Shown in pieces: positions 1 to 64,000 of a DNA stretch of 64,000 bases. A program made the translations under genes and the position numbers. The first letter of the stretch is position 1; each line of letters starts with the position of its first letter. The stretch spans positions 91,861-155,860 of the forward strand of contig NZ_JAAATY010000001.1 in the NCBI RefSeq assembly GCF_013280595.1. Reading direction: 5' to 3'. A model generated the notes under the pieces. It did no database searches. It was not told the DNA's origin and was given only the letters and a program-made list of their open reading frames with translations. The DNA comes from Kibdelosporangium persicum (lineage in GTDB: Bacteria > Actinomycetota > Actinomycetes > Mycobacteriales > Pseudonocardiaceae).

Positions 1-2
1 GG

Positions 3-143
3 CACCCCCGCCCCAACAACTCACAGTGGAAAAGCTGGGCAGACCAGCGGCTCCCGCACGCCCACGACAGAAACCACCGGCCCACCAACACAACCACCCA
101 CGACCAAGATCACCAACAAAACCCATCGGTGGATCTGGGTTAG
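3..143 (+). other. possible 3' end of an unidentified gene cut by the window edge
   Basis: A frame open from base 3 runs to a TAG at 141-143. The encoded tail is rich in His, Asn, Thr and Gln (for example ...NPSVDLG) and matches no family I know. The stretch is more A-rich than the rest of the window and a second frame is also open, so coding is uncertain. If it is real, its stop lies in the centre of the half palindrome at 137-167 and it converges on the NicO gene. Confidence 0.2.
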
Positions 144-167
144 AACACGGATAAACACTCACGAGGG
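137..167. repeat. half copy of the interspersed 50-bp palindrome (copy 1)
   Basis: This piece contains the centre TTAGAACAC and the complete right arm, GATAAACACTCACGAGGG, of the element found in full at 28081, 40358 and 50902. The left arm is absent. It abuts the NicO stop codon (168-170) with no spacer, so it lies at that gene's 3' end. Without its partner arm it cannot form the long hairpin, and it may be a remnant. Confidence 0.75.
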
Positions 168-1478
168 TCAGGCTGCGAGGCCGCGGACGGCGAGGCCACT
201 GCCGACGAGCAGGACCATGGCCGAGGTCATCACCGGGACGAGTTTCGTGTAGCGCTGGATCCGGTCCGACAGTCCGTCCATCCGGTCACGCAGCTTCACC
301 AACAGCAGACCGGCCGCGGTCAACGTCCCGGCCATGCCCAGTCCGTACGCCAGCACCAGCAGCACACCGAACCACGTGCGGCCCAACGCGATCGCGCCCA
401 GCAGGACGACCAGCGCGGACGGGCTGGGCACCAACCCGCCCGCCACACCCATCCCGACCAGACCGGCCTTGCCGAAATGCCCGTGCCCGTGGCCGTGCCC
501 GTGGCCGTGAGCTCGGCGGCCGCGAAGTGCGGACCGCATGAGCACGATCCCGATCCCCGCGATCAGCAAGCCGCTGGCCACGCCGAGCCAGCGAAGCACG
601 GCCTCACCGGCGAGCACACTGGAAACGCTGATCAGCAGACCCAGGACGAGCACGCCCGCGGTGTGGGTCAACGTCACGGTCGCGCCCACCAGAACGGCGT
701 CCTTCGGGGTTCCCCTGCGGCCGACCAGATACGCGGCGATGACCGTCTTGCCGTGTCCAGGCAGCGCCGCATGGGACGCTCCGAGGACGAGCGCGAGCAA
801 CACCGCCAGCAAACCCAGCCACAGCGTGAGATCGGCCGTGCCGACGATGTCGTTGAACGCCGCCGCGAGCCCTGATTCACCCTGAACCGGAACGACGGCG
901 GACGCCGGAGCCGACCCCAGGCCCGGCTCGGCCATGAGCTCGACGCTCCGGACATCCAGCGGCGACGACAGCAGGTCCTCCGGGTAGCTGCGCAGTTCGT
1001 CGCTGACGCTCCGCGCGGGGACCGCGGAATCGACACGGACGTCCGTCCCGACCGCGGTGATCTCGTGCCAGCCGACCCGGTCCGGCCGATAGGAGTCGGT
1101 GAACGCCAGCCGCACCGGCCCGCGGATCTCGGCGGGCGCGGTCAGCTCACACGTCAACCGGCTGGTGGACAGGTCCGCCTGGCCCCGGGGGAATTCGAGC
1201 TGTGCGCGGCGGACCGACAGGGCCAGCCGTTGGGAGTCCACTGTGGCCCGGACCGAACCGGCGAGGTCGCGGCATTCCCGGCCGGCGTCGCCGGGCTTCT
1301 CCTGGAGTGTCGGGATTTCGGCGAAGTCCACCACCGAGCGGACGTCCACACGGTCGGGACGCAGGTGCAGGCCGTGGTAGTGGTTGACGCTGAAGTTGCC
1401 CAACGGATGCGCTGACGCCGTCCCGGACGGCCAGAGCAGGACCAGGCCGAGCACCATGAGAACCAGACGCTTGGTCAT
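168..1478 (-). CDS. NicO/RcnA-type nickel-cobalt transporter family protein with N-terminal extracytoplasmic domain
   Basis: 436 aa. A signal peptide (MTKRLVL... ending about ASA at residue 23) leads an extracytoplasmic domain of about 190 residues. The membrane half carries the NicO signature GASHAALPGHGKT followed by AAYLVG. A His-Gly run (HGHGHGHGHGH, about residues 324-334) sits on a loop between membrane segments and is typical of metal-handling loops in this family. Family members move Ni2+ or Co2+; direction and metal cannot be read from sequence. The start is the ATG at 1478, which overlaps the TPR gene's stop (ATGA), so the two are translationally coupled; the frame is open further upstream but that part is antisense-like and overlaps the TPR gene. 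It is the last gene of the DUF4331-TPR-NicO operon. Cobalt supply to the cob genes downstream in the window is possible but unproven. Confidence 0.8.
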   Translation of the reverse strand: MTKRLVLMVLGLVLLWPSGTASAHPLGNFSVNHYHGLHLRPDRVDVRSVVDFAEIPTLQEKPGDAGRECRDLAGSVRATVDSQRLALSVRRAQLEFPRGQADLSTSRLTCELTAPAEIRGPVRLAFTDSYRPDRVGWHEITAVGTDVRVDSAVPARSVSDELRSYPEDLLSSPLDVRSVELMAEPGLGSAPASAVVPVQGESGLAAAFNDIVGTADLTLWLGLLAVLLALVLGASHAALPGHGKTVIAAYLVGRRGTPKDAVLVGATVTLTHTAGVLVLGLLISVSSVLAGEAVLRWLGVASGLLIAGIGIVLMRSALRGRRAHGHGHGHGHGHFGKAGLVGMGVAGGLVPSPSALVVLLGAIALGRTWFGVLLVLAYGLGMAGTLTAAGLLLVKLRDRMDGLSDRIQRYTKLVPVMTSAMVLLVGSGLAVRGLAA

Positions 1479-2638
1479 CGCAGGGCCTCCAGGATGGCGG
1501 TGCGGTGTGCCAGGACGGTCGCGTCGCGCCAGCCCGATGCGACGGCTTTGTCCGCGTACGAAAGGGCTTCGGCGTGGCGTCCGTTGAGGTGCAAGGCCCA
1601 TGCCATGGCGTCGGCGACAAAAACGCTTTGCCGCTTCGCCCATTCGGCTTCGGCCAGACGCAGTGCCTCGGCCTTGTCGCCACGGTCCGCGGCGACGGCC
1701 GACGCGACCAGATCGTCGCTCGCGCCTTGTGCGGCCAGCAGTTTCCGCTGTTTCGCCAGGATCTCGTACTGCTGATCCGCCTCGGCGTTCCGGCCTGACG
1801 AGGACAACAGGCGCGCGTAGTCCGGCAGGTACTGCGGTGCCCGCACGGTCAGGTCGCGGTACACGGTCAGTGCTTCGTCGGCTCGGCCCTGGGCGGCGGC
1901 GACCTTGGCACGTCCGTGCAGCAGCGCCGTGTCCTTCGGGTTGGTCACGAGACCTTGTTCGTAGTGCGACGACGCCTCGTCCACCTGCCCGGAGTTCCAC
2001 GCGAGTTCACCGAGGTGGAACTGGCAGAACGCGATCTCGTCCGACGAGGTGGCCGAGTCGAGACCACGCCGCATGGCCTCTATCGCTTCGGCTTGCCGGC
2101 CGTGCAGCTCGAAGTGGTACGAGGCACGTGTGAACGCCGCGACGTTCGGGCGCAGGTCCAGCATCCGTTGGACCGCGTCCATCGCTGCCTTGTCCTCGCC
2201 CAGCTGGGTCGACGCGTCCGCGAGAACGCCATAAACCTCAGCCGTGTCAGGCATGACGGCCTGCGCGCGAGTACCCCAGTCCTTGGCGGCGGCGAAGTCG
2301 TGACGGGCGTTGGCCAATGCGCCCATGCCGATCATGGCCTCGCCGTTGGCCGCCGGCTTGAGCTTCAGTGACCGGTCCAGCGCGCCCTGTGCCTTCGCGT
2401 AGTACGTCGGATCCGTGGTGGTACGGGCCAGTTCGACGTAGGACACGCCGAGCCGGGCCCAGCCGGAGGCGTCCCCGGGCACCCGGTTCAGCCTGGCCTG
2501 CAACGAGTCCACGTTCTGCCGGAGCCGGTTGGCCCGGCTGATCGGCTCGACGGCCACAGTGGACTCGTCAGTCTCGGTGAGGGTGACCACGGCGGCGATC
2601 AGCGCCGCCGCCGCGATGACGACGAGCAGGAATCTCAT
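1475..2638 (-). CDS. membrane-anchored tetratricopeptide repeat protein
   Basis: 387 aa. An N-terminal hydrophobic segment (MRFLLVVIAAAALIAAVV) acts as signal or anchor. It is followed by a long helical repeat region with TPR hallmarks: W-x-x-LG-x-x-Y near residue 62, then repeated A..G/..A/..P patterns through to the C-terminus. TPR arrays act as protein-protein scaffolds; the partner here is unknown, but the ATGA overlaps with both the upstream DUF4331 gene and the downstream NicO gene imply a joint function at the cell envelope. The start at 2638 is fixed by the overlap with the DUF4331 stop. No catalytic motif is visible. Confidence 0.75.
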   Translation of the reverse strand: MRFLLVVIAAAALIAAVVTLTETDESTVAVEPISRANRLRQNVDSLQARLNRVPGDASGWARLGVSYVELARTTTDPTYYAKAQGALDRSLKLKPAANGEAMIGMGALANARHDFAAAKDWGTRAQAVMPDTAEVYGVLADASTQLGEDKAAMDAVQRMLDLRPNVAAFTRASYHFELHGRQAEAIEAMRRGLDSATSSDEIAFCQFHLGELAWNSGQVDEASSHYEQGLVTNPKDTALLHGRAKVAAAQGRADEALTVYRDLTVRAPQYLPDYARLLSSSGRNAEADQQYEILAKQRKLLAAQGASDDLVASAVAADRGDKAEALRLAEAEWAKRQSVFVADAMAWALHLNGRHAEALSYADKAVASGWRDATVLAHRTAILEALR

Positions 2639-4194
2639 GACTGACGCCTGCGCCTGCGCAGCATCCAGAAACCGCCGCCCACCAACGCGAGCGCGCCGGC
2701 CGCGCCGCCGATCACCGGCCCGGCGGGCATGTCGTCCATGACGCTCCCACTCGGCTTGACGTCGATCAGCGCGGTGTTCGAGTTCACCGCGGTGTTGTGC
2801 GGCAGTGCCACGTAAGGGAACTGCTTGCCGAACCACTTGTCGTTGGCGTCCACTTTGTCCCCGGCGGCCAGTTCGGGCACGAGCCGTCCGGTCTGCGCGG
2901 CACCCGCGAGCGCCTGCAACTCGATGTCGACGACGTCGTCGGCGAGCCTGCGGCCGTTCGGGAAGCCCTGCAGATCACCGCCGATCACCCCGAGCCGGTT
3001 GGGCTGGTCGTTCGGCTGGATCGAGGTGTTGAGCCGCAGCATCTCCGACGGCACGAACTTCTTCGGGTCCACGTCGGCGTTGTTGAGCTGCGAGTTCAGG
3101 TCGGCCTTGATCGGGCCGCCCGCCTTGGTGGTGATGCCGGTCAGGAAGATCTCCACCAGGTCGTCGCGCGGGGCAGCCGGTGCCTTGAGCTGGTAGATCG
3201 ATTCGAGCAGCTTGGCCACCTCGGGGCTGGTCACCCTGTCCAGCAACGGTTTCACGGTCCGGTCCTTGTCCGGGGTCAGACCGTTGAACGAGTCCTTCAA
3301 CGCGGCCGAGGAGATGACCTCGTTGACCAACGGGTTGCCCAGCCGGGAAACCTGGACGAACGGGCCCTCGGGCTTGGCCTGGCCGGGGGACAGGCGCATG
3401 GTTCGCCGCTCGGTGTCGCTCCAGACGCCGATCACCGGGTTGCGCTTCGGGTCACCTTTCAGGCTCAGCATGGACTTGGGCACCTGGATGGCGATCGTGT
3501 TGACGTTGTAACCACGCAGCGTGTCCTGGCCGACCTCGCTCAGGTTTCCGCCGTATAGCAGGTCGAACACCCGCAGGTCGAGGAAGAACGAGTCCTCGGC
3601 CGCGCCGACGTACGTCTGGCCGCCGCCCGGGATCTGGGTGATCGCCTGGTCGCGAAGCGGCTTGTAGTCCGGAATGGACGCCGGGCCCACAGTGGACGGT
3701 GCCACCCGGCCCTTGCGGATCAACGTCTTGTCACGGCCCTTGTCGTCCATCACCTCGAGCTTGTAGTTCTGGCGGAACAACAGGTTCTCGTCGTCAAGGG
3801 ACGTGACCGGACCGTTGTTGTACAGGAACGTGCTCTTGCCCCGCCGGTCGTCGTTCTCGAAGGTCCAGCGATAGGTGATGTCCGGCTTGGCGTCACCGTC
3901 GTTGTCGATGTTGATGTCGTAGTTCGCGTCGGTCGCCCACGGGTAGAAGTTCGGGCCGCCGTTCGGCTCCTGCAGACCGAACCAGTTGGCCACCACCGTG
4001 ACCGTGTCCGGGTTGTCCGGGCTGACGAACGCGTACACGTCGGTGTTGTCGACAGTCGGGTCCGCCGCGATGAGCGGCGCCTCCCGGTGGCTGGACGCGC
4101 TCGCGGAACCGGGGATGAACCCGGCGAGCCCGGTGCACAGCAGCAGTGCCGCGGCCATCGCCAGCGGCTTGTGCCGCCCACGTAAGGCATTCAT
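2635..4194 (-). CDS. DUF4331 family secreted, membrane-anchored protein
   Basis: About 519 aa. An N-terminal signal peptide precedes the DUF4331 hallmark SSHREAPLIAADPTVDNTDVYAF. The long extracytoplasmic part contains a Gly/Asp/Asn-rich segment (NIDNDGDAKPDITY), and the C-terminus ends in a hydrophobic helix followed by RRRRR, a membrane anchor of the LPXTG-tail type without an evident sorting motif. I start at the ATG at 4194, not the in-frame ATG at 4200, because the GGGGAGG ribosome-binding site abuts 4200 but is six bases from 4194. First gene of the DUF4331-TPR-NicO operon. The molecular role of DUF4331 proteins is not known to me. Confidence 0.8.
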   Translation of the reverse strand: MNALRGRHKPLAMAAALLLCTGLAGFIPGSASASSHREAPLIAADPTVDNTDVYAFVSPDNPDTVTVVANWFGLQEPNGGPNFYPWATDANYDINIDNDGDAKPDITYRWTFENDDRRGKSTFLYNNGPVTSLDDENLLFRQNYKLEVMDDKGRDKTLIRKGRVAPSTVGPASIPDYKPLRDQAITQIPGGGQTYVGAAEDSFFLDLRVFDLLYGGNLSEVGQDTLRGYNVNTIAIQVPKSMLSLKGDPKRNPVIGVWSDTERRTMRLSPGQAKPEGPFVQVSRLGNPLVNEVISSAALKDSFNGLTPDKDRTVKPLLDRVTSPEVAKLLESIYQLKAPAAPRDDLVEIFLTGITTKAGGPIKADLNSQLNNADVDPKKFVPSEMLRLNTSIQPNDQPNRLGVIGGDLQGFPNGRRLADDVVDIELQALAGAAQTGRLVPELAAGDKVDANDKWFGKQFPYVALPHNTAVNSNTALIDVKPSGSVMDDMPAGPVIGGAAGALALVGGGFWMLRRRRRQS

Positions 4195-4223
4195 GACCAT
4201 CCTCCCCGCCCCGGCGACGAAAG

Positions 4224-4257
4224 AGCCGGGCGCACCTACTGTTCGGTGCGCCCGGCT
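4224..4257 (-). terminator. 13-bp perfect hairpin terminator
   Basis: The arms AGCCGGGCGCACC (4224-4236) and GGTGCGCCCGGCT (4245-4257) pair perfectly around an 8-base loop. It lies just past the stop of the surface protein gene (4282) and before the DUF4331 start, so it probably ends the surface-protein transcript. There is no U-tract, as is usual in actinomycetes. Confidence 0.7.
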
Positions 4258-4281
4258 GTGCGGATTGCGGGAGGTTCCCGG

Positions 4282-5235
4282 TTACCTGAATCGGAGTACG
4301 GCGGCCCCGGCCAGGACGAAGAACACCAGGATGATCAACGAGCTGCTCTGCCCGCCGGAAGAGCTGGTCACCAGCTGGTCGACGGCTGCGGTGAGCACCA
4401 CGCCGCAGTTCGCGGTGACCCAGTGCCTGCCCGCCTCGATCCGGTTGAACTGGACCGTCGCGGTGAAGTTGCCCTGGGCGTCGGCGATCGTCGCGCCGAC
4501 CCGTTCGCCCTTCGACATCAGCGTCACCGGAGCGCCGGGTGTGCATCCCTTGCCGGTGGCCGAAAGTGAATCACCCGGGCCGACCGTCACACGGTCGAAC
4601 ACGAGGTCACCGTCGGCCCTCGGCCGTTGCTCCGCTGTGGACAGTGGAGGCAGTTCGGTCGACGGGATCGGTGGTGGCGGCGGGGTCACCGGCGTTCCGG
4701 GATTGCTCGCCGGTGGCTGTGACGGCGGCGGAGTCACCGGTGGGCGGCGGCTGCTCGTCGGCGGCGGTGGCGTGACGGGTGGCGTCACCGGCGGAGTCAC
4801 CGGCGGGGTGACCGGGGGATTGCTGGGCGGGTTCGACGTCGGCGGCGGGGTCACCTGGAAGTCCGTTTCGTCGAACAGTTCCAGACTCGGACAGGTTCCG
4901 GTGACCCGGTGACCGCCGACCGTGGCGCCCGCGGGCACCTGGGCGCCGATCGACCCGCTCGCCCGGCCGGGTTCCGCGCTGGCCACCGTGGCGTCGTCGA
5001 AACGGAAGACGATCCCGGTCTTGCACAACGCCCTGCCGCCGTCGCGGGAGAACCCGGACCAGCTGATGGTGAGGGCCGATCCGGCGGGCCCGCCGGCCGG
5101 ATTCACCGTCACTTGTGGGTTCGGTGGTGGTGGTGGCTGACTACTGCTCGTCTGCGCCGCCGCGAACGGAGCGCTGACCAAAAGTACGGCTATTCCGCCC
5201 GAAAGGGCAGCGATTCCTAGCGAACCAGTGCGCAT
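4282..5235 (-). CDS. secreted Pro-rich surface protein with two Ig-like modules and C-terminal anchor
   Basis: 317 aa. Signal peptide MRTGSLGIAAL...AAAQ, then an Ig/IPT-like module (about residues 32-125), a low-complexity linker of repeated TPPV units and poly-Pro (about 130-200), a second module (about 205-285, with GDSLSATGKGCTPG) and a terminal hydrophobic helix ending VLRFR. The layout suggests a cell-wall-spanning stalk protein. The start at 5235 is supported by AGGGGAG seven bases upstream; a longer frame to 5316 overlaps the divergent gene and lacks this support. The VTPP linker is encoded by short direct DNA repeats (about 4775-4815), a potential slippage tract. Function unknown. Confidence 0.7.
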   Translation of the reverse strand: MRTGSLGIAALSGGIAVLLVSAPFAAAQTSSSQPPPPPNPQVTVNPAGGPAGSALTISWSGFSRDGGRALCKTGIVFRFDDATVASAEPGRASGSIGAQVPAGATVGGHRVTGTCPSLELFDETDFQVTPPPTSNPPSNPPVTPPVTPPVTPPVTPPPPTSSRRPPVTPPPSQPPASNPGTPVTPPPPPIPSTELPPLSTAEQRPRADGDLVFDRVTVGPGDSLSATGKGCTPGAPVTLMSKGERVGATIADAQGNFTATVQFNRIEAGRHWVTANCGVVLTAAVDQLVTSSSGGQSSSLIILVFFVLAGAAVLRFR

Positions 5236-5315
5236 GGCTACTACTCCCCTGAATACGTCCGCCACAGGTTGTAGCATCCCCATCCAGTTATCAACACCGA
5301 CAATCGGGATGCCCA

Positions 5316-6119
5316 ATGAGACGCGTGATTGCGGCAGGGGTTGCGCTCGGGGTGTGCGCTGTCCTTTTCGGTGGGTCGCCCGCCGCGGCCGCCGAACCGT
5401 TGAGGATCGCGATCACCTTCGACGGCAAGGACATCACCGGAAACACCGTCACGGTCGAGCCGAGCAAGCCGGTCGAGCTGACGGTCACCACGACCAACGA
5501 GAGCGACTCGCTGGTCAAGGTCCGCAGTGTGCGGGTGTCCGGGGTGGCACTGGCGTTGACCTTCTTCTCCTACGACACAGTGGTTCCGTACGACGTCCCG
5601 GCACGTCAGACGGTGACCCGGACGCTCGTGCTCGACCTGGCCGAACTGGAAGGCCAGGCCATCGGCCTGCTGCCGGCCACGGTGGAAGTGCTGGACCCGC
5701 AACGGGAAGTGATCGGCAGTTCGAAGACGGTGACCGACGTGCGCGGTTCACTGTGGTCGGTCTATGGCGTGTTCGGACTGGCGTTGCTGGCGCTCACGGC
5801 GTTCATCTGGACTACCGCGCTGGTCGCTTTGGCCCGGCACCGCCTTTCCCCCAACCGGTGGAAGCGCGCGCTGCGGTTCCTGCCCGCGGGCATCGGAACC
5901 GGCCTGGTGGCAGTGGTTTCGCTGTCGGTTCTGCGGCTCGTGCCGCCGGAGCCGTCGGTCGAGATCCCGATCGTCATCGCGGCGGCGGCGATCGGCCTGG
6001 TGCTGGGATACCTGACACCGCACCCGGTTCCGCCGCCGGTTCCGCCGATCGGTCCGGATGATCCCACGATCGGCATGACCACCCGCCGGATGGACAGCAC
6101 CACCGAGGCATACGGATGA
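5316..6119 (+). CDS. secretory/membrane protein coupled to a Ser/Thr kinase
   Basis: 267 aa. Signal peptide (MRRVIAAGVALGVCAVLFGG...AAA), an extracytoplasmic beta-rich domain to about residue 145, then three to four membrane helices (WSVYGVFGLALLALTAFIW, GIGTGLVAVVSLSVL, IPIVIAAAAIGLVLGYL) and a Pro-rich cytoplasmic tail. The last codons overlap the kinase start (ATGA at 6116), so the two proteins are made together and this one may be the kinase's receptor or substrate partner; the tail has Thr residues that could be phosphorylated. I do not recognise a named family. It is divergent from the surface protein gene across an 80-bp shared promoter region (5236-5315). Confidence 0.65.
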   Translation: MRRVIAAGVALGVCAVLFGGSPAAAAEPLRIAITFDGKDITGNTVTVEPSKPVELTVTTTNESDSLVKVRSVRVSGVALALTFFSYDTVVPYDVPARQTVTRTLVLDLAELEGQAIGLLPATVEVLDPQREVIGSSKTVTDVRGSLWSVYGVFGLALLALTAFIWTTALVALARHRLSPNRWKRALRFLPAGIGTGLVAVVSLSVLRLVPPEPSVEIPIVIAAAAIGLVLGYLTPHPVPPPVPPIGPDDPTIGMTTRRMDSTTEAYG

Positions 6120-7882
6120 CAGCGCCGCTGAGCATGGTCAACGCCTTGCCGCAGTACACGATCGGCGGGCAGATCGGCTCCGGCGGCATGGGCGAGGTCT
6201 TCTCCGGCGTGCACCGGACCCTCGGCCGTCAGGTGGCGATCAAGCAGTTGCCACCGGACCTGGCGGGCAGGGTCGGTGCCTACGTCCAGTTCGACCGCGA
6301 GGCAAGGGTTCTGGCCAGTCTCGACCACCCGCACATCGTGCCGGTCTACGACTACGTGCAGAACCTGCTCGTGATGGAGAAGCTGGACGGCGGCACCGTC
6401 TTCGACCGGTTCCACGCCGGGAAGATCGACAACGAACAGGCCTGCGCGATCACGCTGGCCATGCTGTCCGGACTGCACGCCGCGCACGTCGCCGGTGTGT
6501 TGCATTTGGACGTCAAACCGAAGAACCTGCTGTTCAACACCGCCGGCGTGGTGAAGGTCGCGGACTTCGGGATCGCGCAGGTGATCAGCGAGGGCGCGAC
6601 GCTCGTCACGCACGGCGGCCAGATTCTGGGCACGCCCGCGTACATCGCGCCAGAACAGGCGATGGGCAACGCGTTGACGCCCGCGGCCGACGTGTACGCG
6701 GCCGGAACGGTGTTGTACGAACTGCTCAGCGGTGAGCTGCCGTTCGACCGTGAACGCGGTTCGCTGGCGTTGATCCGTCAGCACATGTTCGCCGATCCCA
6801 AGCCGATCGAACGGGTTCCCGAGCCGCTGGCGACCGTGGTGATGCGCAGCATCGCGCGGGAACTGCCCGCCAGGTACCGGGAAGCGGAGGCGTTCGCGAC
6901 GGACCTCGCCGCGGCGGCGACCCAGGTCTACGGCCAGGGCTGGCTGGAACGCTCCGGCATCCCGGTCCTGCACCTGGCGCCGCGGGTGGTCGCGAGCCTG
7001 GCTTCCGGTGCCGCGCCGCGTGAGGAACTGACTGTCGCCACGCCGAAAGCAGGCGGTGCGGCGTCCGATCCGACCATTGTGGACCCGGACGGGCCGGGCC
7101 TGAAGCGGCCGAGGGTGCCGGGCTGGATCGCGGCGGCGGCGCTGCTCGGCGTCGTCGTCGTGTCGTTGCTGGCGCCGGCGACGTTGTCCCACGACAACAC
7201 GTCGAACATGTCCGTGCGCGGCGCGCCCAGTGTCGGCCCGGCGACCGTGGACCTCACCAAACCGGTCTCGGTCACCGGGGACGACGTGGTCGACGGCGAC
7301 CTGACGATGAGCATGTCCGGCGCGGGCATCCCGCTCGGGTCCGGGACCAGCGCGGTCGAGCCGGACCGGGATCGCAAGTTCACCACGGACATCGCCATGC
7401 CGCCGATCGCGCGCTGGATCGTCGGCGGCACGGTGACCGGCGAACTGCGGTGGACGCCGAAAGGCGGGGGACCGCAGGCAGTCCAGACGTTCACGCTGAA
7501 GTCCGAGCAGCATCCGCTCGCCACCTTCATGGGGACCGGCAGCCTGTTGCTCGGCTTGTTCGCCGTGGCGTACCTCGAATCCACCGCGCGCACGCTGCGG
7601 CGGGGCTATCGCCGCCCCTCGGCCCGCTACAGCGCCGGGTTCCTCGGTGCGCTGGTCGGCCTGGCGATCTGGCTGTTCACGTCACTGATGCTGGGCCACG
7701 AGCTGAGCATGATCTTCGGCGTCACGTCGGTCGTCCTGGCCGCGGCCGGTGCGGTCTGCCTGATCGTCGCGACCGAACGTGCCACCCTCATCGCCCGCCA
7801 CCGGGCATTACGGGACGCACGGCACGGCGCACCTGGCGAAGGTGATCAGCGGCCGGCTCCGAGCAACACGGGAACCGCCTGA
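6116..7882 (+). CDS. membrane Ser/Thr protein kinase (PknB-like, non-RD)
   Basis: 588 aa. The kinase domain fills about residues 12-280: Gly loop GSGGMGEVF (21-29), ATP Lys43, helix-C Glu62, catalytic loop HLDVKPKN (130-137), DFG at 150-152 and APE at 178-180. The catalytic Asp and Lys are present, but the Arg before the Asp is replaced by Leu131, so it is a non-RD kinase that may not depend on activation-loop phosphorylation in the usual way. A first membrane helix lies near residues 330-350, an extracytoplasmic domain follows, then three more helices near the C-terminus, which is unusual because most PknB-like kinases cross once. Cotranscribed and coupled with the preceding membrane protein. 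Confidence 0.85.
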   Translation: MTAPLSMVNALPQYTIGGQIGSGGMGEVFSGVHRTLGRQVAIKQLPPDLAGRVGAYVQFDREARVLASLDHPHIVPVYDYVQNLLVMEKLDGGTVFDRFHAGKIDNEQACAITLAMLSGLHAAHVAGVLHLDVKPKNLLFNTAGVVKVADFGIAQVISEGATLVTHGGQILGTPAYIAPEQAMGNALTPAADVYAAGTVLYELLSGELPFDRERGSLALIRQHMFADPKPIERVPEPLATVVMRSIARELPARYREAEAFATDLAAAATQVYGQGWLERSGIPVLHLAPRVVASLASGAAPREELTVATPKAGGAASDPTIVDPDGPGLKRPRVPGWIAAAALLGVVVVSLLAPATLSHDNTSNMSVRGAPSVGPATVDLTKPVSVTGDDVVDGDLTMSMSGAGIPLGSGTSAVEPDRDRKFTTDIAMPPIARWIVGGTVTGELRWTPKGGGPQAVQTFTLKSEQHPLATFMGTGSLLLGLFAVAYLESTARTLRRGYRRPSARYSAGFLGALVGLAIWLFTSLMLGHELSMIFGVTSVVLAAAGAVCLIVATERATLIARHRALRDARHGAPGEGDQRPAPSNTGTA

Positions 7883-7954
7883 ATCCGAGATTCGCCGTGT
7901 CCACCATTCCCGCACCATGAAATTCCCCAACGGCCGGGTCACGGCGGATCTCGG

Positions 7955-8020
7955 GGTGCCCGAAAGGGCGTTTCACGGTGCCGGAAAGGGTATTTCGAGG
8001 TGCTGGAAAGGTGGATACGG
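7955..8020. repeat. three imperfect 22-bp direct repeats
   Basis: Three adjacent units begin GGTGCCCGAAAGGGC, GGTGCCGGAAAGGGT and GGTGCTGGAAAGGTG, each 22 bases long (7955-7976, 7977-7998, 7999-8020). They lie between the convergent kinase gene (ends 7882) and the MEDS gene (ends 8027). The rest of 7883-8026 shows no gene I can support. The role is unknown; a protein-binding array or decayed coding repeat are options. Confidence 0.55.
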
Positions 8021-8026
8021 CGGCCG

Positions 8027-8947
8027 TCAGGCCAGCCTGAAGTAGATGCGGATTGTCGTCCCGGCCGGTGTCGTGTGCGTCCTGACCAGGTCGGACAGCA
8101 GGTTGACCAGCAGCAGGCCGCGCCCGCCGACCTGCTGGACCGGGGCGGGGATTCGTCCGGCCAGCGGGTTGCTCAGGTAGCCGGTGTCGCTGATCTGGCA
8201 GATCAGGTCGCCCGGCTCGGTCCACAGGCACACCGTTCCGGTGCCGCCGCCGTGCCGTGCGCTGTTGGCGGCCAGTTCGTCGACGGCGAGAACAAGATCG
8301 TCGATCCGGGCCGCCGCCAGACCGGCCTCGTCGGCGAACTTGGTGACGACTCGCCGTAGGTCGGCGAGGCTTGAGGCATCGACTGCCCGGCGCTCGGCGT
8401 TTGCCGGCGCGATCAGTGGCTGGTTGTACGCCGCGACCACAGCGTCCGGGGCGTACGAGCTGCTGTCGCGGGTGCCGTCCGTGTCGATCACCGTCGGGTG
8501 CGTGCGGAACGCGTCGGCCAGAACAGCGGGGGACAGCGTCCCGGTGTCGTACGGACACAGAATCGTGACCTGGCGACCGGTGAACGCGTGGTTGATCAGC
8601 GCTTCGTGCTGGGCGCAGGCCGGGTACTCGGCCACGGACCGGCCCGCCCAGATCGGCTCGCCGATGATCCGGACCCGGCCGTCCTGGTGCTGGTCGGCGA
8701 ACGCGCGAAGGACACCGGGGATGATGCGGCCGGGGTTGCGGCCCGCCTCGGTCATGTCGAGCAGCCGCACCTTGGCCGCCGACGAGCCCAGTGCGGTACG
8801 GATCAGATCCAGTTGGGGCCCGGGTACGGCGACCGCCACAGGTTCGCCCTTCGCCAGCCCTTCGGCGATGAACGGCACTGTGCCGGCCACGTACTCGTCG
8901 GCACCCCGGTAGAACAGCGCGGGGTGCACGAATGGATCTGCGGTCAT
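8027..8947 (-). CDS. MEDS-domain anti-sigma regulatory factor (ATP-binding)
   Basis: 306 aa. The N-terminal half is a MEDS/DcmR-type sensory domain (HPALFYRGADEYVAGTVPF..., about residues 8-165), associated with sensing of small carbon compounds. The C-terminal half (about 185-306) is a GHKL ATPase of the RsbW/SpoIIAB type, with N-box VLAVDELAANSARHGG, G1 ISDTGY and G2 GGRGLLLVNLLSD. No phosphoacceptor-His dimerisation domain is seen, so anti-sigma or anti-anti-sigma partner switching is more likely than two-component signalling. No cognate sigma factor is adjacent. It converges on the upstream kinase gene and is divergent from the GNAT gene. Confidence 0.8.
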   Translation of the reverse strand: MTADPFVHPALFYRGADEYVAGTVPFIAEGLAKGEPVAVAVPGPQLDLIRTALGSSAAKVRLLDMTEAGRNPGRIIPGVLRAFADQHQDGRVRIIGEPIWAGRSVAEYPACAQHEALINHAFTGRQVTILCPYDTGTLSPAVLADAFRTHPTVIDTDGTRDSSSYAPDAVVAAYNQPLIAPANAERRAVDASSLADLRRVVTKFADEAGLAAARIDDLVLAVDELAANSARHGGGTGTVCLWTEPGDLICQISDTGYLSNPLAGRIPAPVQQVGGRGLLLVNLLSDLVRTHTTPAGTTIRIYFRLA

Positions 8948-9074
8948 CTAGCCCCTTTGACGTCTGCGTCGATTCTACGATCCCATGGCCGGGAAACTGG
9001 CGCATGACGCGGTCCGGGGAGTATCCACGCGGTCACGGGGCATGTGCGTTGCGTGCGCGAAGTAGGTTGTTCCT

Positions 9075-9680
9075 GTGATCAATGTCAGGCCCGGCAGGCT
9101 GGATGACCTCGACGCGCTGTACCGGATCTGCCTGCAGACCGGTGACGCGGGCGAGGACGCCACAGCGTTGTACGAGGACCCCCAGCTGCTCGGCCACATC
9201 TTCGTAGGGCCGTACGCGGTGCTCGAACCGTCGTTGGCGTTCGTCGCCGAGGACGCCGAGGGGGTGAGCGGATTCATCGTCGGCGCCCTGGACACGAAGG
9301 CGTTCGAGGCGGAACTGGAACGGGACTGGTGGCCGGAGCTGCGGACCCAGTACCCGGACCCGCCCGAGGACGCCGTGCTGACCGAGGACCAGAAGCTGAT
9401 GAGAGTGATCCACCATCCCTATACCACACCGGAGGAATATCTCGACCGGTACCCGTCGCACCTGCACATCAACCTGTTGCCGCGGACCCAGGGGCAGGGG
9501 GTGGGCGGCCGGCTGATGACCACCCTGTTCGACGCGTTGCGAGCGAAGGGGTCTCAGGGCGTGCACCTGGGCGTGTGGGCGGCCAACACCAGGGCGATCG
9601 GGTTCTACCGGCACCTCGGGTTCACCGAGATCGACCGGAGCGAGACGGGGTTCACGTTCGGGATGAGCCTGCGCTCGTGA
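9075..9680 (+). CDS. GNAT family N-acetyltransferase
   Basis: 201 aa, GTG start. The N-terminus INVRPGRLDDLDALY and the acetyl-CoA loop Q-G-Q-G-V-G-G (about residues 139-145), followed by GVHLGVWAANTRAIGFYRHLGF, are classic GNAT motifs. The roughly 60-residue insertion between motifs resembles the acetyltransferase family related to the C-terminal domain of O-GlcNAcase-like proteins; the substrate is unknown. The TGA stop (9678-9680) is supplied by the left arm of the palindromic element at 9674-9719. Confidence 0.85.
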   Translation: MINVRPGRLDDLDALYRICLQTGDAGEDATALYEDPQLLGHIFVGPYAVLEPSLAFVAEDAEGVSGFIVGALDTKAFEAELERDWWPELRTQYPDPPEDAVLTEDQKLMRVIHHPYTTPEEYLDRYPSHLHINLLPRTQGQGVGGRLMTTLFDALRAKGSQGVHLGVWAANTRAIGFYRHLGFTEIDRSETGFTFGMSLRS

Positions 9681-9719
9681 GCGTTTATCGGTGTTCTAAC
9701 ACGGATAAACGCTCACGAG
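9674..9719. repeat. interspersed palindrome, copy 2 (probable bidirectional terminator)
   Basis: The arms start CTCGTGAGCGTTTATC and end GATAAACGCTCACGAG with a 2-base centre (CT), pairing at all but one position. Compared with the other copies, T at arm position 11 is C here and its partner in the right arm is changed to match, so pairing is kept. The centre CT instead of AG shows this copy is in the opposite orientation. It lies between the convergent GNAT and ketopantoate-reductase-like genes and contains the GNAT stop codon. Confidence 0.85.
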
Positions 9720-9732
9720 GGGCTGAGCGGTC

Positions 9733-9775
9733 AGGGTGGCCGGGAAGGTCCCGGCCGGGGCGTCCCGGCCACCCT
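9733..9775. terminator. 13-bp hairpin in the convergent gap
   Basis: AGGGTGGCCGGGA (9733-9745) and TCCCGGCCACCCT (9763-9775) are perfect inverted repeats, giving a second hairpin only 13 bases beyond the palindromic element. The remainder of the gap, 9776-10042, holds no gene, tRNA or other structure I can support; I looked for a selenocysteine tRNA because of the nearby selB-like gene and did not see one. Confidence 0.6.
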
Positions 9776-10042
9776 CCATTGTGGACAAACCTGGTCGTGG
9801 TTCCCCGCACTTCGAGGATCCGGTGCCCTTCCAAGGAACACCCGTTCGCCTTGCGGCGTAGGACCGTCGAATCTGTTACCCGGGCGGACGATCGGCACGT
9901 CGGGCTCGTGGGTACGAGCTCGCGGATCGCCGCGGACAGCGACGGTGGGAAACGTGACACGCCTGCGCTGCGCGCGAGAAAGGCCCCTCGCGAGCCAGGG
10001 CCACGAGGTCACTCGAGCTGACGCAGCAACACGGCCCGAAGG

Positions 10043-11017
10043 CTACGCGGCGGTCAACTGCTCGTTCAACAGGTCGGCCACTGCGCCGATGGTGCGCAAC
10101 GTGGGTACCTTGACGCCGGTCAGATCGGCCAGCTCCACGACCGCCTTGATGATCACGTCCAACTCGAGGGGCTTGCCCTTCTCCAGGTCCTGGAGGGTGG
10201 ACGTCTTGTGCTCACCCGCTTTCTCGGCGCCGGCGAGCCTGCGCTCGACCGACATCCTGGGGTGGCACCCGAGGCTGGCGGCGACCTCGAGGGTCTCGGT
10301 CATCATCCTGACGACCAGTTCGCGGGTCTCGTCGTGACGGCAGATCGATGCCATCGTGGCCCGCGACAGTGCGCTGATCGGGTTGAACGCGATGTTGCCC
10401 ATCAGCTTGATCCAGATGTCGTTGCGCAGGTCGGCCTCGACCGGGCACTTCAGCCCGCCCGCGACCATCGCGTCGGAGAACTCCTTGCAGCGCACGGACA
10501 TCGTGCCGTCCGGCTCGCCGATCGAGAACCGGGTGCCTTCCAGGTGACGGATCACCCCGGGCTGTTCGATCTCGGTCGCCGCGTAGACCACGCAGCCGAC
10601 GGCACGGTGGACCGGTAGTGCTCTGCTCACCGCGCCGCCCGGATCGACGCTCTCGATCCGGTGACCCTCGTAAGGACCGGGCAACCCGTGGAAGTACCAG
10701 TACGGGATGCCGTTCTGTGCGGTGATCAGTGTCGTGGTCTCGTGCAGCAACGGTTTGACCATGGGGCCCGCCGCTGCGTACTGGTTGGCTTTGAGGCCGA
10801 GGAAGACGTGATCGACTGGCCCGACCTCTTCTGGGTTGTCGGTAGCGTACGGATGGACCTCGAAGTCTCCTCGCGGAGACAGTACCTTGAGACCCGACGC
10901 CTTGATCGCCTGCAGATGGGCTCCACGGGCGATCAGATGAACCTCGACTCCAGCACGATGGAGTCCGGCTCCGACATACGCGCCGATTGCACCGGCGCCA
11001 AGAACAGCAACTCTCAC
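10043..11017 (-). CDS. 2-dehydropantoate 2-reductase (ApbA/PanE) family protein
   Basis: 324 aa. The N-terminal Rossmann motif VAVLGAGAIGAYVGAGL binds NADP(H). The C-terminal helical domain has the family signature W-I-K-L-M-G-N-I-A-F-N-P, whose Lys is catalytic in PanE. Family enzymes reduce ketopantoate to pantoate for CoA synthesis; paralogues act on other 2-oxo acids, so the substrate is open. The GTG start at 11017 is chosen because GGAG lies six bases upstream; an in-frame extension to 11068 runs through operator site A. The site between this gene and the divergent selB-like gene suggests it belongs to the oxalate-type regulon, where extra CoA supply would make sense. Confidence 0.75.
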   Translation of the reverse strand: MRVAVLGAGAIGAYVGAGLHRAGVEVHLIARGAHLQAIKASGLKVLSPRGDFEVHPYATDNPEEVGPVDHVFLGLKANQYAAAGPMVKPLLHETTTLITAQNGIPYWYFHGLPGPYEGHRIESVDPGGAVSRALPVHRAVGCVVYAATEIEQPGVIRHLEGTRFSIGEPDGTMSVRCKEFSDAMVAGGLKCPVEADLRNDIWIKLMGNIAFNPISALSRATMASICRHDETRELVVRMMTETLEVAASLGCHPRMSVERRLAGAEKAGEHKTSTLQDLEKGKPLELDVIIKAVVELADLTGVKVPTLRTIGAVADLLNEQLTAA

Positions 11018-11044
11018 GGGCGGCTCCGTTCTTGCGTCGATAGT

Positions 11045-11063
11045 GTATTCAGTATACCGTATG
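11045..11063. promoter_or_regulatory. candidate FCD-regulator operator, site A
   Basis: On the minus strand it reads CATACGGTATACTGAATAC, nearly the same as site B (CATACGGTATGCAGTATGC). It lies in the 109-bp divergent region between the ketopantoate-reductase-like gene and the selB-like gene, placed to control both. Binding by the GntR/FCD protein is inferred. Confidence 0.55.
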
Positions 11064-11126
11064 AACACCTTCGGTCAACGGTGTCGAGGAGGCATGCCAA
11101 ATGCCTGGTACGGGGCGATATGAGCG

Positions 11127-12815
11127 ATGTTTGTGATCGCTACGGCCGGCCATGCCGACCACGGAAAGTCGACACTGGTGCAGCGGCTCACCGGGATGAC
11201 GCCGAACCTCGGTTCGGCGTGGACGAAATTGCCGTCCGGGCGCATGGTCGAATTGGTCGATTTGCCCGCGGCCGCCACTTTGGCGGGCATTTGCCCGGTC
11301 TCCGCGGTACTCCTGGTGGTCGCCGCGGACTCCGGCTGGATGCCGCAGTCCGGTGAGCATTTGGCGGCGCTCAACGCGTTAGGAATCCGGCACGGCCTGC
11401 TCGTGGTGACCCGCAGCGACCTGGCCGATCCGCTGTCCACGGTGCGGCGCGCTCGCGCGGAGCTGGCCGGCACCAGCCTCGCCGAGGCCGAACCGGTCGT
11501 GGTCAGCGGTTCGACCGGCGAAGGCATTCCTCAGCTGCGGCACGCGCTGGACCGGCTCGCCGACCGGATGCCGCCGTCCGGCACGGATACCGCCGTGCGG
11601 CTGTGGGTGGACGAGACGGCGGGAACAGTCGTCACCGGCACACTTCCGGTTGGCACTTTGCACACCGGAGATGAATTGGTGGTCGCGCCGACCGGGCGCC
11701 GGGTCCGAATCGAGTCCCTCGAGTCACTCGGGCGGCCGGTGAACCAGGTGATCGCGCCGGGCCGGGTGGCGGCCGGAATCGACGGAATCAATCCCCGGCG
11801 GATGCGCCGGGGACAGGCTCTGGTCGCGCCGAACAGCTGGCGATTCGTGGCCGTTGTCGACGTGCGGCTGAAGATGCTGGACAAATCGGGGATGCCGGCG
11901 CGGGAACTGGTGTTGCACATCGGTTCGGCCGCAATACCCGCCCAGGTCCGTCATCTCGGCCCCTCGGTGGCGCGGCTGACGCTGCGCTCCCCGTTGCCGC
12001 TGCGGCTCGGCGACTCCGGCCTGTTGCACGATCCGCAGCGGCACCTGGTCGTCGCCGGTGTCACCGTGCTCGACATCCTGCCGCCCGACCTGCGGCTCGG
12101 CGGGACCGTCGCCGAACGCGCCGTCGAACTGTCCAAACGCGACATCACCACCGACGGCATGGCGGAGTTGCGCAGGCGTGGCATGGTCCGGCGCAGTGAC
12201 CTCGTCGCCATGGGATGTACGGTGCCGCGCGCGCCGTCGGTGGGGGAGTGGCTGTTCGATCCCGACCGGTTCCAGAAGCTGCGCCAGTCCCTGCTCGAGG
12301 CCGTGCGCGAGTACGCCGCCCGGCATCCCGAGGACCCGGCGATGCCCAAACCCCTTGCCGCGCAGACGATCGGCCTGCCGGATCGCCGGCTGGTCGAGCC
12401 GCTGGCGCGGGCGTCACGGGGACTGGGCGTGCGCATGTTGGGCGGACGGCTCGTACTGGGCCCGCGTGACGCGCTGGAAAAGCTGATCGACGATCTGGCG
12501 ATGGAACCCTTCGCCGCGCCGGAACAACCCAGGCTCGCCGAGCTGGGCCTGACCACCAAGCGGCTGAACGCCGCTGTGGCGAGGGGAATGCTGATCCGGC
12601 TGGCCGACGGGGTCTACCTCCGGCCGGACGCGATCGACCTGGCCAAGGCCGTGCTGACCGAACTGCCCGAGACGTTCACGGTGGCACAGGTGCGCACAGC
12701 GCTGCGGACGAGCAGGCGCGTGGCCGTGCCTCTGCTGGAACTGCTGGACGCCCGGGGGGTGACCGAGCGACTCGACGCAAGTCAACGACGACTGCGGAAG
12801 GGGCGGCGGCAGTGA
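11127..12815 (+). CDS. SelB-like translation factor with degenerate GTPase switch regions
   Basis: 562 aa, related to the selenocysteine-specific elongation factor SelB by its N-terminus (MFVIATAGHADHGKSTLV) and by domain order: G domain, two beta-barrel domains (about 190-350) and a C-terminal winged-helix region (about 400-562) that in SelB binds the SECIS RNA. G1 is intact, but switch I is shortened, G3 reads VDLPAAATL where D-x-P-G-H is expected, and G4 is TRSD. GTP hydrolysis and normal factor function are therefore doubtful. No selC tRNA, selA, selD or selenoprotein is visible here. It overlaps the DUF6457 gene by GTGA and shares operator site A with the PanE-like gene. Alternatives: a non-canonical SelB or an RNA-binding protein derived from one. 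Confidence 0.7.
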   Translation: MFVIATAGHADHGKSTLVQRLTGMTPNLGSAWTKLPSGRMVELVDLPAAATLAGICPVSAVLLVVAADSGWMPQSGEHLAALNALGIRHGLLVVTRSDLADPLSTVRRARAELAGTSLAEAEPVVVSGSTGEGIPQLRHALDRLADRMPPSGTDTAVRLWVDETAGTVVTGTLPVGTLHTGDELVVAPTGRRVRIESLESLGRPVNQVIAPGRVAAGIDGINPRRMRRGQALVAPNSWRFVAVVDVRLKMLDKSGMPARELVLHIGSAAIPAQVRHLGPSVARLTLRSPLPLRLGDSGLLHDPQRHLVVAGVTVLDILPPDLRLGGTVAERAVELSKRDITTDGMAELRRRGMVRRSDLVAMGCTVPRAPSVGEWLFDPDRFQKLRQSLLEAVREYAARHPEDPAMPKPLAAQTIGLPDRRLVEPLARASRGLGVRMLGGRLVLGPRDALEKLIDDLAMEPFAAPEQPRLAELGLTTKRLNAAVARGMLIRLADGVYLRPDAIDLAKAVLTELPETFTVAQVRTALRTSRRVAVPLLELLDARGVTERLDASQRRLRKGRRQ

Positions 12816-13078
12816 AGTTCTCCCTCACACACAACAAGGTCCTGGACGAATGGGCCGAGCTGGCCGTCGCCGAACTCGGCGTCGGTCCGGACGAACTGGA
12901 CAAGCAGGAACTGTTGTCCGTGGCGCACTGTGTCGCCAGGGACGTGGGCGGCTCGGCCGCCGCACTGGCTTGTTACCTGATCGGAATCGCTGTCGGACGG
13001 GGGATGTCCTTGTCCGAGGCGGCATCCCGAGTGTCCACAGTGGTGGAACGGTGGCGCGGCGTGGACTGGCGCGACTGA
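12812..13078 (+). CDS. small DUF6457-like protein
   Basis: 88 aa, GTG start overlapping the selB-like stop (GTGA). The sequence (LDEWAELAVAELGVGPDELD... then ACYLIGIAVGRG) resembles the short helical DUF6457 domain, which in other actinobacteria occurs alone or attached to molybdopterin-guanine dinucleotide enzymes. That would hint at a molybdenum enzyme such as formate dehydrogenase, the expected consumer of formate from oxalate, but no such enzyme lies in this window. The family assignment is from memory of the pattern and is moderate. Confidence 0.55.
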   Translation: MKFSLTHNKVLDEWAELAVAELGVGPDELDKQELLSVAHCVARDVGGSAAALACYLIGIAVGRGMSLSEAASRVSTVVERWRGVDWRD

Positions 13079-13118
13079 AGTCTGGACAAAGGGACGTCAG
13101 GAGGTCCACTATGAAGTA

Positions 13119-13137
13119 CATACGGTATGCAGTATGC
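13119..13137. promoter_or_regulatory. candidate FCD-regulator operator, site B
   Basis: CATACGGTATGCAGTATGC lies 20 bases upstream of the TPP-lyase start. It shares 12 identical bases, GTATGCAGTATG, with the reverse strand of site E before sucC. Its position in the only promoter-sized gap (13079-13156) before the six-gene operon makes it the likely control point of that operon. Confidence 0.6.
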
Positions 13138-13156
13138 GACCCGAGGAGCTGACCAG

Positions 13157-14890
13157 ATGGCACAAACGGCCCAGGCGGTGCCCGAGAACGCAGGTGTCGA
13201 GGCATCCAACGGTGCCGCTGAGCCCGAGATGATCTCTGGTGGTCACCTCGTGGCTAAGGCGCTCAAAGCCGAAGGCATCGATGTGATCTTCACGCTCTGC
13301 GGCGGTCACATCATCGATATCTACGACGGCTGTGTCGACGAGGGCATTGAAGTGGTCGACGTACGCCACGAGCAGGTGGCGGCGCACGCGGCCGACGGGT
13401 ACGCCCGCATCACCGGCAAGCCCGGTTGCGCGGTCGTCACCGCGGGCCCAGGCACGACCGACGCGGTGACCGGTGTCGCCAACGCGTTGCGTGCGGAGAG
13501 CCCGATGCTCCTGATCGGCGGCCAGGGTGCGTTGAGCCAGCACAAGATGGGCTCACTGCAGGACCTGCCGCACGTCGACATGATGACCCCGATCACCAAG
13601 TTCGCCGCGGGCGTGCCGCACACCGAGCGCATCGCCGACCTGGTGTCGATGGCGTTCCGTGAGGCGCTGGCCGGCGCGCCCGGCCCGTCGTTCCTGGAGA
13701 TCCCGCGCGACATCCTGGACGCGAAGGTGCCGCTGGCCAAGGCCCGTATCCCCGAGGCGGGCCGCTACCGCGCCTCCACCCGCTCGATCGGCGACCCGGC
13801 CGACATCGAGCGCCTCGCGGACCTGATCGTGCACTCCGAGAAGCCCTGTGTGCTGCTCGGCAGCCAGGTCTGGACCACCAGGGGCAGCGATGACGCGATC
13901 GACTTCGTGCGCACGCTGAACATCCCGGCGTTCATGAACGGCTCCGGCCGCGGCACCCTGCCGCCCGGCGACCCGCACCACCTGCAACTGGCGCGCCGCT
14001 ACGCGTTCCAGAACTCCGACCTGATCATCATCGTCGGCACCCCGTTCGACTTCCGGATGGGGTACGGCAAGCGGCTTTCGCCGTCGGCCACGGTCGTGCA
14101 GATCGACCTGGACTACCGCACGGTCGGCAAGAACCGCGACATCGACCTCGGCATCGTCGGCGACGCCGGTGCCGTGCTCGCCGCGGTCACCCAGGCCGCG
14201 TCCGGCCGCACCAGCACCGGGGCCGCCAACCGCAAGGCCTGGCTGGAGGAGCTGCGGGGCGTCGAGGACGCCGCGTACCAGAAGCGCCTGCCGCGCCAGC
14301 ACTCCGACGCCAGCCCGATCGACCCGTACCGGCTGGTGCACGAGATCAACGAGTTCCTCACCGAGGACTCGATCTACATCGGCGACGGCGGTGACATCGT
14401 CACCTTCTCCGGCCAGGTCGTGCAGCCCAAGTCGCCCGGCCACTGGATGGACCCCGGTCCACTGGGGACGCTCGGTGTCGGTGTGCCCTTCGTGCTGGCG
14501 GCCAAGTACGCCCGCCCGGACAAGGAGGTCGTCGCGCTGTTCGGTGACGGCGCCTTCTCGCTGACCGGCTGGGACTTCGAGACGCTGGTCCGCTACAACC
14601 TGCCGTTCGTCGGCATCGTCGGCAACAACTCGTCGATGAACCAGATCCGCTACGGCCAGATCGCCAAGTACGGCGCCGACCGCGGCCGCGTGGGCAACAC
14701 GCTCGGCGACGTCAGGTACGACGAGTTCGCCAAGATGCTCGGCGGCTACGGCGAGGAAGTGCGTGACCCCAAGGACATCGGTCCCGCGCTGCGGCGCGCC
14801 CGGGAGTCCGGCCTGCCGTCGCTGATCAACGTCTGGGTGGACCCGGAGGTCTACGCGCCCGGCACGATGAACCAGACCATGTACAAGTAG
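13157..14890 (+). CDS. TPP-dependent lyase/decarboxylase, probable oxalyl-CoA decarboxylase or 2-hydroxyacyl-CoA lyase type
   Basis: 577 aa. All three TPP-enzyme domains are present: the N-terminal Pyr domain with activating Glu72 in [15 protein letters not shown], the central domain, and the PP domain with GDG (463-465) through NN (490-491), which binds Mg-TPP. Pairing with formyl-CoA:oxalate CoA-transferase points to oxalyl-CoA decarboxylation to formyl-CoA and CO2. However, the region that reads Q-G-D-Y-E-E in known oxalyl-CoA decarboxylases reads [10 protein letters not shown] here, and the PP domain ([11 protein letters not shown]...[11 protein letters not shown]) looks more like IlvG/2-hydroxyacyl-CoA lyase enzymes, so specificity is open. 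The ATG at 13157 has GAGGAG eight bases upstream; an upstream in-frame extension crosses site B. First gene of the operon. Confidence 0.75.
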
Positions 14891-14903
14891 GGAGGGCACT
14901 GTC

Positions 14904-16133
14904 ATGGGCAAGGCACTCGACGGCGTTCGCGTCCTGGACTTCACCCACGTCCAGTCCGGGCCCTCCGCCACTCAGATCCTGGCGTGGCTGGGAGCCGATG
15001 TGGTCAAAGTGGAGGCTCCGACCGGCGACATCACCCGCAAGCAGCTGCGGGACCTGCCGGACGCGGACTCGCTGTACTTCACGATGCTCAACTGCAACAA
15101 GCGCAGCATCACGCTGAACATGAAGAGCGACCGGGGCAAGCAGCTGTTCACCGAGATGATCGGCAAGTTCGACGTCATGGTGGAGAACTTCGGCCCCGGA
15201 GCGGTGGACCGGATGGGGTTCCCGTGGGAGAAGCTCCAGGAGCTCAACCCGCGGCTGATCTACGCGTCCATCAAGGGTTTCGGCGACGGCCCTTACACGC
15301 ACTACAAGGCGTACGAAGTGGTGGCTCAGGCCATGGGCGGCTCGATGAGCACCACCGGCTTCGAAGAGGGCCCGCCGCTTGCCACCGGCGCGCAGATCGG
15401 CGACTCCGGCACCGGTATGCACGCCGTGGCAGGCATTCTTGCCGCGCTGTACCAGCGTGAGCAGACGGGACGCGGCCAGCGCGTGACGGTCGCGATGCAG
15501 CACGCGGTGCTCAACCTGTGCCGCGTCAAGCTTCGCGACCAGCAGCGCCTGACCCACGGCCCGCTCAAGGAGTACCCGAACAAGGAGTTCGGCGACACGG
15601 TGCCGCGTTCGGGCAACGCCTCCGGCGGTGGACAGCCGGGATGGGCGGTGCGTTGCGCACCGGGCGGGCCGAACGACTACGTCTACGTGATCGTCCAGCC
15701 GGTGGGCTGGGAACCGATCACCCAGCTGATCGGCCGCACCGACCTGACCGAGGACCCCGAGTGGGCCACCCCGGAGGCCCGGCTGAACAAGCTGGACAAG
15801 ATGTTCCAGCTGATCGAGGAATGGTCGATCAACCACACCAAGTGGGATGTGCTCGCGATGCTGAACAAGCATAACATCCCCTGTGGACCGATCCTGTCCA
15901 CCAAGGAGATCATCAACGACGATTCGTTGCGCGCCAACGACATGGTCGTCGATGTTCCGCACCCGCAGCGGGGCACGTTCACCACGGTCGGCATGCCGAT
16001 CAAGCTGTCCGACTCGCCTGCGGAGGTCGAGCGCTCACCGCTGCTCGGCGAGCACAACAGGGATATCTACGTCCAGGAACTGGGCGTCGCCGAGGAGGAG
16101 CTCGCCGAGCTCTCCGCGAACGGAGTGATCTAG
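14904..16133 (+). CDS. frc: formyl-CoA:oxalate CoA-transferase
   Basis: 409 aa, class III (CaiB/BaiF) CoA-transferase. It matches the Frc/YfdW pattern along its whole length: [19 protein letters not shown] at the N-terminus, catalytic Asp167 in GDSGTGMH, the active-site glycine loop GGGQPGW (241-247), and [13 protein letters not shown]. The reaction is formyl-CoA + oxalate to oxalyl-CoA + formate. GGGAGGG precedes the ATG. It lies 13 bases after the TPP lyase and 4 bases before the acyl-CoA ligase gene. This is the gene that best fixes the substrate of the operon as oxalate. Confidence 0.88.
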
Positions 16134-16137
16134 AGTC

Positions 16138-18270
16138 ATGAGTTACGACGCCGAGACGGTCCGGGAGATCCTGGACAAGGTGCGGGCCGAGGGCCGTGAG
16201 GCGCTGACCGCGCCAGAGGGCAAGCGCGTGTGCGACGCCTACGGCATCCCGACACCCGGCGAAGGACTGGCCGCGACCGCCGACGAGGCGGTCGCGCTGG
16301 CCGAGAAGATCGGCTTCCCGGTCGTCATGAAGATCGTGTCGCCGGACATCCTGCACAAAACGGAAGCAGGCGGTGTCCTGGTCGGCGTCGCGGACGCCGA
16401 CGGCGCACGGTCGGGCTACGACCAGATCATCGCCAACGCGAAGAACTACAAGGCCGACGCGCAGATCGACGGCGTGCAGGTGCAGCAGATGGTCGGTGGT
16501 GGCCAGGAGGTCATCATCGGTGCCACGACCGACCCGACGTTCGGCAAGGTCGTCGCGTTCGGACTCGGCGGCGTGCTGGTCGAGGTGCTCAAGGACGTCA
16601 CCTTCCGGCTCGCGCCGGTGAGCCAGGACGAGGCACTGTCCATGCTGGACGGCATCGCGGCCGCCGAAGTCCTCAAGGGAGCCAGGGGCGCCGACCCGGT
16701 CGACGCGGACACGCTGGCCGACGTGCTGCGCCGGGTGTCCGAACTGGTCACCGACTTCCCGGAGATCAGCGAGTTCGACCTCAACCCGGTGTTCGCCTCG
16801 AAGGACGGCGCGGTCGCCGCGGACGTGCGGATCATCCTGCAGACCGGACCGGTCACGCCCCGCGAGCAGATCCCGCAGGAGGAGATCCTGCGGGTGATGA
16901 CCAAGCTGATGAATCCCGCCGCCGTCGCCGTGATCGGTGCCTCCGACCAGGAGGGCAAGATCGGCAACTCGGTGATGAAGAACCTGATCAACGGCGGCTA
17001 CCAGGGCGGGATCCACCCGATCAACCCCAAGGCCGACGAGATCATGGGCAAGAAGGCCTACGCGTCGGTCAAGGACATCCCCGGTGACGTCGACGTCGCG
17101 GTGTTCGCCATCCCGGCGAAGTTCGTGCCCGCCGCGCTGGAGGAGTGCGGCGACAAGGGCATCCCGGCCGCGGTGCTGATCCCGTCCGGCTTCGCCGAGA
17201 CCGGCAACCACGAGCTGCAGGACGAGATCGTCGAGATCGCCAGGCGGCGCGGGATCCGCATGCTCGGCCCGAACATCTACGGCTACTACTACACGCCGCA
17301 GAACCTGTGCGCCACGTTCTGCACGCCGTACGACGTCAAGGGCGGCGTCGCGCTGACCTCGCAGAGCGGCGGCATCGGCATGGCGATCCTCGGCTTCGCC
17401 CGGTCGACCAAGATGGGTGTGTCCGCGATCGTCGGGCTGGGCAACAAGTCCGATGTGGACGAGGACGACCTGCTGACGTACTTCGAGCAGGACGACAACA
17501 CCAACGTCATGGCCATGCACCTGGAAGACCTCAAGGACGGCAGGGCCTTCGTCGGCGCGGCGAAGCGGATGACCAAGAAGAAGCCGGTCATCGTGCTCAA
17601 GGCAGGCCGGACCGACATGGGTGCCCGTGCGGCCAGCTCGCACACGGGTGCGTTGGCGGGCAACGACAAGGTGTACGACGACATCCTCAAGCAGGCGGGC
17701 GTGATCAGGGCGCCGGGCCTGAACGAGATGCTGGAGTACGCCCGTGGTGTGCCGCTTCTGCCCACGCCACAGGGCGAGAACGTGGTGATCATCACCGGGG
17801 CCGGTGGCTCCGGTGTGCTGCTCTCGGACGCGGTCGTCGCGGAAGGACTGTCCTTGATGGACATTCCATCGGATCTCGACGAGGCGTTCCGGAAGTTCAT
17901 CCCGCCGTTCGGTGCCGCGGGCAACCCGATCGACATCACCGGTGGTGAACCCCCGTCGACGTACGAGGCCACCATCCGGCTGGGGCTTGAGGACCCCCGC
18001 ATCCACGCGCTGATCCTCGGCTACTGGCACACCATTGTCACACCGCCTATGGTGTTCGCCGAACTGACCGCGCGAGTCGTCGAGGAGGCCAGGGCGAAGG
18101 GCATCGACAAGCCGGTGGTGGCGTCACTCGCCGGTGACGTCGAGGTGGAACGCGCTTGTGAGTACCTCTATGACAGGCGCATTGTGGCGTACCCGTACAC
18201 CACCGAGAAACCGGTGGCGGTGCTGGGTGCGAAGTACCGGTGGGCCAGGGCGGCTGGGCTGCTCGGCTGA
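16138..18270 (+). CDS. ADP-forming acyl-CoA synthetase (acetate-CoA ligase family)
   Basis: 710 aa, single-chain fusion. An ATP-grasp domain comes first (about residues 5-235, HKTEAGGV...), then a CoA-binding Rossmann domain (about 255-375, VAVIGASDQEGKIGNSV) and succinyl-CoA-ligase-like domains with His502 in SSHTGALAG, the expected phospho-His. Family members interconvert acyl-CoA + ADP + Pi and acid + CoA + ATP. Between frc and a transporter it could activate oxalate directly, recover energy from formyl-CoA, or prime the CoA-transferase cycle; the sequence cannot decide. The ATP-grasp-first order is the reverse of many archaeal alpha-beta fusions. A hairpin follows at 18283. Confidence 0.82.
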   Translation: MSYDAETVREILDKVRAEGREALTAPEGKRVCDAYGIPTPGEGLAATADEAVALAEKIGFPVVMKIVSPDILHKTEAGGVLVGVADADGARSGYDQIIANAKNYKADAQIDGVQVQQMVGGGQEVIIGATTDPTFGKVVAFGLGGVLVEVLKDVTFRLAPVSQDEALSMLDGIAAAEVLKGARGADPVDADTLADVLRRVSELVTDFPEISEFDLNPVFASKDGAVAADVRIILQTGPVTPREQIPQEEILRVMTKLMNPAAVAVIGASDQEGKIGNSVMKNLINGGYQGGIHPINPKADEIMGKKAYASVKDIPGDVDVAVFAIPAKFVPAALEECGDKGIPAAVLIPSGFAETGNHELQDEIVEIARRRGIRMLGPNIYGYYYTPQNLCATFCTPYDVKGGVALTSQSGGIGMAILGFARSTKMGVSAIVGLGNKSDVDEDDLLTYFEQDDNTNVMAMHLEDLKDGRAFVGAAKRMTKKKPVIVLKAGRTDMGARAASSHTGALAGNDKVYDDILKQAGVIRAPGLNEMLEYARGVPLLPTPQGENVVIITGAGGSGVLLSDAVVAEGLSLMDIPSDLDEAFRKFIPPFGAAGNPIDITGGEPPSTYEATIRLGLEDPRIHALILGYWHTIVTPPMVFAELTARVVEEARAKGIDKPVVASLAGDVEVERACEYLYDRRIVAYPYTTEKPVAVLGAKYRWARAAGLLG

Positions 18271-18282
18271 CAACCAGAGGCT

Positions 18283-18316
18283 CCTTGTGGCGGGTGGTGC
18301 TTCGCCCGCCACAAGG
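18283..18316 (+). terminator. 12-bp perfect hairpin after the acyl-CoA ligase gene
   Basis: CCTTGTGGCGGG (18283-18294) pairs with CCCGCCACAAGG (18305-18316) around a 10-base loop. It lies inside the operon, 12 bases after the ligase stop and 80 before the next start, so it probably lowers expression of the transporter genes relative to the enzymes, or they have their own promoter in 18317-18396. Confidence 0.7.
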
Positions 18317-18396
18317 TAGGAAGGGGGAGGGAAGCACAGGCAAGGGGTTGTCCGACCGGGACGAAATCGAAATTCCTCAAAGGAGAGGGGTCTGAG

Positions 18397-19887
18397 ATGG
18401 AGACCTCGAAAACCCCGGCAGCCGGGCCGAAAGCAGTCGCCGGCGAGGAGAGAGTGTGGCGAGCCGGTCGGCTCGATCCAATGCCCATCCGTACCCTGCC
18501 CGAGCCACCGCCGTCGGTCCACCTGTTAGGTCCGACGGTCTTCCTGGTCGCGCTCGGCGTCGGGATGGGCGAGTCCTACATGTGGCCGAGGCTGGTGCTG
18601 GTCTTCGGCCCGGAGATCAGGTGGCTGTTCCTGATCGGTGTGACCCTGCAGGCCGTGGTGATGCTCGAGATGGCCCGTTACGCGATGGCCACCGGCGAGA
18701 GCATCTTCACCGGTGCGGCCCGCGTGTTCAAACCGATCATGTGGTTCTTCTTCGTCACGGCCATCTTGGTCTATATCTGGCCAGGCCATCTTTCGGCTGG
18801 TGCCGCGGCGTTCGAACAGATAACAGGCATACCGTGGGTCGTGACAGCCTGCGTTGCCCTGGTCCTGGTGGGCATTCTGTTCAGCCTCGCCAGGGTCATC
18901 TACAACCTGCTGGAGAACGTGCTCGCGCTGCTCATCGGACTGCTCGTGGTGGGCACCGCGGTGATCGCGTCGATGGTCGGCAGCTGGGGCGACCTCACCA
19001 CGACCATCACCGGGATGTTCAACATCGGGTACTTCCCGTCCGGGGCGATGAACGCCGAGTGGTTCCCGATCGTGGTCGGCGCCATCGCGTTCGCCGGTCC
19101 GTCCGGTATGCAGCAGATGTGGTACACGCTGCACCTGCGGGACAGCGGCGCCGGCATGGGTTCGCACATCCCGAAGCTGCGAGGGCTGCGGCACGCGGGT
19201 GAAGAAGAGGAGATGCCCAACCGCGGGTTCATGTTCGACACCGAGAACACGGAGGAGATGCGCAAGTGGAAAGGGTGGCGGCGCTGGGTCACCTTTGACG
19301 CCCTGTTGTTGTTCTGGGGCGTCACGATGCTTGTCACCATCTCGTTCACCGTGCTCGCCCAGTCGGCCGCCCGGGCCAATCCGGACGTCAAGACACTGAT
19401 CGAGGGCGGTGACCGGTCCGCGGCGCTCGCGGCGATGTCGGACGCCTTCGCCGCGGCGGGTGGTTCGGTGCTCGGCACGGCGTTCTTCGGCTTCATCGCC
19501 CTGATCGGGTTGAACGCGACCCTGGGCCTGTTCGACTCGTTCTCGCGTGGCCAGGCGGACATGACGTACTTCTTCGTCAAGGGCGCCAAGCGGTTCAAGA
19601 TGTCACACCTCTACGCGTTCTTCCTGTGGGCTGTGATCATCTTCGGCATCCTGATCCTCAACTTTGGGCCTGCCGACGGACCTGAGGCCGTGCTGGACAT
19701 CCTGGCGTTCCTCTCCACCTTCGCCATGGGTGCGTACTGCGTCGTGTTGTTGCTGGTGAACAACAAGATGCTGCCCAAACCCATCCGTCCGAAGTGGTGG
19801 ACCAACGGCATCATCGGCTTCGGAGCCGTGTTCTACCTGGGCATGCTGTTCTTCAGCCTGTTCGCCTTCGGGGTGGTCGTGGACTGA
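18397..19887 (+). CDS. Nramp-related membrane transporter without the canonical metal motif
   Basis: 496 aa, about 11 hydrophobic helices in the Nramp/LeuT-fold order, with an acidic cytoplasmic loop (GEEEEMPNRGF...) between mid helices. Where true Nramp proteins have D-P-G-N in helix 1, this has GVGMGESYMWPR; helix 6 has AGPSGMQQMWYTLHLRD. The metal ligands are thus missing and Mn2+/Fe2+ transport should not be assumed. Location behind oxalate genes allows a role in carboxylate or cation uptake. AAAGGAGAG precedes the ATG. Its stop shares a base with the next start (TGATG at 19885-19889). Confidence 0.75.
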   Translation: METSKTPAAGPKAVAGEERVWRAGRLDPMPIRTLPEPPPSVHLLGPTVFLVALGVGMGESYMWPRLVLVFGPEIRWLFLIGVTLQAVVMLEMARYAMATGESIFTGAARVFKPIMWFFFVTAILVYIWPGHLSAGAAAFEQITGIPWVVTACVALVLVGILFSLARVIYNLLENVLALLIGLLVVGTAVIASMVGSWGDLTTTITGMFNIGYFPSGAMNAEWFPIVVGAIAFAGPSGMQQMWYTLHLRDSGAGMGSHIPKLRGLRHAGEEEEMPNRGFMFDTENTEEMRKWKGWRRWVTFDALLLFWGVTMLVTISFTVLAQSAARANPDVKTLIEGGDRSAALAAMSDAFAAAGGSVLGTAFFGFIALIGLNATLGLFDSFSRGQADMTYFFVKGAKRFKMSHLYAFFLWAVIIFGILILNFGPADGPEAVLDILAFLSTFAMGAYCVVLLLVNNKMLPKPIRPKWWTNGIIGFGAVFYLGMLFFSLFAFGVVVD

Positions 19888-20444
19888 TGACAGTGCCGAA
19901 TCGAGGGGCAGCACGAGTACGCGAGCTGGCAGAAGTTTCCCGTCCCGGATTCGCCGTCGGTTTCCTCGCCGGCAGTGTCGCCGGACTGATGGCGCTGATC
20001 GTCGGTCAGCCGATCGGCTGGGCGATGGTGAGCGCGTTGGCGCTCGGGTTGCCGCTCGGGCTGCTCGGCGCCGTCTACAGTGTCCTGATCGCCTTGGGCA
20101 AGGTCCGCCTCGGCGGTTTCGCCCCGGCCTGCCTGTTCTGGCTGATCGGCTTCCCCCTGTCGCGCCTGTCACAGGAGGTGCTGACCCGCCTGGTGCTGAC
20201 CGGAGAGCTCGGCGGCCCGCCCGACGTCCTTGGTTTCCTTGCCTACCAAGGGCTGATCAGCGCGGGGTTCGCGTTCGGGTTCCTCTGGATGCACGAACGC
20301 CTTGCGCCACGCTGGTGGCACAGGATGTCCGGCCAGAACCCGACTGCACTGCGGGTCTATGATCGCTACGCCTCACATGCGCGTGTCATGTGGGAGGCGC
20401 GAGAGGCGCGTAAACGCAGGCGGGAGGCGAGCAAAGCCCGATGA
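19887..20444 (+). CDS. hypothetical four-helix membrane protein
   Basis: 185 aa. After a short N-terminus the sequence has about four hydrophobic segments (FAVGFLAGSVAGLMALIVG, AMVSALALGLPLGLLGAVYSVLIAL, APACLFWLIGFPLS, FLAYQGLISAGFAFGFLWM) and ends in a basic tail (EAREARKRRREASKAR). No family recognised. It is coupled on both sides: its ATG overlaps the Nramp-like stop and its TGA overlaps the TerC ATG, so it is likely an accessory of one of these two transporters. Confidence 0.65.
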   Translation: MTVPNRGAARVRELAEVSRPGFAVGFLAGSVAGLMALIVGQPIGWAMVSALALGLPLGLLGAVYSVLIALGKVRLGGFAPACLFWLIGFPLSRLSQEVLTRLVLTGELGGPPDVLGFLAYQGLISAGFAFGFLWMHERLAPRWWHRMSGQNPTALRVYDRYASHARVMWEAREARKRRREASKAR

Positions 20445-21427
20445 ACATCCCCACATGGGTTTGGCTGGTCACAGTGGCCGGTCTGTCCGCGATGATCATG
20501 TTCGACTTCTATCTGGTGTCGCGTAATCCGCGGAAACCCTCCATGCGGGAATGCACTCTGTGGGTGTCGGCCTACGTGGGCCTCGCCGTCCTCTTCGGAT
20601 TCGGCGTGACCCTGTTCGCAGGCGGGCAGCATGGTGGTGAGTTCTTCGCAGGCTGGATCACCGAGTATTCGCTGTCGGTGGACAACCTGTTCGTGTTCAT
20701 CATCATCATGGGCACCTTCGCTGTTCCCAAGCAGTTCCAACAGAAGGTGTTGTCGATCGGGATAGTCCTGGCACTGCTGATGAGAGGTTTGTTCATCGCG
20801 GTGGGAGCCCAGGCCGTCTCCCGATTCGACTGGTTGTTCTACATCTTCGGCGCCTTCCTCATCTACACGGCCTGGAAGCTCATCCGCCACCAGGACGACG
20901 ATGAGGAAGAATTCACAGAGAACGCGGTTCTCCGCGTGGCCAAGAAATTCCTGCCGGCCACGGACTCCTATGACGGGGCCAAGCTGACCACCAGGGTGGA
21001 CGGGCGAAAGATGGTCACGCCGATGCTGATCGTGATGATCGCGATCGGTACCACGGACCTGCTTTTCGCCCTGGATTCCATCCCGGCGATCTTCGGCCTC
21101 ACCAAGGAGCCCTACCTGGTGTTCACCGCGAACGCGTTCGCCCTGATGGGCCTGCGACAGCTGTACTTCCTGATCGGCGGCTTGCTGGACAAGCTCGTCT
21201 ACCTCAGCAAGGGGCTGTCGATCGTTCTCGCCTTCATCGGCGTGAAACTCGTGTTCGAGGCTCTGCACCACGACGGTGTGAGCTGGGCTCCGGAAATTCC
21301 GATCCTGGTCTCACTCGGCACCATTCTCGGCACGCTGGCGGTGACGACGGTGGCGAGTTTGATCAAGGTTCGGCGGCAACCGAAGGAAGCGGAGCCCAAG
21401 TCAGTGACCGTTACGGCGGCTGACTGA
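20441..21427 (+). CDS. TerC family integral membrane protein
   Basis: 328 aa with eight or so helices. The two TerC signatures are present: EYSLSVDNLFVFIIIM (about residues 71-86) and TTDLLFALDSIPAIFG (about 202-217), whose acidic residues are proposed to bind metal. TerC relatives such as Alx export Mn2+ or protect metal-loaded envelope enzymes. Last gene of the operon. Metal handling fits an oxalate locus because oxalate chelates divalent cations, but that is my inference. The charged loop HQDDDEEEF lies between helices. Confidence 0.82.
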   Translation: MNIPTWVWLVTVAGLSAMIMFDFYLVSRNPRKPSMRECTLWVSAYVGLAVLFGFGVTLFAGGQHGGEFFAGWITEYSLSVDNLFVFIIIMGTFAVPKQFQQKVLSIGIVLALLMRGLFIAVGAQAVSRFDWLFYIFGAFLIYTAWKLIRHQDDDEEEFTENAVLRVAKKFLPATDSYDGAKLTTRVDGRKMVTPMLIVMIAIGTTDLLFALDSIPAIFGLTKEPYLVFTANAFALMGLRQLYFLIGGLLDKLVYLSKGLSIVLAFIGVKLVFEALHHDGVSWAPEIPILVSLGTILGTLAVTTVASLIKVRRQPKEAEPKSVTVTAAD

Positions 21428-21462
21428 CTGGCGGTTACCTGGCGGCAGGCGTCAGGACGGTG

Positions 21463-21651
21463 TCATCCGGCCGTCTTGGCGTCTGCCTTCTTGGTGTCGC
21501 TGTCGCGCAGGTAGGTCTCGACCTCGTCGGAGAGACCCCGCTCGGCCCGCGCCATGGCGGCCGTGAGTCCCACACCGATCATGCCGCCGTCCGCCGAAGC
21601 GCCCAGCGGACCACGGGTGAGAGTCTCGAAGATCTCCCGGATCCTGCTCAT
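21463..21651 (-). CDS. 62-aa conserved-looking small protein, unknown
   Basis: Sequence MSRIREIFETLTRGPLG... is soluble, with an amphipathic start, a Gly-rich middle (GGMIGVGLTAAMARAE) and a charged tail (TKKADAKTAG). GGAGGAGTG lies upstream of the ATG. It has its own divergent promoter region (21652-21893) carrying a site-C match to the FCD operator. It converges on terC. No function is assigned; codon use fits a real gene, but shortness leaves doubt. Confidence 0.5.
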   Translation of the reverse strand: MSRIREIFETLTRGPLGASADGGMIGVGLTAAMARAERGLSDEVETYLRDSDTKKADAKTAG

Positions 21652-21694
21652 CTGACTTTCACTCCTCCTAGTCGTGTCGATCGTTCTGGTCGAC

Positions 21695-21710
21695 TGCCTA
21701 CAGCATACAA
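21695..21710. promoter_or_regulatory. candidate FCD-regulator operator, site C
   Basis: The reverse strand reads TTGTATGCTGTAGGCA, matching the core of sites B and E (GTATGCAGTATG) at 10 of 12 positions. It lies 44 bases upstream of the 62-aa gene and could serve the VOC gene as well. Confidence 0.45.
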
Positions 21711-21732
21711 TCCGTACAACCGTCCTGGTCGG

Positions 21733-21771
21733 TGTGAACAGTCACATCACATAAAGTGACGATCGGTCACT
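21733..21771. promoter_or_regulatory. two short inverted repeats in a divergent promoter region
   Basis: TGTGA-ACAG-TCACA (21733-21746) and AGTGAC-GATCG-GTCACT (21755-21771) lie side by side between the 62-aa gene and the VOC gene. They look like binding sites for a dimeric regulator with TCAC half-sites; the first resembles a CRP site but with a 4-base rather than 6-base spacer. Confidence 0.4.
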
Positions 21772-21813
21772 GTCCCGCGCTGCTCGTGGAATACCCACCC
21801 CGGCGAGCCGCAA

Positions 21814-21852
21814 CCGTCGCAAAGTGCTCATGAGGTGAGCGCTTTGCGACGG
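21814..21852. repeat. 17-bp-arm hairpin upstream of the VOC gene
   Basis: CCGTCGCAAAGTGCTCA (21814-21830) and TGAGCGCTTTGCGACGG (21836-21852) pair with one mismatch around TGAGG. It lies 41 bases upstream of the VOC start in a divergent region, an odd place for a terminator. It may be another interspersed palindrome family, an mRNA leader structure, or the end of a lost gene. Confidence 0.6.
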
Positions 21853-21893
21853 AAGATGGTCCCTGACAAGCCAACCGAACGGAGGGACCACCG

Positions 21894-22298
21894 ATGTTGC
21901 GAGGATTCACCACCATCACCTACTGGGCAGACGACATGGACGCCGCGCGGCGGTGGTACACCGAGCTGCTCGGCGTCGAGCCGTACTTCGTGCGCCCGGT
22001 CGAGGGCCCGCCCGCGTACGTCGAGTTCCGGATCGGCGACAGCCAGGACGAACTGGGGCTGAAAGACCGCCGTTACGCCCCCGCCGAGGCGGCACACGGC
22101 CCGGGAGGCGCCGTCATGTACTGGCACGTCGACGACATCGAGGCAACGTTCCAGAAGCTGCTGTCACTGGGAGCCAAGGAATACCAGCCGATCACGCCCC
22201 GGGGAGAGGGGTTCGTGACGGCGTCCGTGGTCGACCCGTTCGGGAACGTCCTGGGAATCATGCACAACCCCCACTACCTGGAAATGCTGGCCCGATGA
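21894..22298 (+). CDS. VOC (glyoxalase/bleomycin resistance) family protein
   Basis: 134 aa. The two beta-alpha-beta-beta-beta units of the vicinal oxygen chelate fold are evident: TITYWADDMDAARRWYTELLG at the start and AVMYWHVDDIEATFQKLLSLG in the second half, ending VVDPFGNVLGIMHNPHY. Metal-dependent dioxygenase, lyase or resistance functions are possible; the substrate is unknown. CGGAGGG stands before the ATG. Being divergent from the site-C gene, it may be part of the island's regulon. Confidence 0.8.
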   Translation: MLRGFTTITYWADDMDAARRWYTELLGVEPYFVRPVEGPPAYVEFRIGDSQDELGLKDRRYAPAEAAHGPGGAVMYWHVDDIEATFQKLLSLGAKEYQPITPRGEGFVTASVVDPFGNVLGIMHNPHYLEMLAR

Positions 22299-22318
22299 CG
22301 CATCCCGCCGCCGCCAGG

Positions 22319-22360
22319 CCTCCGCACTCAAGGCAGCACAAGCTGCGGCTTGAGTGGAGG
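22319..22360. terminator. hairpin between convergent VOC and HNH genes
   Basis: Arms CCTCCGCACTCAAG and CTTGAGTGGAGG pair with a 2-base bulge, and an inner stem GCAGC/GCTGC closes on ACAA. It lies between the stops at 22298 and 22372 and can serve both transcripts. Confidence 0.65.
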
Positions 22361-22371
22361 GCGCGCAGCCT

Positions 22372-23568
22372 CTAAAAGGGTGGGATCTCGTAGCGTTCCG
22401 GGGTGGTCACGACGGTTCTGCTGGCCGGCGTGTGGAAGACGAGTGTGCCTGGTTCGATCTGTTCGATCCTCCAGTTGGTGCGTTGGCGCATGAGGTTGTG
22501 GCGCTTGCAGAACATGGCGGTGTTGTCTTGCGCGGTGAGCCCGCCGGACGCGTACGTCTTGGTGTGGTCGGTCTGGCAGCGTTCGGCCGGGACTGTGCAG
22601 CCTGGTTGACGGCATACTCTGTCGCGCATCTGGATGTGACGTTTCAGCGTGGGGGAGGCGAACCGTCGCCTGCTGACTTCCAGCACCTGCCCGCTCGGGT
22701 CCGTGAGCACTCGTCGCCATGTGGCGTTCTGGGCGAGTTCGCGTGCGTATTCGGCTGTGATGGGCCCGTAGCCGCTGATCTCGCCTGGTTCCTGGTTCAG
22801 GCCCATGAGCGTCGTCATCGGGACCAGGACGTTCACGGCCACCGGCGGTTGCTTGGATTCCTTGCCCAGCACCAGGTCCATGAACACGTCGGCCTTGCGG
22901 TGCGCCAAGCTGCGTCCGGTGCTCCCGGCCTGCTCGGCCAGGGAAGTGATGCGGGCATAGGCCGCTTGAGCCTCGTGCGGCTCCATGGTGATGGTCAGCG
23001 ACGTGGTGCCGTCCGGCTTGTCCCACTTCGTCACATCGCGCTTGGCGCGGGCGAGCCGCCTGCGTTCGTTGGCGGCCGCGGGGTCGGCGCGGATGACTTC
23101 ACGGCGGAGGCTGTGCTTGAACCGGGTGAGATTTTCACGCTGCCCGCCGTCCAGCACGCGTCTCTCCACTCTGGACGCCTGGTCATCGTCCAGGTCGGCG
23201 GTGTAGTCGTGCATCGCCTTGGCACACATGTAGTCGATGGCGCCTGCTTCGAGGGCGTCGACGGTCGCGCCCAGGCGTTTGACGAGCGCCTGGGCGAAGG
23301 CGATCTGGCTGGAGGTGGTGTTGGGGCTGAGGTTGAGTTCCATCGCCACTTCCTCGGCGGCGCCGTCGCCGAGGTCGATTCCCCGGCGGCCGGGTGGGCG
23401 ATGCTCGGCCAACCGGGCCAGAGACCGGAGAAACAGGGCTTCCGCGCGGCATTTCTCCCGGTGGTGGTAACCGGCGCTGTCGAGGGCCTCCTCGTCGTCC
23501 ATCGCTTCGATGGGGACCTCCGGCGGTGGCTTCACCTCCCGGAATCGGACTGTCAGTTGTTCGCTCAT
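22372..23568 (-). CDS. DUF222 / HNH endonuclease domain protein (13E12-type)
   Basis: 398 aa. A long helical DUF222 region covers about residues 20-320, and the C-terminus carries an HNH nuclease module: CRQPGC...CQTDHTKTYASGG...N-T-A-M-F-C-K-R-H-N. These multi-copy proteins of high-GC actinobacteria are often linked to mobile or repetitive DNA; the biological role is not settled. It stands alone inside the oxalate island, next to a decayed transporter fragment, which suggests that rearrangement took place here. Confidence 0.85.
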   Translation of the reverse strand: MSEQLTVRFREVKPPPEVPIEAMDDEEALDSAGYHHREKCRAEALFLRSLARLAEHRPPGRRGIDLGDGAAEEVAMELNLSPNTTSSQIAFAQALVKRLGATVDALEAGAIDYMCAKAMHDYTADLDDDQASRVERRVLDGGQRENLTRFKHSLRREVIRADPAAANERRRLARAKRDVTKWDKPDGTTSLTITMEPHEAQAAYARITSLAEQAGSTGRSLAHRKADVFMDLVLGKESKQPPVAVNVLVPMTTLMGLNQEPGEISGYGPITAEYARELAQNATWRRVLTDPSGQVLEVSRRRFASPTLKRHIQMRDRVCRQPGCTVPAERCQTDHTKTYASGGLTAQDNTAMFCKRHNLMRQRTNWRIEQIEPGTLVFHTPASRTVVTTPERYEIPPF

Positions 23569-23671
23569 ATGTTCAATTTACCGGAATCATGACGGTGTTG
23601 CGTCACTCGACCGGGTGGACGTTTGTCCTGTGTGGACTGACCGGGTGTCACCGGCGGGGCTGTCTTGCCTC

Positions 23672-23850
23672 GTGGTACACGGTTGGTCGTGGAAGAGCGC
23701 GTTCTGGCTGGCCAGTGTCTGGGCGGTGTTCCAGGCCGGGGTCGCCTTTCCGGAGGGCAAGCGGCGCGAGAAGGCGTCATGTCGGCGCGGACGGCGATGA
23801 CCGCGGACGCGGTCTGCGGCGGCCTCGGCTACCTCGGGAGCAGGTCAATT
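23672..23850 (+). pseudogene. decayed fragment of an OxlT-like (OFA) MFS transporter
   Basis: From 23672, frame 2 reads HGWSWKSAFWLASVWAVFQ then AGVAFPEGKRREK, clearly parallel to [19 protein letters not shown] then [15 protein letters not shown] in the MFS protein at 24644-25987. A single-base deletion near 23775 shifts the match to frame 1, which continues GVMSARTAMTADAVCGGLGYLG, again like an OFA transporter's next helix. No start and no further helices remain. It points in the opposite direction to the intact carrier. I read it as the relic of a second oxalate/formate-type carrier; 23569-23671 also holds the HNH gene's promoter region. Confidence 0.65.
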
Positions 23851-23897
23851 CCTCCCCTGGGGCCCAAGAACACCGCATCTTGGCACATCAGGGGAGG
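23851..23897 (-). terminator. terminator of the FCD regulator gene
   Basis: CCTCCCCTG (23851-23859) pairs with CAGGGGAGG (23889-23897), with an inner CCAAGA/TCTTGG stem. It lies 12 bases beyond the stop of the GntR/FCD gene on the minus strand. Confidence 0.65.
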
Positions 23898-23909
23898 AGC
23901 CGGGCAAAC

Positions 23910-24647
23910 CTATTCCGCTTCGGAGACCCGCTGGTCGTGATACGCCTGGCGGGTCCTTTCCGTGTGCCGGTTCATGATCGTGCTCGCCAGGTCCGCGTCG
24001 TGCGCGGCGATCGCCTTGATCAGCTCGGCGTGCTCGGCCCACGCGTCATGGCCACGCGGGCGGGCGATCGGCCGGTAGTACCACCGGACGCGGCGCTCGA
24101 CCAACGCGATGTGCTCGGCCAGGACCGCGTTCCGGGAGATCTCGGTGATGTACGCGTGCAGCGCCGCGTTCGCGGCGGTCATGCCTTCCGCGTCGTCGGT
24201 CTCCACCGCGGCCTCACCTTCGCGCTGCAGTTCCCACAGCCGCGCGACTTCCTCCTCGGTGGCCCGGCCTGCCGCCAGCCGGGCGGAGTGCGTCTCCAGC
24301 ACCGAACGCACGCTCAGCAGCTGGTCGGCCTCCTCCTCGGTCGGTGTGTGCACGAACGCGCCCTGCGCGGGGCGCAGGTCGACCCAGCCTTCGGTTTGCA
24401 GGCGCTGCAACGCTTCGCGCACCGGTTGCCTGCTGACTCCCAGGTACTGAGCCAGTTCCAGCTCGACCAAGTGCTGACCTGGCTGCAGGGTGCCGTTGAT
24501 GATCAGCTCGATCAGCGCGGAGTGGACGGCTTCGCGCAGCGGAGCGGGCCGCTCGACCCGTTGGGTCGCGGCCCCGCTCAGCGCGCCTCGTCCACCCCGT
24601 TTGCCGCTCCCGAGTGGCTCGGGAAGCTGGATCACGGGTTCGTTCAC
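23910..24647 (-). CDS. GntR/FadR-family (FCD) transcriptional regulator
   Basis: 245 aa. The N-terminal winged helix has the GntR recognition stretch YLGVSRQPVREALQRLQTEG; the C-terminal FCD helical domain has spaced His/Glu residues (NAALHAYI, EHAELIKAI, RHTERTRQAY) that usually bind a metal and a carboxylate effector. The GTG start at 24647 is set by GGAGG six bases upstream and by the GTGA overlap with the MFS stop. Operator-like site D lies 36 bases upstream, inside the MFS coding end, suggesting autoregulation. It is the obvious candidate to bind sites A-E with oxalate, formate or a CoA thioester as effector (inferred). Confidence 0.8.
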   Translation of the reverse strand: MNEPVIQLPEPLGSGKRGGRGALSGAATQRVERPAPLREAVHSALIELIINGTLQPGQHLVELELAQYLGVSRQPVREALQRLQTEGWVDLRPAQGAFVHTPTEEEADQLLSVRSVLETHSARLAAGRATEEEVARLWELQREGEAAVETDDAEGMTAANAALHAYITEISRNAVLAEHIALVERRVRWYYRPIARPRGHDAWAEHAELIKAIAAHDADLASTIMNRHTERTRQAYHDQRVSEAE

Positions 24648-25987
24648 CTGGTTCCTCCCGAACCGACGGACGACATCGTTGTGTCTACAACATACATTAT
24701 GGGAAGCGTGGATACATGTCCTGGACGGCGCAGGCGCACGCTCAGTATCGCCGATCCGAGCGCGACCAGCCCGGATATCAGGAAAACGGCAGGGAATCCC
24801 CACGCCGGGACCGCCAGTGCGGCGAGTCCGACGCCGATCACGCCGCCGAACGCCTTCGCGCTGTAAACCACCCCGTGGGTCTTGGCGACGTCGCGGTCGC
24901 CGAAGAACTCCCTGGCCAGGCTGGCGAAAAGCGGATAGAACGCGCCACCGCCCGCGCCGGCCAGCGTGGCCGCGACCAGGAGCAGGAAGATCGATCCGGA
25001 GGACGCCGCGCCGGCGAGGAACACCTGGCCGACGGCCTGGGCCACCAGCACGGCGCCGATCGCGCGCCTGCGGCCGATCTGGCCGGAGATCCGGATCGCC
25101 AGCGATCTCCCGGCGCCGTTGGCGCCGAGCAGAACGGCCGTGCCGATGGCCACGACGACCAGACCAATCCCCATCTGGGCGCCGAGGACGGCGAAGAAGG
25201 TGACCGTGAACAGCGACACCGCGCTGGCCGTCAGCAGAACGAAGTACATCAACGGAAGCACGCCCGTGCGTAGCGCTTCCCGCACTGAGAACTGCCGTAC
25301 CGCACGTGATGGGCTACGCCTGCGATCGACCGCCCATTCCTGCGGGTCGATGTGCGGCGGCCACCAGTTCGCCGGTGGGTCACGGAAGAAGACGCCGGTC
25401 GTGGCCACGACAACGCCCACGATCACCGCGGCGACGTCCAGAGCGATCGTCGGCGGCGAGAACAGGAACGCGATCGCGAACGGCACCGCGCCGTAAGCGA
25501 AAGCACCGGTCACGAAGCTCACCCGGGACGCCATCTGCTCGGGATGCCACTTCGCCACGGTCGACGTGCAGGTCGCGTAGACCAATCCCGCGCCGGTGCC
25601 GCCGAGCACCGAATAGCCGAGCAAAGCCATGACGTACGAGTCGAAATGCGCCAGCGAGACCATTCCCGCCAGCATCAGCACCGCGCCGAGCACCATCACC
25701 GCGCGCGGCCCGAGCTTGCCGCGCTCCCGCAGATAGGCGGTGGGGAACCCGGCGACCGCCTGGAAGACGGCCCACGCGGCCAGCAGCCAGAGGGTTTCCC
25801 TGACGCCCCAGCCGCGTTCGGCGAGCTGGGGGACGAGCGAGCCGAAGGCGTACTGCATCACCCCGGTCGCCGCCATCGCCGCCCAGGGCAGCCAGGCCAT
25901 CCAGGCCCGCGAACGACCGATGAGCTCTTCGGGAACCGGGCCGAGGAGATACGTCCGGCCAAAGCAATCCCGCACCGATGGATACAT
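24644..25987 (-). CDS. OxlT-like MFS transporter (oxalate/formate antiporter family)
   Basis: 447 aa, 12 membrane helices. OFA-family marks include [20 protein letters not shown] at helix 1, [18 protein letters not shown] in helix 4 and the loop motif [11 protein letters not shown] after helix 6. OxlT exchanges oxalate for formate, which would couple well to the Frc reaction here. AGGAGGG lies before the ATG. The last about 25 residues ([21 protein letters not shown]) are not transporter-like and overlap operator site D, so the gene end may have been reshaped. Divergent from sucC across a 52-bp region containing site E, and coupled to the regulator gene downstream. Confidence 0.85.
24683..24698. 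promoter_or_regulatory. candidate FCD-regulator operator, site D
   Basis: The reverse strand reads AATGTATGTTGTAGAC; the forward strand shares GTCTACAAC with site E. It lies within the MFS coding end, upstream of the regulator start, consistent with an internal promoter for the regulator under its own control. Confidence 0.4.
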
Positions 25988-26017
25988 CTCGCCCTCCTAC
26001 CTCTGGACAGGCCGCTC

Positions 26018-26036
26018 CATACTGCATACAGTCTAC
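26018..26036. promoter_or_regulatory. candidate FCD-regulator operator, site E, overlapping the sucC promoter
   Basis: CATACTGCATACAGTCTAC; its reverse strand contains GTATGCAGTATG, identical to site B. It ends three bases before the sucC GTG, so it must overlap the sucC -10 region (TACAGT at 26027-26032) and also faces the divergent MFS gene. Confidence 0.6.
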
Positions 26037-26039
26037 AAC

Positions 26040-27179
26040 GTGGACCTGTACGAGTATCAAGCCAAAGAGCTCTTCTCGAAGCACGGCGTCCCGGTCGGCC
26101 CGCAACGGGTCGTCACCAATCCGACCGACGCCGTAGCCGCCGCCCGGATCCTCGGCCTGCCTGTCGTGATCAAGGCACAGGTCAAGACGGGAGGGCGCGG
26201 CAAGGCGGGCGGCGTCAAGCTGGCCCGCACCACCGACGACGTGACCGCGCATGCCGAGGCGATCCTTGGTTTGGACATCAAGGGCCACATCGTGCGTAAG
26301 GTGCTTGTCACTCCGGCGTCCGAGATCGCCGGCGAGTACTACTTCTCGTTCCTGCTCGACCGTGCCAACAGGACGTTCCTCGCGCTCGCCTCCGCGGCGG
26401 GCGGCGTGGAGATCGAGGACAACGCCGACACCCTGGCGCGCGTACCGATCGACCCGATCGAGGGCGTGGACCTGGCCAAGGCCAGGCAGATCGCGGCCGA
26501 GGCGGGAATTCCCGAGGCCGCCGCGCCGACCATCGTCCGGCTGTGGAAGGCCTTCGTGGCCGAGGAGGCCACGCTGGTCGAGGTCAACCCGCTGGTCAGT
26601 GACTCGGCCGGGGAGATCATGGCGCTGGACGGCAAGGTCACCCTGGACGACAACGCGGACTTCCGGCACCCGGGGCACGCCGACTTTGTCGACACCGCGG
26701 CCGAGGATCCGTTGGAGGCCAGGGCGAAGTCGAAAGGCCTCAACTACGTCAAGCTCGACGGGCAGGTCGGTGTCATCGGCAACGGCGCGGGGCTGGTCAT
26801 GTCCACTTTGGATGTCGTCGCCTACGCGGGCGAGGCGCACGGTGGCGTGAAGCCCGCCAACTTCCTGGACATCGGCGGTGGCGCGTCGGCCGAGGTGATG
26901 GCCAACGGCCTGGAGATCATCCTGTCCGACCCGGACGTGCGCAGCGTGCTGGTCAACGTGTTCGGCGGCATCACCGCGTGCGACGCGGTGGCCAACGGCA
27001 TCGTGCAGGCGTTGCGGTTCCTCGGCAAGGTCGACAAGCCGATCGTGGTCCGGCTCGACGGCAACAACGCCGAGGAGGGCCGCCGGATTCTCGAAGAGGC
27101 CGCGCTGCCCGCCGTCGTGCAGATCGAGACGATGGACGCCGCCGCCGAGCACGCGGCCAAGCTGGCAGCAGGGGTGTGA
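26040..27179 (+). CDS. sucC: succinate-CoA ligase (ADP-forming) beta subunit
   Basis: 379 aa, full length for the family. ATP-grasp N-terminus [34 protein letters not shown], and the C-terminal ligase segment [16 protein letters not shown]. With SucD it makes succinyl-CoA from succinate, CoA and ATP, or the reverse. The GTG start at 26040 matches the universal N-terminus and has no Shine-Dalgarno; a -10-like TACAGT lies directly before it, so the mRNA is probably leaderless. Promoter placement next to site E suggests that this copy is controlled with the transporter, either as the sole TCA enzyme or as a specialised acid:CoA ligase. Confidence 0.93.
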
Positions 27180-27180
27180 C

Positions 27181-28059
27181 ATGGCGATTTTCATCGACGA
27201 GAACTCCAAGGTGATCGTCCAGGGCATGACCGGCGCGGAGGGCCGCAAGCACACCGCGCGGATGCTCGCCGCCGGCACGAACATCGTCGGCGGCGTGACG
27301 CCGGGCAAAGGCGGCCAGTCCGTCGAAATAGGACAGAAGGAACTGCCCGTCTTCGACTCGGTCGGCAAGGCGATGGCCGACACGGGCGCCGATACGTCGG
27401 TGATCTTCGTGCCGCCGAGGTTCGCCAAAGCCGCTGTGGTGGAAGCGATCGACGCCGAGATCGGCCTCGCGGTCGTGATCACCGAAGGCATCCCGGTGCA
27501 CGACTCCGCGTGGTTCTGGGCGCACGCGGTCGCCAAGGGCAACAAGACCCGGATCATCGGCCCGAACTGCCCCGGCATCATCTCGCCCGGCAAGTCCAAC
27601 GCGGGCATCATCCCGGCCGACATCACCACGGCCGGCCGGATCGGCCTGGTGTCCAAGTCCGGCACGCTGACGTACCAGCTGATGTACGAACTGCGGGACA
27701 TCGGCTTCTCCACGGCCATCGGGATCGGGGGCGACCCCGTGGTCGGCACGACCCACATCGACGCGCTCGCGGCGTTCCAGGAGGACCCAGAGACCGAGCT
27801 GATCGTGATGATCGGTGAGATCGGCGGCGACGCCGAGGAGCGCGCGGCGGCGTTCATCCAGCAGAACGTCACCAAGCCGGTCGTCGGCTACGTCGCGGGC
27901 TTCACCGCGCCGGAGGGCAAGACCATGGGCCACGCGGGCGCGATCGTGTCCGGCTCGGCCGGTACCGCTGCCGCGAAGAAGGAGGCCCTTGAGGCGGCCG
28001 GCGTGCAGGTCGGCAAGACGCCGAGCGAGACCGCGACCTTGGCCCGTCAAGCCCTCTGA
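27181..28059 (+). CDS. sucD: succinate-CoA ligase alpha subunit
   Basis: 292 aa. CoA-binding Rossmann start ([19 protein letters not shown]), the CoA-site sequence [17 protein letters not shown], and the phosphorylated His in [10 protein letters not shown] near residue 250. It begins two bases after the sucC stop, so the subunits are co-translated. The palindromic element 28081-28130 follows and separates it from cobL. Confidence 0.94.
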
Positions 28060-28080
28060 CCCCGGATAACCCCTGGTCAC

Positions 28081-28130
28081 CCCTCGTGAGTACTTTTGCG
28101 TGTTAGAACACGGATAAGTACTCACGAGGG
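28081..28130. repeat. interspersed palindrome, copy 3
   Basis: 50 bp: arms CCCTCGTGAGTACTT... and ...AAGTACTCACGAGGG around centre AG. Arm positions 11-14 read TACT here against TGTT in copies 4 and 5, and the right arm is changed to AGTA to match. Two unpaired positions remain near the centre. Unlike the other copies it lies between co-directional genes (sucD and cobL), and its last five bases, GAGGG, are placed four bases before the cobL ATG as the likely ribosome-binding site. Confidence 0.85.
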
Positions 28131-28134
28131 ATTC

Positions 28135-29310
28135 ATGGTCACGGTTGTCGGTATTGGTGCTGAGGGGTGGGACGGCCTGACCGCCGTCGCCCGGCGGGCT
28201 CTGCGGGAGGCGGAGGTCCTGCTGGGCAGCAGGCGCCAGCTCGACCTCGTGCCCGCTGAGGTCGAGGCGCAACGGGTGGAATGGCCCTCACCGATGATGC
28301 CCGCGGTCCCCGGTCTGCTGGAGACGTACGCCGGCCGCGGGTTGTGCGTGCTGGCCAGCGGCGACCCGATGTTCTACGGCATCGGCAGCAAACTCGGGCC
28401 GGTCCGCGTGATCTCGCACCCGTCCTCGGTGTCCCTCGCGTGCGCCCGGCTGGGCTGGGCGGTGCAGGACGTCGAAGTCATCAGCGTTGTCGGCCGCCCG
28501 ATCGAGCTGCTCAACGCGGCCGTGCATCCGGGGCGGCGGCTCGTTGTGCTCAGCTCGAACGGCGACACACCTCGTCAAGTCGCGGAACTGCTGACCCGGC
28601 GCGGCTACGGCACCAGTGTGATGACTGTGCTTGAGCGACTGGGCGACACGGCCGAGAACCAGGTCGTGGGTGTCGCCGAACAGTGGCAGGGATCGTCGGA
28701 TCCGCTGAACGTGATCGCGATCGAATGCCACGGCGGTGAACTGCTGCCCAACGTGCCCGGTTTGCCTGACGAGGCTTACGAAAGCGACGGGCAGCTCACC
28801 AAACGCGAAGTCCGCGCGATCACGTTGTCGCGCCTCGCGCCCGTGCCCGGCCAGTTGTTGTGGGACGTCGGCGGGGGAGCGGGCAGCATCGCGATCGAAT
28901 GGTCGCGTACGCATCCCTCCTGCCGTGCCATCACGATCGAGCGCGACGCCGAGCGCGCCGCGCGCATCACGCGCAACGCACACGAACTCGGCGTGCCGGG
29001 GATCAAGGTCGTCGAAGCCAAGGCCCCGGTGGACGGCCTGGAAACGCCGGACGCGATCTTCGTCGGCGGCGGGCTGACCGCGCCGGGCATGGTCGAGTGG
29101 GCCTGGGAGGGCCTCAGGCCCGGCGGACGGCTCGTGGTGAACGCGGTCACTGTGGAGTCGGAGGCGGTCGTGGCACGATGGCACGCCCGGCTCGGCGGCG
29201 ACCTGGTCCGGATCTCGATCACCCGTGGCTCACCGGTGGGCGGGTTCACCGGCTGGCGGCCGCTGATGCCGGTCACCATCTGGAGCGTGACCAAGGAGGA
29301 CCAGGCGTGA
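28135..29310 (+). CDS. cobL: precorrin-6Y C5,15-methyltransferase (decarboxylating), CbiE-CbiT fusion
   Basis: 391 aa. CbiE-type tetrapyrrole methyltransferase first (about 1-205, VTVVGIGAEGW, LASGDPMFYGIG), then CbiT (about 215-391) with SAM loop LLWDVGGGAGSIAIEW near residue 241. It methylates C5 and C15 of precorrin-6Y with loss of CO2, giving precorrin-8X. The start at 28135 follows the GAGGG supplied by palindrome copy 3. The stop overlaps cobM (GTGA). Confidence 0.92.
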   Translation: MVTVVGIGAEGWDGLTAVARRALREAEVLLGSRRQLDLVPAEVEAQRVEWPSPMMPAVPGLLETYAGRGLCVLASGDPMFYGIGSKLGPVRVISHPSSVSLACARLGWAVQDVEVISVVGRPIELLNAAVHPGRRLVVLSSNGDTPRQVAELLTRRGYGTSVMTVLERLGDTAENQVVGVAEQWQGSSDPLNVIAIECHGGELLPNVPGLPDEAYESDGQLTKREVRAITLSRLAPVPGQLLWDVGGGAGSIAIEWSRTHPSCRAITIERDAERAARITRNAHELGVPGIKVVEAKAPVDGLETPDAIFVGGGLTAPGMVEWAWEGLRPGGRLVVNAVTVESEAVVARWHARLGGDLVRISITRGSPVGGFTGWRPLMPVTIWSVTKEDQA

Positions 29311-30047
29311 CGGTGCACTTCATCGGCGCGGGACCCGGCGCGGCCGACCTGATCACCCTGCGCGGCCAGCGGCTGATCGCGTCGTCGCCGGTGTGCCTCT
29401 ACGCGGGCGCTCTGGTTCCGGCCGAGTTGCTGGAGATGTGCCCCGAAGGCGCTCGTCTCGTGGACACAGCCAACCTGAACCTGGACGAGATCACCGCCGA
29501 ACTCGTCGGCGCGCACAGCAAAGGCCTGGATGTGGCACGACTGCATTCCGGCGATCCTTCGGTGTACAGCGCGATGGCCGAGCAGATGCGTCGGCTCGAC
29601 GCCGCTGGTGTGCCGTACGACGTGACGCCTGGTGTTCCGGCGTTCGCCGCCGCGGCGGCTTCGCTGAAGCGTGAGCTGACCGTTCCCGGCCTCGGGCAAA
29701 CCGTTGTGCTGACAAGGACCTCGGCGCGGGCCACCCCGATGCCGGAAGGAGAGGACCTCGCCACCCTCGGCCAGAGCCGGTCGACCATGGTGCTTCACCT
29801 TGCCGTGCAACGGATCGACGAGGTCATCGCCGAACTCGTGCCCAACTACGGTCCGGATTGCCCGGTCGCGGTCGTCGCCTACGCCAGTCGTGCGGACGAA
29901 ACCGTGCTGCGCGGCACACTGGCGGACATCGCGGACCAAGTGCACGCCGCCGGGATCAAACGGACCGCGGTGATCATCGTCGGTCAGGTGTTGTCCGCGA
30001 CCGAGTTCATCGACAGTCACCTCTACTCGGTCAACCGCGCCCGGTGA
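29307..30047 (+). CDS. cobM: precorrin-4 C11-methyltransferase
   Basis: 246 aa, GTG start in a GTGA overlap with cobL. VHFIGAGPGAADLITLRG opens the tetrapyrrole methylase fold; the mid-protein motif LHSGDPSVYSAMAEQM and VTPGVPAFAAAAA are CobM/CbiF-typical. It methylates C11 in the aerobic corrin route. The frame is open further upstream, but that part is antisense-like and overlaps cobL. Confidence 0.93.
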   Translation: MTVHFIGAGPGAADLITLRGQRLIASSPVCLYAGALVPAELLEMCPEGARLVDTANLNLDEITAELVGAHSKGLDVARLHSGDPSVYSAMAEQMRRLDAAGVPYDVTPGVPAFAAAAASLKRELTVPGLGQTVVLTRTSARATPMPEGEDLATLGQSRSTMVLHLAVQRIDEVIAELVPNYGPDCPVAVVAYASRADETVLRGTLADIADQVHAAGIKRTAVIIVGQVLSATEFIDSHLYSVNRAR

Positions 30048-30769
30048 CCGTCCTCATCCTCGGCGGGACCGGCGAAGCGCGCAGGCTGGCAGGCGAACTC
30101 CCCGGCATCAGGGTGATCTCGTCGCTGGCAGGCCGGGTTCGCACGCCCCGGCTACCTCCCGGCGAGGTCCGGATCGGCGGCTTCGGTGGCCCGGACGGAC
30201 TCAGGAAGTGGTTGCTCGGCAACGACATTCACGCCGTCGTCGACGCGACTCATCCTTTCGCGGCGAGGATGACCGCGACCGCCGCCCAGGTCACGGCCGA
30301 GCTCGCGATCCCCTTCACGGTGCTCAGCCGCCCAGGCTGGTCGCCGGGCCCAGGCGACGACTGGCGGTGGGTGGACAGTGTGGCCGAAGCCGCCCGGAAT
30401 CTCCCGGCTGAACGGGTTTTCCTCGCGACTGGCCGTGAGGAGCTCGCCGAGTTCGCGGACCTCGGCAACTGGTTCCTGGCGCGTTCGGTCGAGCCGCCGC
30501 AACCGCCAGTTCCCCGACGGCTGCGCGTCGTCCTCGACCGTGGACCGTTCACTGTGGAGGGTGAGCTCGCGTTGATGCGCGAGCACGGCATTCAGGCGCT
30601 GGTCACCAAGGACAGTGGCGGCGAGATGACCGCGGCGAAACTGACCGCCGCGCGGGAGCTGGGAATCCCGGTGGTCGTCGTTCGCCGCCCGCCGCTGCCT
30701 GCCGGCGTCAGCGTGGTGTCCAGTGTGGACGAGGCCGTCAGCTGGGTTCGGGGTATCGGCGAGGCGTGA
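30044..30769 (+). CDS. cobK: precorrin-6A reductase
   Basis: 241 aa, GTG start in a GTGA overlap with cobM. TVLILGGTGEARRLA (NADPH-binding start), VDATHPFAARMT near residue 65 and LVTKDSGG in the C-terminal half identify CobK/CbiJ. It reduces precorrin-6A to 6B. Its 3' end overlaps the convergent cobIJ gene by 32 bases (30738-30769), so the two transcripts are complementary there. Confidence 0.92.
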   Translation: MTVLILGGTGEARRLAGELPGIRVISSLAGRVRTPRLPPGEVRIGGFGGPDGLRKWLLGNDIHAVVDATHPFAARMTATAAQVTAELAIPFTVLSRPGWSPGPGDDWRWVDSVAEAARNLPAERVFLATGREELAEFADLGNWFLARSVEPPQPPVPRRLRVVLDRGPFTVEGELALMREHGIQALVTKDSGGEMTAAKLTAARELGIPVVVVRRPPLPAGVSVVSSVDEAVSWVRGIGEA

Positions 30770-32231
30770 ACACCTTGCCGTTCTCGGTCAGCCGCGTCTG
30801 CGACGACCCGATCAGCAGCAGGCACCGCATGTCCACCTTGGACGCGTTTAGCTCGCCGAGCCGGACGATCTCGACGGCTTCGGCCGGGTGGCCGACGTCC
30901 CGCCCGATCACCACCGGGGTGTCCGCCGACCTGTGTTCCAGCAGCAGATCACGGGCCGCCTCCACCTGCCACGTCCGGCTCTTGGACGCAGGGTTGTAGA
31001 TCGCGAGCACCAGGTCGGCCTTGGCCGCGGCGGACAGCCGCGACGCGATGACGTCCCACGGCTTGAGCCTGTCGGACAACGACAGCACGCAGTAGTCATG
31101 GCCCAGGGGAGCACCGACTCGGCTGGCGACGGCGTTGGCGGCGGTCAGTCCGGGCAGGACCCGCACGGGAACTTCGGCGTATTCCTCGGCGACTTCGAGC
31201 ACGGCGCTGGCCATCGCGAAGACGCCGGGATCACCCGACGACACCACGGCAACCCGTGCCCCGCCGCGCGCGAGGTCAAGGGCGAACGCGGCCCGCTCAG
31301 CCTCGACACGGTTGTCCGAGGCGTGGCGGCGTTGACGTGGATTCGGTGCCACACGGTCGAGATACGGGCCGTAGCCCACCAGATCCGTTGCTGTGGCCAA
31401 TGCGTCCTGCGCTTCCGGCGTCAGCCATTCGCGTCCGGCCGGGCCAAGCCCGACGACCACGACCTCACCCTGCGACGACTGCGGGACGGCGGTCGGCGTG
31501 ACGGCCGCCGCCCGGCTGGACAGCAAAGCCACGGAGAAATAGGGAACTGTCGACGGGTCCACTTCACTGAGCGGCTCGACGCGCTGCTTGTCGGTCGTGG
31601 CGCGTTCGACGTACCAGGCCTCGTCCAGGCGCCCGGCATCCTCCAGAGCCGACCGGACCTTCGAGAACGTCCGCCCCAGCTTCATGATCGCCGCGGAGTC
31701 CGTCGCCTTGAGCTTCTCGGTGAGCGCCTCAGGATCCAAAGTCCCTGGCAGCACAGTGAGGATCTCGTCCCGCTCGACCAACGGCCTGCCCAGTTCGGCC
31801 GAAGCCGCGCTGACCGACGTCACGCCGGGCACGACCTGAGCCGGGTACCGGTGCGCAAGACGCTTGTGCAGATGCATGTACGAGCCGTAGAAGAACGGAT
31901 CCCCTTCGGCGAGAACGACAACGTCCCGGCCCGCGTCCAGGTGGGCGGCCAGCCGGGCGGCGCACTCCTCGTAGAAGTCGTCGAGCGCACCCTGGTACCC
32001 GCCGGGATGATCCGTGGTCTCGGTGGTGATCGGGTACATCAACGGCTCTTCGATCTGGCCTTCCCGCATGTAGTGCCTGGCGATCGAACGGGCGATGCTG
32101 CGGCCGTGCCGTGCGCTGTGGAACGCGATCACGCCGGCGGACTCGATGAGCCGGGCCGCCTTGACGGTGATCAGTTCCGGGTCGCCGGGGCCCAGCCCGA
32201 CGCCGAACAACCGGCCTGTTGGCTCACGCAT
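30738..32231 (-). CDS. cobIJ: fused precorrin-2 C20-methyltransferase / precorrin-3B C17-methyltransferase
   Basis: 497 aa. CobI part about 1-240 (GRLFGVGLGPGDPELITVKA, LAEGDPFFYGSYMHLHKRL), CobJ part about 255-497 (VVVVGLGPAGREWLTPEA, VVSSGDPGVFAMASAV, IYNPASKSR). The first methylates precorrin-2 at C20, the second contracts the ring with C17 methylation. The ATG at 32231 has GAGGAG six bases upstream; the extension to 32315 is not supported. Fusion of these two steps is common in actinobacteria. Last gene of the cobG-cobH-cobIJ group. Confidence 0.92.
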   Translation of the reverse strand: MREPTGRLFGVGLGPGDPELITVKAARLIESAGVIAFHSARHGRSIARSIARHYMREGQIEEPLMYPITTETTDHPGGYQGALDDFYEECAARLAAHLDAGRDVVVLAEGDPFFYGSYMHLHKRLAHRYPAQVVPGVTSVSAASAELGRPLVERDEILTVLPGTLDPEALTEKLKATDSAAIMKLGRTFSKVRSALEDAGRLDEAWYVERATTDKQRVEPLSEVDPSTVPYFSVALLSSRAAAVTPTAVPQSSQGEVVVVGLGPAGREWLTPEAQDALATATDLVGYGPYLDRVAPNPRQRRHASDNRVEAERAAFALDLARGGARVAVVSSGDPGVFAMASAVLEVAEEYAEVPVRVLPGLTAANAVASRVGAPLGHDYCVLSLSDRLKPWDVIASRLSAAAKADLVLAIYNPASKSRTWQVEAARDLLLEHRSADTPVVIGRDVGHPAEAVEIVRLGELNASKVDMRCLLLIGSSQTRLTENGKVFTPRRYPEPS

Positions 32232-32298
32232 GCCTACTCCTCGTCGCGGCTCTTCGTGAGCCGGCTCCCTGTGGTGAATGATTCGCTCGCGAGCTCGC

Positions 32299-32928
32299 TC
32301 ACACTTCCGCCTCACTCGCGATCGCGTTCACGGCCGCCGCGGTGATGGCACTGCCGCCGCGCCGCCCGTGGACCACCAGATACTCCAGCCCAAGACTGTT
32401 GCCGGCCAGCGCCACTTTGGACTCCGCGGCACCGATGAACCCGACCGGAACACCGAGCACGGCAGCCGGTCGCGGCGCGCCGTCCGCGATCATGTCGAGC
32501 AGGTGGAACAACGCGGTCGGCGCGTTCCCGATCGCCACGACGGAGTCGCCCAGCCTGTCCTTCAGCAGTTCGAAGCCCGCGACACTCCGGGTGTTGCCCA
32601 TTCGCCGCGCCAGGCCGGGCACCCGGGGATCACCGAGCATGCACACGACCTCGTTGTCGGCAGGCAGGCGTTTGCGCGTGACACCGGCGGCGACCATCTG
32701 GGCATCGCACAGGATCGGTGCGCCGTTCCGCAGTGCGGCACGGGCCTTCGCCACCACGTTCGGCGAGAAAGCGATGTCCTGGACCAGGTCCACCATGCCG
32801 CACGCGTGGATCATGCGGACCGCGACCTTGGCGACGTCCTCGGGCAACCCGCCGAGGTCCGCCTCGGCGCGGATGGTCGCGAAGGACCTGCGGTAGATCT
32901 CCGCGCCGTCCCGCAGGTACTCGGTCAC
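32299..32928 (-). CDS. cobH: precorrin-8X methylmutase
   Basis: 209 aa. [10 protein letters not shown] near the start, [11 protein letters not shown] with the catalytic His, and [16 protein letters not shown] near the C-terminus are CobH/CbiC signatures. It moves the C11 methyl to C12, giving hydrogenobyrinate. The GTG start lies in the cobG stop (GTGA), with GGAGGAG upstream. Confidence 0.93.
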
Positions 32929-33959
32929 TCGCTCCTCCGATATCCGTCGCCCGTGGCGATCATCTCCACCACGCGCCCTGCCGGTTTCCCGCACCGCCGC
33001 TCGCAACCCGACCAGTGCACGGGAAGTTCATCCGTCCTGGTGGGGACCCACGCGGTCGCGTCCGCTCGCACGTCCGCCAACGACTTCGCGCAGCCGGGCC
33101 GTCCGGCACACGCGGTCACGCCGTGCCAGGGAGAGCCGGGGTCGGTGACCAATCCTTCCACCTCAACGGCCGGAACCACGACGCTACGCCACGGTGTGAG
33201 CCGCACCCAGGGAGCAAGATCACACAACGCCTGCGCCTGTTGCCTCGTGAGCCGGCCGAGCGGCACGGCCGCGACGGTCACGTCGCCGAAGCGTCCGATC
33301 GGGTGCGTGGCCTGGTGCCGGATCTCGATCCGGTCCGGCCCTGGTGTGCCGAGTGTGGCGGTGATCCGTTCGACGCCGTCGGGCACTTCGGCCAGCCGCC
33401 AGGCGTCTCCCCGGATCTTCTGGAACTCCCGTGCGGCCTTGATGACGGTTTCCACCGGGTTGTCCACCCGGAGCCCGGTGTCGGCTCCGGCGAGCAGCAG
33501 GGCGTTGCCGTGCAGGCCGATGTCGCCCTTGAGTCCGCTCACGTCGCCACGGCCGTCGTCCACGGTGATCAGGAACCGGCCGGGCAGTGCGGCGAGTTCC
33601 GGTTCGGCACACAGCGCCCGGTCGATCTCGTCGACGAGGTGCTGATCATCACCCAACGGCGACGCGATGATGTTGCGAACCCGCTCATGGCTCAGGGAAG
33701 GCAGCAGGTCCGCGTCCCAGAGCCTCTTGGCCAGTTCCGCGCCGTCCGCCAGTCCCCGGATCTGGACGTTGGCCCGCGACGTCAGCTCAAGACTGCTGTC
33801 GCCGAGTTCGGCCGACGCGTCACTCAATGCCCTGAGCTGGGCACTCGTCACCGTGCCACCAGGAACCCGCACCCTGGCAAGCCCACCGTCCGCCGCCTGG
33901 TGCAGCGTGATCGCGCCAGGACAGGCATCCGGGCGCGTGCGGTCGGGATTCGTGGGCAC
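32925..33959 (-). CDS. cobG: precorrin-3B synthase
   Basis: 344 aa. Ferredoxin-like half-domains of nitrite/sulfite reductase type. Cysteines in CAGRPGC and [12 protein letters not shown] ligate a 4Fe-4S cluster. CobG uses O2 to hydroxylate C20 and form the lactone, so the organism uses the aerobic corrin pathway. The start is not certain: I use the GTG at 33959, 23 bases after the upstream lipoprotein stop; no strong ribosome-binding site is visible there. The frame is open well upstream, but that part overlaps the lipoprotein gene. Confidence 0.85.
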
Positions 33960-33982
33960 GCGCCGGATGCTACGCGAGCGGA

Positions 33983-34513
33983 TCAGGCGGGCTTGCCGCG
34001 TTCCTTGGCGGCCTTGGTGAGATGACACCCGGTGCTGACGCTCAGAGTCGTGTTGGCGGCCGTGCCGAAGAGCAGTTCGGCGCCGTAGTCGTTGCCGAAG
34101 GTGACTTCGTGGTCGCTGGGCCGGTCGACGACGGCGCCGTGCAGCTTGAATCCGTGTCGGCCGGCGATCGACTCGACGAGTTTGACGGCGTCGGCCCACC
34201 TGGCGTCCGGCAGGTTGCCAGGGGAATGGCCGGAGCTGTACCGCCGTTTGTGGGCTTCCGAAAGGTCGGAGAACTCCGCGCAGCCCGACCCGCTGAACGG
34301 CTCGTCCTTGGGCACCCAAGGTGCTATGCCGATCTGGGCTACCAGCTCGTTGCGGATCTCTTCGAGCATCTTGGTGTATTCGTCGTGGATCTGCTCGATG
34401 TCCGGCCGCTTGAGCAGCTCGGCGTATTGCTCGTCCTTCGACATGGAACCACCTTTCGAGTCACACGCGCCGACGAGCAGCAAGACCGTGCAGAGCAGGA
34501 CAACAAGTCGCAT
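33983..34513 (-). CDS. LppA-like lipoprotein
   Basis: 176 aa. Signal peptide MRLVVLLCTVLLLVGAC with lipobox LVGAC (Cys17), then a soluble domain with two more Cys (in SGSGCAEF and STGCHLT) that may form a disulfide. The pattern resembles the LppA-type lipoproteins of mycobacteria and relatives, role unknown. Start and the upstream hydrolase stop share a base (TGATG), so it is coupled to that gene and probably belongs to the WXG/hydrolase cassette, not to the cob pathway. Confidence 0.7.
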   Translation of the reverse strand: MRLVVLLCTVLLLVGACDSKGGSMSKDEQYAELLKRPDIEQIHDEYTKMLEEIRNELVAQIGIAPWVPKDEPFSGSGCAEFSDLSEAHKRRYSSGHSPGNLPDARWADAVKLVESIAGRHGFKLHGAVVDRPSDHEVTFGNDYGAELLFGTAANTTLSVSTGCHLTKAAKERGKPA

Positions 34514-36222
34514 CAGTAGGTCCCCGGGACGGGCCAGGACAGAACATCGCCGAAACCCTTGCCATCATCGCGCACGGCTCGTTCCGGCATTCCACCGACC
34601 ACCACGCTCAGGTTGTACTGGCTGGTGCTCTTGTCCGTCATGTACGCGCTGTGCCCGGTGGATTCGGAAAGCTGACGGCCGTCCGGCAGTGTGGTCTCCT
34701 TCGCGGAGACGTGGTTCATGCCGTCCATGTGGCTGGGGTCGATACCGAAATACCCGAAGTCGCCGACCGCGTCGTTCTTGGCCTCGACGTAGTACGAGTT
34801 CCCGGTCGGCACGTTGATCTTGTCGACGTCGTTCGTGCCGAGCCCGGGCGAGCCGTAGAACACCGCGTTGTCGACTCCGGTGTTCTGTTGCAGAGCGATT
34901 CCGGTCGTCGTCGATCCGTAGGAATGGCCCAGCGCGGTCATGTGCGGATCGGTGGCGCGTGACGCGTCGATTCCGTTCAGGAATGGCGCGAGCTTCTTGG
35001 CACCCTCCTTGGCGGAGTGATCGTCGAGCACGGTGTTGTCGTCGAAGATCAGACCGTGCCCGGTCAACTGGGGCGCTTGGTATCCGATCCAGGTCACCGT
35101 CGCGACCTTACTGCCGTCGCCGTAACGCGCCAGTTCTTCCTCGCTCCGGTGCTTCAAGTTGTCCATGGCGTCGTCATAGCCCTTGAGGCTTCCGTCGACC
35201 GTGGAGGTGAGGCCAGGTGTGAACACCGCGACGTGGTCCGCGGTGTCGATGTTGCCGACGGCGACCGCCGCTTCGGCACGTTCGTTCGACATGTTCAGCA
35301 GCAGAAGCTGTCGCTCACCGGGCTGGGCGAGAGTTTCCTCGATCTTCTTGAGCGATTCCAGCTTGGCGTTGACCTGCTCCAGTTCCGCGTCGGCGTTGGT
35401 GAACGTGCCACCGAACCAGTTGTCGTCCAGGTCCGCTTCGAGTTCGCGCTTGCGGGCCTCCAGCTTGGCGCGTTCGTCGTCGATACGGTTGCGGTTGGCC
35501 TCGTCGCGGGCCGCGCCGGGCACGCCGTCGAGGTTGCCGACCCACTCCGGGTGCTGGGCGATGATCTGCTTGCGTTCCGCCTCCGACAGCGAGTCCCACC
35601 AGCCCGCGTTGTCCCAGGGGGAGCCGCCTTTCGGGGGCTCGAGGGTGGACAGGCCGCCCTGCTTGGCGCCCGCCGCCGCGGCGGCCTGCAACGAGGTGGC
35701 GCCCTGGTCGTCGACCTCGCCCTTCTCGGCCCTCGTCAGGATCGCGGCCAGGTCGTTGTCGATGTCCGTACCGCGCCGGACCGCCTGCTCGACGCGGTCG
35801 GCCAGCTCGGTCTGGATGCGTTGGCGCTCACGGAAGTACTCGTCGATGTGCGCGGGGTCGTGTGCCGTGTCCGGCGCGTTGTCGACGATGCTGCCGTCGT
35901 CGCGGATCACGAAGTGGTGCCGCTGGGCGATGTCCTCGGTTTCCTTGATCGCGTGACCGAGGGCCTCGACCGCGTCGGCCGCCTCGCCCATCCCCCTGCG
36001 GACCGCGGCGACCCCGGCCACCAGGCGTTCCATCCGGTTGTTCAGGTCCTCGCGCTTGGCCCGCGCCTGATCGGCCGCCTGCCCGGTCCAGCCTTGCGGC
36101 GTGCCGGACGCGGCGAGCTCGTCGCTGAGGCCGAGCAGTTCGTCGCAGCGCTTGTTCAAGTCCCCGACCGCGGTGTCCAGCGGACCGGACTGCCATTTGC
36201 GGACGTCTCCATACGCGACCAC
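34513..36222 (-). CDS. WXG-like N-terminal domain / DUF1023 alpha-beta hydrolase protein
   Basis: 569 aa, GTG start. An N-terminal helical region (about 1-120, with GWTGQAAD in a helical hairpin) resembles WXG100/ESX substrates. A charged coiled-coil middle (about 180-310, ERAKLEARKRELEADL) follows, then a DUF1023 alpha/beta hydrolase with nucleophile elbow GHSYGS, catalytic Ser near residue 434, and a likely His in the C-terminal part (STGHSAYM). This layout is typical of actinomycete proteins thought to be exported by type VII secretion. It follows the 96-aa WXG-like gene by 3 bases. Substrate unknown; esterase or toxin-like roles are possible. Confidence 0.75.
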   Translation of the reverse strand: MVAYGDVRKWQSGPLDTAVGDLNKRCDELLGLSDELAASGTPQGWTGQAADQARAKREDLNNRMERLVAGVAAVRRGMGEAADAVEALGHAIKETEDIAQRHHFVIRDDGSIVDNAPDTAHDPAHIDEYFRERQRIQTELADRVEQAVRRGTDIDNDLAAILTRAEKGEVDDQGATSLQAAAAAGAKQGGLSTLEPPKGGSPWDNAGWWDSLSEAERKQIIAQHPEWVGNLDGVPGAARDEANRNRIDDERAKLEARKRELEADLDDNWFGGTFTNADAELEQVNAKLESLKKIEETLAQPGERQLLLLNMSNERAEAAVAVGNIDTADHVAVFTPGLTSTVDGSLKGYDDAMDNLKHRSEEELARYGDGSKVATVTWIGYQAPQLTGHGLIFDDNTVLDDHSAKEGAKKLAPFLNGIDASRATDPHMTALGHSYGSTTTGIALQQNTGVDNAVFYGSPGLGTNDVDKINVPTGNSYYVEAKNDAVGDFGYFGIDPSHMDGMNHVSAKETTLPDGRQLSESTGHSAYMTDKSTSQYNLSVVVGGMPERAVRDDGKGFGDVLSWPVPGTY

Positions 36223-36225
36223 GGG

Positions 36226-36516
36226 CTACCCCAGACCTTCGAAGTCGGCCTTGGCGGCCTGCTCGTTGGCGGCGTAGTGGTCCGCCGCCTTTGTCAGATT
36301 CTCGCTGTAGGCCTGCGCGTCCGAGCTCCAGTTCTTCACCTGGCTGGTCCACGCCGTCGCGAGCGACGCCGCCGCCGGACCGGACCGGCTGCCCGGCATG
36401 GCCGGGCCGACGTCGTCGATCGCCGCCCCCAACTGGACCTTGCCCGCCTGGGCGGCCGCGTCGGCCGCGGCCGACGATGCCTTCCTCAGCGAATCGATCA
36501 CGACCTGGTAGCCCAC
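36226..36516 (-). CDS. small WXG/ESX-like helical protein
   Basis: 96 aa, GTG start with a strong AGGAGG six bases upstream. Mostly helical, with a W-T-S-Q-V-K-N-W segment and a second helix DHYAANEQAAKADF; size and position fit an ESX-type partner of the downstream hydrolase. A longer in-frame reading to 37041 would overlap the riboswitch and cobN and is rejected. No secretion-system core genes are in the window. Confidence 0.65.
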   Translation of the reverse strand: MGYQVVIDSLRKASSAAADAAAQAGKVQLGAAIDDVGPAMPGSRSGPAAASLATAWTSQVKNWSSDAQAYSENLTKAADHYAANEQAAKADFEGLG

Positions 36517-36602
36517 GTATCGCCTCCTGTTTCCGACGCGCAGGTGAGAGTGTCCCGAGCAGTGCCCGGTTCCGCCGGACGGAGTCCGTGACCTGACTGT
36601 GA

Positions 36603-36768
36603 CATGTTCGTCAGGTAGGGTCGGCGGCAACGACGAAGCAGTGAGGAAGCCGGTGTGAATCCGGCGCGGTCCCGCCACTGTCACCGGGCCCGGACAAGGG
36701 GCCCGGGAGCCAGACACTCGCGCTTCGCCGCATACCTGCGTCCCGGGGCGAGGACCTCGGGGGACTGG
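36603..36768 (+). ncRNA. cobalamin riboswitch upstream of cobN
   Basis: The leader contains the conserved run GAGGAAGCCGGTGTGAATCC, then GGCGCGGTCCCGCCACTGTC (B12 box around 36674-36682) and GAGCCAGACACTC, as in AdoCbl riboswitches. Downstream, GTCCC...GGGAC with an inner CGAGG/CCTCG can fold over the GGGGGACTGGAG that precedes the cobN start, so control is probably at translation initiation. Confidence 0.92.
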
Positions 36769-36769
36769 A

Positions 36770-39700
36770 GTGAGCCGCGTGATCCTGCTGCTGTCGACGT
36801 CCGACACCGACCTGTTGTCCGCCAGGGCCAGCGGCGCCGAGTTCCGTCTCGGCAACCCGGCCCGCCTCGGGGTCGACGATCTTCCCGCCCTGGTCGACGG
36901 CGTCGACCTGGTCGTGGTCCGCATCCTCGGCGGCCGCCGGGCCTGGGAGGAAGGCCTGGACGCCCTGCTGGCCGGCCCACGGCCGGTGGTCGTGCTCGGC
37001 GGTGAGCAGGCGCCGGACGCCGAGCTGATGGAGCTGTCCACGGTGCCCGGTGGTGTCTGCGCGGAAGCCCACGCCTACCTGGCCCACGGCGGCCCGGCCA
37101 ACCTCACCGAGCTGTACAACTTCCTGTCCGACACCGTGTTGCTCACCGGTCTGGGCTTCACCCCGCCGGTCGAGGCACCGACGTGGGGCCTGCTCGAACG
37201 CGAGTCACGCGGGGAAGGCCCGGTTGTCGCGGTCCTGTACTACCGGGCGCACCACATGGCCGGGAACACGGCCTTCATCCACACCTTGTGTGACGCCATC
37301 GAGGCAGCGGGCGGGCAGGCGATGCCCGTGTTCTGCTCGTCGCTCAGGACAGCCGAACCCGCGCTGCTGGAGACGTTGGGCAAGGCGGACGCCCTTGTCG
37401 TGACCGTGCTCGCGGCCGGCGGAACGAAACCCGCCACGGCCTCGGCCGGTGGGGACGACGAGGCGTGGGACGTCGGCGCGCTCGCGGCGCTGGACGTGCC
37501 CATCCTGCAAGGGCTTTGCCTCACCACCAGCCGGGCCGCGTGGGACGAGAACGACGACGGCCTGTCCCCGCTGGACACCGCCACACAGGTCGCGATCCCG
37601 GAGTTCGACGGCCGGATCATCACCGTGCCGTTCTCCTTCAAGGAGATCGACGAGGACGGCCTGACCGTGTACGTCGCCGACGAGGAACGAGCGGCGCGTG
37701 TCGCGGGCATCGCCGTCCGGCACGCTTCACTGCGGCACATTCCACCGGCCGAGCGCCGGATCGTGGTGATGTTGTCGGCGTATCCGACGAAGCACTCCCG
37801 CATCGGCAACGCGGTCGGCCTGGACACCCCGGCGAGTGTCGTCCGGCTGCTGGCAGCGCTGAAAGAGCGCGGGTACGACGTCGGCGACCTGCCAGGTGTG
37901 GCGGCGCAGGACGGCGACGCGCTGATCCACGCGTTGATCGCGGCCGGCGGGCAGGACGCGGACTGGCTGACCGAGGAGCAGCTGACCGGCAACCCGATCC
38001 GGATCTCGGCGGCGAAGTACCGCCGGTCCTACGAGAAACTGCCGCGGGACGCCCGGGAAGCGATCGAGCGGCACTGGGGCCCGGCGCCCGGCGAGCTGTT
38101 CGTCGACCGGTCGTCCGATCCGGACGGTGAGATCGTGCTGGCGGCGTTGCGCGCCAACAACGTCGTCGTGATGGTCCAGCCGCCGCGCGGGTTCGGTGAG
38201 AACCCGATCGCGATCTACCACGACCCGGACCTGCCGCCGAGCCACCACTACCTGGCCGCGTACCGCTGGCTGGCCGAGGAGTTCGGCGCGCACGCGATGG
38301 TGCACGTGGGCAAGCACGGCAACCTGGAGTGGCTGCCGGGCAAGACCGTCGGCATGTCCGCCGGGTGCGGCCCGGACGCGGCACTCGGCGACATCCCGCT
38401 GATCTACCCGTTCCTGGTCAACGACCCCGGCGAGGGCACGCAGGCGAAACGGCGTACCCATGCGACGTTGGTCGACCATCTCGTGCCGCCGATGTCGCGT
38501 GCCGACAGCTACGGCGACATCGCCCGGCTGGAGCAGTTGCTCGACGAGCACGCGAACATCGCCGCGATGGACCCGGCGAAGCTGCCCGCGATCCGTGCCC
38601 AGATCTGGACGCTGATCCAGGCCGCCAAGCTCGACCACGACCTCGGTCTGGCGGACCGGCCGCACGACGCCGAGTTCGACGACTTCCTGCTGCACGTCGA
38701 CGGCTGGCTCTGCGAGGTCAAGGACGTGCAGATCCGTGACGGCCTGCACGTGCTGGGTGTCGCGCCGGAGGGCGAGGCCCGCGTCAACCTGGTGCTGGCG
38801 ATGCTTCAGGCCCGGCAGATGTGGGGCGGCCAGGCCGACGCCCTGCCCGGTCTGCGCGAGGCCCTCGGCTTGTCCGAAAAGGACTCCGACCGGACGGCGA
38901 CGGACACCGTCGAAGCGACCGCACGGGCTTTGGTCGAGCGCATGGAGAACGCTTCATGGTCCGCTGACTCGGCGCCGTCCGTGGTGTCCGAAGTGCTCGG
39001 TCGCGCCGACGACACGGTGGAGAAGATCCTGGTCTTCGCCGCCACCGAGGTCGTGCCCAGGCTCGCGAGGACGACAGATGAACTCGACCACGTGCTGCAC
39101 GCCTTGGACGGCGGGTACATCCCGGCCGGCCCGAGCGGGTCCCCGTTGCGTGGCCTGATCAACGTGCTGCCCACCGGGCGGAACTTCTACTCGGTCGACC
39201 CGAAGGCCGTGCCGTCGCGGCTGGCGTGGGAGACCGGGCAGGCCATGGCCGACTCGCTGCTGGCCCGGTACCGCGACGAGACAGGGGAGTGGCCGCCGTC
39301 GGTCGGCCTGTCGGTGTGGGGCACCTCGGCCATGCGGACAGCGGGCGACGACATCGCCGAAGTCCTCGCGCTGCTGGGTGTGCGGCCGAAGTGGGACGAC
39401 CAGTCCCGGCGGGTCAGCGGGCTCGAGGTCGTCTCGTTGGAGGAACTCGGCCGTCCGCGCATCGACGTGACCGTGCGCATCAGCGGCTTCTTCCGTGACG
39501 CGTTCCCGCACGTCGTGGCCTTGCTCGACGACGCGGTGAAGATGGTCGCGGCGCTCGACGAACCGTCGGACCAGAACTTCGTCCGCGCGCACGTGGAAGC
39601 CGACCGGCAGGAGCACGGGGACGAACGGCGCGCCACCATGCGCATCTTCGGCTCCAAGCCGGGTGCTTACGGCGCGGGCATCCTGCCGTTGATCGACAGC

Positions 39701-40366
39701 CGCAACTGGCGCGACGACGCCGACCTGGCCGAGGTCTACGCGGTCTGGGGCGGTTACGCCTACGGCCGTGACCTCGACGGAGTCCAAGCGCGCCAGGACA
39801 TGGAGACGTCGTACAAGCGGATCGCGGTGGCGGCGAAGAACATCGACACGCGCGAACACGACATCGCCGACTCGGACGACTACTTCCAGTACCACGGCGG
39901 CATGATCGCGACCGTCCGCGCGCTCACCGGCAAGGCGCCCGCGGCCTACGTCGGCGACAGCACACGCCCGGACGCCGTGCGGACCCGGACGCTGAACGAG
40001 GAGACCACGCGGATTTTCCGTGCCCGCGTGGTGAACCCCCGGTGGCTCGCTGCCATGCGCAGGCACGGCTACAAGGGCGCGTTCGAACTCGCGGCCACTG
40101 TGGACTACCTGTTCGGCTACGACGCCACGACCGGAGTCGTCGCCGACTGGATGTACGAGCAGCTCGCCGCTTCGTACGTGCTCGACCCGGAGAACCAGAA
40201 GTTCCTGGCCGAAGCCAACCCGTGGGCGCTGCACGGCATCTCCGAGCGGCTGCTCGAAGCGGCCGACCGCGGCATGTGGGAGCACCCCGAGCAGAGCACC
40301 CTCGACGCCCTGCGCGCGGTCTACCTGAACACCGAAGGCGACCTGGAAGCCCAGTCCCCCTCGTGA
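36770..40366 (+). CDS. cobN: aerobic cobaltochelatase subunit CobN
   Basis: 1198 aa, CobN/BchH/ChlH family, full length. Recognisable stretches include HVGKHGNLEWLPGKTVGMS, NDPGEGTQAKRRTHATLVDH and the C-terminal FGSKPGAYGAGILPLID. It is the large subunit inserting Co2+ into hydrogenobyrinate a,c-diamide; CobS/CobT or ChlID-type partners are not in the window. Start at the GTG at 36770; the GTG nine bases further has better GGAG spacing and is an alternative. The stop TGA (40364-40366) is inside palindrome copy 4. Under the cobalamin riboswitch. Confidence 0.93.
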   Translation: MSRVILLLSTSDTDLLSARASGAEFRLGNPARLGVDDLPALVDGVDLVVVRILGGRRAWEEGLDALLAGPRPVVVLGGEQAPDAELMELSTVPGGVCAEAHAYLAHGGPANLTELYNFLSDTVLLTGLGFTPPVEAPTWGLLERESRGEGPVVAVLYYRAHHMAGNTAFIHTLCDAIEAAGGQAMPVFCSSLRTAEPALLETLGKADALVVTVLAAGGTKPATASAGGDDEAWDVGALAALDVPILQGLCLTTSRAAWDENDDGLSPLDTATQVAIPEFDGRIITVPFSFKEIDEDGLTVYVADEERAARVAGIAVRHASLRHIPPAERRIVVMLSAYPTKHSRIGNAVGLDTPASVVRLLAALKERGYDVGDLPGVAAQDGDALIHALIAAGGQDADWLTEEQLTGNPIRISAAKYRRSYEKLPRDAREAIERHWGPAPGELFVDRSSDPDGEIVLAALRANNVVVMVQPPRGFGENPIAIYHDPDLPPSHHYLAAYRWLAEEFGAHAMVHVGKHGNLEWLPGKTVGMSAGCGPDAALGDIPLIYPFLVNDPGEGTQAKRRTHATLVDHLVPPMSRADSYGDIARLEQLLDEHANIAAMDPAKLPAIRAQIWTLIQAAKLDHDLGLADRPHDAEFDDFLLHVDGWLCEVKDVQIRDGLHVLGVAPEGEARVNLVLAMLQARQMWGGQADALPGLREALGLSEKDSDRTATDTVEATARALVERMENASWSADSAPSVVSEVLGRADDTVEKILVFAATEVVPRLARTTDELDHVLHALDGGYIPAGPSGSPLRGLINVLPTGRNFYSVDPKAVPSRLAWETGQAMADSLLARYRDETGEWPPSVGLSVWGTSAMRTAGDDIAEVLALLGVRPKWDDQSRRVSGLEVVSLEELGRPRIDVTVRISGFFRDAFPHVVALLDDAVKMVAALDEPSDQNFVRAHVEADRQEHGDERRATMRIFGSKPGAYGAGILPLIDSRNWRDDADLAEVYAVWGGYAYGRDLDGVQARQDMETSYKRIAVAAKNIDTREHDIADSDDYFQYHGGMIATVRALTGKAPAAYVGDSTRPDAVRTRTLNEETTRIFRARVVNPRWLAAMRRHGYKGAFELAATVDYLFGYDATTGVVADWMYEQLAASYVLDPENQKFLAEANPWALHGISERLLEAADRGMWEHPEQSTLDALRAVYLNTEGDLEAQSPS

Positions 40367-40407
40367 GTGTTTATCAGGGTTAGAACACCGATAAACACTC
40401 ACGAGGG
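40358..40407. repeat. interspersed palindrome, copy 4 (probable bidirectional terminator)
   Basis: 50 bp: CCCTCGTGAGTGTTTATC left arm, centre AG, right arm ending GATAAACACTCACGAGGG, with two mismatches near the centre. It lies between the convergent cobN and gltD genes, contains the cobN stop codon and ends four bases before the gltD stop. Confidence 0.88.
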
Positions 40408-40411
40408 TTGG

Positions 40412-41863
40412 TCAGGCGATGGGGCGGTCCGTCGGGGCGATGGGGGCGGGCAGGACGTCGCGGCCCATCAGGTACGCGTCGACGCCGGCCGCCGCCGAGC
40501 GGCCTTCGGCGATGGCCCAGACGATCAGGGACTGGCCACGGCCCATGTCGCCCGCGACGAAGACGCCATCGACGCTGGTGGCGAACGACTCGTCGCGGGC
40601 GACATTGCCCCGTGGGTCGTAGTCGACCCCGAGCTCGTTGAGCAGGCCTTCCCGCTGCGGCCCGACGAACCCCATGGCCAGGGTGACCAGGCCGGCCGGG
40701 ATCTCCCGCTCGCTGCCCTCGACGGGCACGAACCGGCCGCCGTCCAGCTTGACGTCGACCAGCCGCAACGCCCGCACGTTCCCCTCGGCGTCACCGAGGA
40801 ACTCCGTTGTGGACACCGAGTAGATCCGCTCGCCGCCCTCCTCGTGGGCCGAGGAGACGCGGTAGATCATCGGGTACGTCGGCCACGGATGCGCGTCGGA
40901 ACGGACCTCCGGCGGACGCGGCATGATCTCCAGCTGCGTCACCGAAGCGGCGCCTTGCCGGTGCGCCGTGCCGACGCAGTCAGCGCCGGTGTCACCGCCG
41001 CCGATCACCACGACGTGCTTGCCGGAAGCGCTGATCGGTGACGTGGCCAAATCGCCCCTGGCCACGCGGTTGGCCGGCGGCAGGTACTCCATGGCCTGGT
41101 ACACGCCCTGCAACGAGCGGCCAGGGATCGGAAGGTCACGCCATGCCGTCGCGCCACCGGCCAGCACCACCGCGTCGAAGGACGTCCGCAGCTCGGTCAC
41201 GGTGATGTCCACGCCGACGTTCACGTTCGCCCGGAACTCGGTGCCTTCGGCGCGCATCTGGTCCAGCCGCCGGTCCAGCCGCCACTTCTCCATCTTGAAC
41301 TCGGGAATCCCGTACCGCAGCAGGCCACCGATCGCGTCGGCCCGCTCGAACACGGTCACCGAGTGACCCGCGCGGGTCAGCTGCTGCGCCGCCGCGAGCC
41401 CGGCCGGGCCGGAGCCGACGACCGCGACCTTCTTGCCGGTCAGCGTGACCGGCACCTGCGGAGTCACCCAGCCTTCGTCCCAGGCGCGGTCGATGATCGA
41501 GATCTCGACCCGTTTGATCGACACCGGGTCGCCGTTGATGCCGACCACGCACGCGGTCTCGCACGGCGCCGGGCACAACGTCCCGGTGAACTCCGGGAAG
41601 TTGTTGGTCGCGTGCAGCCGCTCGATCGCCTCCCGCCAGTCGGTCTTCCAGACCAGGTTGTTCCACTCCGGGATCAGGTTGCCCAGCGGGCAGCCCTGGT
41701 GGCAGAACGGGATTCCGCAGTCCATGCAGCGGCCGGCCTGCCGCTGCGTCCGCTCCGTCGCGAAGTCCTCGTAGACCTCGCGCCAGTCCCGCAGCCGCAG
41801 GAAGACCGGCCTGGTGGCGGCCGTCTCCCGGGGAGTGGTCATGAAACCCTTGGGGTCAGCCAT
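40412..41863 (-). CDS. gltD: glutamate synthase (NADPH) small subunit
   Basis: 483 aa. N-terminal 4Fe-4S ligands in [20 protein letters not shown] site [15 protein letters not shown] and NADPH site [14 protein letters not shown]. It passes electrons from NADPH to the large subunit for 2-oxoglutarate + glutamine to two glutamates. The ATG lies 8 bases inside the gltB coding end (ATGGCTGA), so the subunits are coupled. Confidence 0.94.
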
Positions 41864-44800
41864 GCGCGGCCTCCATGATCGCCTCGTTCACGTCACGGCC
41901 GTCCCGTTCGGCACGGGCCCGCGCGGCCAGGACACGCTTGTAGTCCTTCGGCATCACCTTGGTGAACCGGCCGGCGTCGAGGACGGCGTCCCAGTCCACG
42001 AGCAGGTCGTGCGCGACCACGGAATCCGTCTCGGTCAGGTGCTTCTCGACGGTCAGCCGCAGGAACTCACGGTCGGCCTCGTCCAACGGGTCCAGGTCGA
42101 CCATCTCGCTGTTCACCCGGTGGGTGGCCATGTCGAGCACGTACGCGATACCGCCGGACATGCCCGCCGCGAAGTTGCGGCCGGTCGGCCCGAGCACGAC
42201 GACCCGGCCACCGGTCATGTACTCGCACCCGTGGTCGCCGACGCCTTCCACCACGGCCAGCGCACCGGAGTTGCGCACGCAGAAGCGCTCGCCGACCTTG
42301 CCGCGGATGAAGATCTCACCGCTTGTGGCGCCGTAGCAGATCACGTTGCCCGCGATGATGTTCTCCTCGGCCGCGAACGGCGCCGACGGATCGGGCCGCA
42401 GGGTGATCCGGCCGCCGGACAGCCCTTTCGCGACGTAGTCGTTCGCGTCACCGATCAGCCGCAGCGTCACGCCGTTCGGGATGAACGCGCCGAACGACTG
42501 GCCCGCCGTGCCGGTGAAGGTGATGTCGATGGTGTCGTCCGGGAGCCCGGCGCCACCCCAGATCCTGGTCACCTCCGAGCCGAGCATGGTGCCGACGGTC
42601 CGGTTGACGTTGCGGACCGGAAGTTCCAGCCGTACGCGGTCGCCCGAGGACAACGCGCCTTCGGCGAGCTGGATCAGCGTGTTGTCCAGTGCCTTCGCCA
42701 AGCCGTGGTCCTGCTCGACGATCTGGTGACGGGAGGCGCGCGGCGGCAGGTCGGGCACGTGGAAGATCGGTGACAGGTCCAGACCGGACGCCTTCCAGTG
42801 GTCGACGGCCTTGCGGGTGTCCAGCAGCTCGGCGTGCCCGATCGCCTCGGCCAGGGACCGGAAACCCAGCTGGGCCAGGTACTCGCGGACCTCCTGGGCG
42901 ACGAACTCGAAGAAGTTCACCACGTACTCGGCCTTGCCGCTGAACTTCTCCCGCAGCACCGGGTTCTGGGTGGCCACCCCGACCGGGCAGGTGTCCAGGT
43001 GACACACGCGCATCATGATGCAGCCCGACACCACCAGCGGTGCCGTGGCGAACCCGAACTCCTCCGCGCCCAGCAGCGCGGCGATGATCACGTCCCGGCC
43101 GGTCTTGAGCTGACCGTCGGTCTGCACCACGATCCGGTCCCGCAACCTGTTGGCCAGCAGGGTCTGCTGGGTCTCGGCCAGGCCGAGCTCCCACGGCCCA
43201 CCGGCGTGCTTGATCGACGACAGCGGAGAGGCGCCCGTGCCGCCGTCGTGCCCGGAGATCAGCACGACGTCCGCGTGCGCCTTGGACACCCCGGCCGCGA
43301 CCGTGCCGACGCCGACCTCGGACACCAGCTTGACGTGGATACGCGCCCGGGGGTTGGCGTTCTTCAGGTCGTGGATCAGCTGCGCCAGATCCTCGATCGA
43401 GTAGATGTCGTGGTGCGGCGGCGGGGAGATCAGCCCGACGCCCGGCGTGGAGTGCCGGGTGCGCGCGATCCACGGGTACACCTTGGTCCCCGGCAGCTGG
43501 CCGCCTTCGCCGGGTTTGGCGCCCTGGGCCATCTTGATCTGGATGTCGTCGGCGTTGACCAGGTACTCGCTCGTCACGCCGAACCGTCCACTCGCGACCT
43601 GCTTGATCGCCGAGCGGCGCAGGTCGCCGTTCTCGTCCGGGGTGAACCGGTCCGGGTCCTCGCCGCCCTCGCCGGTGTTCGACTTGCCGCCGATCCGGTT
43701 CATCGCGATCGCCAGGACCTCGTGCATCTCCTGGGAGATCGAGCCGTACGAGATCGCGCCGGTGGCGAACCGCCTGACGATGTCGCCGACCGGCTCGACC
43801 TCTTCGATCGGCACCGGCGGCCGGTCGGTCTTGAAGTCGAACAGGCCGCGCAGGGTCAGCAGCCGCGTCGACTGCTCGTCGACGGCTTTGGTGTACTCCT
43901 TGAAGATCTCGTACCGGCCGCTGCGGGTGGAGTGCTGGAGTTTGAAGACGGTCTGCGGGTTGAACAGGTGCGCCTCGCCGTCGCGGCGCCACTGGTAGTC
44001 GCCGCCGGTCTCCAGTTCCCGGTGGCTCGGGCGCACGCCGTCGGGCGGGAACGCCCTGCGGTGCCGCTGCGCCACTTCCTCGGCCAGCACGTCGAACCCG
44101 ACGCCGCCCAGCCGGGACGTGGTGCCCGTGAAGCAGCTGTCGATCACCTCGGCGCCCAGGCCGATCGCCTCGAAGATCTGCGCGCCGGTGTACGAGGCCA
44201 CAGTGGACACGCCCATTTTGGACATGGTCTTGCGGACGCCCTTGCCCAGCGCCTTGATCAGGTTGCGGGTGGCCTGCCCGGACGTCTCCGCGGGCGCCAT
44301 CTCCTCGACGCTGGCCATCGCCAGGTAGGGGTTCACGGCAGCGGCGCCGTACCCGATCAGCAGCGCGATGTGGTGCACCTCGCGGGCGTCACCGGCCTCC
44401 ACGATCAACCCGACCTGTGTACGGGTCTTCTCGCGGATCAGGTGGTGGTGCACCGCTCCGGTCAGCAGCAGCGACGGGATCGGGGCGTGCGTCTCGTCCA
44501 CGCCACGGTCGGACAGGATGATCAGCCGGGCGCCGTCGGCGATCGCCGCCGAGACCTCGGCCCGGATCTCGTCCAGCCGCCGCTCCAGCGCCGCGCCGTC
44601 ACCGGTCACGTCGAACAGGCCGCGCACGGTGAACGTCTTGAAGCCAGGCAGGTCGCCGTCGTCGTTGATGTGCACGATCTTGGCGAGCTCGTCGTTGTCC
44701 AGCACAGGGAAGGACAACGAGATCCGGCGGCACGCGCTGGCCACCGTCGACAGCAGGTTCGGCTCCGCACCGACCGAAGTGTGCAGCGAGGTGACCAGTT

Positions 44801-46370
44801 CCTCGCGGATGGCGTCCAACGGCGGGTTGGTCACCTGGGCGAACAGTTGCGTGAAGTAGTCGAAGAGCTGCCGTGGCCGCTCGGACAACGGCGCCAGCGG
44901 CGAATCGTTGCCCATCGACCCGATCGGCTCCGCCCCGGTCGCGGCCATCGGACGCAGCAGGACGTTCAGCTCTTCCTCGGTGTACCCGAAGGCCTGCTGA
45001 CGGCGCACCAGGGACGCGTGCGTCGGCACCTCCCGTTCACGCTGGGGCAGATCCGCCAACCGGATCACACCGGCGTGCAGCCATTCGCCGTACGGGTGCT
45101 CGGCCGCGAGCTCGCCCTTGATCTCGTCGTCGTCGATGATCCGGCCGGCCACGGTGTCCACCAGGAACATCCGGCCCGGCTCCAGCCTGCCCTTGCGGAT
45201 CACGCTGGCCGGGTCGATCTCCAGCACCCCGGCCTCACTGCCGAGCACGACCAGACCGTCCTCGGTGACCCAGTAGCGGGCTGGACGCAGACCATTGCGG
45301 TCGAGCACGGCACCGATCAGCGAGCCGTCGGTGAACGACACCAGCGCCGGCCCGTCCCACGGCTCCATCAGGTTCGAGTGGTACTCGTAGAAGGCGCGCC
45401 GCGCCGGATCCATCTCCTCGTGGTTCTCCCACGCCTCCGGGATCATCATCAGCACCGCGTGCGGCAGGCTGCGGCCCCCGAGGTGCAGCAGCTCCAGCAC
45501 CTCGTCGAAGCTCGCGGAGTCGCTGGCGCCGCGGGTGATCACCGGCAGGATCCGCTCGATGTCGCCGGGGATCAGATCGCTGGACAGCATCGACTCGCGT
45601 GCGTCCATCCAGTTCCGGTTGCCGCGCAGCGTGTTGATCTCGCCGTTGTGGGCCACGTACCGGTACGGGTGGGCCAGCGGCCACGACGGGAACGTGTTGG
45701 TCGAGAACCGGGAGTGCACCAGGCCGATCGAGCTCGTCACCCGCTCGTCGGTGAGGTCGGGGAAGAACCGGTCGACCTGGGTCTCGGTGAGCATGCCCTT
45801 GTAGACGATCGTGCGCGAGGACAGGCTGGGGAAGTACACGTCCGTCGTGTGCTCGGCCCGCTTGCGGACGCAGAACGCCAGGCGCTCCAACGCCAGCTCG
45901 TCCTGCCCGGCAGTGTTCTCGGCGGCCAGGAAGACCTGGCTGAAGTAGGGCATGGTCGTGGCCGCGGTCGGGCCGACGTGGCCGGTGTCCACGGGCAGTT
46001 CCCGCCAGCCGAGCACCCGCATGCCCTCTTCGGCCGCGATCCGTTCGACCGTGCCGACGACCTCGGATCTCGTCGTGCTGTCGACCGGCAGGAAAGCCGT
46101 GCCGACAACGTATTCGCCCGCGGGCGGCAGAGCGAAGTCCACCACGGCGGCGAAGAACTCGTGCGGGACCTGGATGAGCAGCCCGGCGCCGTCGCCGGTG
46201 TCGGGTTCCGCACCCCGGGCACCGCGGTGCTCCAGATTTCGCAGTGCGATCAGGGCTTTGGCCACGATGTCGTGGTTCTTGCGGCCGGCGAGATCCGCGA
46301 CGAACGAGACGCCACAGGCGTCGTGCTCGAACTGTTCGTCGTAAAGGCCCTCGGTCTGATGGCGGGTCAC
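41856..46370 (-). CDS. gltB: glutamate synthase (NADPH) large subunit
   Basis: 1504 aa. The class II glutaminase Cys (HDACGVSF) lies near residue 19 and is exposed after propeptide removal. The FMN synthase domain has DEKANP-region equivalents ([18 protein letters not shown]) and [13 protein letters not shown], the 3Fe-4S cysteines are in [15 protein letters not shown], and a C-terminal GXGXG beta-helix closes the protein. I start at the GTG at 46370 because GGGAGGG precedes it; a TTG at 46391 lies upstream of that site. The very long open frames on the opposite strand are codon shadows. Confidence 0.94.
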
Positions 46371-46730
46371 AGCAGCGGCCCTCCCAGGCAACTAAAGGGG
46401 CTGGTGCCGCACGTCGTTGTGCGAGATTGCTGCGGCGGTTCCCGGATGGCGGGACAGCAGGCAGCGCAGGGCAAGCTCCCCGGGATCTCCGGGTGTCTCG
46501 TGACAGTAATGTGAACACACGGTTATACCTGATGTCACGTGGTAAATCCCACGCGGCCGTTGACAGTTCCCGGCAGGCGGTGCTCAACTGCGGCATTCCA
46601 TAATGTGGACAGCCTGTCGGCGTGGGGCTCTGTCCGGCGTTCTGTCCTGTTCCAGGCGTGGCCCATCCGGTGCTGCTGGGTTAGCATCCGCGTCATCCCC
46701 CAACTCGGTGGGACCTTGTGCGGCGCGTGA

Positions 46731-46744
46731 TTGAAACGTTTCAA
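46731..46744. promoter_or_regulatory. LacI-type palindromic operator before the rhamnosidase gene
   Basis: TTGAAACGTTTCAA is a perfect 14-bp palindrome with the central CG of LacI/GalR-family sites, 24 bases upstream of the GH78 start. No LacI-type regulator gene is in the window. The rest of the 398-bp gap 46371-46768 carries the gltB promoter side and shows no further gene. Confidence 0.65.
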
Positions 46745-46768
46745 CAACACCCAACGGAGGGTGCAGCG

Positions 46769-49700
46769 ATGGAGATGAACCGCCGTGTCTTCTTGCAGAG
46801 CTCGGCCATCGGCGCCGGAGCGCTTGCCATGCCCCACGATCCGCCTGGTGGTGAACTTGACCGTGTGGGCAAACCTGAGGTGATGTGGGTCGAACGGACC
46901 ACAGTGGAGTACGCCGAGACGTTGCTGGGCACCGATGTGGCGCGGCCACGGTTGTCCTGGGTACTCGGTTCGGATCTGCCCGGTGCCCGCCAAACGGCGT
47001 ATCAGATCCGGGTGAAGGGGATCTGGGACTCCGGCAAGGTTTCCTCGGACCAGTCGGTGGCCGTGCGCTACGCCGGACCGCCGTTGCGGCCACGGACGCG
47101 CTACGAATGGCAGGTCCGCGTCTGGGACGGCCGTGACCGGCCGACGGAGTGGTCGGCCCGGCAGTGGTGGGAGACCGGGTTGCTCGGCTCGCCGTGGACC
47201 GCACGCTGGATCGGCGCGCCCGCGCCGGAAGCGCCTCCCGGAGTCGAGGGCGCGTCCTGGATCTGGTCGGCCACGGCGCCCGCGGCGGCACGGTGGTTCC
47301 GGGCGGCCACGGACATCACCGGTTCCGTCGTCCGGGCCCGAATCGTGGCGACCGCCGACGACGACTTCACGCTTTTCCTCGGCGGCACCCAAGTCCTGCA
47401 CGCGCCGCAAGCCACCGACAGCTGGAAGACGGCGTTGAGCGCCGACGTGACGGACCTCGTACGGACCGGCCGGAACGTGATCGCGGCTGTGGCGACGAAC
47501 CGCGGGACACCCGGTACGACCAACCCGGCGGGTTTGTTGGTACGTCTGGTCGTCGAAACCTCTTCGGGACAACAGACTGTGGTCAGCGGACCCGGCTGGC
47601 GCGTCGCCGAAACGGAGCAGAGTGGGTGGCGGCAACCGGAATTCGATGACAGCTCGTGGGCATCGGCGACTGTGCTCGCGCCATATGGGCAAGGCGTGTG
47701 GGGGTCGAACGTGTCCGTGCTCGCGCCAGAGAACCCAGCGCCATTGCTGCGCAAGGAATTCTCGTTGAGCAAGCCGGTAGCCAGCGCACGGCTGTACATC
47801 AGCGGCTTGGCGTACTACGACGCCACGATCAACGACAAGCGTGTCGGCACTCAGGTGCTCGACCCCGGCTTCACCGACTACGACGAGACCGTGTTGTACG
47901 CCACGCATGACGTGACGAAGTCGTTGAAGCGGGGCGACAACACCCTGGAGGTCCTGCTGGGCCGCGGTTTCTACGGCATGACGACTCCGAACGTCTGGTA
48001 CTGGGAGCGGGCGACCTGGCACGGCGAGCCCAGGCTGCTGGCCCAGCTGGAGATCACGCACCCGGACGGCACCACCACCACGATCGCCTCCGGACCGGAC
48101 TGGAAGCTCGCCGAGAGCCGCACCATCACCAACTCGCTGTACGCGGGGGAGACCTACGACGCCCGCAAGCCCATCGCCTGGCGTCAGGCGTCCACGATGG
48201 ACGCTCCAAAAGGGACGCTCCGTGCCCAGCAACACGAGCCCATCGAGATCATCGAGACGGTCACGCCGACGATCCGGGAACTGAAACCGGGCGTCTACGT
48301 AGCCGACATGGGCCGCACGATGTCCGGCTGGACCCAGCTGACCGTGCGTGCCCCGGCCGGCACGGTGGTTCGGATGCGGCACGGCGAAAAGCTGCGCGCC
48401 GACGGCAGCGTGGTGTGGGAGAACGGCCACGTTCCCGGCAGACACCAGACCGACGAGTACATCTGTGCGGGTACAGGCGTGGAAACCTGGGAGCCGAAGT
48501 TCTCCTACAAGGGATTCCGTTACGTCGAGATCACCGGGGCGCGCCCGGAGGCGCTGGCCGGCAAGGTCGTCCAGACGAACGTCCCGGACACCGGGACGTT
48601 CCGGTGCTCGGAGCCGTTCTTCGACCGGCTGGAACGCGCGATGCGCCGGACGTTGCGCAACAACCTGCACGGAATCCCGACCGACACCCCGATGTACGAG
48701 AAGAACGGCTGGACGGGCGACGCCCAGCTCGGCGCGCCGGTGATGATGTACGCGTTCGGCGTGGCACGGTTCCTCACCAAGTGGCTCAACGACCTCGCCG
48801 ACAGCCAGACCGACGTGGGCCAGTTGCCGGTCATCGTGCCCAGCGGCGGCTGGGGGTACCGGGAACTGGCGCCGTCGCCGGAGTGGACGACCGTGTATCC
48901 GTTCATCATCCGGGAGATGTACCGGATCTACGGTGACCCGTCCGTCGCGGCCGAGCACTGGACGACACTGACCCGTTATCTGGACTGGGAAATCGGGCGG
49001 CTGCGGGACGATCTGGCGATCACCGCGCTCGGCGACTACCTGCCGCCCGGTTACGGCGGGAACCCGCCGGAGGACACCCGGCTGACGGCGACCGCGTACT
49101 TGCACCGAGCGTTGACCAACACCGCCGAACTCGGAGACCTGTTGGGGCACAGCGATACCGCCGCCAGGTATCGCTCGGTCGCCGCGCGGTGCCAGGCGGC
49201 GTTCAACGCGGCTTTCCTCGCGGACGGCCGTTATCGCACCGCCAAGGACCCGGACTACCGCCAGACGTCCAACGCCCTCCCGCTGATGTTCGGGCTCGTG
49301 CCGCCCGGCTCGGTCACGCAGGTGGTCGGCAATCTGGTCGCCGACATCAAAGCCCGGGGAAACCACCTCAACACCGGTGCGCTCGGCACGAGCGTGCTGT
49401 TGCGGGCACTGACCGCGCACGGTCACGCCGACGTCGCGCACGCGGTGGCGACGCAACGGACCTACCCGAGCTGGGGCTACTGGTTCGACAACGGCGCCGA
49501 CACGATGTGGGAGATGTGGCCGCTCGACTCGCGGTCGCGTGACCACTACTTCCAAGGCACGGTCGTGCAGTGGCTCTACGAGAACGTCGCCGGACTACGC
49601 CCAGGCGACGACGGTTACCGGCGGTTCACGGTCAAACCGGACGCCCGCGTCGGCGTGAACTGGGCGCAGACGTCGGTGCGGACCGTGCGGGGCCTGGCTT

Positions 49701-49900
49701 CGGTGGAGTGGGCTCACGTCGGTTCCACCGTGCACCTGACCGTCCGGGTACCAGTGGGCTGCACCGCCGAGATTTTTGTCCCCGGAGTGTCCCGTGGCCG
49801 GCCGGACGGCGTGGAGTTCGTCCGCGAGGAGCCGGGTTTCCAGGTCTTCCGGGCACCGGCGGGCCGCTGGGTGTTCGCCGGTGACGTGGATCACCCTTAA
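46769..49900 (+). CDS. secreted alpha-L-rhamnosidase (GH78)
   Basis: 1043 aa. Tat-type signal MNRRVFLQSSAIGAGALA, then Fn3-like (about 45-130), carbohydrate-binding and Bac_rhamnosid N domains (VASARLYISGLAYYDATIND), and the (alpha/alpha)6 catalytic domain with GIPTDTPMYEKNGWTGDAQ near residue 650, equivalent to the D-x-P-x-R-x-E-x-x-G-W-T-G-D motif; the usual Arg position is Tyr/Glu here. C-terminal GH78 beta domain follows. It releases terminal rhamnose from plant glycosides or pectic chains outside the cell. GGAGG precedes the ATG at 46769; 46718 is an unsupported longer start. Confidence 0.88.
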   Translation: MEMNRRVFLQSSAIGAGALAMPHDPPGGELDRVGKPEVMWVERTTVEYAETLLGTDVARPRLSWVLGSDLPGARQTAYQIRVKGIWDSGKVSSDQSVAVRYAGPPLRPRTRYEWQVRVWDGRDRPTEWSARQWWETGLLGSPWTARWIGAPAPEAPPGVEGASWIWSATAPAAARWFRAATDITGSVVRARIVATADDDFTLFLGGTQVLHAPQATDSWKTALSADVTDLVRTGRNVIAAVATNRGTPGTTNPAGLLVRLVVETSSGQQTVVSGPGWRVAETEQSGWRQPEFDDSSWASATVLAPYGQGVWGSNVSVLAPENPAPLLRKEFSLSKPVASARLYISGLAYYDATINDKRVGTQVLDPGFTDYDETVLYATHDVTKSLKRGDNTLEVLLGRGFYGMTTPNVWYWERATWHGEPRLLAQLEITHPDGTTTTIASGPDWKLAESRTITNSLYAGETYDARKPIAWRQASTMDAPKGTLRAQQHEPIEIIETVTPTIRELKPGVYVADMGRTMSGWTQLTVRAPAGTVVRMRHGEKLRADGSVVWENGHVPGRHQTDEYICAGTGVETWEPKFSYKGFRYVEITGARPEALAGKVVQTNVPDTGTFRCSEPFFDRLERAMRRTLRNNLHGIPTDTPMYEKNGWTGDAQLGAPVMMYAFGVARFLTKWLNDLADSQTDVGQLPVIVPSGGWGYRELAPSPEWTTVYPFIIREMYRIYGDPSVAAEHWTTLTRYLDWEIGRLRDDLAITALGDYLPPGYGGNPPEDTRLTATAYLHRALTNTAELGDLLGHSDTAARYRSVAARCQAAFNAAFLADGRYRTAKDPDYRQTSNALPLMFGLVPPGSVTQVVGNLVADIKARGNHLNTGALGTSVLLRALTAHGHADVAHAVATQRTYPSWGYWFDNGADTMWEMWPLDSRSRDHYFQGTVVQWLYENVAGLRPGDDGYRRFTVKPDARVGVNWAQTSVRTVRGLASVEWAHVGSTVHLTVRVPVGCTAEIFVPGVSRGRPDGVEFVREEPGFQVFRAPAGRWVFAGDVDHP

Positions 49901-49992
49901 CAAGCCCCTAATTCGGGCGGTGTGGAATGGTTCCGGGACCGTCGCGCGTTGTAATAGGCGTTGAGGATTGTTCGCGTGCTTGGAGGCTTGTG

Positions 49993-50898
49993 GTGCTGGA
50001 GCCGGAGAACCTGTACGAGGTCGATTCGGACGTGCCGGACCTGACCGGCGCGGTGCTGCTGCATCACTTCGACGGTTTCATGGACGCCGGTTCCGCCGGT
50101 GCCGCCCTCGTGGAGCAGCTGCTGACCGCGTACGACAACCGGGTGATCGCCCGGTTCGACGTCGACGGGCTGCTGGACTACCGGGCCAGGCGGCCCGCGA
50201 TGACGTTCGTGCAGGACCACTGGGAGGACTACCAGACTCCCGAACTGGTCGTGCGGTTGCTGCACGACCGGGTGGGCACCCCGTTCCTGCTGATGACCGG
50301 GCCGGAACCGGACTTCCGGTGGGAGACGTTCGTCCAGGCGGTCCGCCAGCTCGTGGAGCGGTGGGGTGTGCGGTTGACGATCGGAGTGCACGGGATCCCG
50401 ATGGGCATTCCGCACACCCGTCCGCTCGGCCTGACCGCGCACGCCACTCGCCCTGAGCTGGTGGCCGAGCACCAGCCGTTGTTCAGCCGCGTGCAGGTGC
50501 CGGGGAACGTGGCGGGCCTGCTGGAGTTGCGGCTCGGCGAGTCCGGGCACGACGCGATCGGTTTCGCCGCGCATGTGCCCCATTACCTGGTGCAGTCGAC
50601 GTATCCCGCGGCCGCGCTCGTGTTGCTCGACGCCGTGAGCCGGGCGACCGGCCTGGTGCTGCCTCCCGGCGGGCTGGAGGAGAGCTCGCGCCGGGCGGAT
50701 GCCGAGATCGCGCGTCAGGTGTCCGAGTCCGCCCAGGTCGCCGAGGTCGTGGCGGCGCTGGAGCAGCAGTACGACGCCTTCACGTCGGCCAAGCAGGAGG
50801 ACAACCTCCTGCTGGACCCGGACAACATCCCCAGCGCCGACGAACTGGGCGCGGAGCTGGAGCGGTTCCTGGCCGAGCAACAGGGCAAAACCGACTGA
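49993..50898 (+). CDS. PAC2 family protein (proteasome-assembly-chaperone-like)
   Basis: 301 aa. The pattern LLHHFDGFMDAGSAGAALVEQLL, FVQDHWEDYQTPEL and GIPMGIPHTRP is that of the actinobacterial PAC2 family, often near proteasome/Pup genes though none are here. Function unclear. GGAGG lies six bases before the GTG at 49993 (a GTG three bases earlier is less well spaced). The stop lies four bases before palindrome copy 5. Confidence 0.82.
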   Translation: MLEPENLYEVDSDVPDLTGAVLLHHFDGFMDAGSAGAALVEQLLTAYDNRVIARFDVDGLLDYRARRPAMTFVQDHWEDYQTPELVVRLLHDRVGTPFLLMTGPEPDFRWETFVQAVRQLVERWGVRLTIGVHGIPMGIPHTRPLGLTAHATRPELVAEHQPLFSRVQVPGNVAGLLELRLGESGHDAIGFAAHVPHYLVQSTYPAAALVLLDAVSRATGLVLPPGGLEESSRRADAEIARQVSESAQVAEVVAALEQQYDAFTSAKQEDNLLLDPDNIPSADELGAELERFLAEQQGKTD

Positions 50899-50901
50899 CC
50901 C

Positions 50902-50951
50902 CCCTCGTGAGTGTTTATCAGTGTTAGAACACCGATAAACACTCACGAGGG
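50902..50951. repeat. interspersed palindrome, copy 5 (probable bidirectional terminator)
   Basis: 50 bp, arms of 24 with a single mismatch and centre AG: CCCTCGTGAGTGTTTATCAG ... AACACTCACGAGGG. It fits exactly between the PAC2 stop and the permease stop (TTA at 50952-50954), both genes being convergent. This is the most perfect full copy in the window. Confidence 0.9.
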
Positions 50952-52256
50952 TTATGCACGCATTACGGTGGCGATGGGGATGCGCGCCGCCCGGATCGCC
51001 GGGATGAGGCCACCCAGCAGACCGGCGACGAGACCGGCGACCACGCCCGCGACCCCGGCCTGCCACGGGAACTCGACGTTCGCCAGTGACGGGAACCGGC
51101 TGCCGAACATCGAAGCCCCGGCCTTGATCCCCAGGGCCCCGGCGCCGATCGCGGCCCCGGCGGTCATCAACCCGGTCAGCAACGTCTCGGACAGCACGAT
51201 CCCGGCCAGCAGGATTCGAGGCGTGCCCACGGCTCTCCGCAACGCGAACTCCTCGATGCGTTCGCCGACAGTGGCAAGGCCGACGTTGAGAATCCCGGCC
51301 GTGCCGATCAGCAGCACCAAGGCGGCCATTCCGAGGAAGATCAGGCGCATCATCGCCAGCTGGTCCTCGACGCGTTCGCGCGCGTTGATCCTGTTGACGT
51401 AGATCTCCCCGGCCTGCACGCCCGCCGCGACCAGCCGAGCCTTCAGCGTCTGCTCCAGGTCACGTGCCTGCGGCGACATCAGGACCTGCAGGCGCGCGTT
51501 CCCGTCGCTCAACGCGACGGGCTTCATCCAGTTCAGCAGTTCGTCGGCCCGCACGTACGCCATCGGGCCGTAGGACGCGCCGCCGTCGTCGACCACGCCG
51601 ATGATCTGCGGCGTCGAGTCGGCCGTGCCGTTGTCGACGTGCATCTGGGCCGGCACCTGGTAGCGCGTGAACCCCTTCGCGGCTTCCTTGTTCAGCACGA
51701 TCCTGGGCGCCAGGGACGGCGCGGAGGCGAAGTCGAGCCACTGGCCGGAATCCTGCCGGAAACCGCGGAACGGCCGGATGTCCCCGGTCAGCGCGACCAG
51801 GTTGAGCTCGATCGCCTTGCCGGGTGGTGCGCCGGTCTGGCTGGCGTCCGTGCAGTTGCCACGGTTGTCGCACCGGTAGAAGCGTCCGGGGCCGCCTGGC
51901 TGGTCGAAGGGCGCGCCACCGGGATTCACCGGGGCCACGTTCGGTTCGCCGATGATCGCGCGGTTTTCGAACATGGCTACGGCGTCCTGCCGGCCACGCA
52001 ACGTCTCCAGGGCCACCGGGGCGGCCTTCTCGTGCGGCGGCATGTACATCTGCAGCGTGCCGTCCTTGGCCATCGAGCGTTCGGCGTCCGCGAGCAGTTC
52101 CTTCTGCGCGAACTCGGAACCCGCCTGGACCACGACCACCGCCAGCACGCCGAGGAACAGGCTCAGCATGGACAGCAACGTCCGGAGTTTGCGGGCACGG
52201 ATGCCCTGCCCGCCGATGATGAGCGCGGACCGGAACCGGCCGGACATCCTGATCAC
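50952..52256 (-). CDS. MacB/FtsX-type ABC transporter permease
   Basis: 434 aa. One N-terminal helix (LRTLLSMLSLFLGVLAVVVV), a large extracytoplasmic domain (about 55-310) and three C-terminal helices, the MacB-type arrangement. The segment RVEDQLAMMRLIFLGMAALVLLIG and the C-terminal LRRAVGTPR are family-typical. The GTG start overlaps the ATPase stop (GTGA). With its ATPase and lipoprotein adaptor it should form an exporter or a mechanotransmission complex; substrate unknown. Confidence 0.82.
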   Translation of the reverse strand: MIRMSGRFRSALIIGGQGIRARKLRTLLSMLSLFLGVLAVVVVQAGSEFAQKELLADAERSMAKDGTLQMYMPPHEKAAPVALETLRGRQDAVAMFENRAIIGEPNVAPVNPGGAPFDQPGGPGRFYRCDNRGNCTDASQTGAPPGKAIELNLVALTGDIRPFRGFRQDSGQWLDFASAPSLAPRIVLNKEAAKGFTRYQVPAQMHVDNGTADSTPQIIGVVDDGGASYGPMAYVRADELLNWMKPVALSDGNARLQVLMSPQARDLEQTLKARLVAAGVQAGEIYVNRINARERVEDQLAMMRLIFLGMAALVLLIGTAGILNVGLATVGERIEEFALRRAVGTPRILLAGIVLSETLLTGLMTAGAAIGAGALGIKAGASMFGSRFPSLANVEFPWQAGVAGVVAGLVAGLLGGLIPAIRAARIPIATVMRA

Positions 52257-52981
52257 GCGACCACCTGCTGATGTGCGGGAGCCAGCTTGCCGTCCTGCAG
52301 CCGCAGGACCCGGCCCATCCGGTTGGCGTGCGCGTGGTCGTGCGTGACCAGGATCAGGCCGCACCCGCGTTCGGTCGCCGAGTGCAGCGCGTCGATCACG
52401 AGGTTGCCGGTCTCGGTGTCCAACGCGCCGGTCGGCTCGTCGGCCAGCAGGATGCGGGGATCGCGGACCAGGGCGCGGGCGATCGCCACGCGTTGCTGCT
52501 CACCACCGGAGAGCTTCGGCGGCTTGTTCTTGGCCAGGTGCGCGATGCCGACCTGCTCCAGCGCCTCCAGCACGCGGGCCCGGCGCTTGCGCCGCGGCAG
52601 CCAGCCCTGGCCGTTGACCAGCGCCATCGCCACGTTCTGTGCCGCGGTGAGGTTCTTGAGCAGGAAGAAGCGCTGGAACACGAACCCGAACCGGGCACTG
52701 CGCAGCGCCGCGGCCCTGCGTTCGGCGATCCGGGAGATGTCCTGCTCCTCGAGCATGTACTGGCCGCCGTCCGGCCGGTCGAACAGGCCGATCAGGCTCA
52801 GCAGCGTGGACTTGCCCGACCCGGAGCGGCCGAGGATGGCCACGCTCTCTCCACTGTGGACGGTCAGGTCGACGCCGTCCAGGATGGTCCTGGGCTGCTG
52901 CTGGCCCTTGAGCGTCTTGGTGATCCCGCTGAGCCGGATCAGCGCGGGCGTGCCGATCGGCTGGGTCAGGTCCGGACTCAC
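52253..52981 (-). CDS. MacB/LolD-type ABC transporter ATP-binding protein
   Basis: 242 aa. Walker [11 protein letters not shown]-loop FVFQRFFLL, signature [10 protein letters not shown], Walker [10 protein letters not shown] and H-loop THDH are all intact. GTG start in a GTGA overlap with the adaptor gene. It drives the permease encoded next. Confidence 0.9.
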
Positions 52982-53976
52982 TTGCCTGTGCCCCCTGGCC
53001 CGTTGGGCTCCCGCGGCGCGGGCGGCAGGTTCGGGCCGGGCACGGCCACCGTCTCGTCCTCGGTCAGCCCCGACTTGATCTGCACGACCTTGCCGTCGGT
53101 CAGGCCGAGCACGACGTCCTTGGTCACCCGTTCGCCCTTGGCGCCCAGCACGTCGACCTTGCCCTTGCCCTGGCCGCCCGCGACGGCCTCGACCGGCAGC
53201 ACGAGCACGCCGATGGCCTTCTCGGTGACGACCTCGATGGTCGACTCGGCGCCGTTGATCAGCTTGACGTCAGCGGGCGCGGTGCAGACCAGCCGCATCC
53301 CGGTCGCCTCCGAGGGGTCCGGCTTGTCGGCGGGCGGCTGGTTCGATGCGGGCGGCGGCGCTGCCGGAGCGGACGGCGCGCCGGTGCCCGTGGGGGCCGT
53401 CGAGGTCTGCGCGGGCGGAGGATCGGGAATGGTGCCTGCGGGCAACGCGGCGATCGTGCCGAGCACGGCGCACGGGAACGGCCCGGGACCGTTCTTGATC
53501 TGCGCCTGCACCGAGGAAAGCGTGTCGGACAGCTGGTAGGCCTGCTCGCCCTTGATCTCCGCGACGATGCCGTAGCCGACGTGCTTGGCCGACACGATCG
53601 GCTGGCCCGCGGCGACCGTGGCCTTGTCGTCGGCCAGCCGTCCGCTGAAGATCGCCCCGGCCGGGATCTCGACGGACGTCGCCTTGCCGCCCGCGAACAC
53701 GTTGGCCGCCTTGGTGGGTTTCGCCGGTGTCTTCTCCGGCACCTTCACGTCCAGGTACCTGACCTGCCCGGCGACCGGTGAGACCAGCCCGAACACCGGG
53801 TTGATGGTCACCTTGCCGCTCAGGCTGACCTTGCTGGTGAGGTCCTGGCGGGTCGGCTTCGCCGTGGTCATCTGGGTGCCGCGGGGCGCCAGGTCGGGGC
53901 TCGGTCTCTCCGGGGTCGACGTACTGCACCCGGCCACCAGGAAAAGCGCCACGCCGAGCGTGGAGACTGTGCGCAC
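52978..53976 (-). CDS. lipoprotein membrane-fusion-like adaptor of the ABC exporter
   Basis: 332 aa, GTG start. Signal peptide with lipobox LVAGC, then HlyD/MacA-like beta domains ([22 protein letters not shown]) interrupted by a Pro/Ala-rich insertion (about 185-225), with a C-terminal barrel-like section ([20 protein letters not shown]). A MacA-like role beside the permease is inferred. Starts further upstream (to 54084) would hide the lipoprotein signal and are rejected. First gene of the three-gene operon. Confidence 0.75.
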
Positions 53977-54123
53977 CAGTTGACCCCCGAAGTCCGGTTC
54001 ATGGTGATTCACTGACAATGACGCCGGCCGGTCGCGCAAGGTTGCGTCGAGTGTCACCCCAGAACCCGGCATTTGATCTTGCACTGGCCCCCGGCCTCCG
54101 TCAGGCTATCGGGGTGGACCGGC

Positions 54124-55086
54124 GTGCCGAGGAGGGGGACCCTGAGCGATCAGACCGTCACTGAAGGAAACGACCTCAACGCCCAGGTAGACCGGCTTCC
54201 CACCGTCATCGCGCCGTCCGAGCACGCCGAATACCGTGCGCTGGCGCGCAAGTGGCTCGCCTCGGCCGGTCCTGGTTCCTCAGTGGCACATCGGATCACG
54301 GTGGCGCGTGGCTGTCTCAAGCTGCTGGCCGCCGGAGTGTGGGGCGTTGACGAGAGCTGGCGCGCCGAGGTCCGTGACCTCGTGCACGCGTTGCGGCCCG
54401 GTGAGAACGACCAGGCGAGCGCGTCCGGCGAGCAGCTGGACGAGCTGTACGCGCTGATCGCGATCGGGCTGGCACTGCTGTTGCAGGACGCCAACCTGCA
54501 CGGGGGAGCGGGCCCGGACCTGATCGCGAAGTCCGCGTGGGACGAGACGCAGGAGCTGGCCGCGTTCGCCGACGAGTCCGTGGTCGGCCGGTTCCTGGTG
54601 CACTCCACCCAGTTGCACGCGCGGGTGGCGACCGAGTCCGAGGTCCAGGCCGTGGTCGAACTGGCGATGGCCGCCGCGGACGACCCGAACGCGGAACTGG
54701 TCGCGGCCCTGGAGGCCGAAGGCCTGAACGCGCAGCTGATCGACGCGGTGTGGGTCATCGACGGCGACTTCCGCACGCCGCTGCGTGCGGCGGCGCGGGC
54801 CGCGACGCTCATCGGCAGCCCGTGCGTCGTGCTCGCCCGCAACACCAAGAAGTCCACGGTGTTGCTGTGGCGGGACGCGACGCTGGCGATGGCCGATTCG
54901 GCGGTGCCGCGATGGCGCGTCTACCGGATCGTGCCGCCGACCACGCCGCAGTCGAAGTTCGGTGGCGGCGAGGGACTGCCGTCCACCCGCGACATCTTCC
55001 CGCTCGCGCCGGCTCCCGAGCAGGTCCGCACGCTGGCCGAACAGGCCGGTGTGCAGCTGCCGATGCTCCTCGCCGCCCTGCGGTAG
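54124..55086 (+). CDS. hypothetical protein, unknown
   Basis: About 320 aa, soluble and helical, rich in Ala/Leu/Glu, with no signal peptide or recognised motif. The C-terminal half has alternating hydrophobic strands (LIGSPCVVLARNTKKSTVLLWRD, WRVYRIVPPTTPQSKFGGGEG). The start is uncertain: GTG at 54124 is listed, but a CTG at 54142 stands six bases after a strong AGGAGG and could be the true start. Followed by a hairpin and a PknB-like kinase, whose substrate or partner it may be. Confidence 0.55.
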   Translation: MPRRGTLSDQTVTEGNDLNAQVDRLPTVIAPSEHAEYRALARKWLASAGPGSSVAHRITVARGCLKLLAAGVWGVDESWRAEVRDLVHALRPGENDQASASGEQLDELYALIAIGLALLLQDANLHGGAGPDLIAKSAWDETQELAAFADESVVGRFLVHSTQLHARVATESEVQAVVELAMAAADDPNAELVAALEAEGLNAQLIDAVWVIDGDFRTPLRAAARAATLIGSPCVVLARNTKKSTVLLWRDATLAMADSAVPRWRVYRIVPPTTPQSKFGGGEGLPSTRDIFPLAPAPEQVRTLAEQAGVQLPMLLAALR

Positions 55087-55093
55087 GTGCCCT

Positions 55094-55129
55094 GATCAGC
55101 CCGGCTACGATGCGTGGCCTGGGCTGATC
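55094..55129 (+). terminator. hairpin between the unknown gene and the kinase gene
   Basis: GATCAGCCC (55094-55102) and GGGCTGATC (55121-55129) pair around an 18-base loop. It lies 7 bases after the stop at 55086 and 23 before the kinase start, so it is a terminator or a structured leader. Confidence 0.5.
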
Positions 55130-55152
55130 CGGAACTGGGGTGGGGGTAAGCC

Positions 55153-56865
55153 GTGAGAGTGGTGGCAGGCAGATACGCCGTTCGCGACGAACTCGGCCGT
55201 GGCGGGATGGGCGTGGTCTGGCGTGCCGACGACCAGGTGATCGGCCGTCAGGTGGCGCTCAAGGAGCTGCCGCCGCCGCAGGGGATCTCCGGCAAGGACC
55301 GTGCCGTCTACCTGGAACGTGTGCTGCGCGAGGCGCGCACCGCCGGGCGGCTGAACGACCCCGCCGTGGTCACGGTGTTCGACGTGGTCACCGAGAACGG
55401 CACCACGTTCATCGTGATGGAGCTGGTCGAGGCACCGACCCTGGCCGACGTCATCGCCGCGGAGGGGCCGATGCGCGCCGACCGCGTGGCGTCCATCGGC
55501 CTGCAGGTGCTGGGCGCGCTGCAGACCGCGCACGCGGCGGGGATCGTGCACCGGGACGTCAAGCCCAGCAACATCATGGTGCTGCCCGGCGACCGGGTGA
55601 AGCTGGCGGACTTCGGCATCGCCAGGGCGATGGACGACCCGAACCTGACGATGACCGGCGGCATCATGGGTTCGCCCGGCTACATGGCGCCGGAGCTGTT
55701 CGCCGGCTCGCAGCCCTCGCCGGCCACGGACCTCTGGGCCTTGGGCGCCACGCTGTTCCACGCCGTGGAGGGACGTTCCCCGTTCAGCCGTGAGACGACC
55801 GCGGCGACGATGCACGCGATCATGTACGACGACCCGCGGCTGACACGCTGCGAAGGGCCGCTGGCCCAGGCCATCATGGGCCTGCTGGCGCAACCCGCGG
55901 AAACCCGCCTGACGGTGGCGGGCGCGCGGGAGATGCTGAGCCGTCCGGTCTCCGACCGCACGCAGGTCGTCGACAGTTCGACTCAGGTTGTCGACGCTCC
56001 GACCGTGCAGGTTCACGCGGTCCGCAGAGACACCCGGCCGCGTGAGCCGTGGCAGGAGTCCTACCCCGAGGACGTGCCGCTGGCCACGCCCGCTCCGGTG
56101 AGCTGGGCCGAGGATCCGTGGGAGCAGCAGGGCAGCAGGAAGAGCGGGTCGCGTAACCGGGTCCTGATGCTGTCCGGCGCGGCCGTGGTCGTGGTGGGCG
56201 CGTTGCTCGCGGTGTTCCTGATCTCGCCGGGCGGCGGGGAGGGCGAGGCCACGCCGGCGTCGTCCAATGTGGCCAAGGCGGGGGCGACCGAGCCGCCGAA
56301 CGAGATCGCGAGCCCGCTGATGCCCTCGTCCGCTCCGCCGTCGTCGTCGTCATCGTCCACAGTGTCCTCGGCGCCGCCGGTGAGCACGGTGACCGTGACC
56401 AAGCCGGGCACGCCCGCCAAACAGCCCAAGCCCCCGGCCGGGCAGCAGCCGGTCGGAACGCCACCGCCGCCACCGGCGGACAAGCCGCAACGGACATTGG
56501 TCCAGATCACCCGGTACAACCACCCCGCCGGTCCGCATTTCACGGCGACGCCGGGTGTTCCGGCGCCCGCCGGGTTCAACCGCGAGTTCCCGATGGGCTG
56601 GCTGGTGAAGGACTCCGAAGCGGGCACGAAACGGTTGTACGCCTGCCACCTCAAGGGTTCCGACGACCGGATGACCTCGGTGGACCCGGGCTGCGAGGGG
56701 CACACGCAGGTCGGGGTGCTCGGCTACATCTTCACGAGCAAGCCCGCCGGGGTGAACAGCCGAGGGCTGTACCGCTGCACCTACAGCGGCGGGCACTACG
56801 ACTCGACCGACGCCAAGTGCGAGGGCTACAACCCGGAGTTCCAGTTCGGCTGGGTCCTGGTCTGA
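55153..56865 (+). CDS. membrane Ser/Thr protein kinase with extracellular repeat domain (PknB-like)
   Basis: 570 aa, GTG start. Kinase domain about 8-265: GRGGMGVVW, Lys37, HRDVKPSN (133-140), DFG (153-155), a canonical RD kinase. A juxtamembrane region with TQVVD repeats follows, then one helix (about 336-358), a Ser/Pro-rich linker, and a Cys-containing extracellular domain (about 470-570) with two imperfect units, RLYACHLKGSDDRMTSVDPGCEGH and GLYRCTYSGGHYDSTDAKCEGY, like the beta-trefoil-type repeats of DUF5648. The latter may bind cell-wall or sugar ligands. Its 3' end overlaps the convergent PfkB gene by 40 bases. Confidence 0.88.
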   Translation: MRVVAGRYAVRDELGRGGMGVVWRADDQVIGRQVALKELPPPQGISGKDRAVYLERVLREARTAGRLNDPAVVTVFDVVTENGTTFIVMELVEAPTLADVIAAEGPMRADRVASIGLQVLGALQTAHAAGIVHRDVKPSNIMVLPGDRVKLADFGIARAMDDPNLTMTGGIMGSPGYMAPELFAGSQPSPATDLWALGATLFHAVEGRSPFSRETTAATMHAIMYDDPRLTRCEGPLAQAIMGLLAQPAETRLTVAGAREMLSRPVSDRTQVVDSSTQVVDAPTVQVHAVRRDTRPREPWQESYPEDVPLATPAPVSWAEDPWEQQGSRKSGSRNRVLMLSGAAVVVVGALLAVFLISPGGGEGEATPASSNVAKAGATEPPNEIASPLMPSSAPPSSSSSSTVSSAPPVSTVTVTKPGTPAKQPKPPAGQQPVGTPPPPPADKPQRTLVQITRYNHPAGPHFTATPGVPAPAGFNREFPMGWLVKDSEAGTKRLYACHLKGSDDRMTSVDPGCEGHTQVGVLGYIFTSKPAGVNSRGLYRCTYSGGHYDSTDAKCEGYNPEFQFGWVLV

Positions 56866-57707
56866 ACCAGGTCGTCGACCTCGGCCCTGGTCGGTGCGGT
56901 GGCTGGGCCCCGCCTCGTCACGGCGATCGCCGCGGCCGCGTTCGCACGTACCGCGGCCGTCAGGATGTCGTTGCCGCGCAACAGTTCGGCCGCCAGAACG
57001 CCGCAGTGGGCGTCGCCAGCGCCGTTGGTGTCGACCGCTTGGACCACGAAGCCGGGGACATGTGTGCTCCGGCCGTTGTGGATGACCGTGCAGCCGTTCG
57101 GGCCTTCCCGGCGGATCACGGTTGCGACGTCCGCTTCGGACAAATGGCCTGCCTCGGTCACGCTGCTGCTCAGGATGTCCACATTGGCCAGCACCGCACG
57201 CCAGATCTCCGTGGAGATACCGGCGACCAGCGGGCCCGGGTCGAGCAGGACCGTCGCTTCGGTTGTCGGCAGCCACTCCAGTAGTGCGTCGGCGTTGTGC
57301 TGGTGGGTAAGGCTGTAGCCGCTCACGTAGACGAGATCGTTCGCTGAGGTGCCGACCGGGGTGAAGCGGCCTTCCGCGCCAGGGCTGGTCACGAACGTCC
57401 GCTCGCCGTCGCTTTCGACCAGTGCGACGGAAATCCCCGAATCGGGCTCGGTGACCGGGTGCGCGACGTGGATCTGTTCGCGCTGGAGGGCATCGCGGAT
57501 CAGGTCGCCGTAGGCGCCGCGGCCGTGGCTGCCCGCGTAGACGACGTCCGCCCCGGCCCGTCGCGCCGCCGCCATCACGTTGAACCCGCCGCCCGGGGTC
57601 TGCAGGAAGTCGGAGGCGAGCACGTCGCCGCCGCGTGGTGGCATCCTGTCGATCCGCAGGACCAGGTCGACCACGACCTGTCCGGTGTGGACCAACCGGC
57701 CGGTCAT
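56826..57707 (-). CDS. PfkB family carbohydrate kinase
   Basis: 293 aa. Ribokinase fold: N-terminal GQVVVDLVLRIDRMPPRGGDV, PGGGFNVMAAARRAGADV, and the C-terminal catalytic AVDTNGAGDAHCGVL with Asp base; the usual F after GAGD is H. It phosphorylates a sugar or nucleoside. The ATG overlaps the stop of the ADP-ribosylglycohydrolase gene (ATGA). The pair could remove ribosyl groups and phosphorylate the released sugar. The last residues (TQPNWNSGL) lie antisense to the kinase gene end. Confidence 0.85.
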   Translation of the reverse strand: MTGRLVHTGQVVVDLVLRIDRMPPRGGDVLASDFLQTPGGGFNVMAAARRAGADVVYAGSHGRGAYGDLIRDALQREQIHVAHPVTEPDSGISVALVESDGERTFVTSPGAEGRFTPVGTSANDLVYVSGYSLTHQHNADALLEWLPTTEATVLLDPGPLVAGISTEIWRAVLANVDILSSSVTEAGHLSEADVATVIRREGPNGCTVIHNGRSTHVPGFVVQAVDTNGAGDAHCGVLAAELLRGNDILTAAVRANAAAAIAVTRRGPATAPTRAEVDDLVQTRTQPNWNSGL

Positions 57708-58684
57708 CGCAACGCGAGCAGCTCGTCGACCAGTGGCTCGAGTTCGAGCCGGTTCACCTCGCGGACCTTGCCGACCTGGTCGGCGGGCAGGCCCGCCAGA
57801 CCGTGCTGGGCGCCGAGGATCGCACCGGTCATGGCCCCGACGGTATCGGTGTCGCCACCGATCTGGGCGGCCACCGTGAGCGCGTCGTGCTCCAGGACCT
57901 CGACCAGGGCTATCGCCGCGACCACGGATTCCTGTGCCGCCACGGAAGTCCCGATCACCTCGGCGACCGCGTCGGCCACGTTGTCCCGGCTCATGCCGCG
58001 CACCCACTGGCGGGCCCACCGGATCCGAGGCCCGATCTCGCCGCCGGGTACCCACTTGCCCCGCCGCGCGCCCTGGTCCGCCGCGCGCTCGGCCTCGTCC
58101 AGTGCGGCACCGAGATCGGCGCCGTCGAGGGAGGCGGAGATCGCGGCCGCGATGGCGGAGGCGGCCGCGATCCCCAGACTGGTGTTGTGCGTGACCATGC
58201 TGGCCTGTGCGACGGCGTCCAGCAGACGGTCACCCACAGGGTTGGCGATGCCGACCGGCGTCACCCGCATCGCGGCCCCGTTGGTGGCGCCGGTGACGCC
58301 GGCCTGTTGGGGGTCCAGGCCGGCGTCGAGCAGCTCGAGCGCGCGCTTGGTCGAAGGGCCGAGCAGGTCACGGGACCCGCGGGCGATCATGTCCGCTTCC
58401 CACGCGCGCAACGCGCCGGCGAACGCGTGCGGATCGATCCGGCCCCGTCCTTCGACGAGCAGCTTCGCCACGAGCACTGCCTGTTCGGTGTCATCGGTGA
58501 CCGACCCGGCGGGCATCCCGGGTGCGATCGGCTGGTCGGGGGCTGCGTCGACCAGCCCGGTGATCGAGCCGTAACGGTCCTTGATCCGGGCGCGGGACAT
58601 CGACTGCGTCGGCATCCCGAGGGCATCACCCAGGGCAAGACCATAGAACGCACCCAGCGCCCTGGCCCGCACCTGTTCAGGCAT
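57704..58684 (-). CDS. ADP-ribosylglycohydrolase family protein
   Basis: 326 aa. Metal-binding motifs of the DraG/ARH family are intact: GLALGDALGMP at the start, VTDDTEQAV near residue 68 and IGGDTDTVGAMTGAI near the C-terminus. It hydrolyses ADP-ribosyl or related N-glycosidic bonds. I start at the ATG at 58684 (MPEQVRARALGAFYG); there is no good ribosome-binding site, so a leaderless mRNA or the ATG 36 bases upstream are alternatives. Coupled to the PfkB kinase gene. Confidence 0.87.
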   Translation of the reverse strand: MPEQVRARALGAFYGLALGDALGMPTQSMSRARIKDRYGSITGLVDAAPDQPIAPGMPAGSVTDDTEQAVLVAKLLVEGRGRIDPHAFAGALRAWEADMIARGSRDLLGPSTKRALELLDAGLDPQQAGVTGATNGAAMRVTPVGIANPVGDRLLDAVAQASMVTHNTSLGIAAASAIAAAISASLDGADLGAALDEAERAADQGARRGKWVPGGEIGPRIRWARQWVRGMSRDNVADAVAEVIGTSVAAQESVVAAIALVEVLEHDALTVAAQIGGDTDTVGAMTGAILGAQHGLAGLPADQVGKVREVNRLELEPLVDELLALR

Positions 58685-58764
58685 GTCCAAACATGTACCG
58701 TACGGCGGCGGACCGGTCAAGACGGCCGGACGCCGGCTTGAGGATTCGTCGAGCGGTCGCGCGC

Positions 58765-58807
58765 TACCGGCCCAGCTCCGACGGATCGATCAGCTTGTCG
58801 GCCGGTA
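58765..58807 (-). terminator. imperfect hairpin after the lipoprotein gene
   Basis: TACCGGCC (58765-58772) and GGCCGGTA (58800-58807) pair, with an inner CCGAC/GTCGG stem. It lies 14 bases past the lipoprotein stop (58821) on the minus strand and ahead of the ADP-ribosylglycohydrolase gene. Confidence 0.5.
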
Positions 58808-58820
58808 ACGGCGGTGAAGG

Positions 58821-59513
58821 TCATTCCAGCCGATAGAAGCGGACGTAGCCGTTGCCGCGCAAATACACCTGCAGAGGCGTCCACACGAAGGCCTGCTCGT
58901 CGCGCTTCGCCAGGAACTGGCATCTGTACCCGGTGTCGGTTTCCCCGTCGGCCTGCACGACGAAGGCGGAGATGTCCGGGATCCTGTCGCAGCGGCGCCG
59001 CACCGGCTCGGGTTCTCCGACGTTCTGGCTCAAGAAACTGGAGTACACCCGCTTGCCCAGCAACAGAACCTTGTCGGGCGGGGAGATGGTGTACGAGTAG
59101 AGCTGAGAGCCCTCCGCAGTACGGGAACCTTTCCGGACATCGACGTGCCACTGCAGTGCGACTCCGTTGAAGGTCGTGGTGCAGGTCGTTGTCGCGCCGT
59201 CCCGCAGCGTGACGCGGTTTCCGGCACAGCTCGCGGTGAGCTCGCCGCGCGTCCTCGTCATCACGAGCGTGTCCCAGCGGATCTCGCCGAGGACCCGGTC
59301 GAGGATCGGCGCGGTGACGTCCGCCCGCGCCGCCAGCCGGTCGATCTCCGCCACGCCCAGGTCGTGCTCAGGTGGCCCGACGACCTCGACCGGCAGTTCG
59401 GTGCCGATCGTCGTGGGCGGGCTCGACGTCCTGACCACGGTGGGCTGGGGCGGACTGGCACAGCCGCCGAGCGTCACAGCCAGGACGACGTACAGGATCG
59501 ACCGTCGGCGCAT
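58821..59513 (-). CDS. lipoprotein, DUF4333-like region, unknown function
   Basis: 230 aa. Signal with lipobox LGGC (Cys18), then a Thr/Pro-rich spacer. A middle region (LTASCAGNRVTLRDGATTTC then GVALQWHVDV) resembles the Cys-pair DUF4333 domain seen in actinomycete surface proteins, and the C-terminal domain has two further Cys (RRRCDRIP, YRCQFLAK). Stand-alone gene downstream of argS on the same strand with a 43-base gap. Confidence 0.65.
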   Translation of the reverse strand: MRRRSILYVVLAVTLGGCASPPQPTVVRTSSPPTTIGTELPVEVVGPPEHDLGVAEIDRLAARADVTAPILDRVLGEIRWDTLVMTRTRGELTASCAGNRVTLRDGATTTCTTTFNGVALQWHVDVRKGSRTAEGSQLYSYTISPPDKVLLLGKRVYSSFLSQNVGEPEPVRRRCDRIPDISAFVVQADGETDTGYRCQFLAKRDEQAFVWTPLQVYLRGNGYVRFYRLE

Positions 59514-59556
59514 GAACTGCGACGCTACCCGCGCACAGGCGGGACCCCTCCCGTGC

Positions 59557-61287
59557 TCAGAGCCGGGTCGGTGCCTCGATTCCCAGCAGGTCCAGCCCGA
59601 GCGTGAGCACCTTGGAGGTCAGCGCGCAGAACACCAGCCGGGACTTGCGGATCTCCGGCTCGGCCTTCAGCACCGGGCACTTCTCGAAGAAGCTGGTGAA
59701 CGCGGAAGCCGTGTCGTACAGGTACGTGGCCAGCTTGTGCGGGGTGTAGCCGTCGACCGCGGCCTGGATCGCGGCGGGCAGCTGGATCAGCTGCAGTGCC
59801 AGATCGCGTTCGGCCTTCTCGGTCAGGATGACGGTGGCGCCCGGTTGCACGGTCTCGCCCGACTTGCGGATGATCGACAAGGTCCGGGCGTTGGCGTACT
59901 GCAGGTAGGCGGCCGTGTTGCCGTCCGTGGCCAGCATCTTCTCCCACGAGAAGACGTAGTCCTTCTCGCGGTCGCTGGACAGGTCCGCGTACTTCACCGC
60001 ACCGATGCCCACGGCGTGGGCGATCGACGCACGCTCCTCTTCGGACAGGTCGGTCCGTTCGCCGACCACCGCTGCCGCCCGGTCCACCGCCTCGCTGAGC
60101 AGGTCGATCAGTTTGATCGAGTCGCCGGACCGGGTGCGGAACATCTTGCCGTCCTCGCCGAGGATCGAGCCGAAGTTCACGTGCACCGCGGTGTGGCCGG
60201 GCGTCAGCCAGCCCGCGTCCCGCGAGGCCGCGAAGACCATCGCGAAGTGCTGGGACTGCGGGGTGCCGACGACGTACACCAGATCCGTCGCGCCGCGCTC
60301 GCCGGTCCAGTACCGGACGGTCGCGAGGTCCGTGCTCATGTAGCCGTAGCCGCCGTCGCTCTTGCGGACGATCAACGGCAACGGGTCGCCTTCGCGGTTG
60401 AAGAAGCCCTTCGGGAACACGCAGACCGCGCCGTCGCTGATCTCGGTCAGCCCTTTGCGTTCGAGCTCCGCGACGGTGTCGGCGAGGAACGGGTTGTAGA
60501 AGCTCTCGCCGTAGTTGTCCTCCGGCGTCAGGCCGATCCCGAGGGTCTTGTAGACCTTCATGAAGTGCCGCATGGACTCGTCGACGAGCTCGCGCCACCG
60601 CCGCAGCGTCTCCTCGTCGCCGCTCTGCAGCTTCACCACGCGCAGCCGCGCCCGCTCGGCGAAGTCGGGATCGGCGTCGAACTTCTTGCGTGCCGCTTGG
60701 TAGAACGTGTTGAGGTCGCTGATCGAGTGGTCGGCGCTGAATCCCTCGTCGATCAGGTGCTCGATCAGCATCCCGAACGGCGTGCCCCAGTCGCCGAGGT
60801 GGTTGTGCGGGATGACCTCGTCGCCGTGGAACCGCCGCAGCCGCACGAGCGCGTCGCCGATGATGGTCGAGCGGACGTGCCCGACGTGCATCTCCTTGGC
60901 CACGTTCGGGCTGGAGTAGTCGATCGCGATCCGGCGGGGGTGCCCGGTCTCCGGCACGCCCAGCCGCGGGTCGGTCAGCAGCCCTTCCAGCTGGGTGGTG
61001 AGCCACGTGTCGGTCAGCGTCAGGTTGATGAACCCGGGGCCGGCGATCTCCGGCTCGACGATCAGGCCGGTGCCGTCCAGCGCGCCGACGATCGCGGCGG
61101 CGACCTCCCGCGGCGGCCTGCCCACCTTCTTGCCCAGGCCCATGGCGGCGTTGCACTGGTAGTCGGCGCCCGGTCGGCTCGACGGGCGGATCAGCGCCTC
61201 GGCCGGGGTGATGTCCAGGTCAAGCGACGACTTCACGGCCGCGGCGACCCGCGCGGCCAGTTCCAGTCCAACGTCTCCGTGTAGCAC
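59557..61287 (-). CDS. argS: arginine-tRNA ligase
   Basis: 576 aa. Class I synthetase: N-terminal tRNA-binding domain, HIGH-type motif HVGH in NVAKEMHVGHVRSTIIGD, LGDWGTPFGM, KMSK-like loop DGKMFRTRSGD, and the C-terminal anticodon domain with DTASAFTSFFEKCP. The GTG start at 61287 has no Shine-Dalgarno and a GATACT sequence just upstream, so it may be leaderless. No lysA/thr genes follow, unlike the usual actinobacterial argS-lysA-hom order, so it may be a second copy. Confidence 0.93.
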   Translation of the reverse strand: MLHGDVGLELAARVAAAVKSSLDLDITPAEALIRPSSRPGADYQCNAAMGLGKKVGRPPREVAAAIVGALDGTGLIVEPEIAGPGFINLTLTDTWLTTQLEGLLTDPRLGVPETGHPRRIAIDYSSPNVAKEMHVGHVRSTIIGDALVRLRRFHGDEVIPHNHLGDWGTPFGMLIEHLIDEGFSADHSISDLNTFYQAARKKFDADPDFAERARLRVVKLQSGDEETLRRWRELVDESMRHFMKVYKTLGIGLTPEDNYGESFYNPFLADTVAELERKGLTEISDGAVCVFPKGFFNREGDPLPLIVRKSDGGYGYMSTDLATVRYWTGERGATDLVYVVGTPQSQHFAMVFAASRDAGWLTPGHTAVHVNFGSILGEDGKMFRTRSGDSIKLIDLLSEAVDRAAAVVGERTDLSEEERASIAHAVGIGAVKYADLSSDREKDYVFSWEKMLATDGNTAAYLQYANARTLSIIRKSGETVQPGATVILTEKAERDLALQLIQLPAAIQAAVDGYTPHKLATYLYDTASAFTSFFEKCPVLKAEPEIRKSRLVFCALTSKVLTLGLDLLGIEAPTRL

Positions 61288-61320
61288 CGATCCAGTATCC
61301 CAAACGCGTTCGACGAGGTA

Positions 61321-62148
61321 TCAGGCGAGCTTGTCCCAGTGTTCCTGAGCGGCCGGCCGCCATTCCTGGTGCTTGCGGTGGAACAGGTGCGCGGCCTGCG
61401 CGCCGCGCCAGTTGGCGGGCAGCAGGTCGGCCGGCAGTTGCGGGTCCAGGAACGGGAACCGGCGCCATTCGTGCACCAGCAGCGTCTGGGCGTGCAGGGT
61501 GGACGGGCCGTCGTCCGGGTCGAGCGCGGCGAACTCCTCGATGAAGTCCTCGTACCGGCGCTCCACTTCGGACAGATCCCAGGCGCGGCCGACCATCGCG
61601 CCGACTTCGCCGATCGAGCCGTACTCCGCGACGAACGACATGGCGCCGCGGGTGAGCTCCAGGCCGGTGAGGATCTCCTTGGCCTCGTCCTGCCTGCTCG
61701 CGTCCGGGCAGATCCACACCCCCGCCTCGGGTGAACCGAAACCGGCCCACGTCAACCGGGTGCGCAGCCGGTGCCGGAGGTCGCGTTTGGACTCCGGGAC
61801 CGACACGAGCAGCACCAGCCAGCGGCCGTCCCACTGGCGTTCGACGCTGCCGAACTCGTAGATCCGCCGTGCGCCTTCGGTGAGCAGTTTGCGCCCGGGC
61901 GGCGTGAGCGACCACCGCACCCGGCGGCCCACCCGATCGGATGTCAGCCACCCCTCCGCGGCGGTCCGGGCGAGGGCCTGGCGGGCCGACTTCTCCTCGA
62001 TGTCGAATTTCGCCAGCGTGTTGACCAGCACTGAGGTCCACACGGGGTGGTCACGGGGCAGGACGTACTCACCGAGTAGTGTCATCAGCAGTGAACGCGC
62101 GCTGGTGTGACTCACTTCCCTGCGCCGGGTCACCATCGGTCGGCTCAT
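61321..62148 (-). CDS. PaaX family transcriptional regulator
   Basis: 275 aa. N-terminal winged helix (SARSLLMTLLGEYVLPRDHPVW then LVNTLAKFDIEEKSARQALART), PaaX central domain (WDGRWLVLLVSVPESKR) and C-terminal domain (WRRFPFLDPQLPADLLPANW). PaaX-type repressors control phenylacetate and related catabolic genes through aryl-CoA effectors; no such operon is in the window. Starts at 62157 and 62136 are also possible. Divergent from the M23 gene; an inverted repeat at 62171 may be its operator. Confidence 0.85.
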   Translation of the reverse strand: MSRPMVTRRREVSHTSARSLLMTLLGEYVLPRDHPVWTSVLVNTLAKFDIEEKSARQALARTAAEGWLTSDRVGRRVRWSLTPPGRKLLTEGARRIYEFGSVERQWDGRWLVLLVSVPESKRDLRHRLRTRLTWAGFGSPEAGVWICPDASRQDEAKEILTGLELTRGAMSFVAEYGSIGEVGAMVGRAWDLSEVERRYEDFIEEFAALDPDDGPSTLHAQTLLVHEWRRFPFLDPQLPADLLPANWRGAQAAHLFHRKHQEWRPAAQEHWDKLA

Positions 62149-62170
62149 TCCCGGCATAATACATGAAATC

Positions 62171-62186
62171 AACGTGGCGTCACGTT
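62171..62186. promoter_or_regulatory. inverted repeat in the PaaX/M23 divergent region
   Basis: AACGTG-GCGT-CACGTT is a perfect 6-bp inverted repeat, 23 bases upstream of the PaaX-type start, in an AT-rich 115-bp region. TATAA at 62214 may be part of the M23 promoter. Autoregulation by the PaaX-type protein is inferred. Confidence 0.45.
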
Positions 62187-62263
62187 TCTGTAGAACTTCG
62201 GTTGTATCTGTTTTATAAGTGCCCGTCCGACACTCTCGCCGTGCATCCAGCGAAGGGACGGCG

Positions 62264-63157
62264 ATGAGAGTCAAGCGGTTGGTCAGCCTGGGCGTCGCGC
62301 TGCTCAGTGCGACCGGATTCATTGTCTTCGCGCCAACAGCGGGCGCGGCCGGGCCGCGGCCCGCCTTCCAGTTGCCCTTCCCGTGCAATCAGGCCTGGCA
62401 CGGCAACTCCAGCAATTCCAGCGCGCACCGGGCCTGGGAGATCGACTTCAACCGGGGAAGCACGGCGGACGCGGATCTCGGTGACACGGTTGTCGCCGCG
62501 GCCGCGGGCAAGGTGGTCATCTCGGCGCACCAAGGATCCGCGAACGGTTACGGCAATCTCGTGAAGATCGACCACGGCGGCGGCTGGTCGACGTACTACG
62601 CGCACCTTCGGGTCCGCTCGGTGGGGCTGAACGCGCAGGTCAGCCGTGGTCAGAAGATCGGCGAGGTCGGTAACACCAGCAAACCGGGCAATGCGATCTC
62701 ACCGCATCTGCACTACGAGGTCCGGACGACGGACGCGGCCTATCCGGCGAACATCCAGAAGGCCGTGTTCAACGGCGTGACGTTCGGCTATCCGGACCAA
62801 ACCGTCACCTCGCGCAATTGTGGCGGGAGTGCGAACCCCTACGAAGCGGCAGAGGTTTGCGGCAGCGGTTTCGGCGTGATCGACTCCGCCGCGCTCGGTT
62901 CGGCGGCGACAGTGTATTTGCTGTGGAACGGCAGCACGTCGCAGAACTGTACGGTGACCATCAAGAACACCTCGGTCGGCAGCGCGACGGCGGTGTCGGC
63001 GTATTTGGAGGTGCAAGGCGCGAGCCGGGTCACTGATTCCGGCAATTTCGAGTACTACGCCGGACCGGTGCGGGCCGCCGCACCCGGCAAATGTGTCAAG
63101 TGGGGCGGCTCGGCCGGATCAACCCGCTACGACAGCCCTTTCGAGCACTGCTCGTGA
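62264..63157 (+). CDS. secreted M23 family metallopeptidase
   Basis: 297 aa. Signal peptide ending AGAAG, then an M23/LytM domain: Zn ligands in HRAWEIDFN (His/Asp) and SPHLHYEV (HxH), with the GDTVVAAAAGKVV strand and DHGGGWSTYYAHL between. The C-terminal about 100 residues (from CGGSANPYEAAEVCG) form an extra Cys-bearing beta domain likely for substrate binding. It cleaves peptide cross-links of cell walls, its own or those of competitors. GAAGGGA precedes the ATG at 62264; the earlier in-frame ATG at 62219 spoils the signal peptide. Confidence 0.88.
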   Translation: MRVKRLVSLGVALLSATGFIVFAPTAGAAGPRPAFQLPFPCNQAWHGNSSNSSAHRAWEIDFNRGSTADADLGDTVVAAAAGKVVISAHQGSANGYGNLVKIDHGGGWSTYYAHLRVRSVGLNAQVSRGQKIGEVGNTSKPGNAISPHLHYEVRTTDAAYPANIQKAVFNGVTFGYPDQTVTSRNCGGSANPYEAAEVCGSGFGVIDSAALGSAATVYLLWNGSTSQNCTVTIKNTSVGSATAVSAYLEVQGASRVTDSGNFEYYAGPVRAAAPGKCVKWGGSAGSTRYDSPFEHCS

Positions 63158-63169
63158 CTGCCGTGGTGC

Positions 63170-63871
63170 TCAGCCCCGCACGGTGATGTCGGCGGCGTGA
63201 GGCGCGGTGGCGATGGCAGGCTCCTGGCGGCCGAGCGCTTTCGAGCGGAGCGAGGACAAACCAACACAGGCGAGGGCTGCTACCGCTGCGACTTCGGTGA
63301 TCAGCAGCCCTCGCTCGACCGCGCCGAGCGGGATCGCGACCCACCAGCGGACTCCGGTGAACGGCTGGAGCACGACCGCGCCGAGGATCAACGCGAACCA
63401 GCCGAGCGACAGCACGCCCAGCCAGACCGGCCACGCGGCCCTCGCGGCCCGGCCGACGATGATCGCCGCGATCGGCAGCGTGAGGAACGCGACGACGCTG
63501 GCGTACCGGTGGATCATGCCGCCGACGCTCGGGCCGATCGCCCAGTTGTTCTTCGGGAACACCACGACGGCGATCAGGCACAGCGCCCAGACGGCGATCA
63601 GGACCGAGGCGGGGGAGACCGCCCTGATCACGCCACGGCCGACCAACGCGGCGATCACCGCGAAGGACCCGGCCGCGAGTGCCAGGACCCCGACGTTGAA
63701 CACCCAGGCGTCCTCCAGCAGCGCGTACTCGCTGACAGTCCGGCGCACGACGTTGACCTGCGACGACGGCGGCAGTACGTGCAGCAGCCCGATGAGCACG
63801 ACGGAGGCCGCGACGCCCACCAGCCCGAGATGACCCGTCGCTCGGGACCATGTGGTGCTGCTCGCGGGCAT
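63170..63871 (-). CDS. DUF998 family membrane protein
   Basis: 233 aa with six hydrophobic helices, starting GHLGLVGVAASVVLIGLLHVL and containing RRTVSEYALLEDAWVFNVGV, the DUF998 hallmark R-T-x-S-E-Y. Function unknown. AGGAGG lies eight bases before the ATG. It converges on the M23 gene with a 12-base gap. The 129 bases beyond its start (63872-64000) hold its promoter side and no gene I can support. Confidence 0.82.
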   Translation of the reverse strand: MPASSTTWSRATGHLGLVGVAASVVLIGLLHVLPPSSQVNVVRRTVSEYALLEDAWVFNVGVLALAAGSFAVIAALVGRGVIRAVSPASVLIAVWALCLIAVVVFPKNNWAIGPSVGGMIHRYASVVAFLTLPIAAIIVGRAARAAWPVWLGVLSLGWFALILGAVVLQPFTGVRWWVAIPLGAVERGLLITEVAAVAALACVGLSSLRSKALGRQEPAIATAPHAADITVRG

Positions 63872-64000
63872 AGGGAGTACCTCCTGCGGGTGAGTGGTTC
63901 TGACGAACGGACCAACTTCGGGAGAATTCCGGAGGTTCCCGGCGACAGCGGTTTGACAGCTTCCATGGCTGGGTACCTCTCGGCCATGTTTATCGGCACC

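Follow-up and report, generated by a model that had tools for sequence, protein, structure and literature searches.

The closest described systems are the frc-oxc loci of Oxalobacter, E. coli (yfdXWUVE) and Cupriavidus (frc-oxc-apbA2), which resemble the locus described here in the pairing of Frc with an adjoining TPP enzyme and in the presence of an OFA/OxlT-like carrier and a PanE2/ApbA2-type reductase. Schneider is said to have described, in 2012, a PanE2 route from oxalyl-CoA to glyoxylate in Methylobacterium extorquens. Excerpts of PMC8411744 and PMC7486775 take up this route and place the oxalyl-CoA reductase PanE2 within the PanE family, and Kribbella represents the known actinobacterial oxalate users cited in an excerpt of PMC10192776. 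A further likeness is to the actinobacterial 2-hydroxyisobutyryl-CoA lyase cluster, for which an excerpt of PMC7176365 describes a TPP enzyme of the lyase type, a CoA ligase, a GntR regulator and selenium-dependent formate dehydrogenases.

We studied positions 10,043 to 28,059 of a 64,000-nucleotide stretch of the soil actinomycete Kibdelosporangium persicum (NZ_JAAATY010000001.1), hereafter the window, together with its 80 closest loci, retrieved with the window TPP enzyme as sole query. The 62-aa family was counted across 81 gene sets, the window among them, and operator counts refer to the 75 loci that remain when five close kin are excluded. The gene content, its conserved order, and the conserved operator with its placement are the established part of this work. 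We put the probability that the region is an oxalate-catabolism regulon under one GntR/FCD repressor at about 70%. Oxalate is the best-supported candidate substrate and fits best because Frc exceeds its cut-off, the reductase belongs to the PanE family, the Phyllobacterium set includes an annotated oxlT and formate dehydrogenase genes lie beside the cluster. The TPP gene is followed directly by frc and then by the acid-CoA ligase gene in all 80 loci, and the same set occurs in Cupriavidus, Caballeronia and Phyllobacterium. Profile searches recovered every protein kind named in the original prediction (Frc, TPP lyase, ligase, transporters, OxlT-like carrier, GntR/FCD regulator and sucCD). Among the extra members that it listed, the PanE-like, TerC and 62-aa proteins stood, and the SelB-like protein is degenerate and, among the loci compared, turned up nowhere beyond the window and its five close kin. 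The VOC gene was dropped, as was a DUF222 gene (22372-23568), neither having a conserved cluster among the loci compared. Two conserved genes had not appeared there, those for the DUF6457 protein and the 180-aa membrane protein.

Table 1 Features of the studied locus in window coordinates, with scores against model cut-offs or the operator matrix.
Feature	Positions	Strand	Evidence
PanE/ApbA-family reductase, proposed oxalyl-CoA reductase	10043..11017	-	NF005089 439 > 223 bits
Operator A, between panE and SelB-like gene	11045..11064	+	25.2 bits
SelB-like paralogue without switch I and DxPGH segments	11127..12815	+	TIGR00475 177.5 < 242.25 bits
DUF6457 protein	12812..13078	+	60.9 > 27 bits
Operator B, 19 bases before TPP start codon	13118..13137	-	27.5 bits; core exact
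TPP enzyme, OXC/2-hydroxyacyl-CoA lyase kind	13157..14890	+	proposed non-canonical oxalyl-CoA decarboxylase
Frc, formyl-CoA:oxalate CoA-transferase type	14904..16133	+	TIGR03253 669 > 504.2 bits
ADP-forming acid-CoA ligase	16138..18270	+	Pfam ATP-grasp_5, CoA_binding_2, Succ_CoA_lig, Ligase_CoA_2
Nramp-superfamily protein without metal motifs	18397..19887	+	NF037982 465 > 50 bits
180-aa membrane protein, probable start	19902..20444	+	conserved beside Nramp-like gene
TerC/Alx-family membrane protein	20441..21427	+	TIGR03718 380 > 246 bits
62-aa protein, conserved small family (ADGxxxGxGL)	21463..21651	-	pattern in 30/81 gene sets, window included
Operator C, two overlapping registers	21689..21715	+	17.3 and 12.6 bits
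GntR/FCD regulator, 245 aa	23910..24647	-	Pfam FCD 84.8 > 24.3, GntR 66 > 27 bits
OFA/OxlT-like MFS carrier	24644..25987	-	MFS_1 105 > 33 bits
Candidate operator D, weak, within mfs frame	24683..24702	+	8.3 bits
Operator E, between mfs and sucC	26017..26036	+	28.7 bits; core exact
sucC, succinate-CoA ligase beta, probable start	26040..27179	+	NF001913 482 > 370 bits (longer frame 25740-27179)
sucD, succinate-CoA ligase alpha	27181..28059	+	NF004230 442 > 336 bits

The claim of a clear Frc-type CoA-transferase is upheld by the equivalog cut-off; the protein is 54% identical to E. coli Frc and retains Q17 and the Asp aligned with E. coli D169, with one Gly replaced by Ser in the glycine loop (SGGGQPG vs. 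GGGGQPG in E. coli). The predicted TPP lyase is likewise present but is not a canonical oxalyl-CoA decarboxylase (OXC), as both the model cut-off and the key residues show: it scores 243 bits against the OXC model TIGR03254 (cut-off 739.4 bits) and is 26% identical to the E. coli enzyme. The key residues of OXC are E56, Y120, E121, Y483, S553 and R555 (PMC10192776). Aligned with E. coli OXC and numbered by our own mapping via the E. coli DYEE motif, the TPP enzyme keeps E56 and has Leu for Y120 and Gln for E121; Y483, S553 and R555 are not seen as such where the alignment has gaps. A canonical oxc above the model cut-off is absent from this genome and from 28 of the 30 relatives searched, and we propose the TPP enzyme as a non-canonical oxalyl-CoA decarboxylase. 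The acid-CoA ligase falls under all NCBIfam cut-offs shown.

The slot after the ligase gene holds an Nramp-like gene in 52 of the 80 loci and an OFA-like carrier gene in 25; the 180-aa gene is found in 33 of the former and none of the latter. With the divalent metal transporters of the Nramp/MntH type, the Nramp-like protein shares superfamily membership (NF037982) and, by profile, a weak similarity to one metal transporter of solved structure (E 0.0018), but it is below the Pfam Nramp cut-off, has GMGE at the aligned TM1 position where E. coli MntH has DPGN, and contains the MPH motif nowhere along its length, the TM6 alignment with MntH being poor. The MFS carrier scores below the oxalate/formate models (TIGR04259, 90 against 335 bits; TIGR00890, 133 against 374.85 bits). 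We propose the Nramp-like protein as an oxalate carrier, a type for which titles and abstract openings in the open-licence literature offered no example; a strictly oxalate-linked role is less likely given the 85%-identical copy that another contig (C5) carries next to genes resembling glpD-glpK-glpF by eye. A fuller version of the main reading, which we advance only tentatively, holds that the locus encodes an additional oxalate pathway of separate construction, with a non-OXC TPP enzyme and a motif-less Nramp carrier replacing OxlT. The Nramp-like, 180-aa and TerC proteins would then import oxalate or a metal-oxalate chelate, with TerC exporting the metal; an FCD repressor with a distinct operator code would control the whole set, and the core enzymes would have spread across Actinomycetota and Proteobacteria.

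The residues missing from the TPP enzyme would also suit a regulon for a 2-hydroxy acid, in which the ligase or Frc would form a 2-hydroxyacyl-CoA, the TPP enzyme would cleave it, releasing an aldehyde or ketone together with formyl-CoA, and Frc would hand the CoA of formyl-CoA to the next acid; actinobacterial 2-hydroxyisobutyrate breakdown runs alike up to formyl-CoA, according to the excerpt of PMC7176365. The best solved relatives of the TPP enzyme are 2-hydroxyacyl-CoA lyases (281 bits vs. at most 223 bits for chains that are titled OXC and come from organisms known for OXC, some matches at about 279 bits being named both lyase and OXC), and an aldehyde dehydrogenase gene occurs in 12 gene sets. 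However, the enzyme also fails the curated actinobacterial 2-hydroxyacyl-CoA lyase model (NF058623, 360 against 600 bits), Frc is of the oxalate type, and none of the 12 aldehyde dehydrogenase genes carries an operator. Together with the PanE-type reductase, the annotated oxlT and the glyoxylate-linked (BhcR, gcl) or purine genes near the cluster in relatives, this makes a 2-hydroxy acid an unlikely substrate.

The panE gene, whose GTG start at 11017 was placed from the profile match, is found in 61 of the 80 loci; in Azospirillum and Phyllobacterium it adjoins oxlT/frc genes or lies close to them. Its frequency and its operator, as well as BhcR and gcl near relatives, would also accord with a flow from glyoxylate, in which PanE would be a CoA-acylating glyoxylate dehydrogenase and the remaining enzymes would oxidise oxalyl-CoA to formate and CO2; an excerpt of PMC7486775 proposes this route for Cupriavidus necator. 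The OFA-type carrier, the ligase and sucCD, all in the same regulon, would be dispensable for such a flow, and we judge it improbable. Formate dehydrogenase genes adjoin the cluster in 18 gene sets (Mo type) and 9 gene sets (NAD type), with an operator at 8 of the 18 Mo-type genes, at moeA in 9 of 11 cases and at none of the 9 NAD-type genes. The SelB-like protein was considered as a link to selenium-dependent formate dehydrogenase and rejected, because the gaps seen against the genome's own canonical SelB mark it as a degenerate paralogue and because contig C23, which holds selA and tRNA-Sec and, by eye, canonical selB, selD and fdhA with the in-frame TGA in its customary position, has no convincing operator.

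The shared predicted operator is a palindrome close to GYATACTGYATRCAGTATRC, scored with a matrix that was fitted on relatives, the five closest kin excluded, but was consensus-seeded. All five sites of the original prediction were located, and A, B, C and E are well supported; D is doubtful owing to its weak score and its position inside mfs (codons 429-435 of a 447-codon frame) and not between genes. The same matrix gives D less than an unrelated place at 43937 (10.2 bits). Operator A has an overlapping second register from 11038 (19.0 bits). In several relatives the core of operator C, GCCTACAGCATACAAT, forms the site at the fcd promoter, and three bases separate operator E from the GTG at which sucC probably starts. 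The 12-base core proposed earlier, GTATGCWGTAKG, has exact copies at 13125, 21697 and 26018. When up to three mismatches are allowed, however, its 44 matches in the window are background (50.4 expected), and the real signal is the longer palindrome. In the 10.35-Mb genome the 16-bp core AKACNGYATRCNGTMT is exact only at B and E and has three further places with one mismatch, one of them site A; TACWGCATACMRTMY, which was composed from window sites and whose search is therefore partly circular, has three exact places, namely B, C and E. Genome-wide the exact cores are rare, but with two mismatches allowed the matches fall to background (73 matches vs. 97 in the control; palindromic places, 55 vs. 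80), and a degenerate 13-mer was useless genome-wide (965 matches vs. 1456 for the reversed control). When 145,817 bases of the same genome, about 1.5 kb of which overlaps the window ends, were scanned with the matrix for distant regulon members, the best matches were one of 12.3 bits that falls within an MFS-like frame (L085) and one of 9.1 bits within the second Nramp-like gene (L127).

Across relatives, the close kin excluded, the operator lies upstream of panE (55/55), the TPP gene (73/78), fcd (62/64), sucC (48/51) and the DUF6457 gene (9/9), as well as of mfs in 37 of 70 cases, and before none of 237 operon-internal genes (frc, ligase, nramp, terC). Distances to the start are short, with medians of 27-88 bp, and the operator 8-mers were recovered de novo. 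Three of the five TPP upstreams without an operator belong to distant paralogues; all 62 close homologues of fcd have one, the two misses being distant GntR proteins (61-63 bits). Two loci (L025 and L029) lack operators at both the TPP gene and sucC, and a third (L047) lacks the one at sucC. Conserved placement, de novo words and rarity in the genome bear out the claim of one shared operator and regulon.

The fcd gene probably starts with the GTG at 24647, which follows GGGAGG and is overlapped by the stop of mfs. Its product carries in the FCD domain the three-His metal site of TM0439 (H216, H258 and H280, plus E257, in the numbering of the 297-codon frame); these residues are conserved in more than 93% of 65 proteins, and Asn replaces the Asp that stands four positions ahead of the first metal-site His. 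We infer that this protein binds the operator and acts as a repressor. A real operator bound by some other regulator would account for the 11 of 68 long loci that have at least one strong site and no fcd match in the retrieved stretch. However, the stretches of L001-L003 end before the place where fcd stands in the window, the median number of strong sites per locus is 3 with fcd vs. 1 without, and fcd is itself preceded by the operator. In addition, fcd is the regulator most often found (65 of the 80 loci, against 11 gene sets for LysR, the next family among those clusters that were identified), and the operator centre, G-Y-A-T-R-C (GT 62%, GC 34%), may accord with the FadR-subfamily rule of a palindrome with a GT-N2/3-AC centre and TKGT/ACMA, which leaves a different regulator very unlikely. 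An origin of the five sites by chance or from a repeat element, as the background behaviour of the mismatched 12-mer might suggest, is refuted by the conserved placement, the de novo words and the genome rarity and has practically no probability.

In the oxalate regulon that we favour, an FCD dimer would, without inducer, occupy the 20-bp palindromes tens of bases upstream and block transcription of panE, the TPP-frc-ligase-transport operon, the mfs-fcd and sucCD pair, and the small gene, until oxalate or a close product, bound at the FCD metal site, released repression. Oxalate would enter through the OFA-type carrier, the Nramp-like carrier or both. Frc, by CoA transfer, or the acid-CoA ligase would turn it into oxalyl-CoA, and SucCD would contribute to the acyl-CoA supply. 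Decarboxylation of oxalyl-CoA by the TPP enzyme would give formyl-CoA, from which Frc would pass CoA to the next oxalate; formate would be oxidised by formate dehydrogenase, and PanE would reduce some of the oxalyl-CoA to glyoxylate, which would be assimilated. We infer FCD repression, the inducer, the substrate and all enzyme and carrier activities from sequence comparison. This explanation is weakened by a TPP enzyme that lacks Y120 and E121 and stands nearest to 2-hydroxyacyl-CoA lyases, by the MFS scores, by the three loci with missing operators, the 11 loci without fcd and the bare NAD-type genes, and by site D inside mfs; the role of SucCD is only putative, as no succinyl-CoA/oxalate activity was found for YfdE and UctC, which are other class III transferases (PMC3720670). 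Of the earlier oxalate regulon reading, the shared operator and regulon hold and oxalate fits best; site D is weak, and the TPP enzyme is not a canonical OXC.

The set is common to many relatives and seems to replace the textbook enzyme and transporter with unusual ones. Oxalate surveys look for canonical oxc and would miss these strains, given its absence here and from 28 of 30 relatives with the cluster. A defined operator with a candidate regulator offers a directly testable switch, and the locus poses the questions of whether an enzyme without the OXC residues decarboxylates oxalyl-CoA and whether an Nramp-superfamily protein transports a carboxylate.

Compared with the frc-oxc loci, the TPP enzyme, at 26% identity to E. 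coli OXC, lacks the key residues Y120 and E121, and a ligase, sucCD, the Nramp-like/180-aa/TerC block and an FCD regulator with its own operator are added. The description of this unit as larger than known oxalate loci is only partly new, since the roles of panE, sucCD and formate dehydrogenase around oxalyl-CoA were already known. The PanE2 route of M. extorquens may be paralleled by a PanE-family reductase in a regulon with an oxalyl-CoA-forming enzyme, a likeness drawn at the level of the family. Unlike the 2-hydroxyisobutyryl-CoA lyase cluster, for which the excerpt of PMC7176365 describes no Frc-type partner, the locus has Frc, and its TPP enzyme remains under the lyase cut-off (360 < 600 bits). 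Among FadR-subfamily repressors, HypR of Streptomyces coelicolor (PMC6608401) is alike in its wHTH and FCD domains and metal-site histidines, in the autoregulation predicted here and perhaps in the GT-N2-AC centre. Titles and abstract openings of the open-licence literature yielded no description of an FCD protein that controls oxalate genes in Actinobacteria. In contrast to HypR, the operator described here, known from sequence, has strong outer ATAC/GTAT boxes and would govern a regulon of oxalate-type genes.

Five promoter-side sites (A–E) had been proposed to share a core in the window, which covers positions 91,861–155,860 of contig C1 in the 10.35-Mb host genome. For four of them this stands, E, B, A and C scoring 28.7, 27.5, 25.2 (overlapping register 19.0) and 17.3 bits with the palindromic matrix described below, but D lies inside the mfs frame and reaches 8.3 bits, outscored by an unrelated position, 43937 (10.2 bits). 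D's case comes solely from its position about 45 bases upstream of the probable fcd start. Among 17 relatives that share the fcd–mfs order, the mfs match ends 60–541 bases from the estimated fcd start. As to the core, the window contains three exact copies of its 12-mer, but once mismatches are allowed the hits are no more frequent than background (44 seen vs. 50.4 expected). Genome-wide, only B and E carry the exact 16-base core, and one mismatch adds three places, A among them.

Coordinates of features in the window and in other fetched loci
Feature	Sequence	Position
Site A	Window	11045
SelB-like gene	Window	11127-12815
Site B	Window	13118
TPP enzyme gene	Window	13157-14890
Small-protein family gene	Window	21463-21651
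Site C	Window	21689
DUF222 protein gene	Window	22372-23568
OFA/OxlT-like MFS carrier gene, adjoining sucC	Window	24644-25987
fcd start (probable), GTG after GGGAGG	Window	24647
Site D	Window	24683
Site E	Window	26017
sucC start (probable), GTG	Window	26040
Cobalamin-synthesis genes (tetrapyrrole methylase, CbiC, CobN) after sucD, others interspersed	Window	28096-40366
Repeated words like ATATATCACATACNNTAT upstream of panE and TPP gene	Cupriavidus metallidurans L135	5284-9848
Formate dehydrogenase alpha frame	Own contig C23 (L085)	8654-11842
Two Nramp-like genes	Rubrobacter indicoceani L123	1566-8389
Second Nramp-like gene	Own contig C5 (L127)	7326-8921

Further evidence for a shared operator comes from the best 80 of at least 591 relatives of the TPP protein in genome contigs; these are 82–99% identical, so that all counts apply to close relatives. 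At 12 bits or more the five-site matrix hits 707 places in the 80 loci, a number that exceeds that of sites because both strands and overlapping registers are included; four control matrices with permuted columns gave 13, 6, 16 and 27 hits. To reduce circularity, 8-mers were counted de novo in upstreams (200 bases plus 40) from 75 loci, thinned to 213, with the five closest kin (L001–L004, L026) excluded. ATACCGTA, ATACGGTA, ACTGCATA, ATACTGTA and ATACAGTA each occur in 68–74 of the 213 upstreams, where about one is expected. A palindromic matrix fitted to these upstreams (approximately GYATACTGYATRCAGTATRC, 22.9 bits) is not wholly independent because it was seeded with a consensus; its threshold of 8.6 bits is the 99th percentile of shuffled upstreams (top shuffle 15.5).

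With this matrix, the operator was found in the 75 loci upstream of panE (55/55), TPP (73/78), fcd (62/64), sucC (48/51), DUF6457 (9/9) and mfs (37/70), and not upstream of frc (0/75), ligase (0/75), nramp (0/48) or terC (0/39). Three TPP and two fcd misses are distant paralogues (61–217 bits); true misses are TPP and sucC in L025 and L029, and sucC in L047. Tallied by cluster over all 80 loci, the operator precedes TPP in 71/80, panE in 49/51, fcd in 57/62, sucC in 28/35, mfs in 24/70, DUF6457 in 5/9, moeA in 9/11, Mo-type formate dehydrogenase alpha in 8/18, the SelB-like gene in 4/5, three small-protein groups in 5/17, 0/11 and 5/6, fdhD in 1/20 and LysR in 1/10, with none before aldehyde dehydrogenase (0/12), NAD formate dehydrogenase (0/9) or 23 listed unnamed clusters (0/131).

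The earlier gene list proved correct, with starts and family calls refined. The TPP start lies 19 bases past operator B, and that of sucC probably three bases past E, too close to fit a ribosome-binding site in between, pointing to a leaderless message. As the probable fcd start overlaps the mfs stop, mfs and fcd look like a single transcription unit under site E. In several relatives, Prauserella among them, the fcd-promoter site is the site C core, GCCTACAGCATACAAT, and the small gene lies downstream of fcd (e.g., L014); in the window, site C is directly upstream of the 62-aa gene and fcd is about 2.2 kb farther, most simply read as a split of an fcd–p62 unit. The small-protein family (ADGxxxGxGL, 60–105 aa as called) has a member beside fcd in 30 of the 81 gene sets, and those scanned gave no Pfam or NCBIfam match. 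The SelB-like protein shares 43.6% identity with the canonical SelB of the genome and no longer has the switch I and DxPGH segments; it is retained at 76–92% identity in five kin loci, four with the operator upstream. Contig C23 carries selA, tRNA-Sec and selB, and its formate dehydrogenase alpha frame has a single TGA interruption where selenocysteine is usually encoded.

The order TPP, directly followed by frc, then ligase holds in all of the best 80 loci, with fcd in 65, panE in 61, mfs in 55, nramp in 52, sucC in 51 and terC in 43, short contigs being scored as misses; the taxa include Pseudonocardiaceae, Streptosporangiaceae-type genera, Kribbella and Streptomyces. The TPP proteins of Kibdelosporangium aridum, K. 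philippinense and a strain filed under Rhodococcus rhodnii NRRL B-16535 match that of the window at 98–99% identity; the R. rhodnii record (99%, same gene order) carries a locus of Kibdelosporangium type, and its name is probably wrong. Outside the Actinobacteria, where the TPP protein is 64–67% identical, Cupriavidus metallidurans and Caballeronia also group panE, sucCD, TPP, frc and ligase with FCD-type regulators, and Phyllobacterium does so with annotated BhcR, oxlT and GntR genes. Related words (ATATCACATAC) repeat upstream of panE and TPP gene in C. metallidurans, possibly the counterpart operator for the FCD regulators of that species. Mo-type formate dehydrogenase alpha adjoins the cluster in 18 gene sets and the NAD type in nine (695 bits, cut-off 329). 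The Mo-type frame is split and scores 656.6 bits, slightly short of the 666 cut-off.

We propose that the TPP enzyme may be a non-orthologous oxalyl-CoA decarboxylase (OXC). It shares 26% identity with E. coli OXC over 549 positions, fails the OXC model (243 bits vs. a cut-off of 739) and, of the key residues E56, Y120 and E121 given in PMC10192776, keeps only E56. No OXC above cut-off was found in the window genome, and among 30 genomes, of unstated completeness, drawn from the 80 relatives two had one, both Pseudonocardia. The main rival, a 2-hydroxyacyl-CoA lyase, agrees with the top solved relatives, which are such lyases; the enzyme also fails the actinobacterial model for that family (360 bits, cut-off 600).

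The slot after the ligase holds an Nramp-like gene in 52 of the 80 loci, an OFA-type MFS in 25, another gene in two and is cut off in one. TerC (43 vs. 0), the 180-aa protein (33 vs. 0) and the small family (29 vs. 0) accompany the Nramp-like rather than the MFS slot, an association that partly follows taxonomy. The MFS relative is absent from the fetched stretch in 21 of the 52 Nramp loci, several stretches (L001–L003, L060, others) ending too early to tell; in the window, the carrier adjoining sucC scores below both antiporter cut-offs. The Nramp-like protein has GMGE in place of the DPGN of E. coli MntH, lacks MPH, and is invariant or nearly so around GMGE in 39 homologues. Wider-family neighbours include lactate-utilisation genes (Rubrobacter), isocitrate lyase (Aureimonas) and, by eye on contig C13, a dehydrogenase/IclR pair. 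In R. indicoceani, the neighbourhood of the two genes holds UxaA, lactate-utilisation, PdxA and racemase genes, which suggests carboxylate transport for the wider family. The copy on contig C5, 85% identical to that in the window, adjoins glycerol-type genes, which speaks against strict oxalate specificity.

The FCD domain carries three histidines with TM0439 spacing, Asn replacing Asp. Median distances of 27–88 bp between the operator centre and the estimated start suit a repressor, and we infer that FCD binds the operator and represses. PMC4494728 describes extra half-sites 7–12 nt from the centre; our operator centre matches the FadR-subfamily rule in part, with a 2-nt gap, and its outer boxes resemble these additional half-sites.
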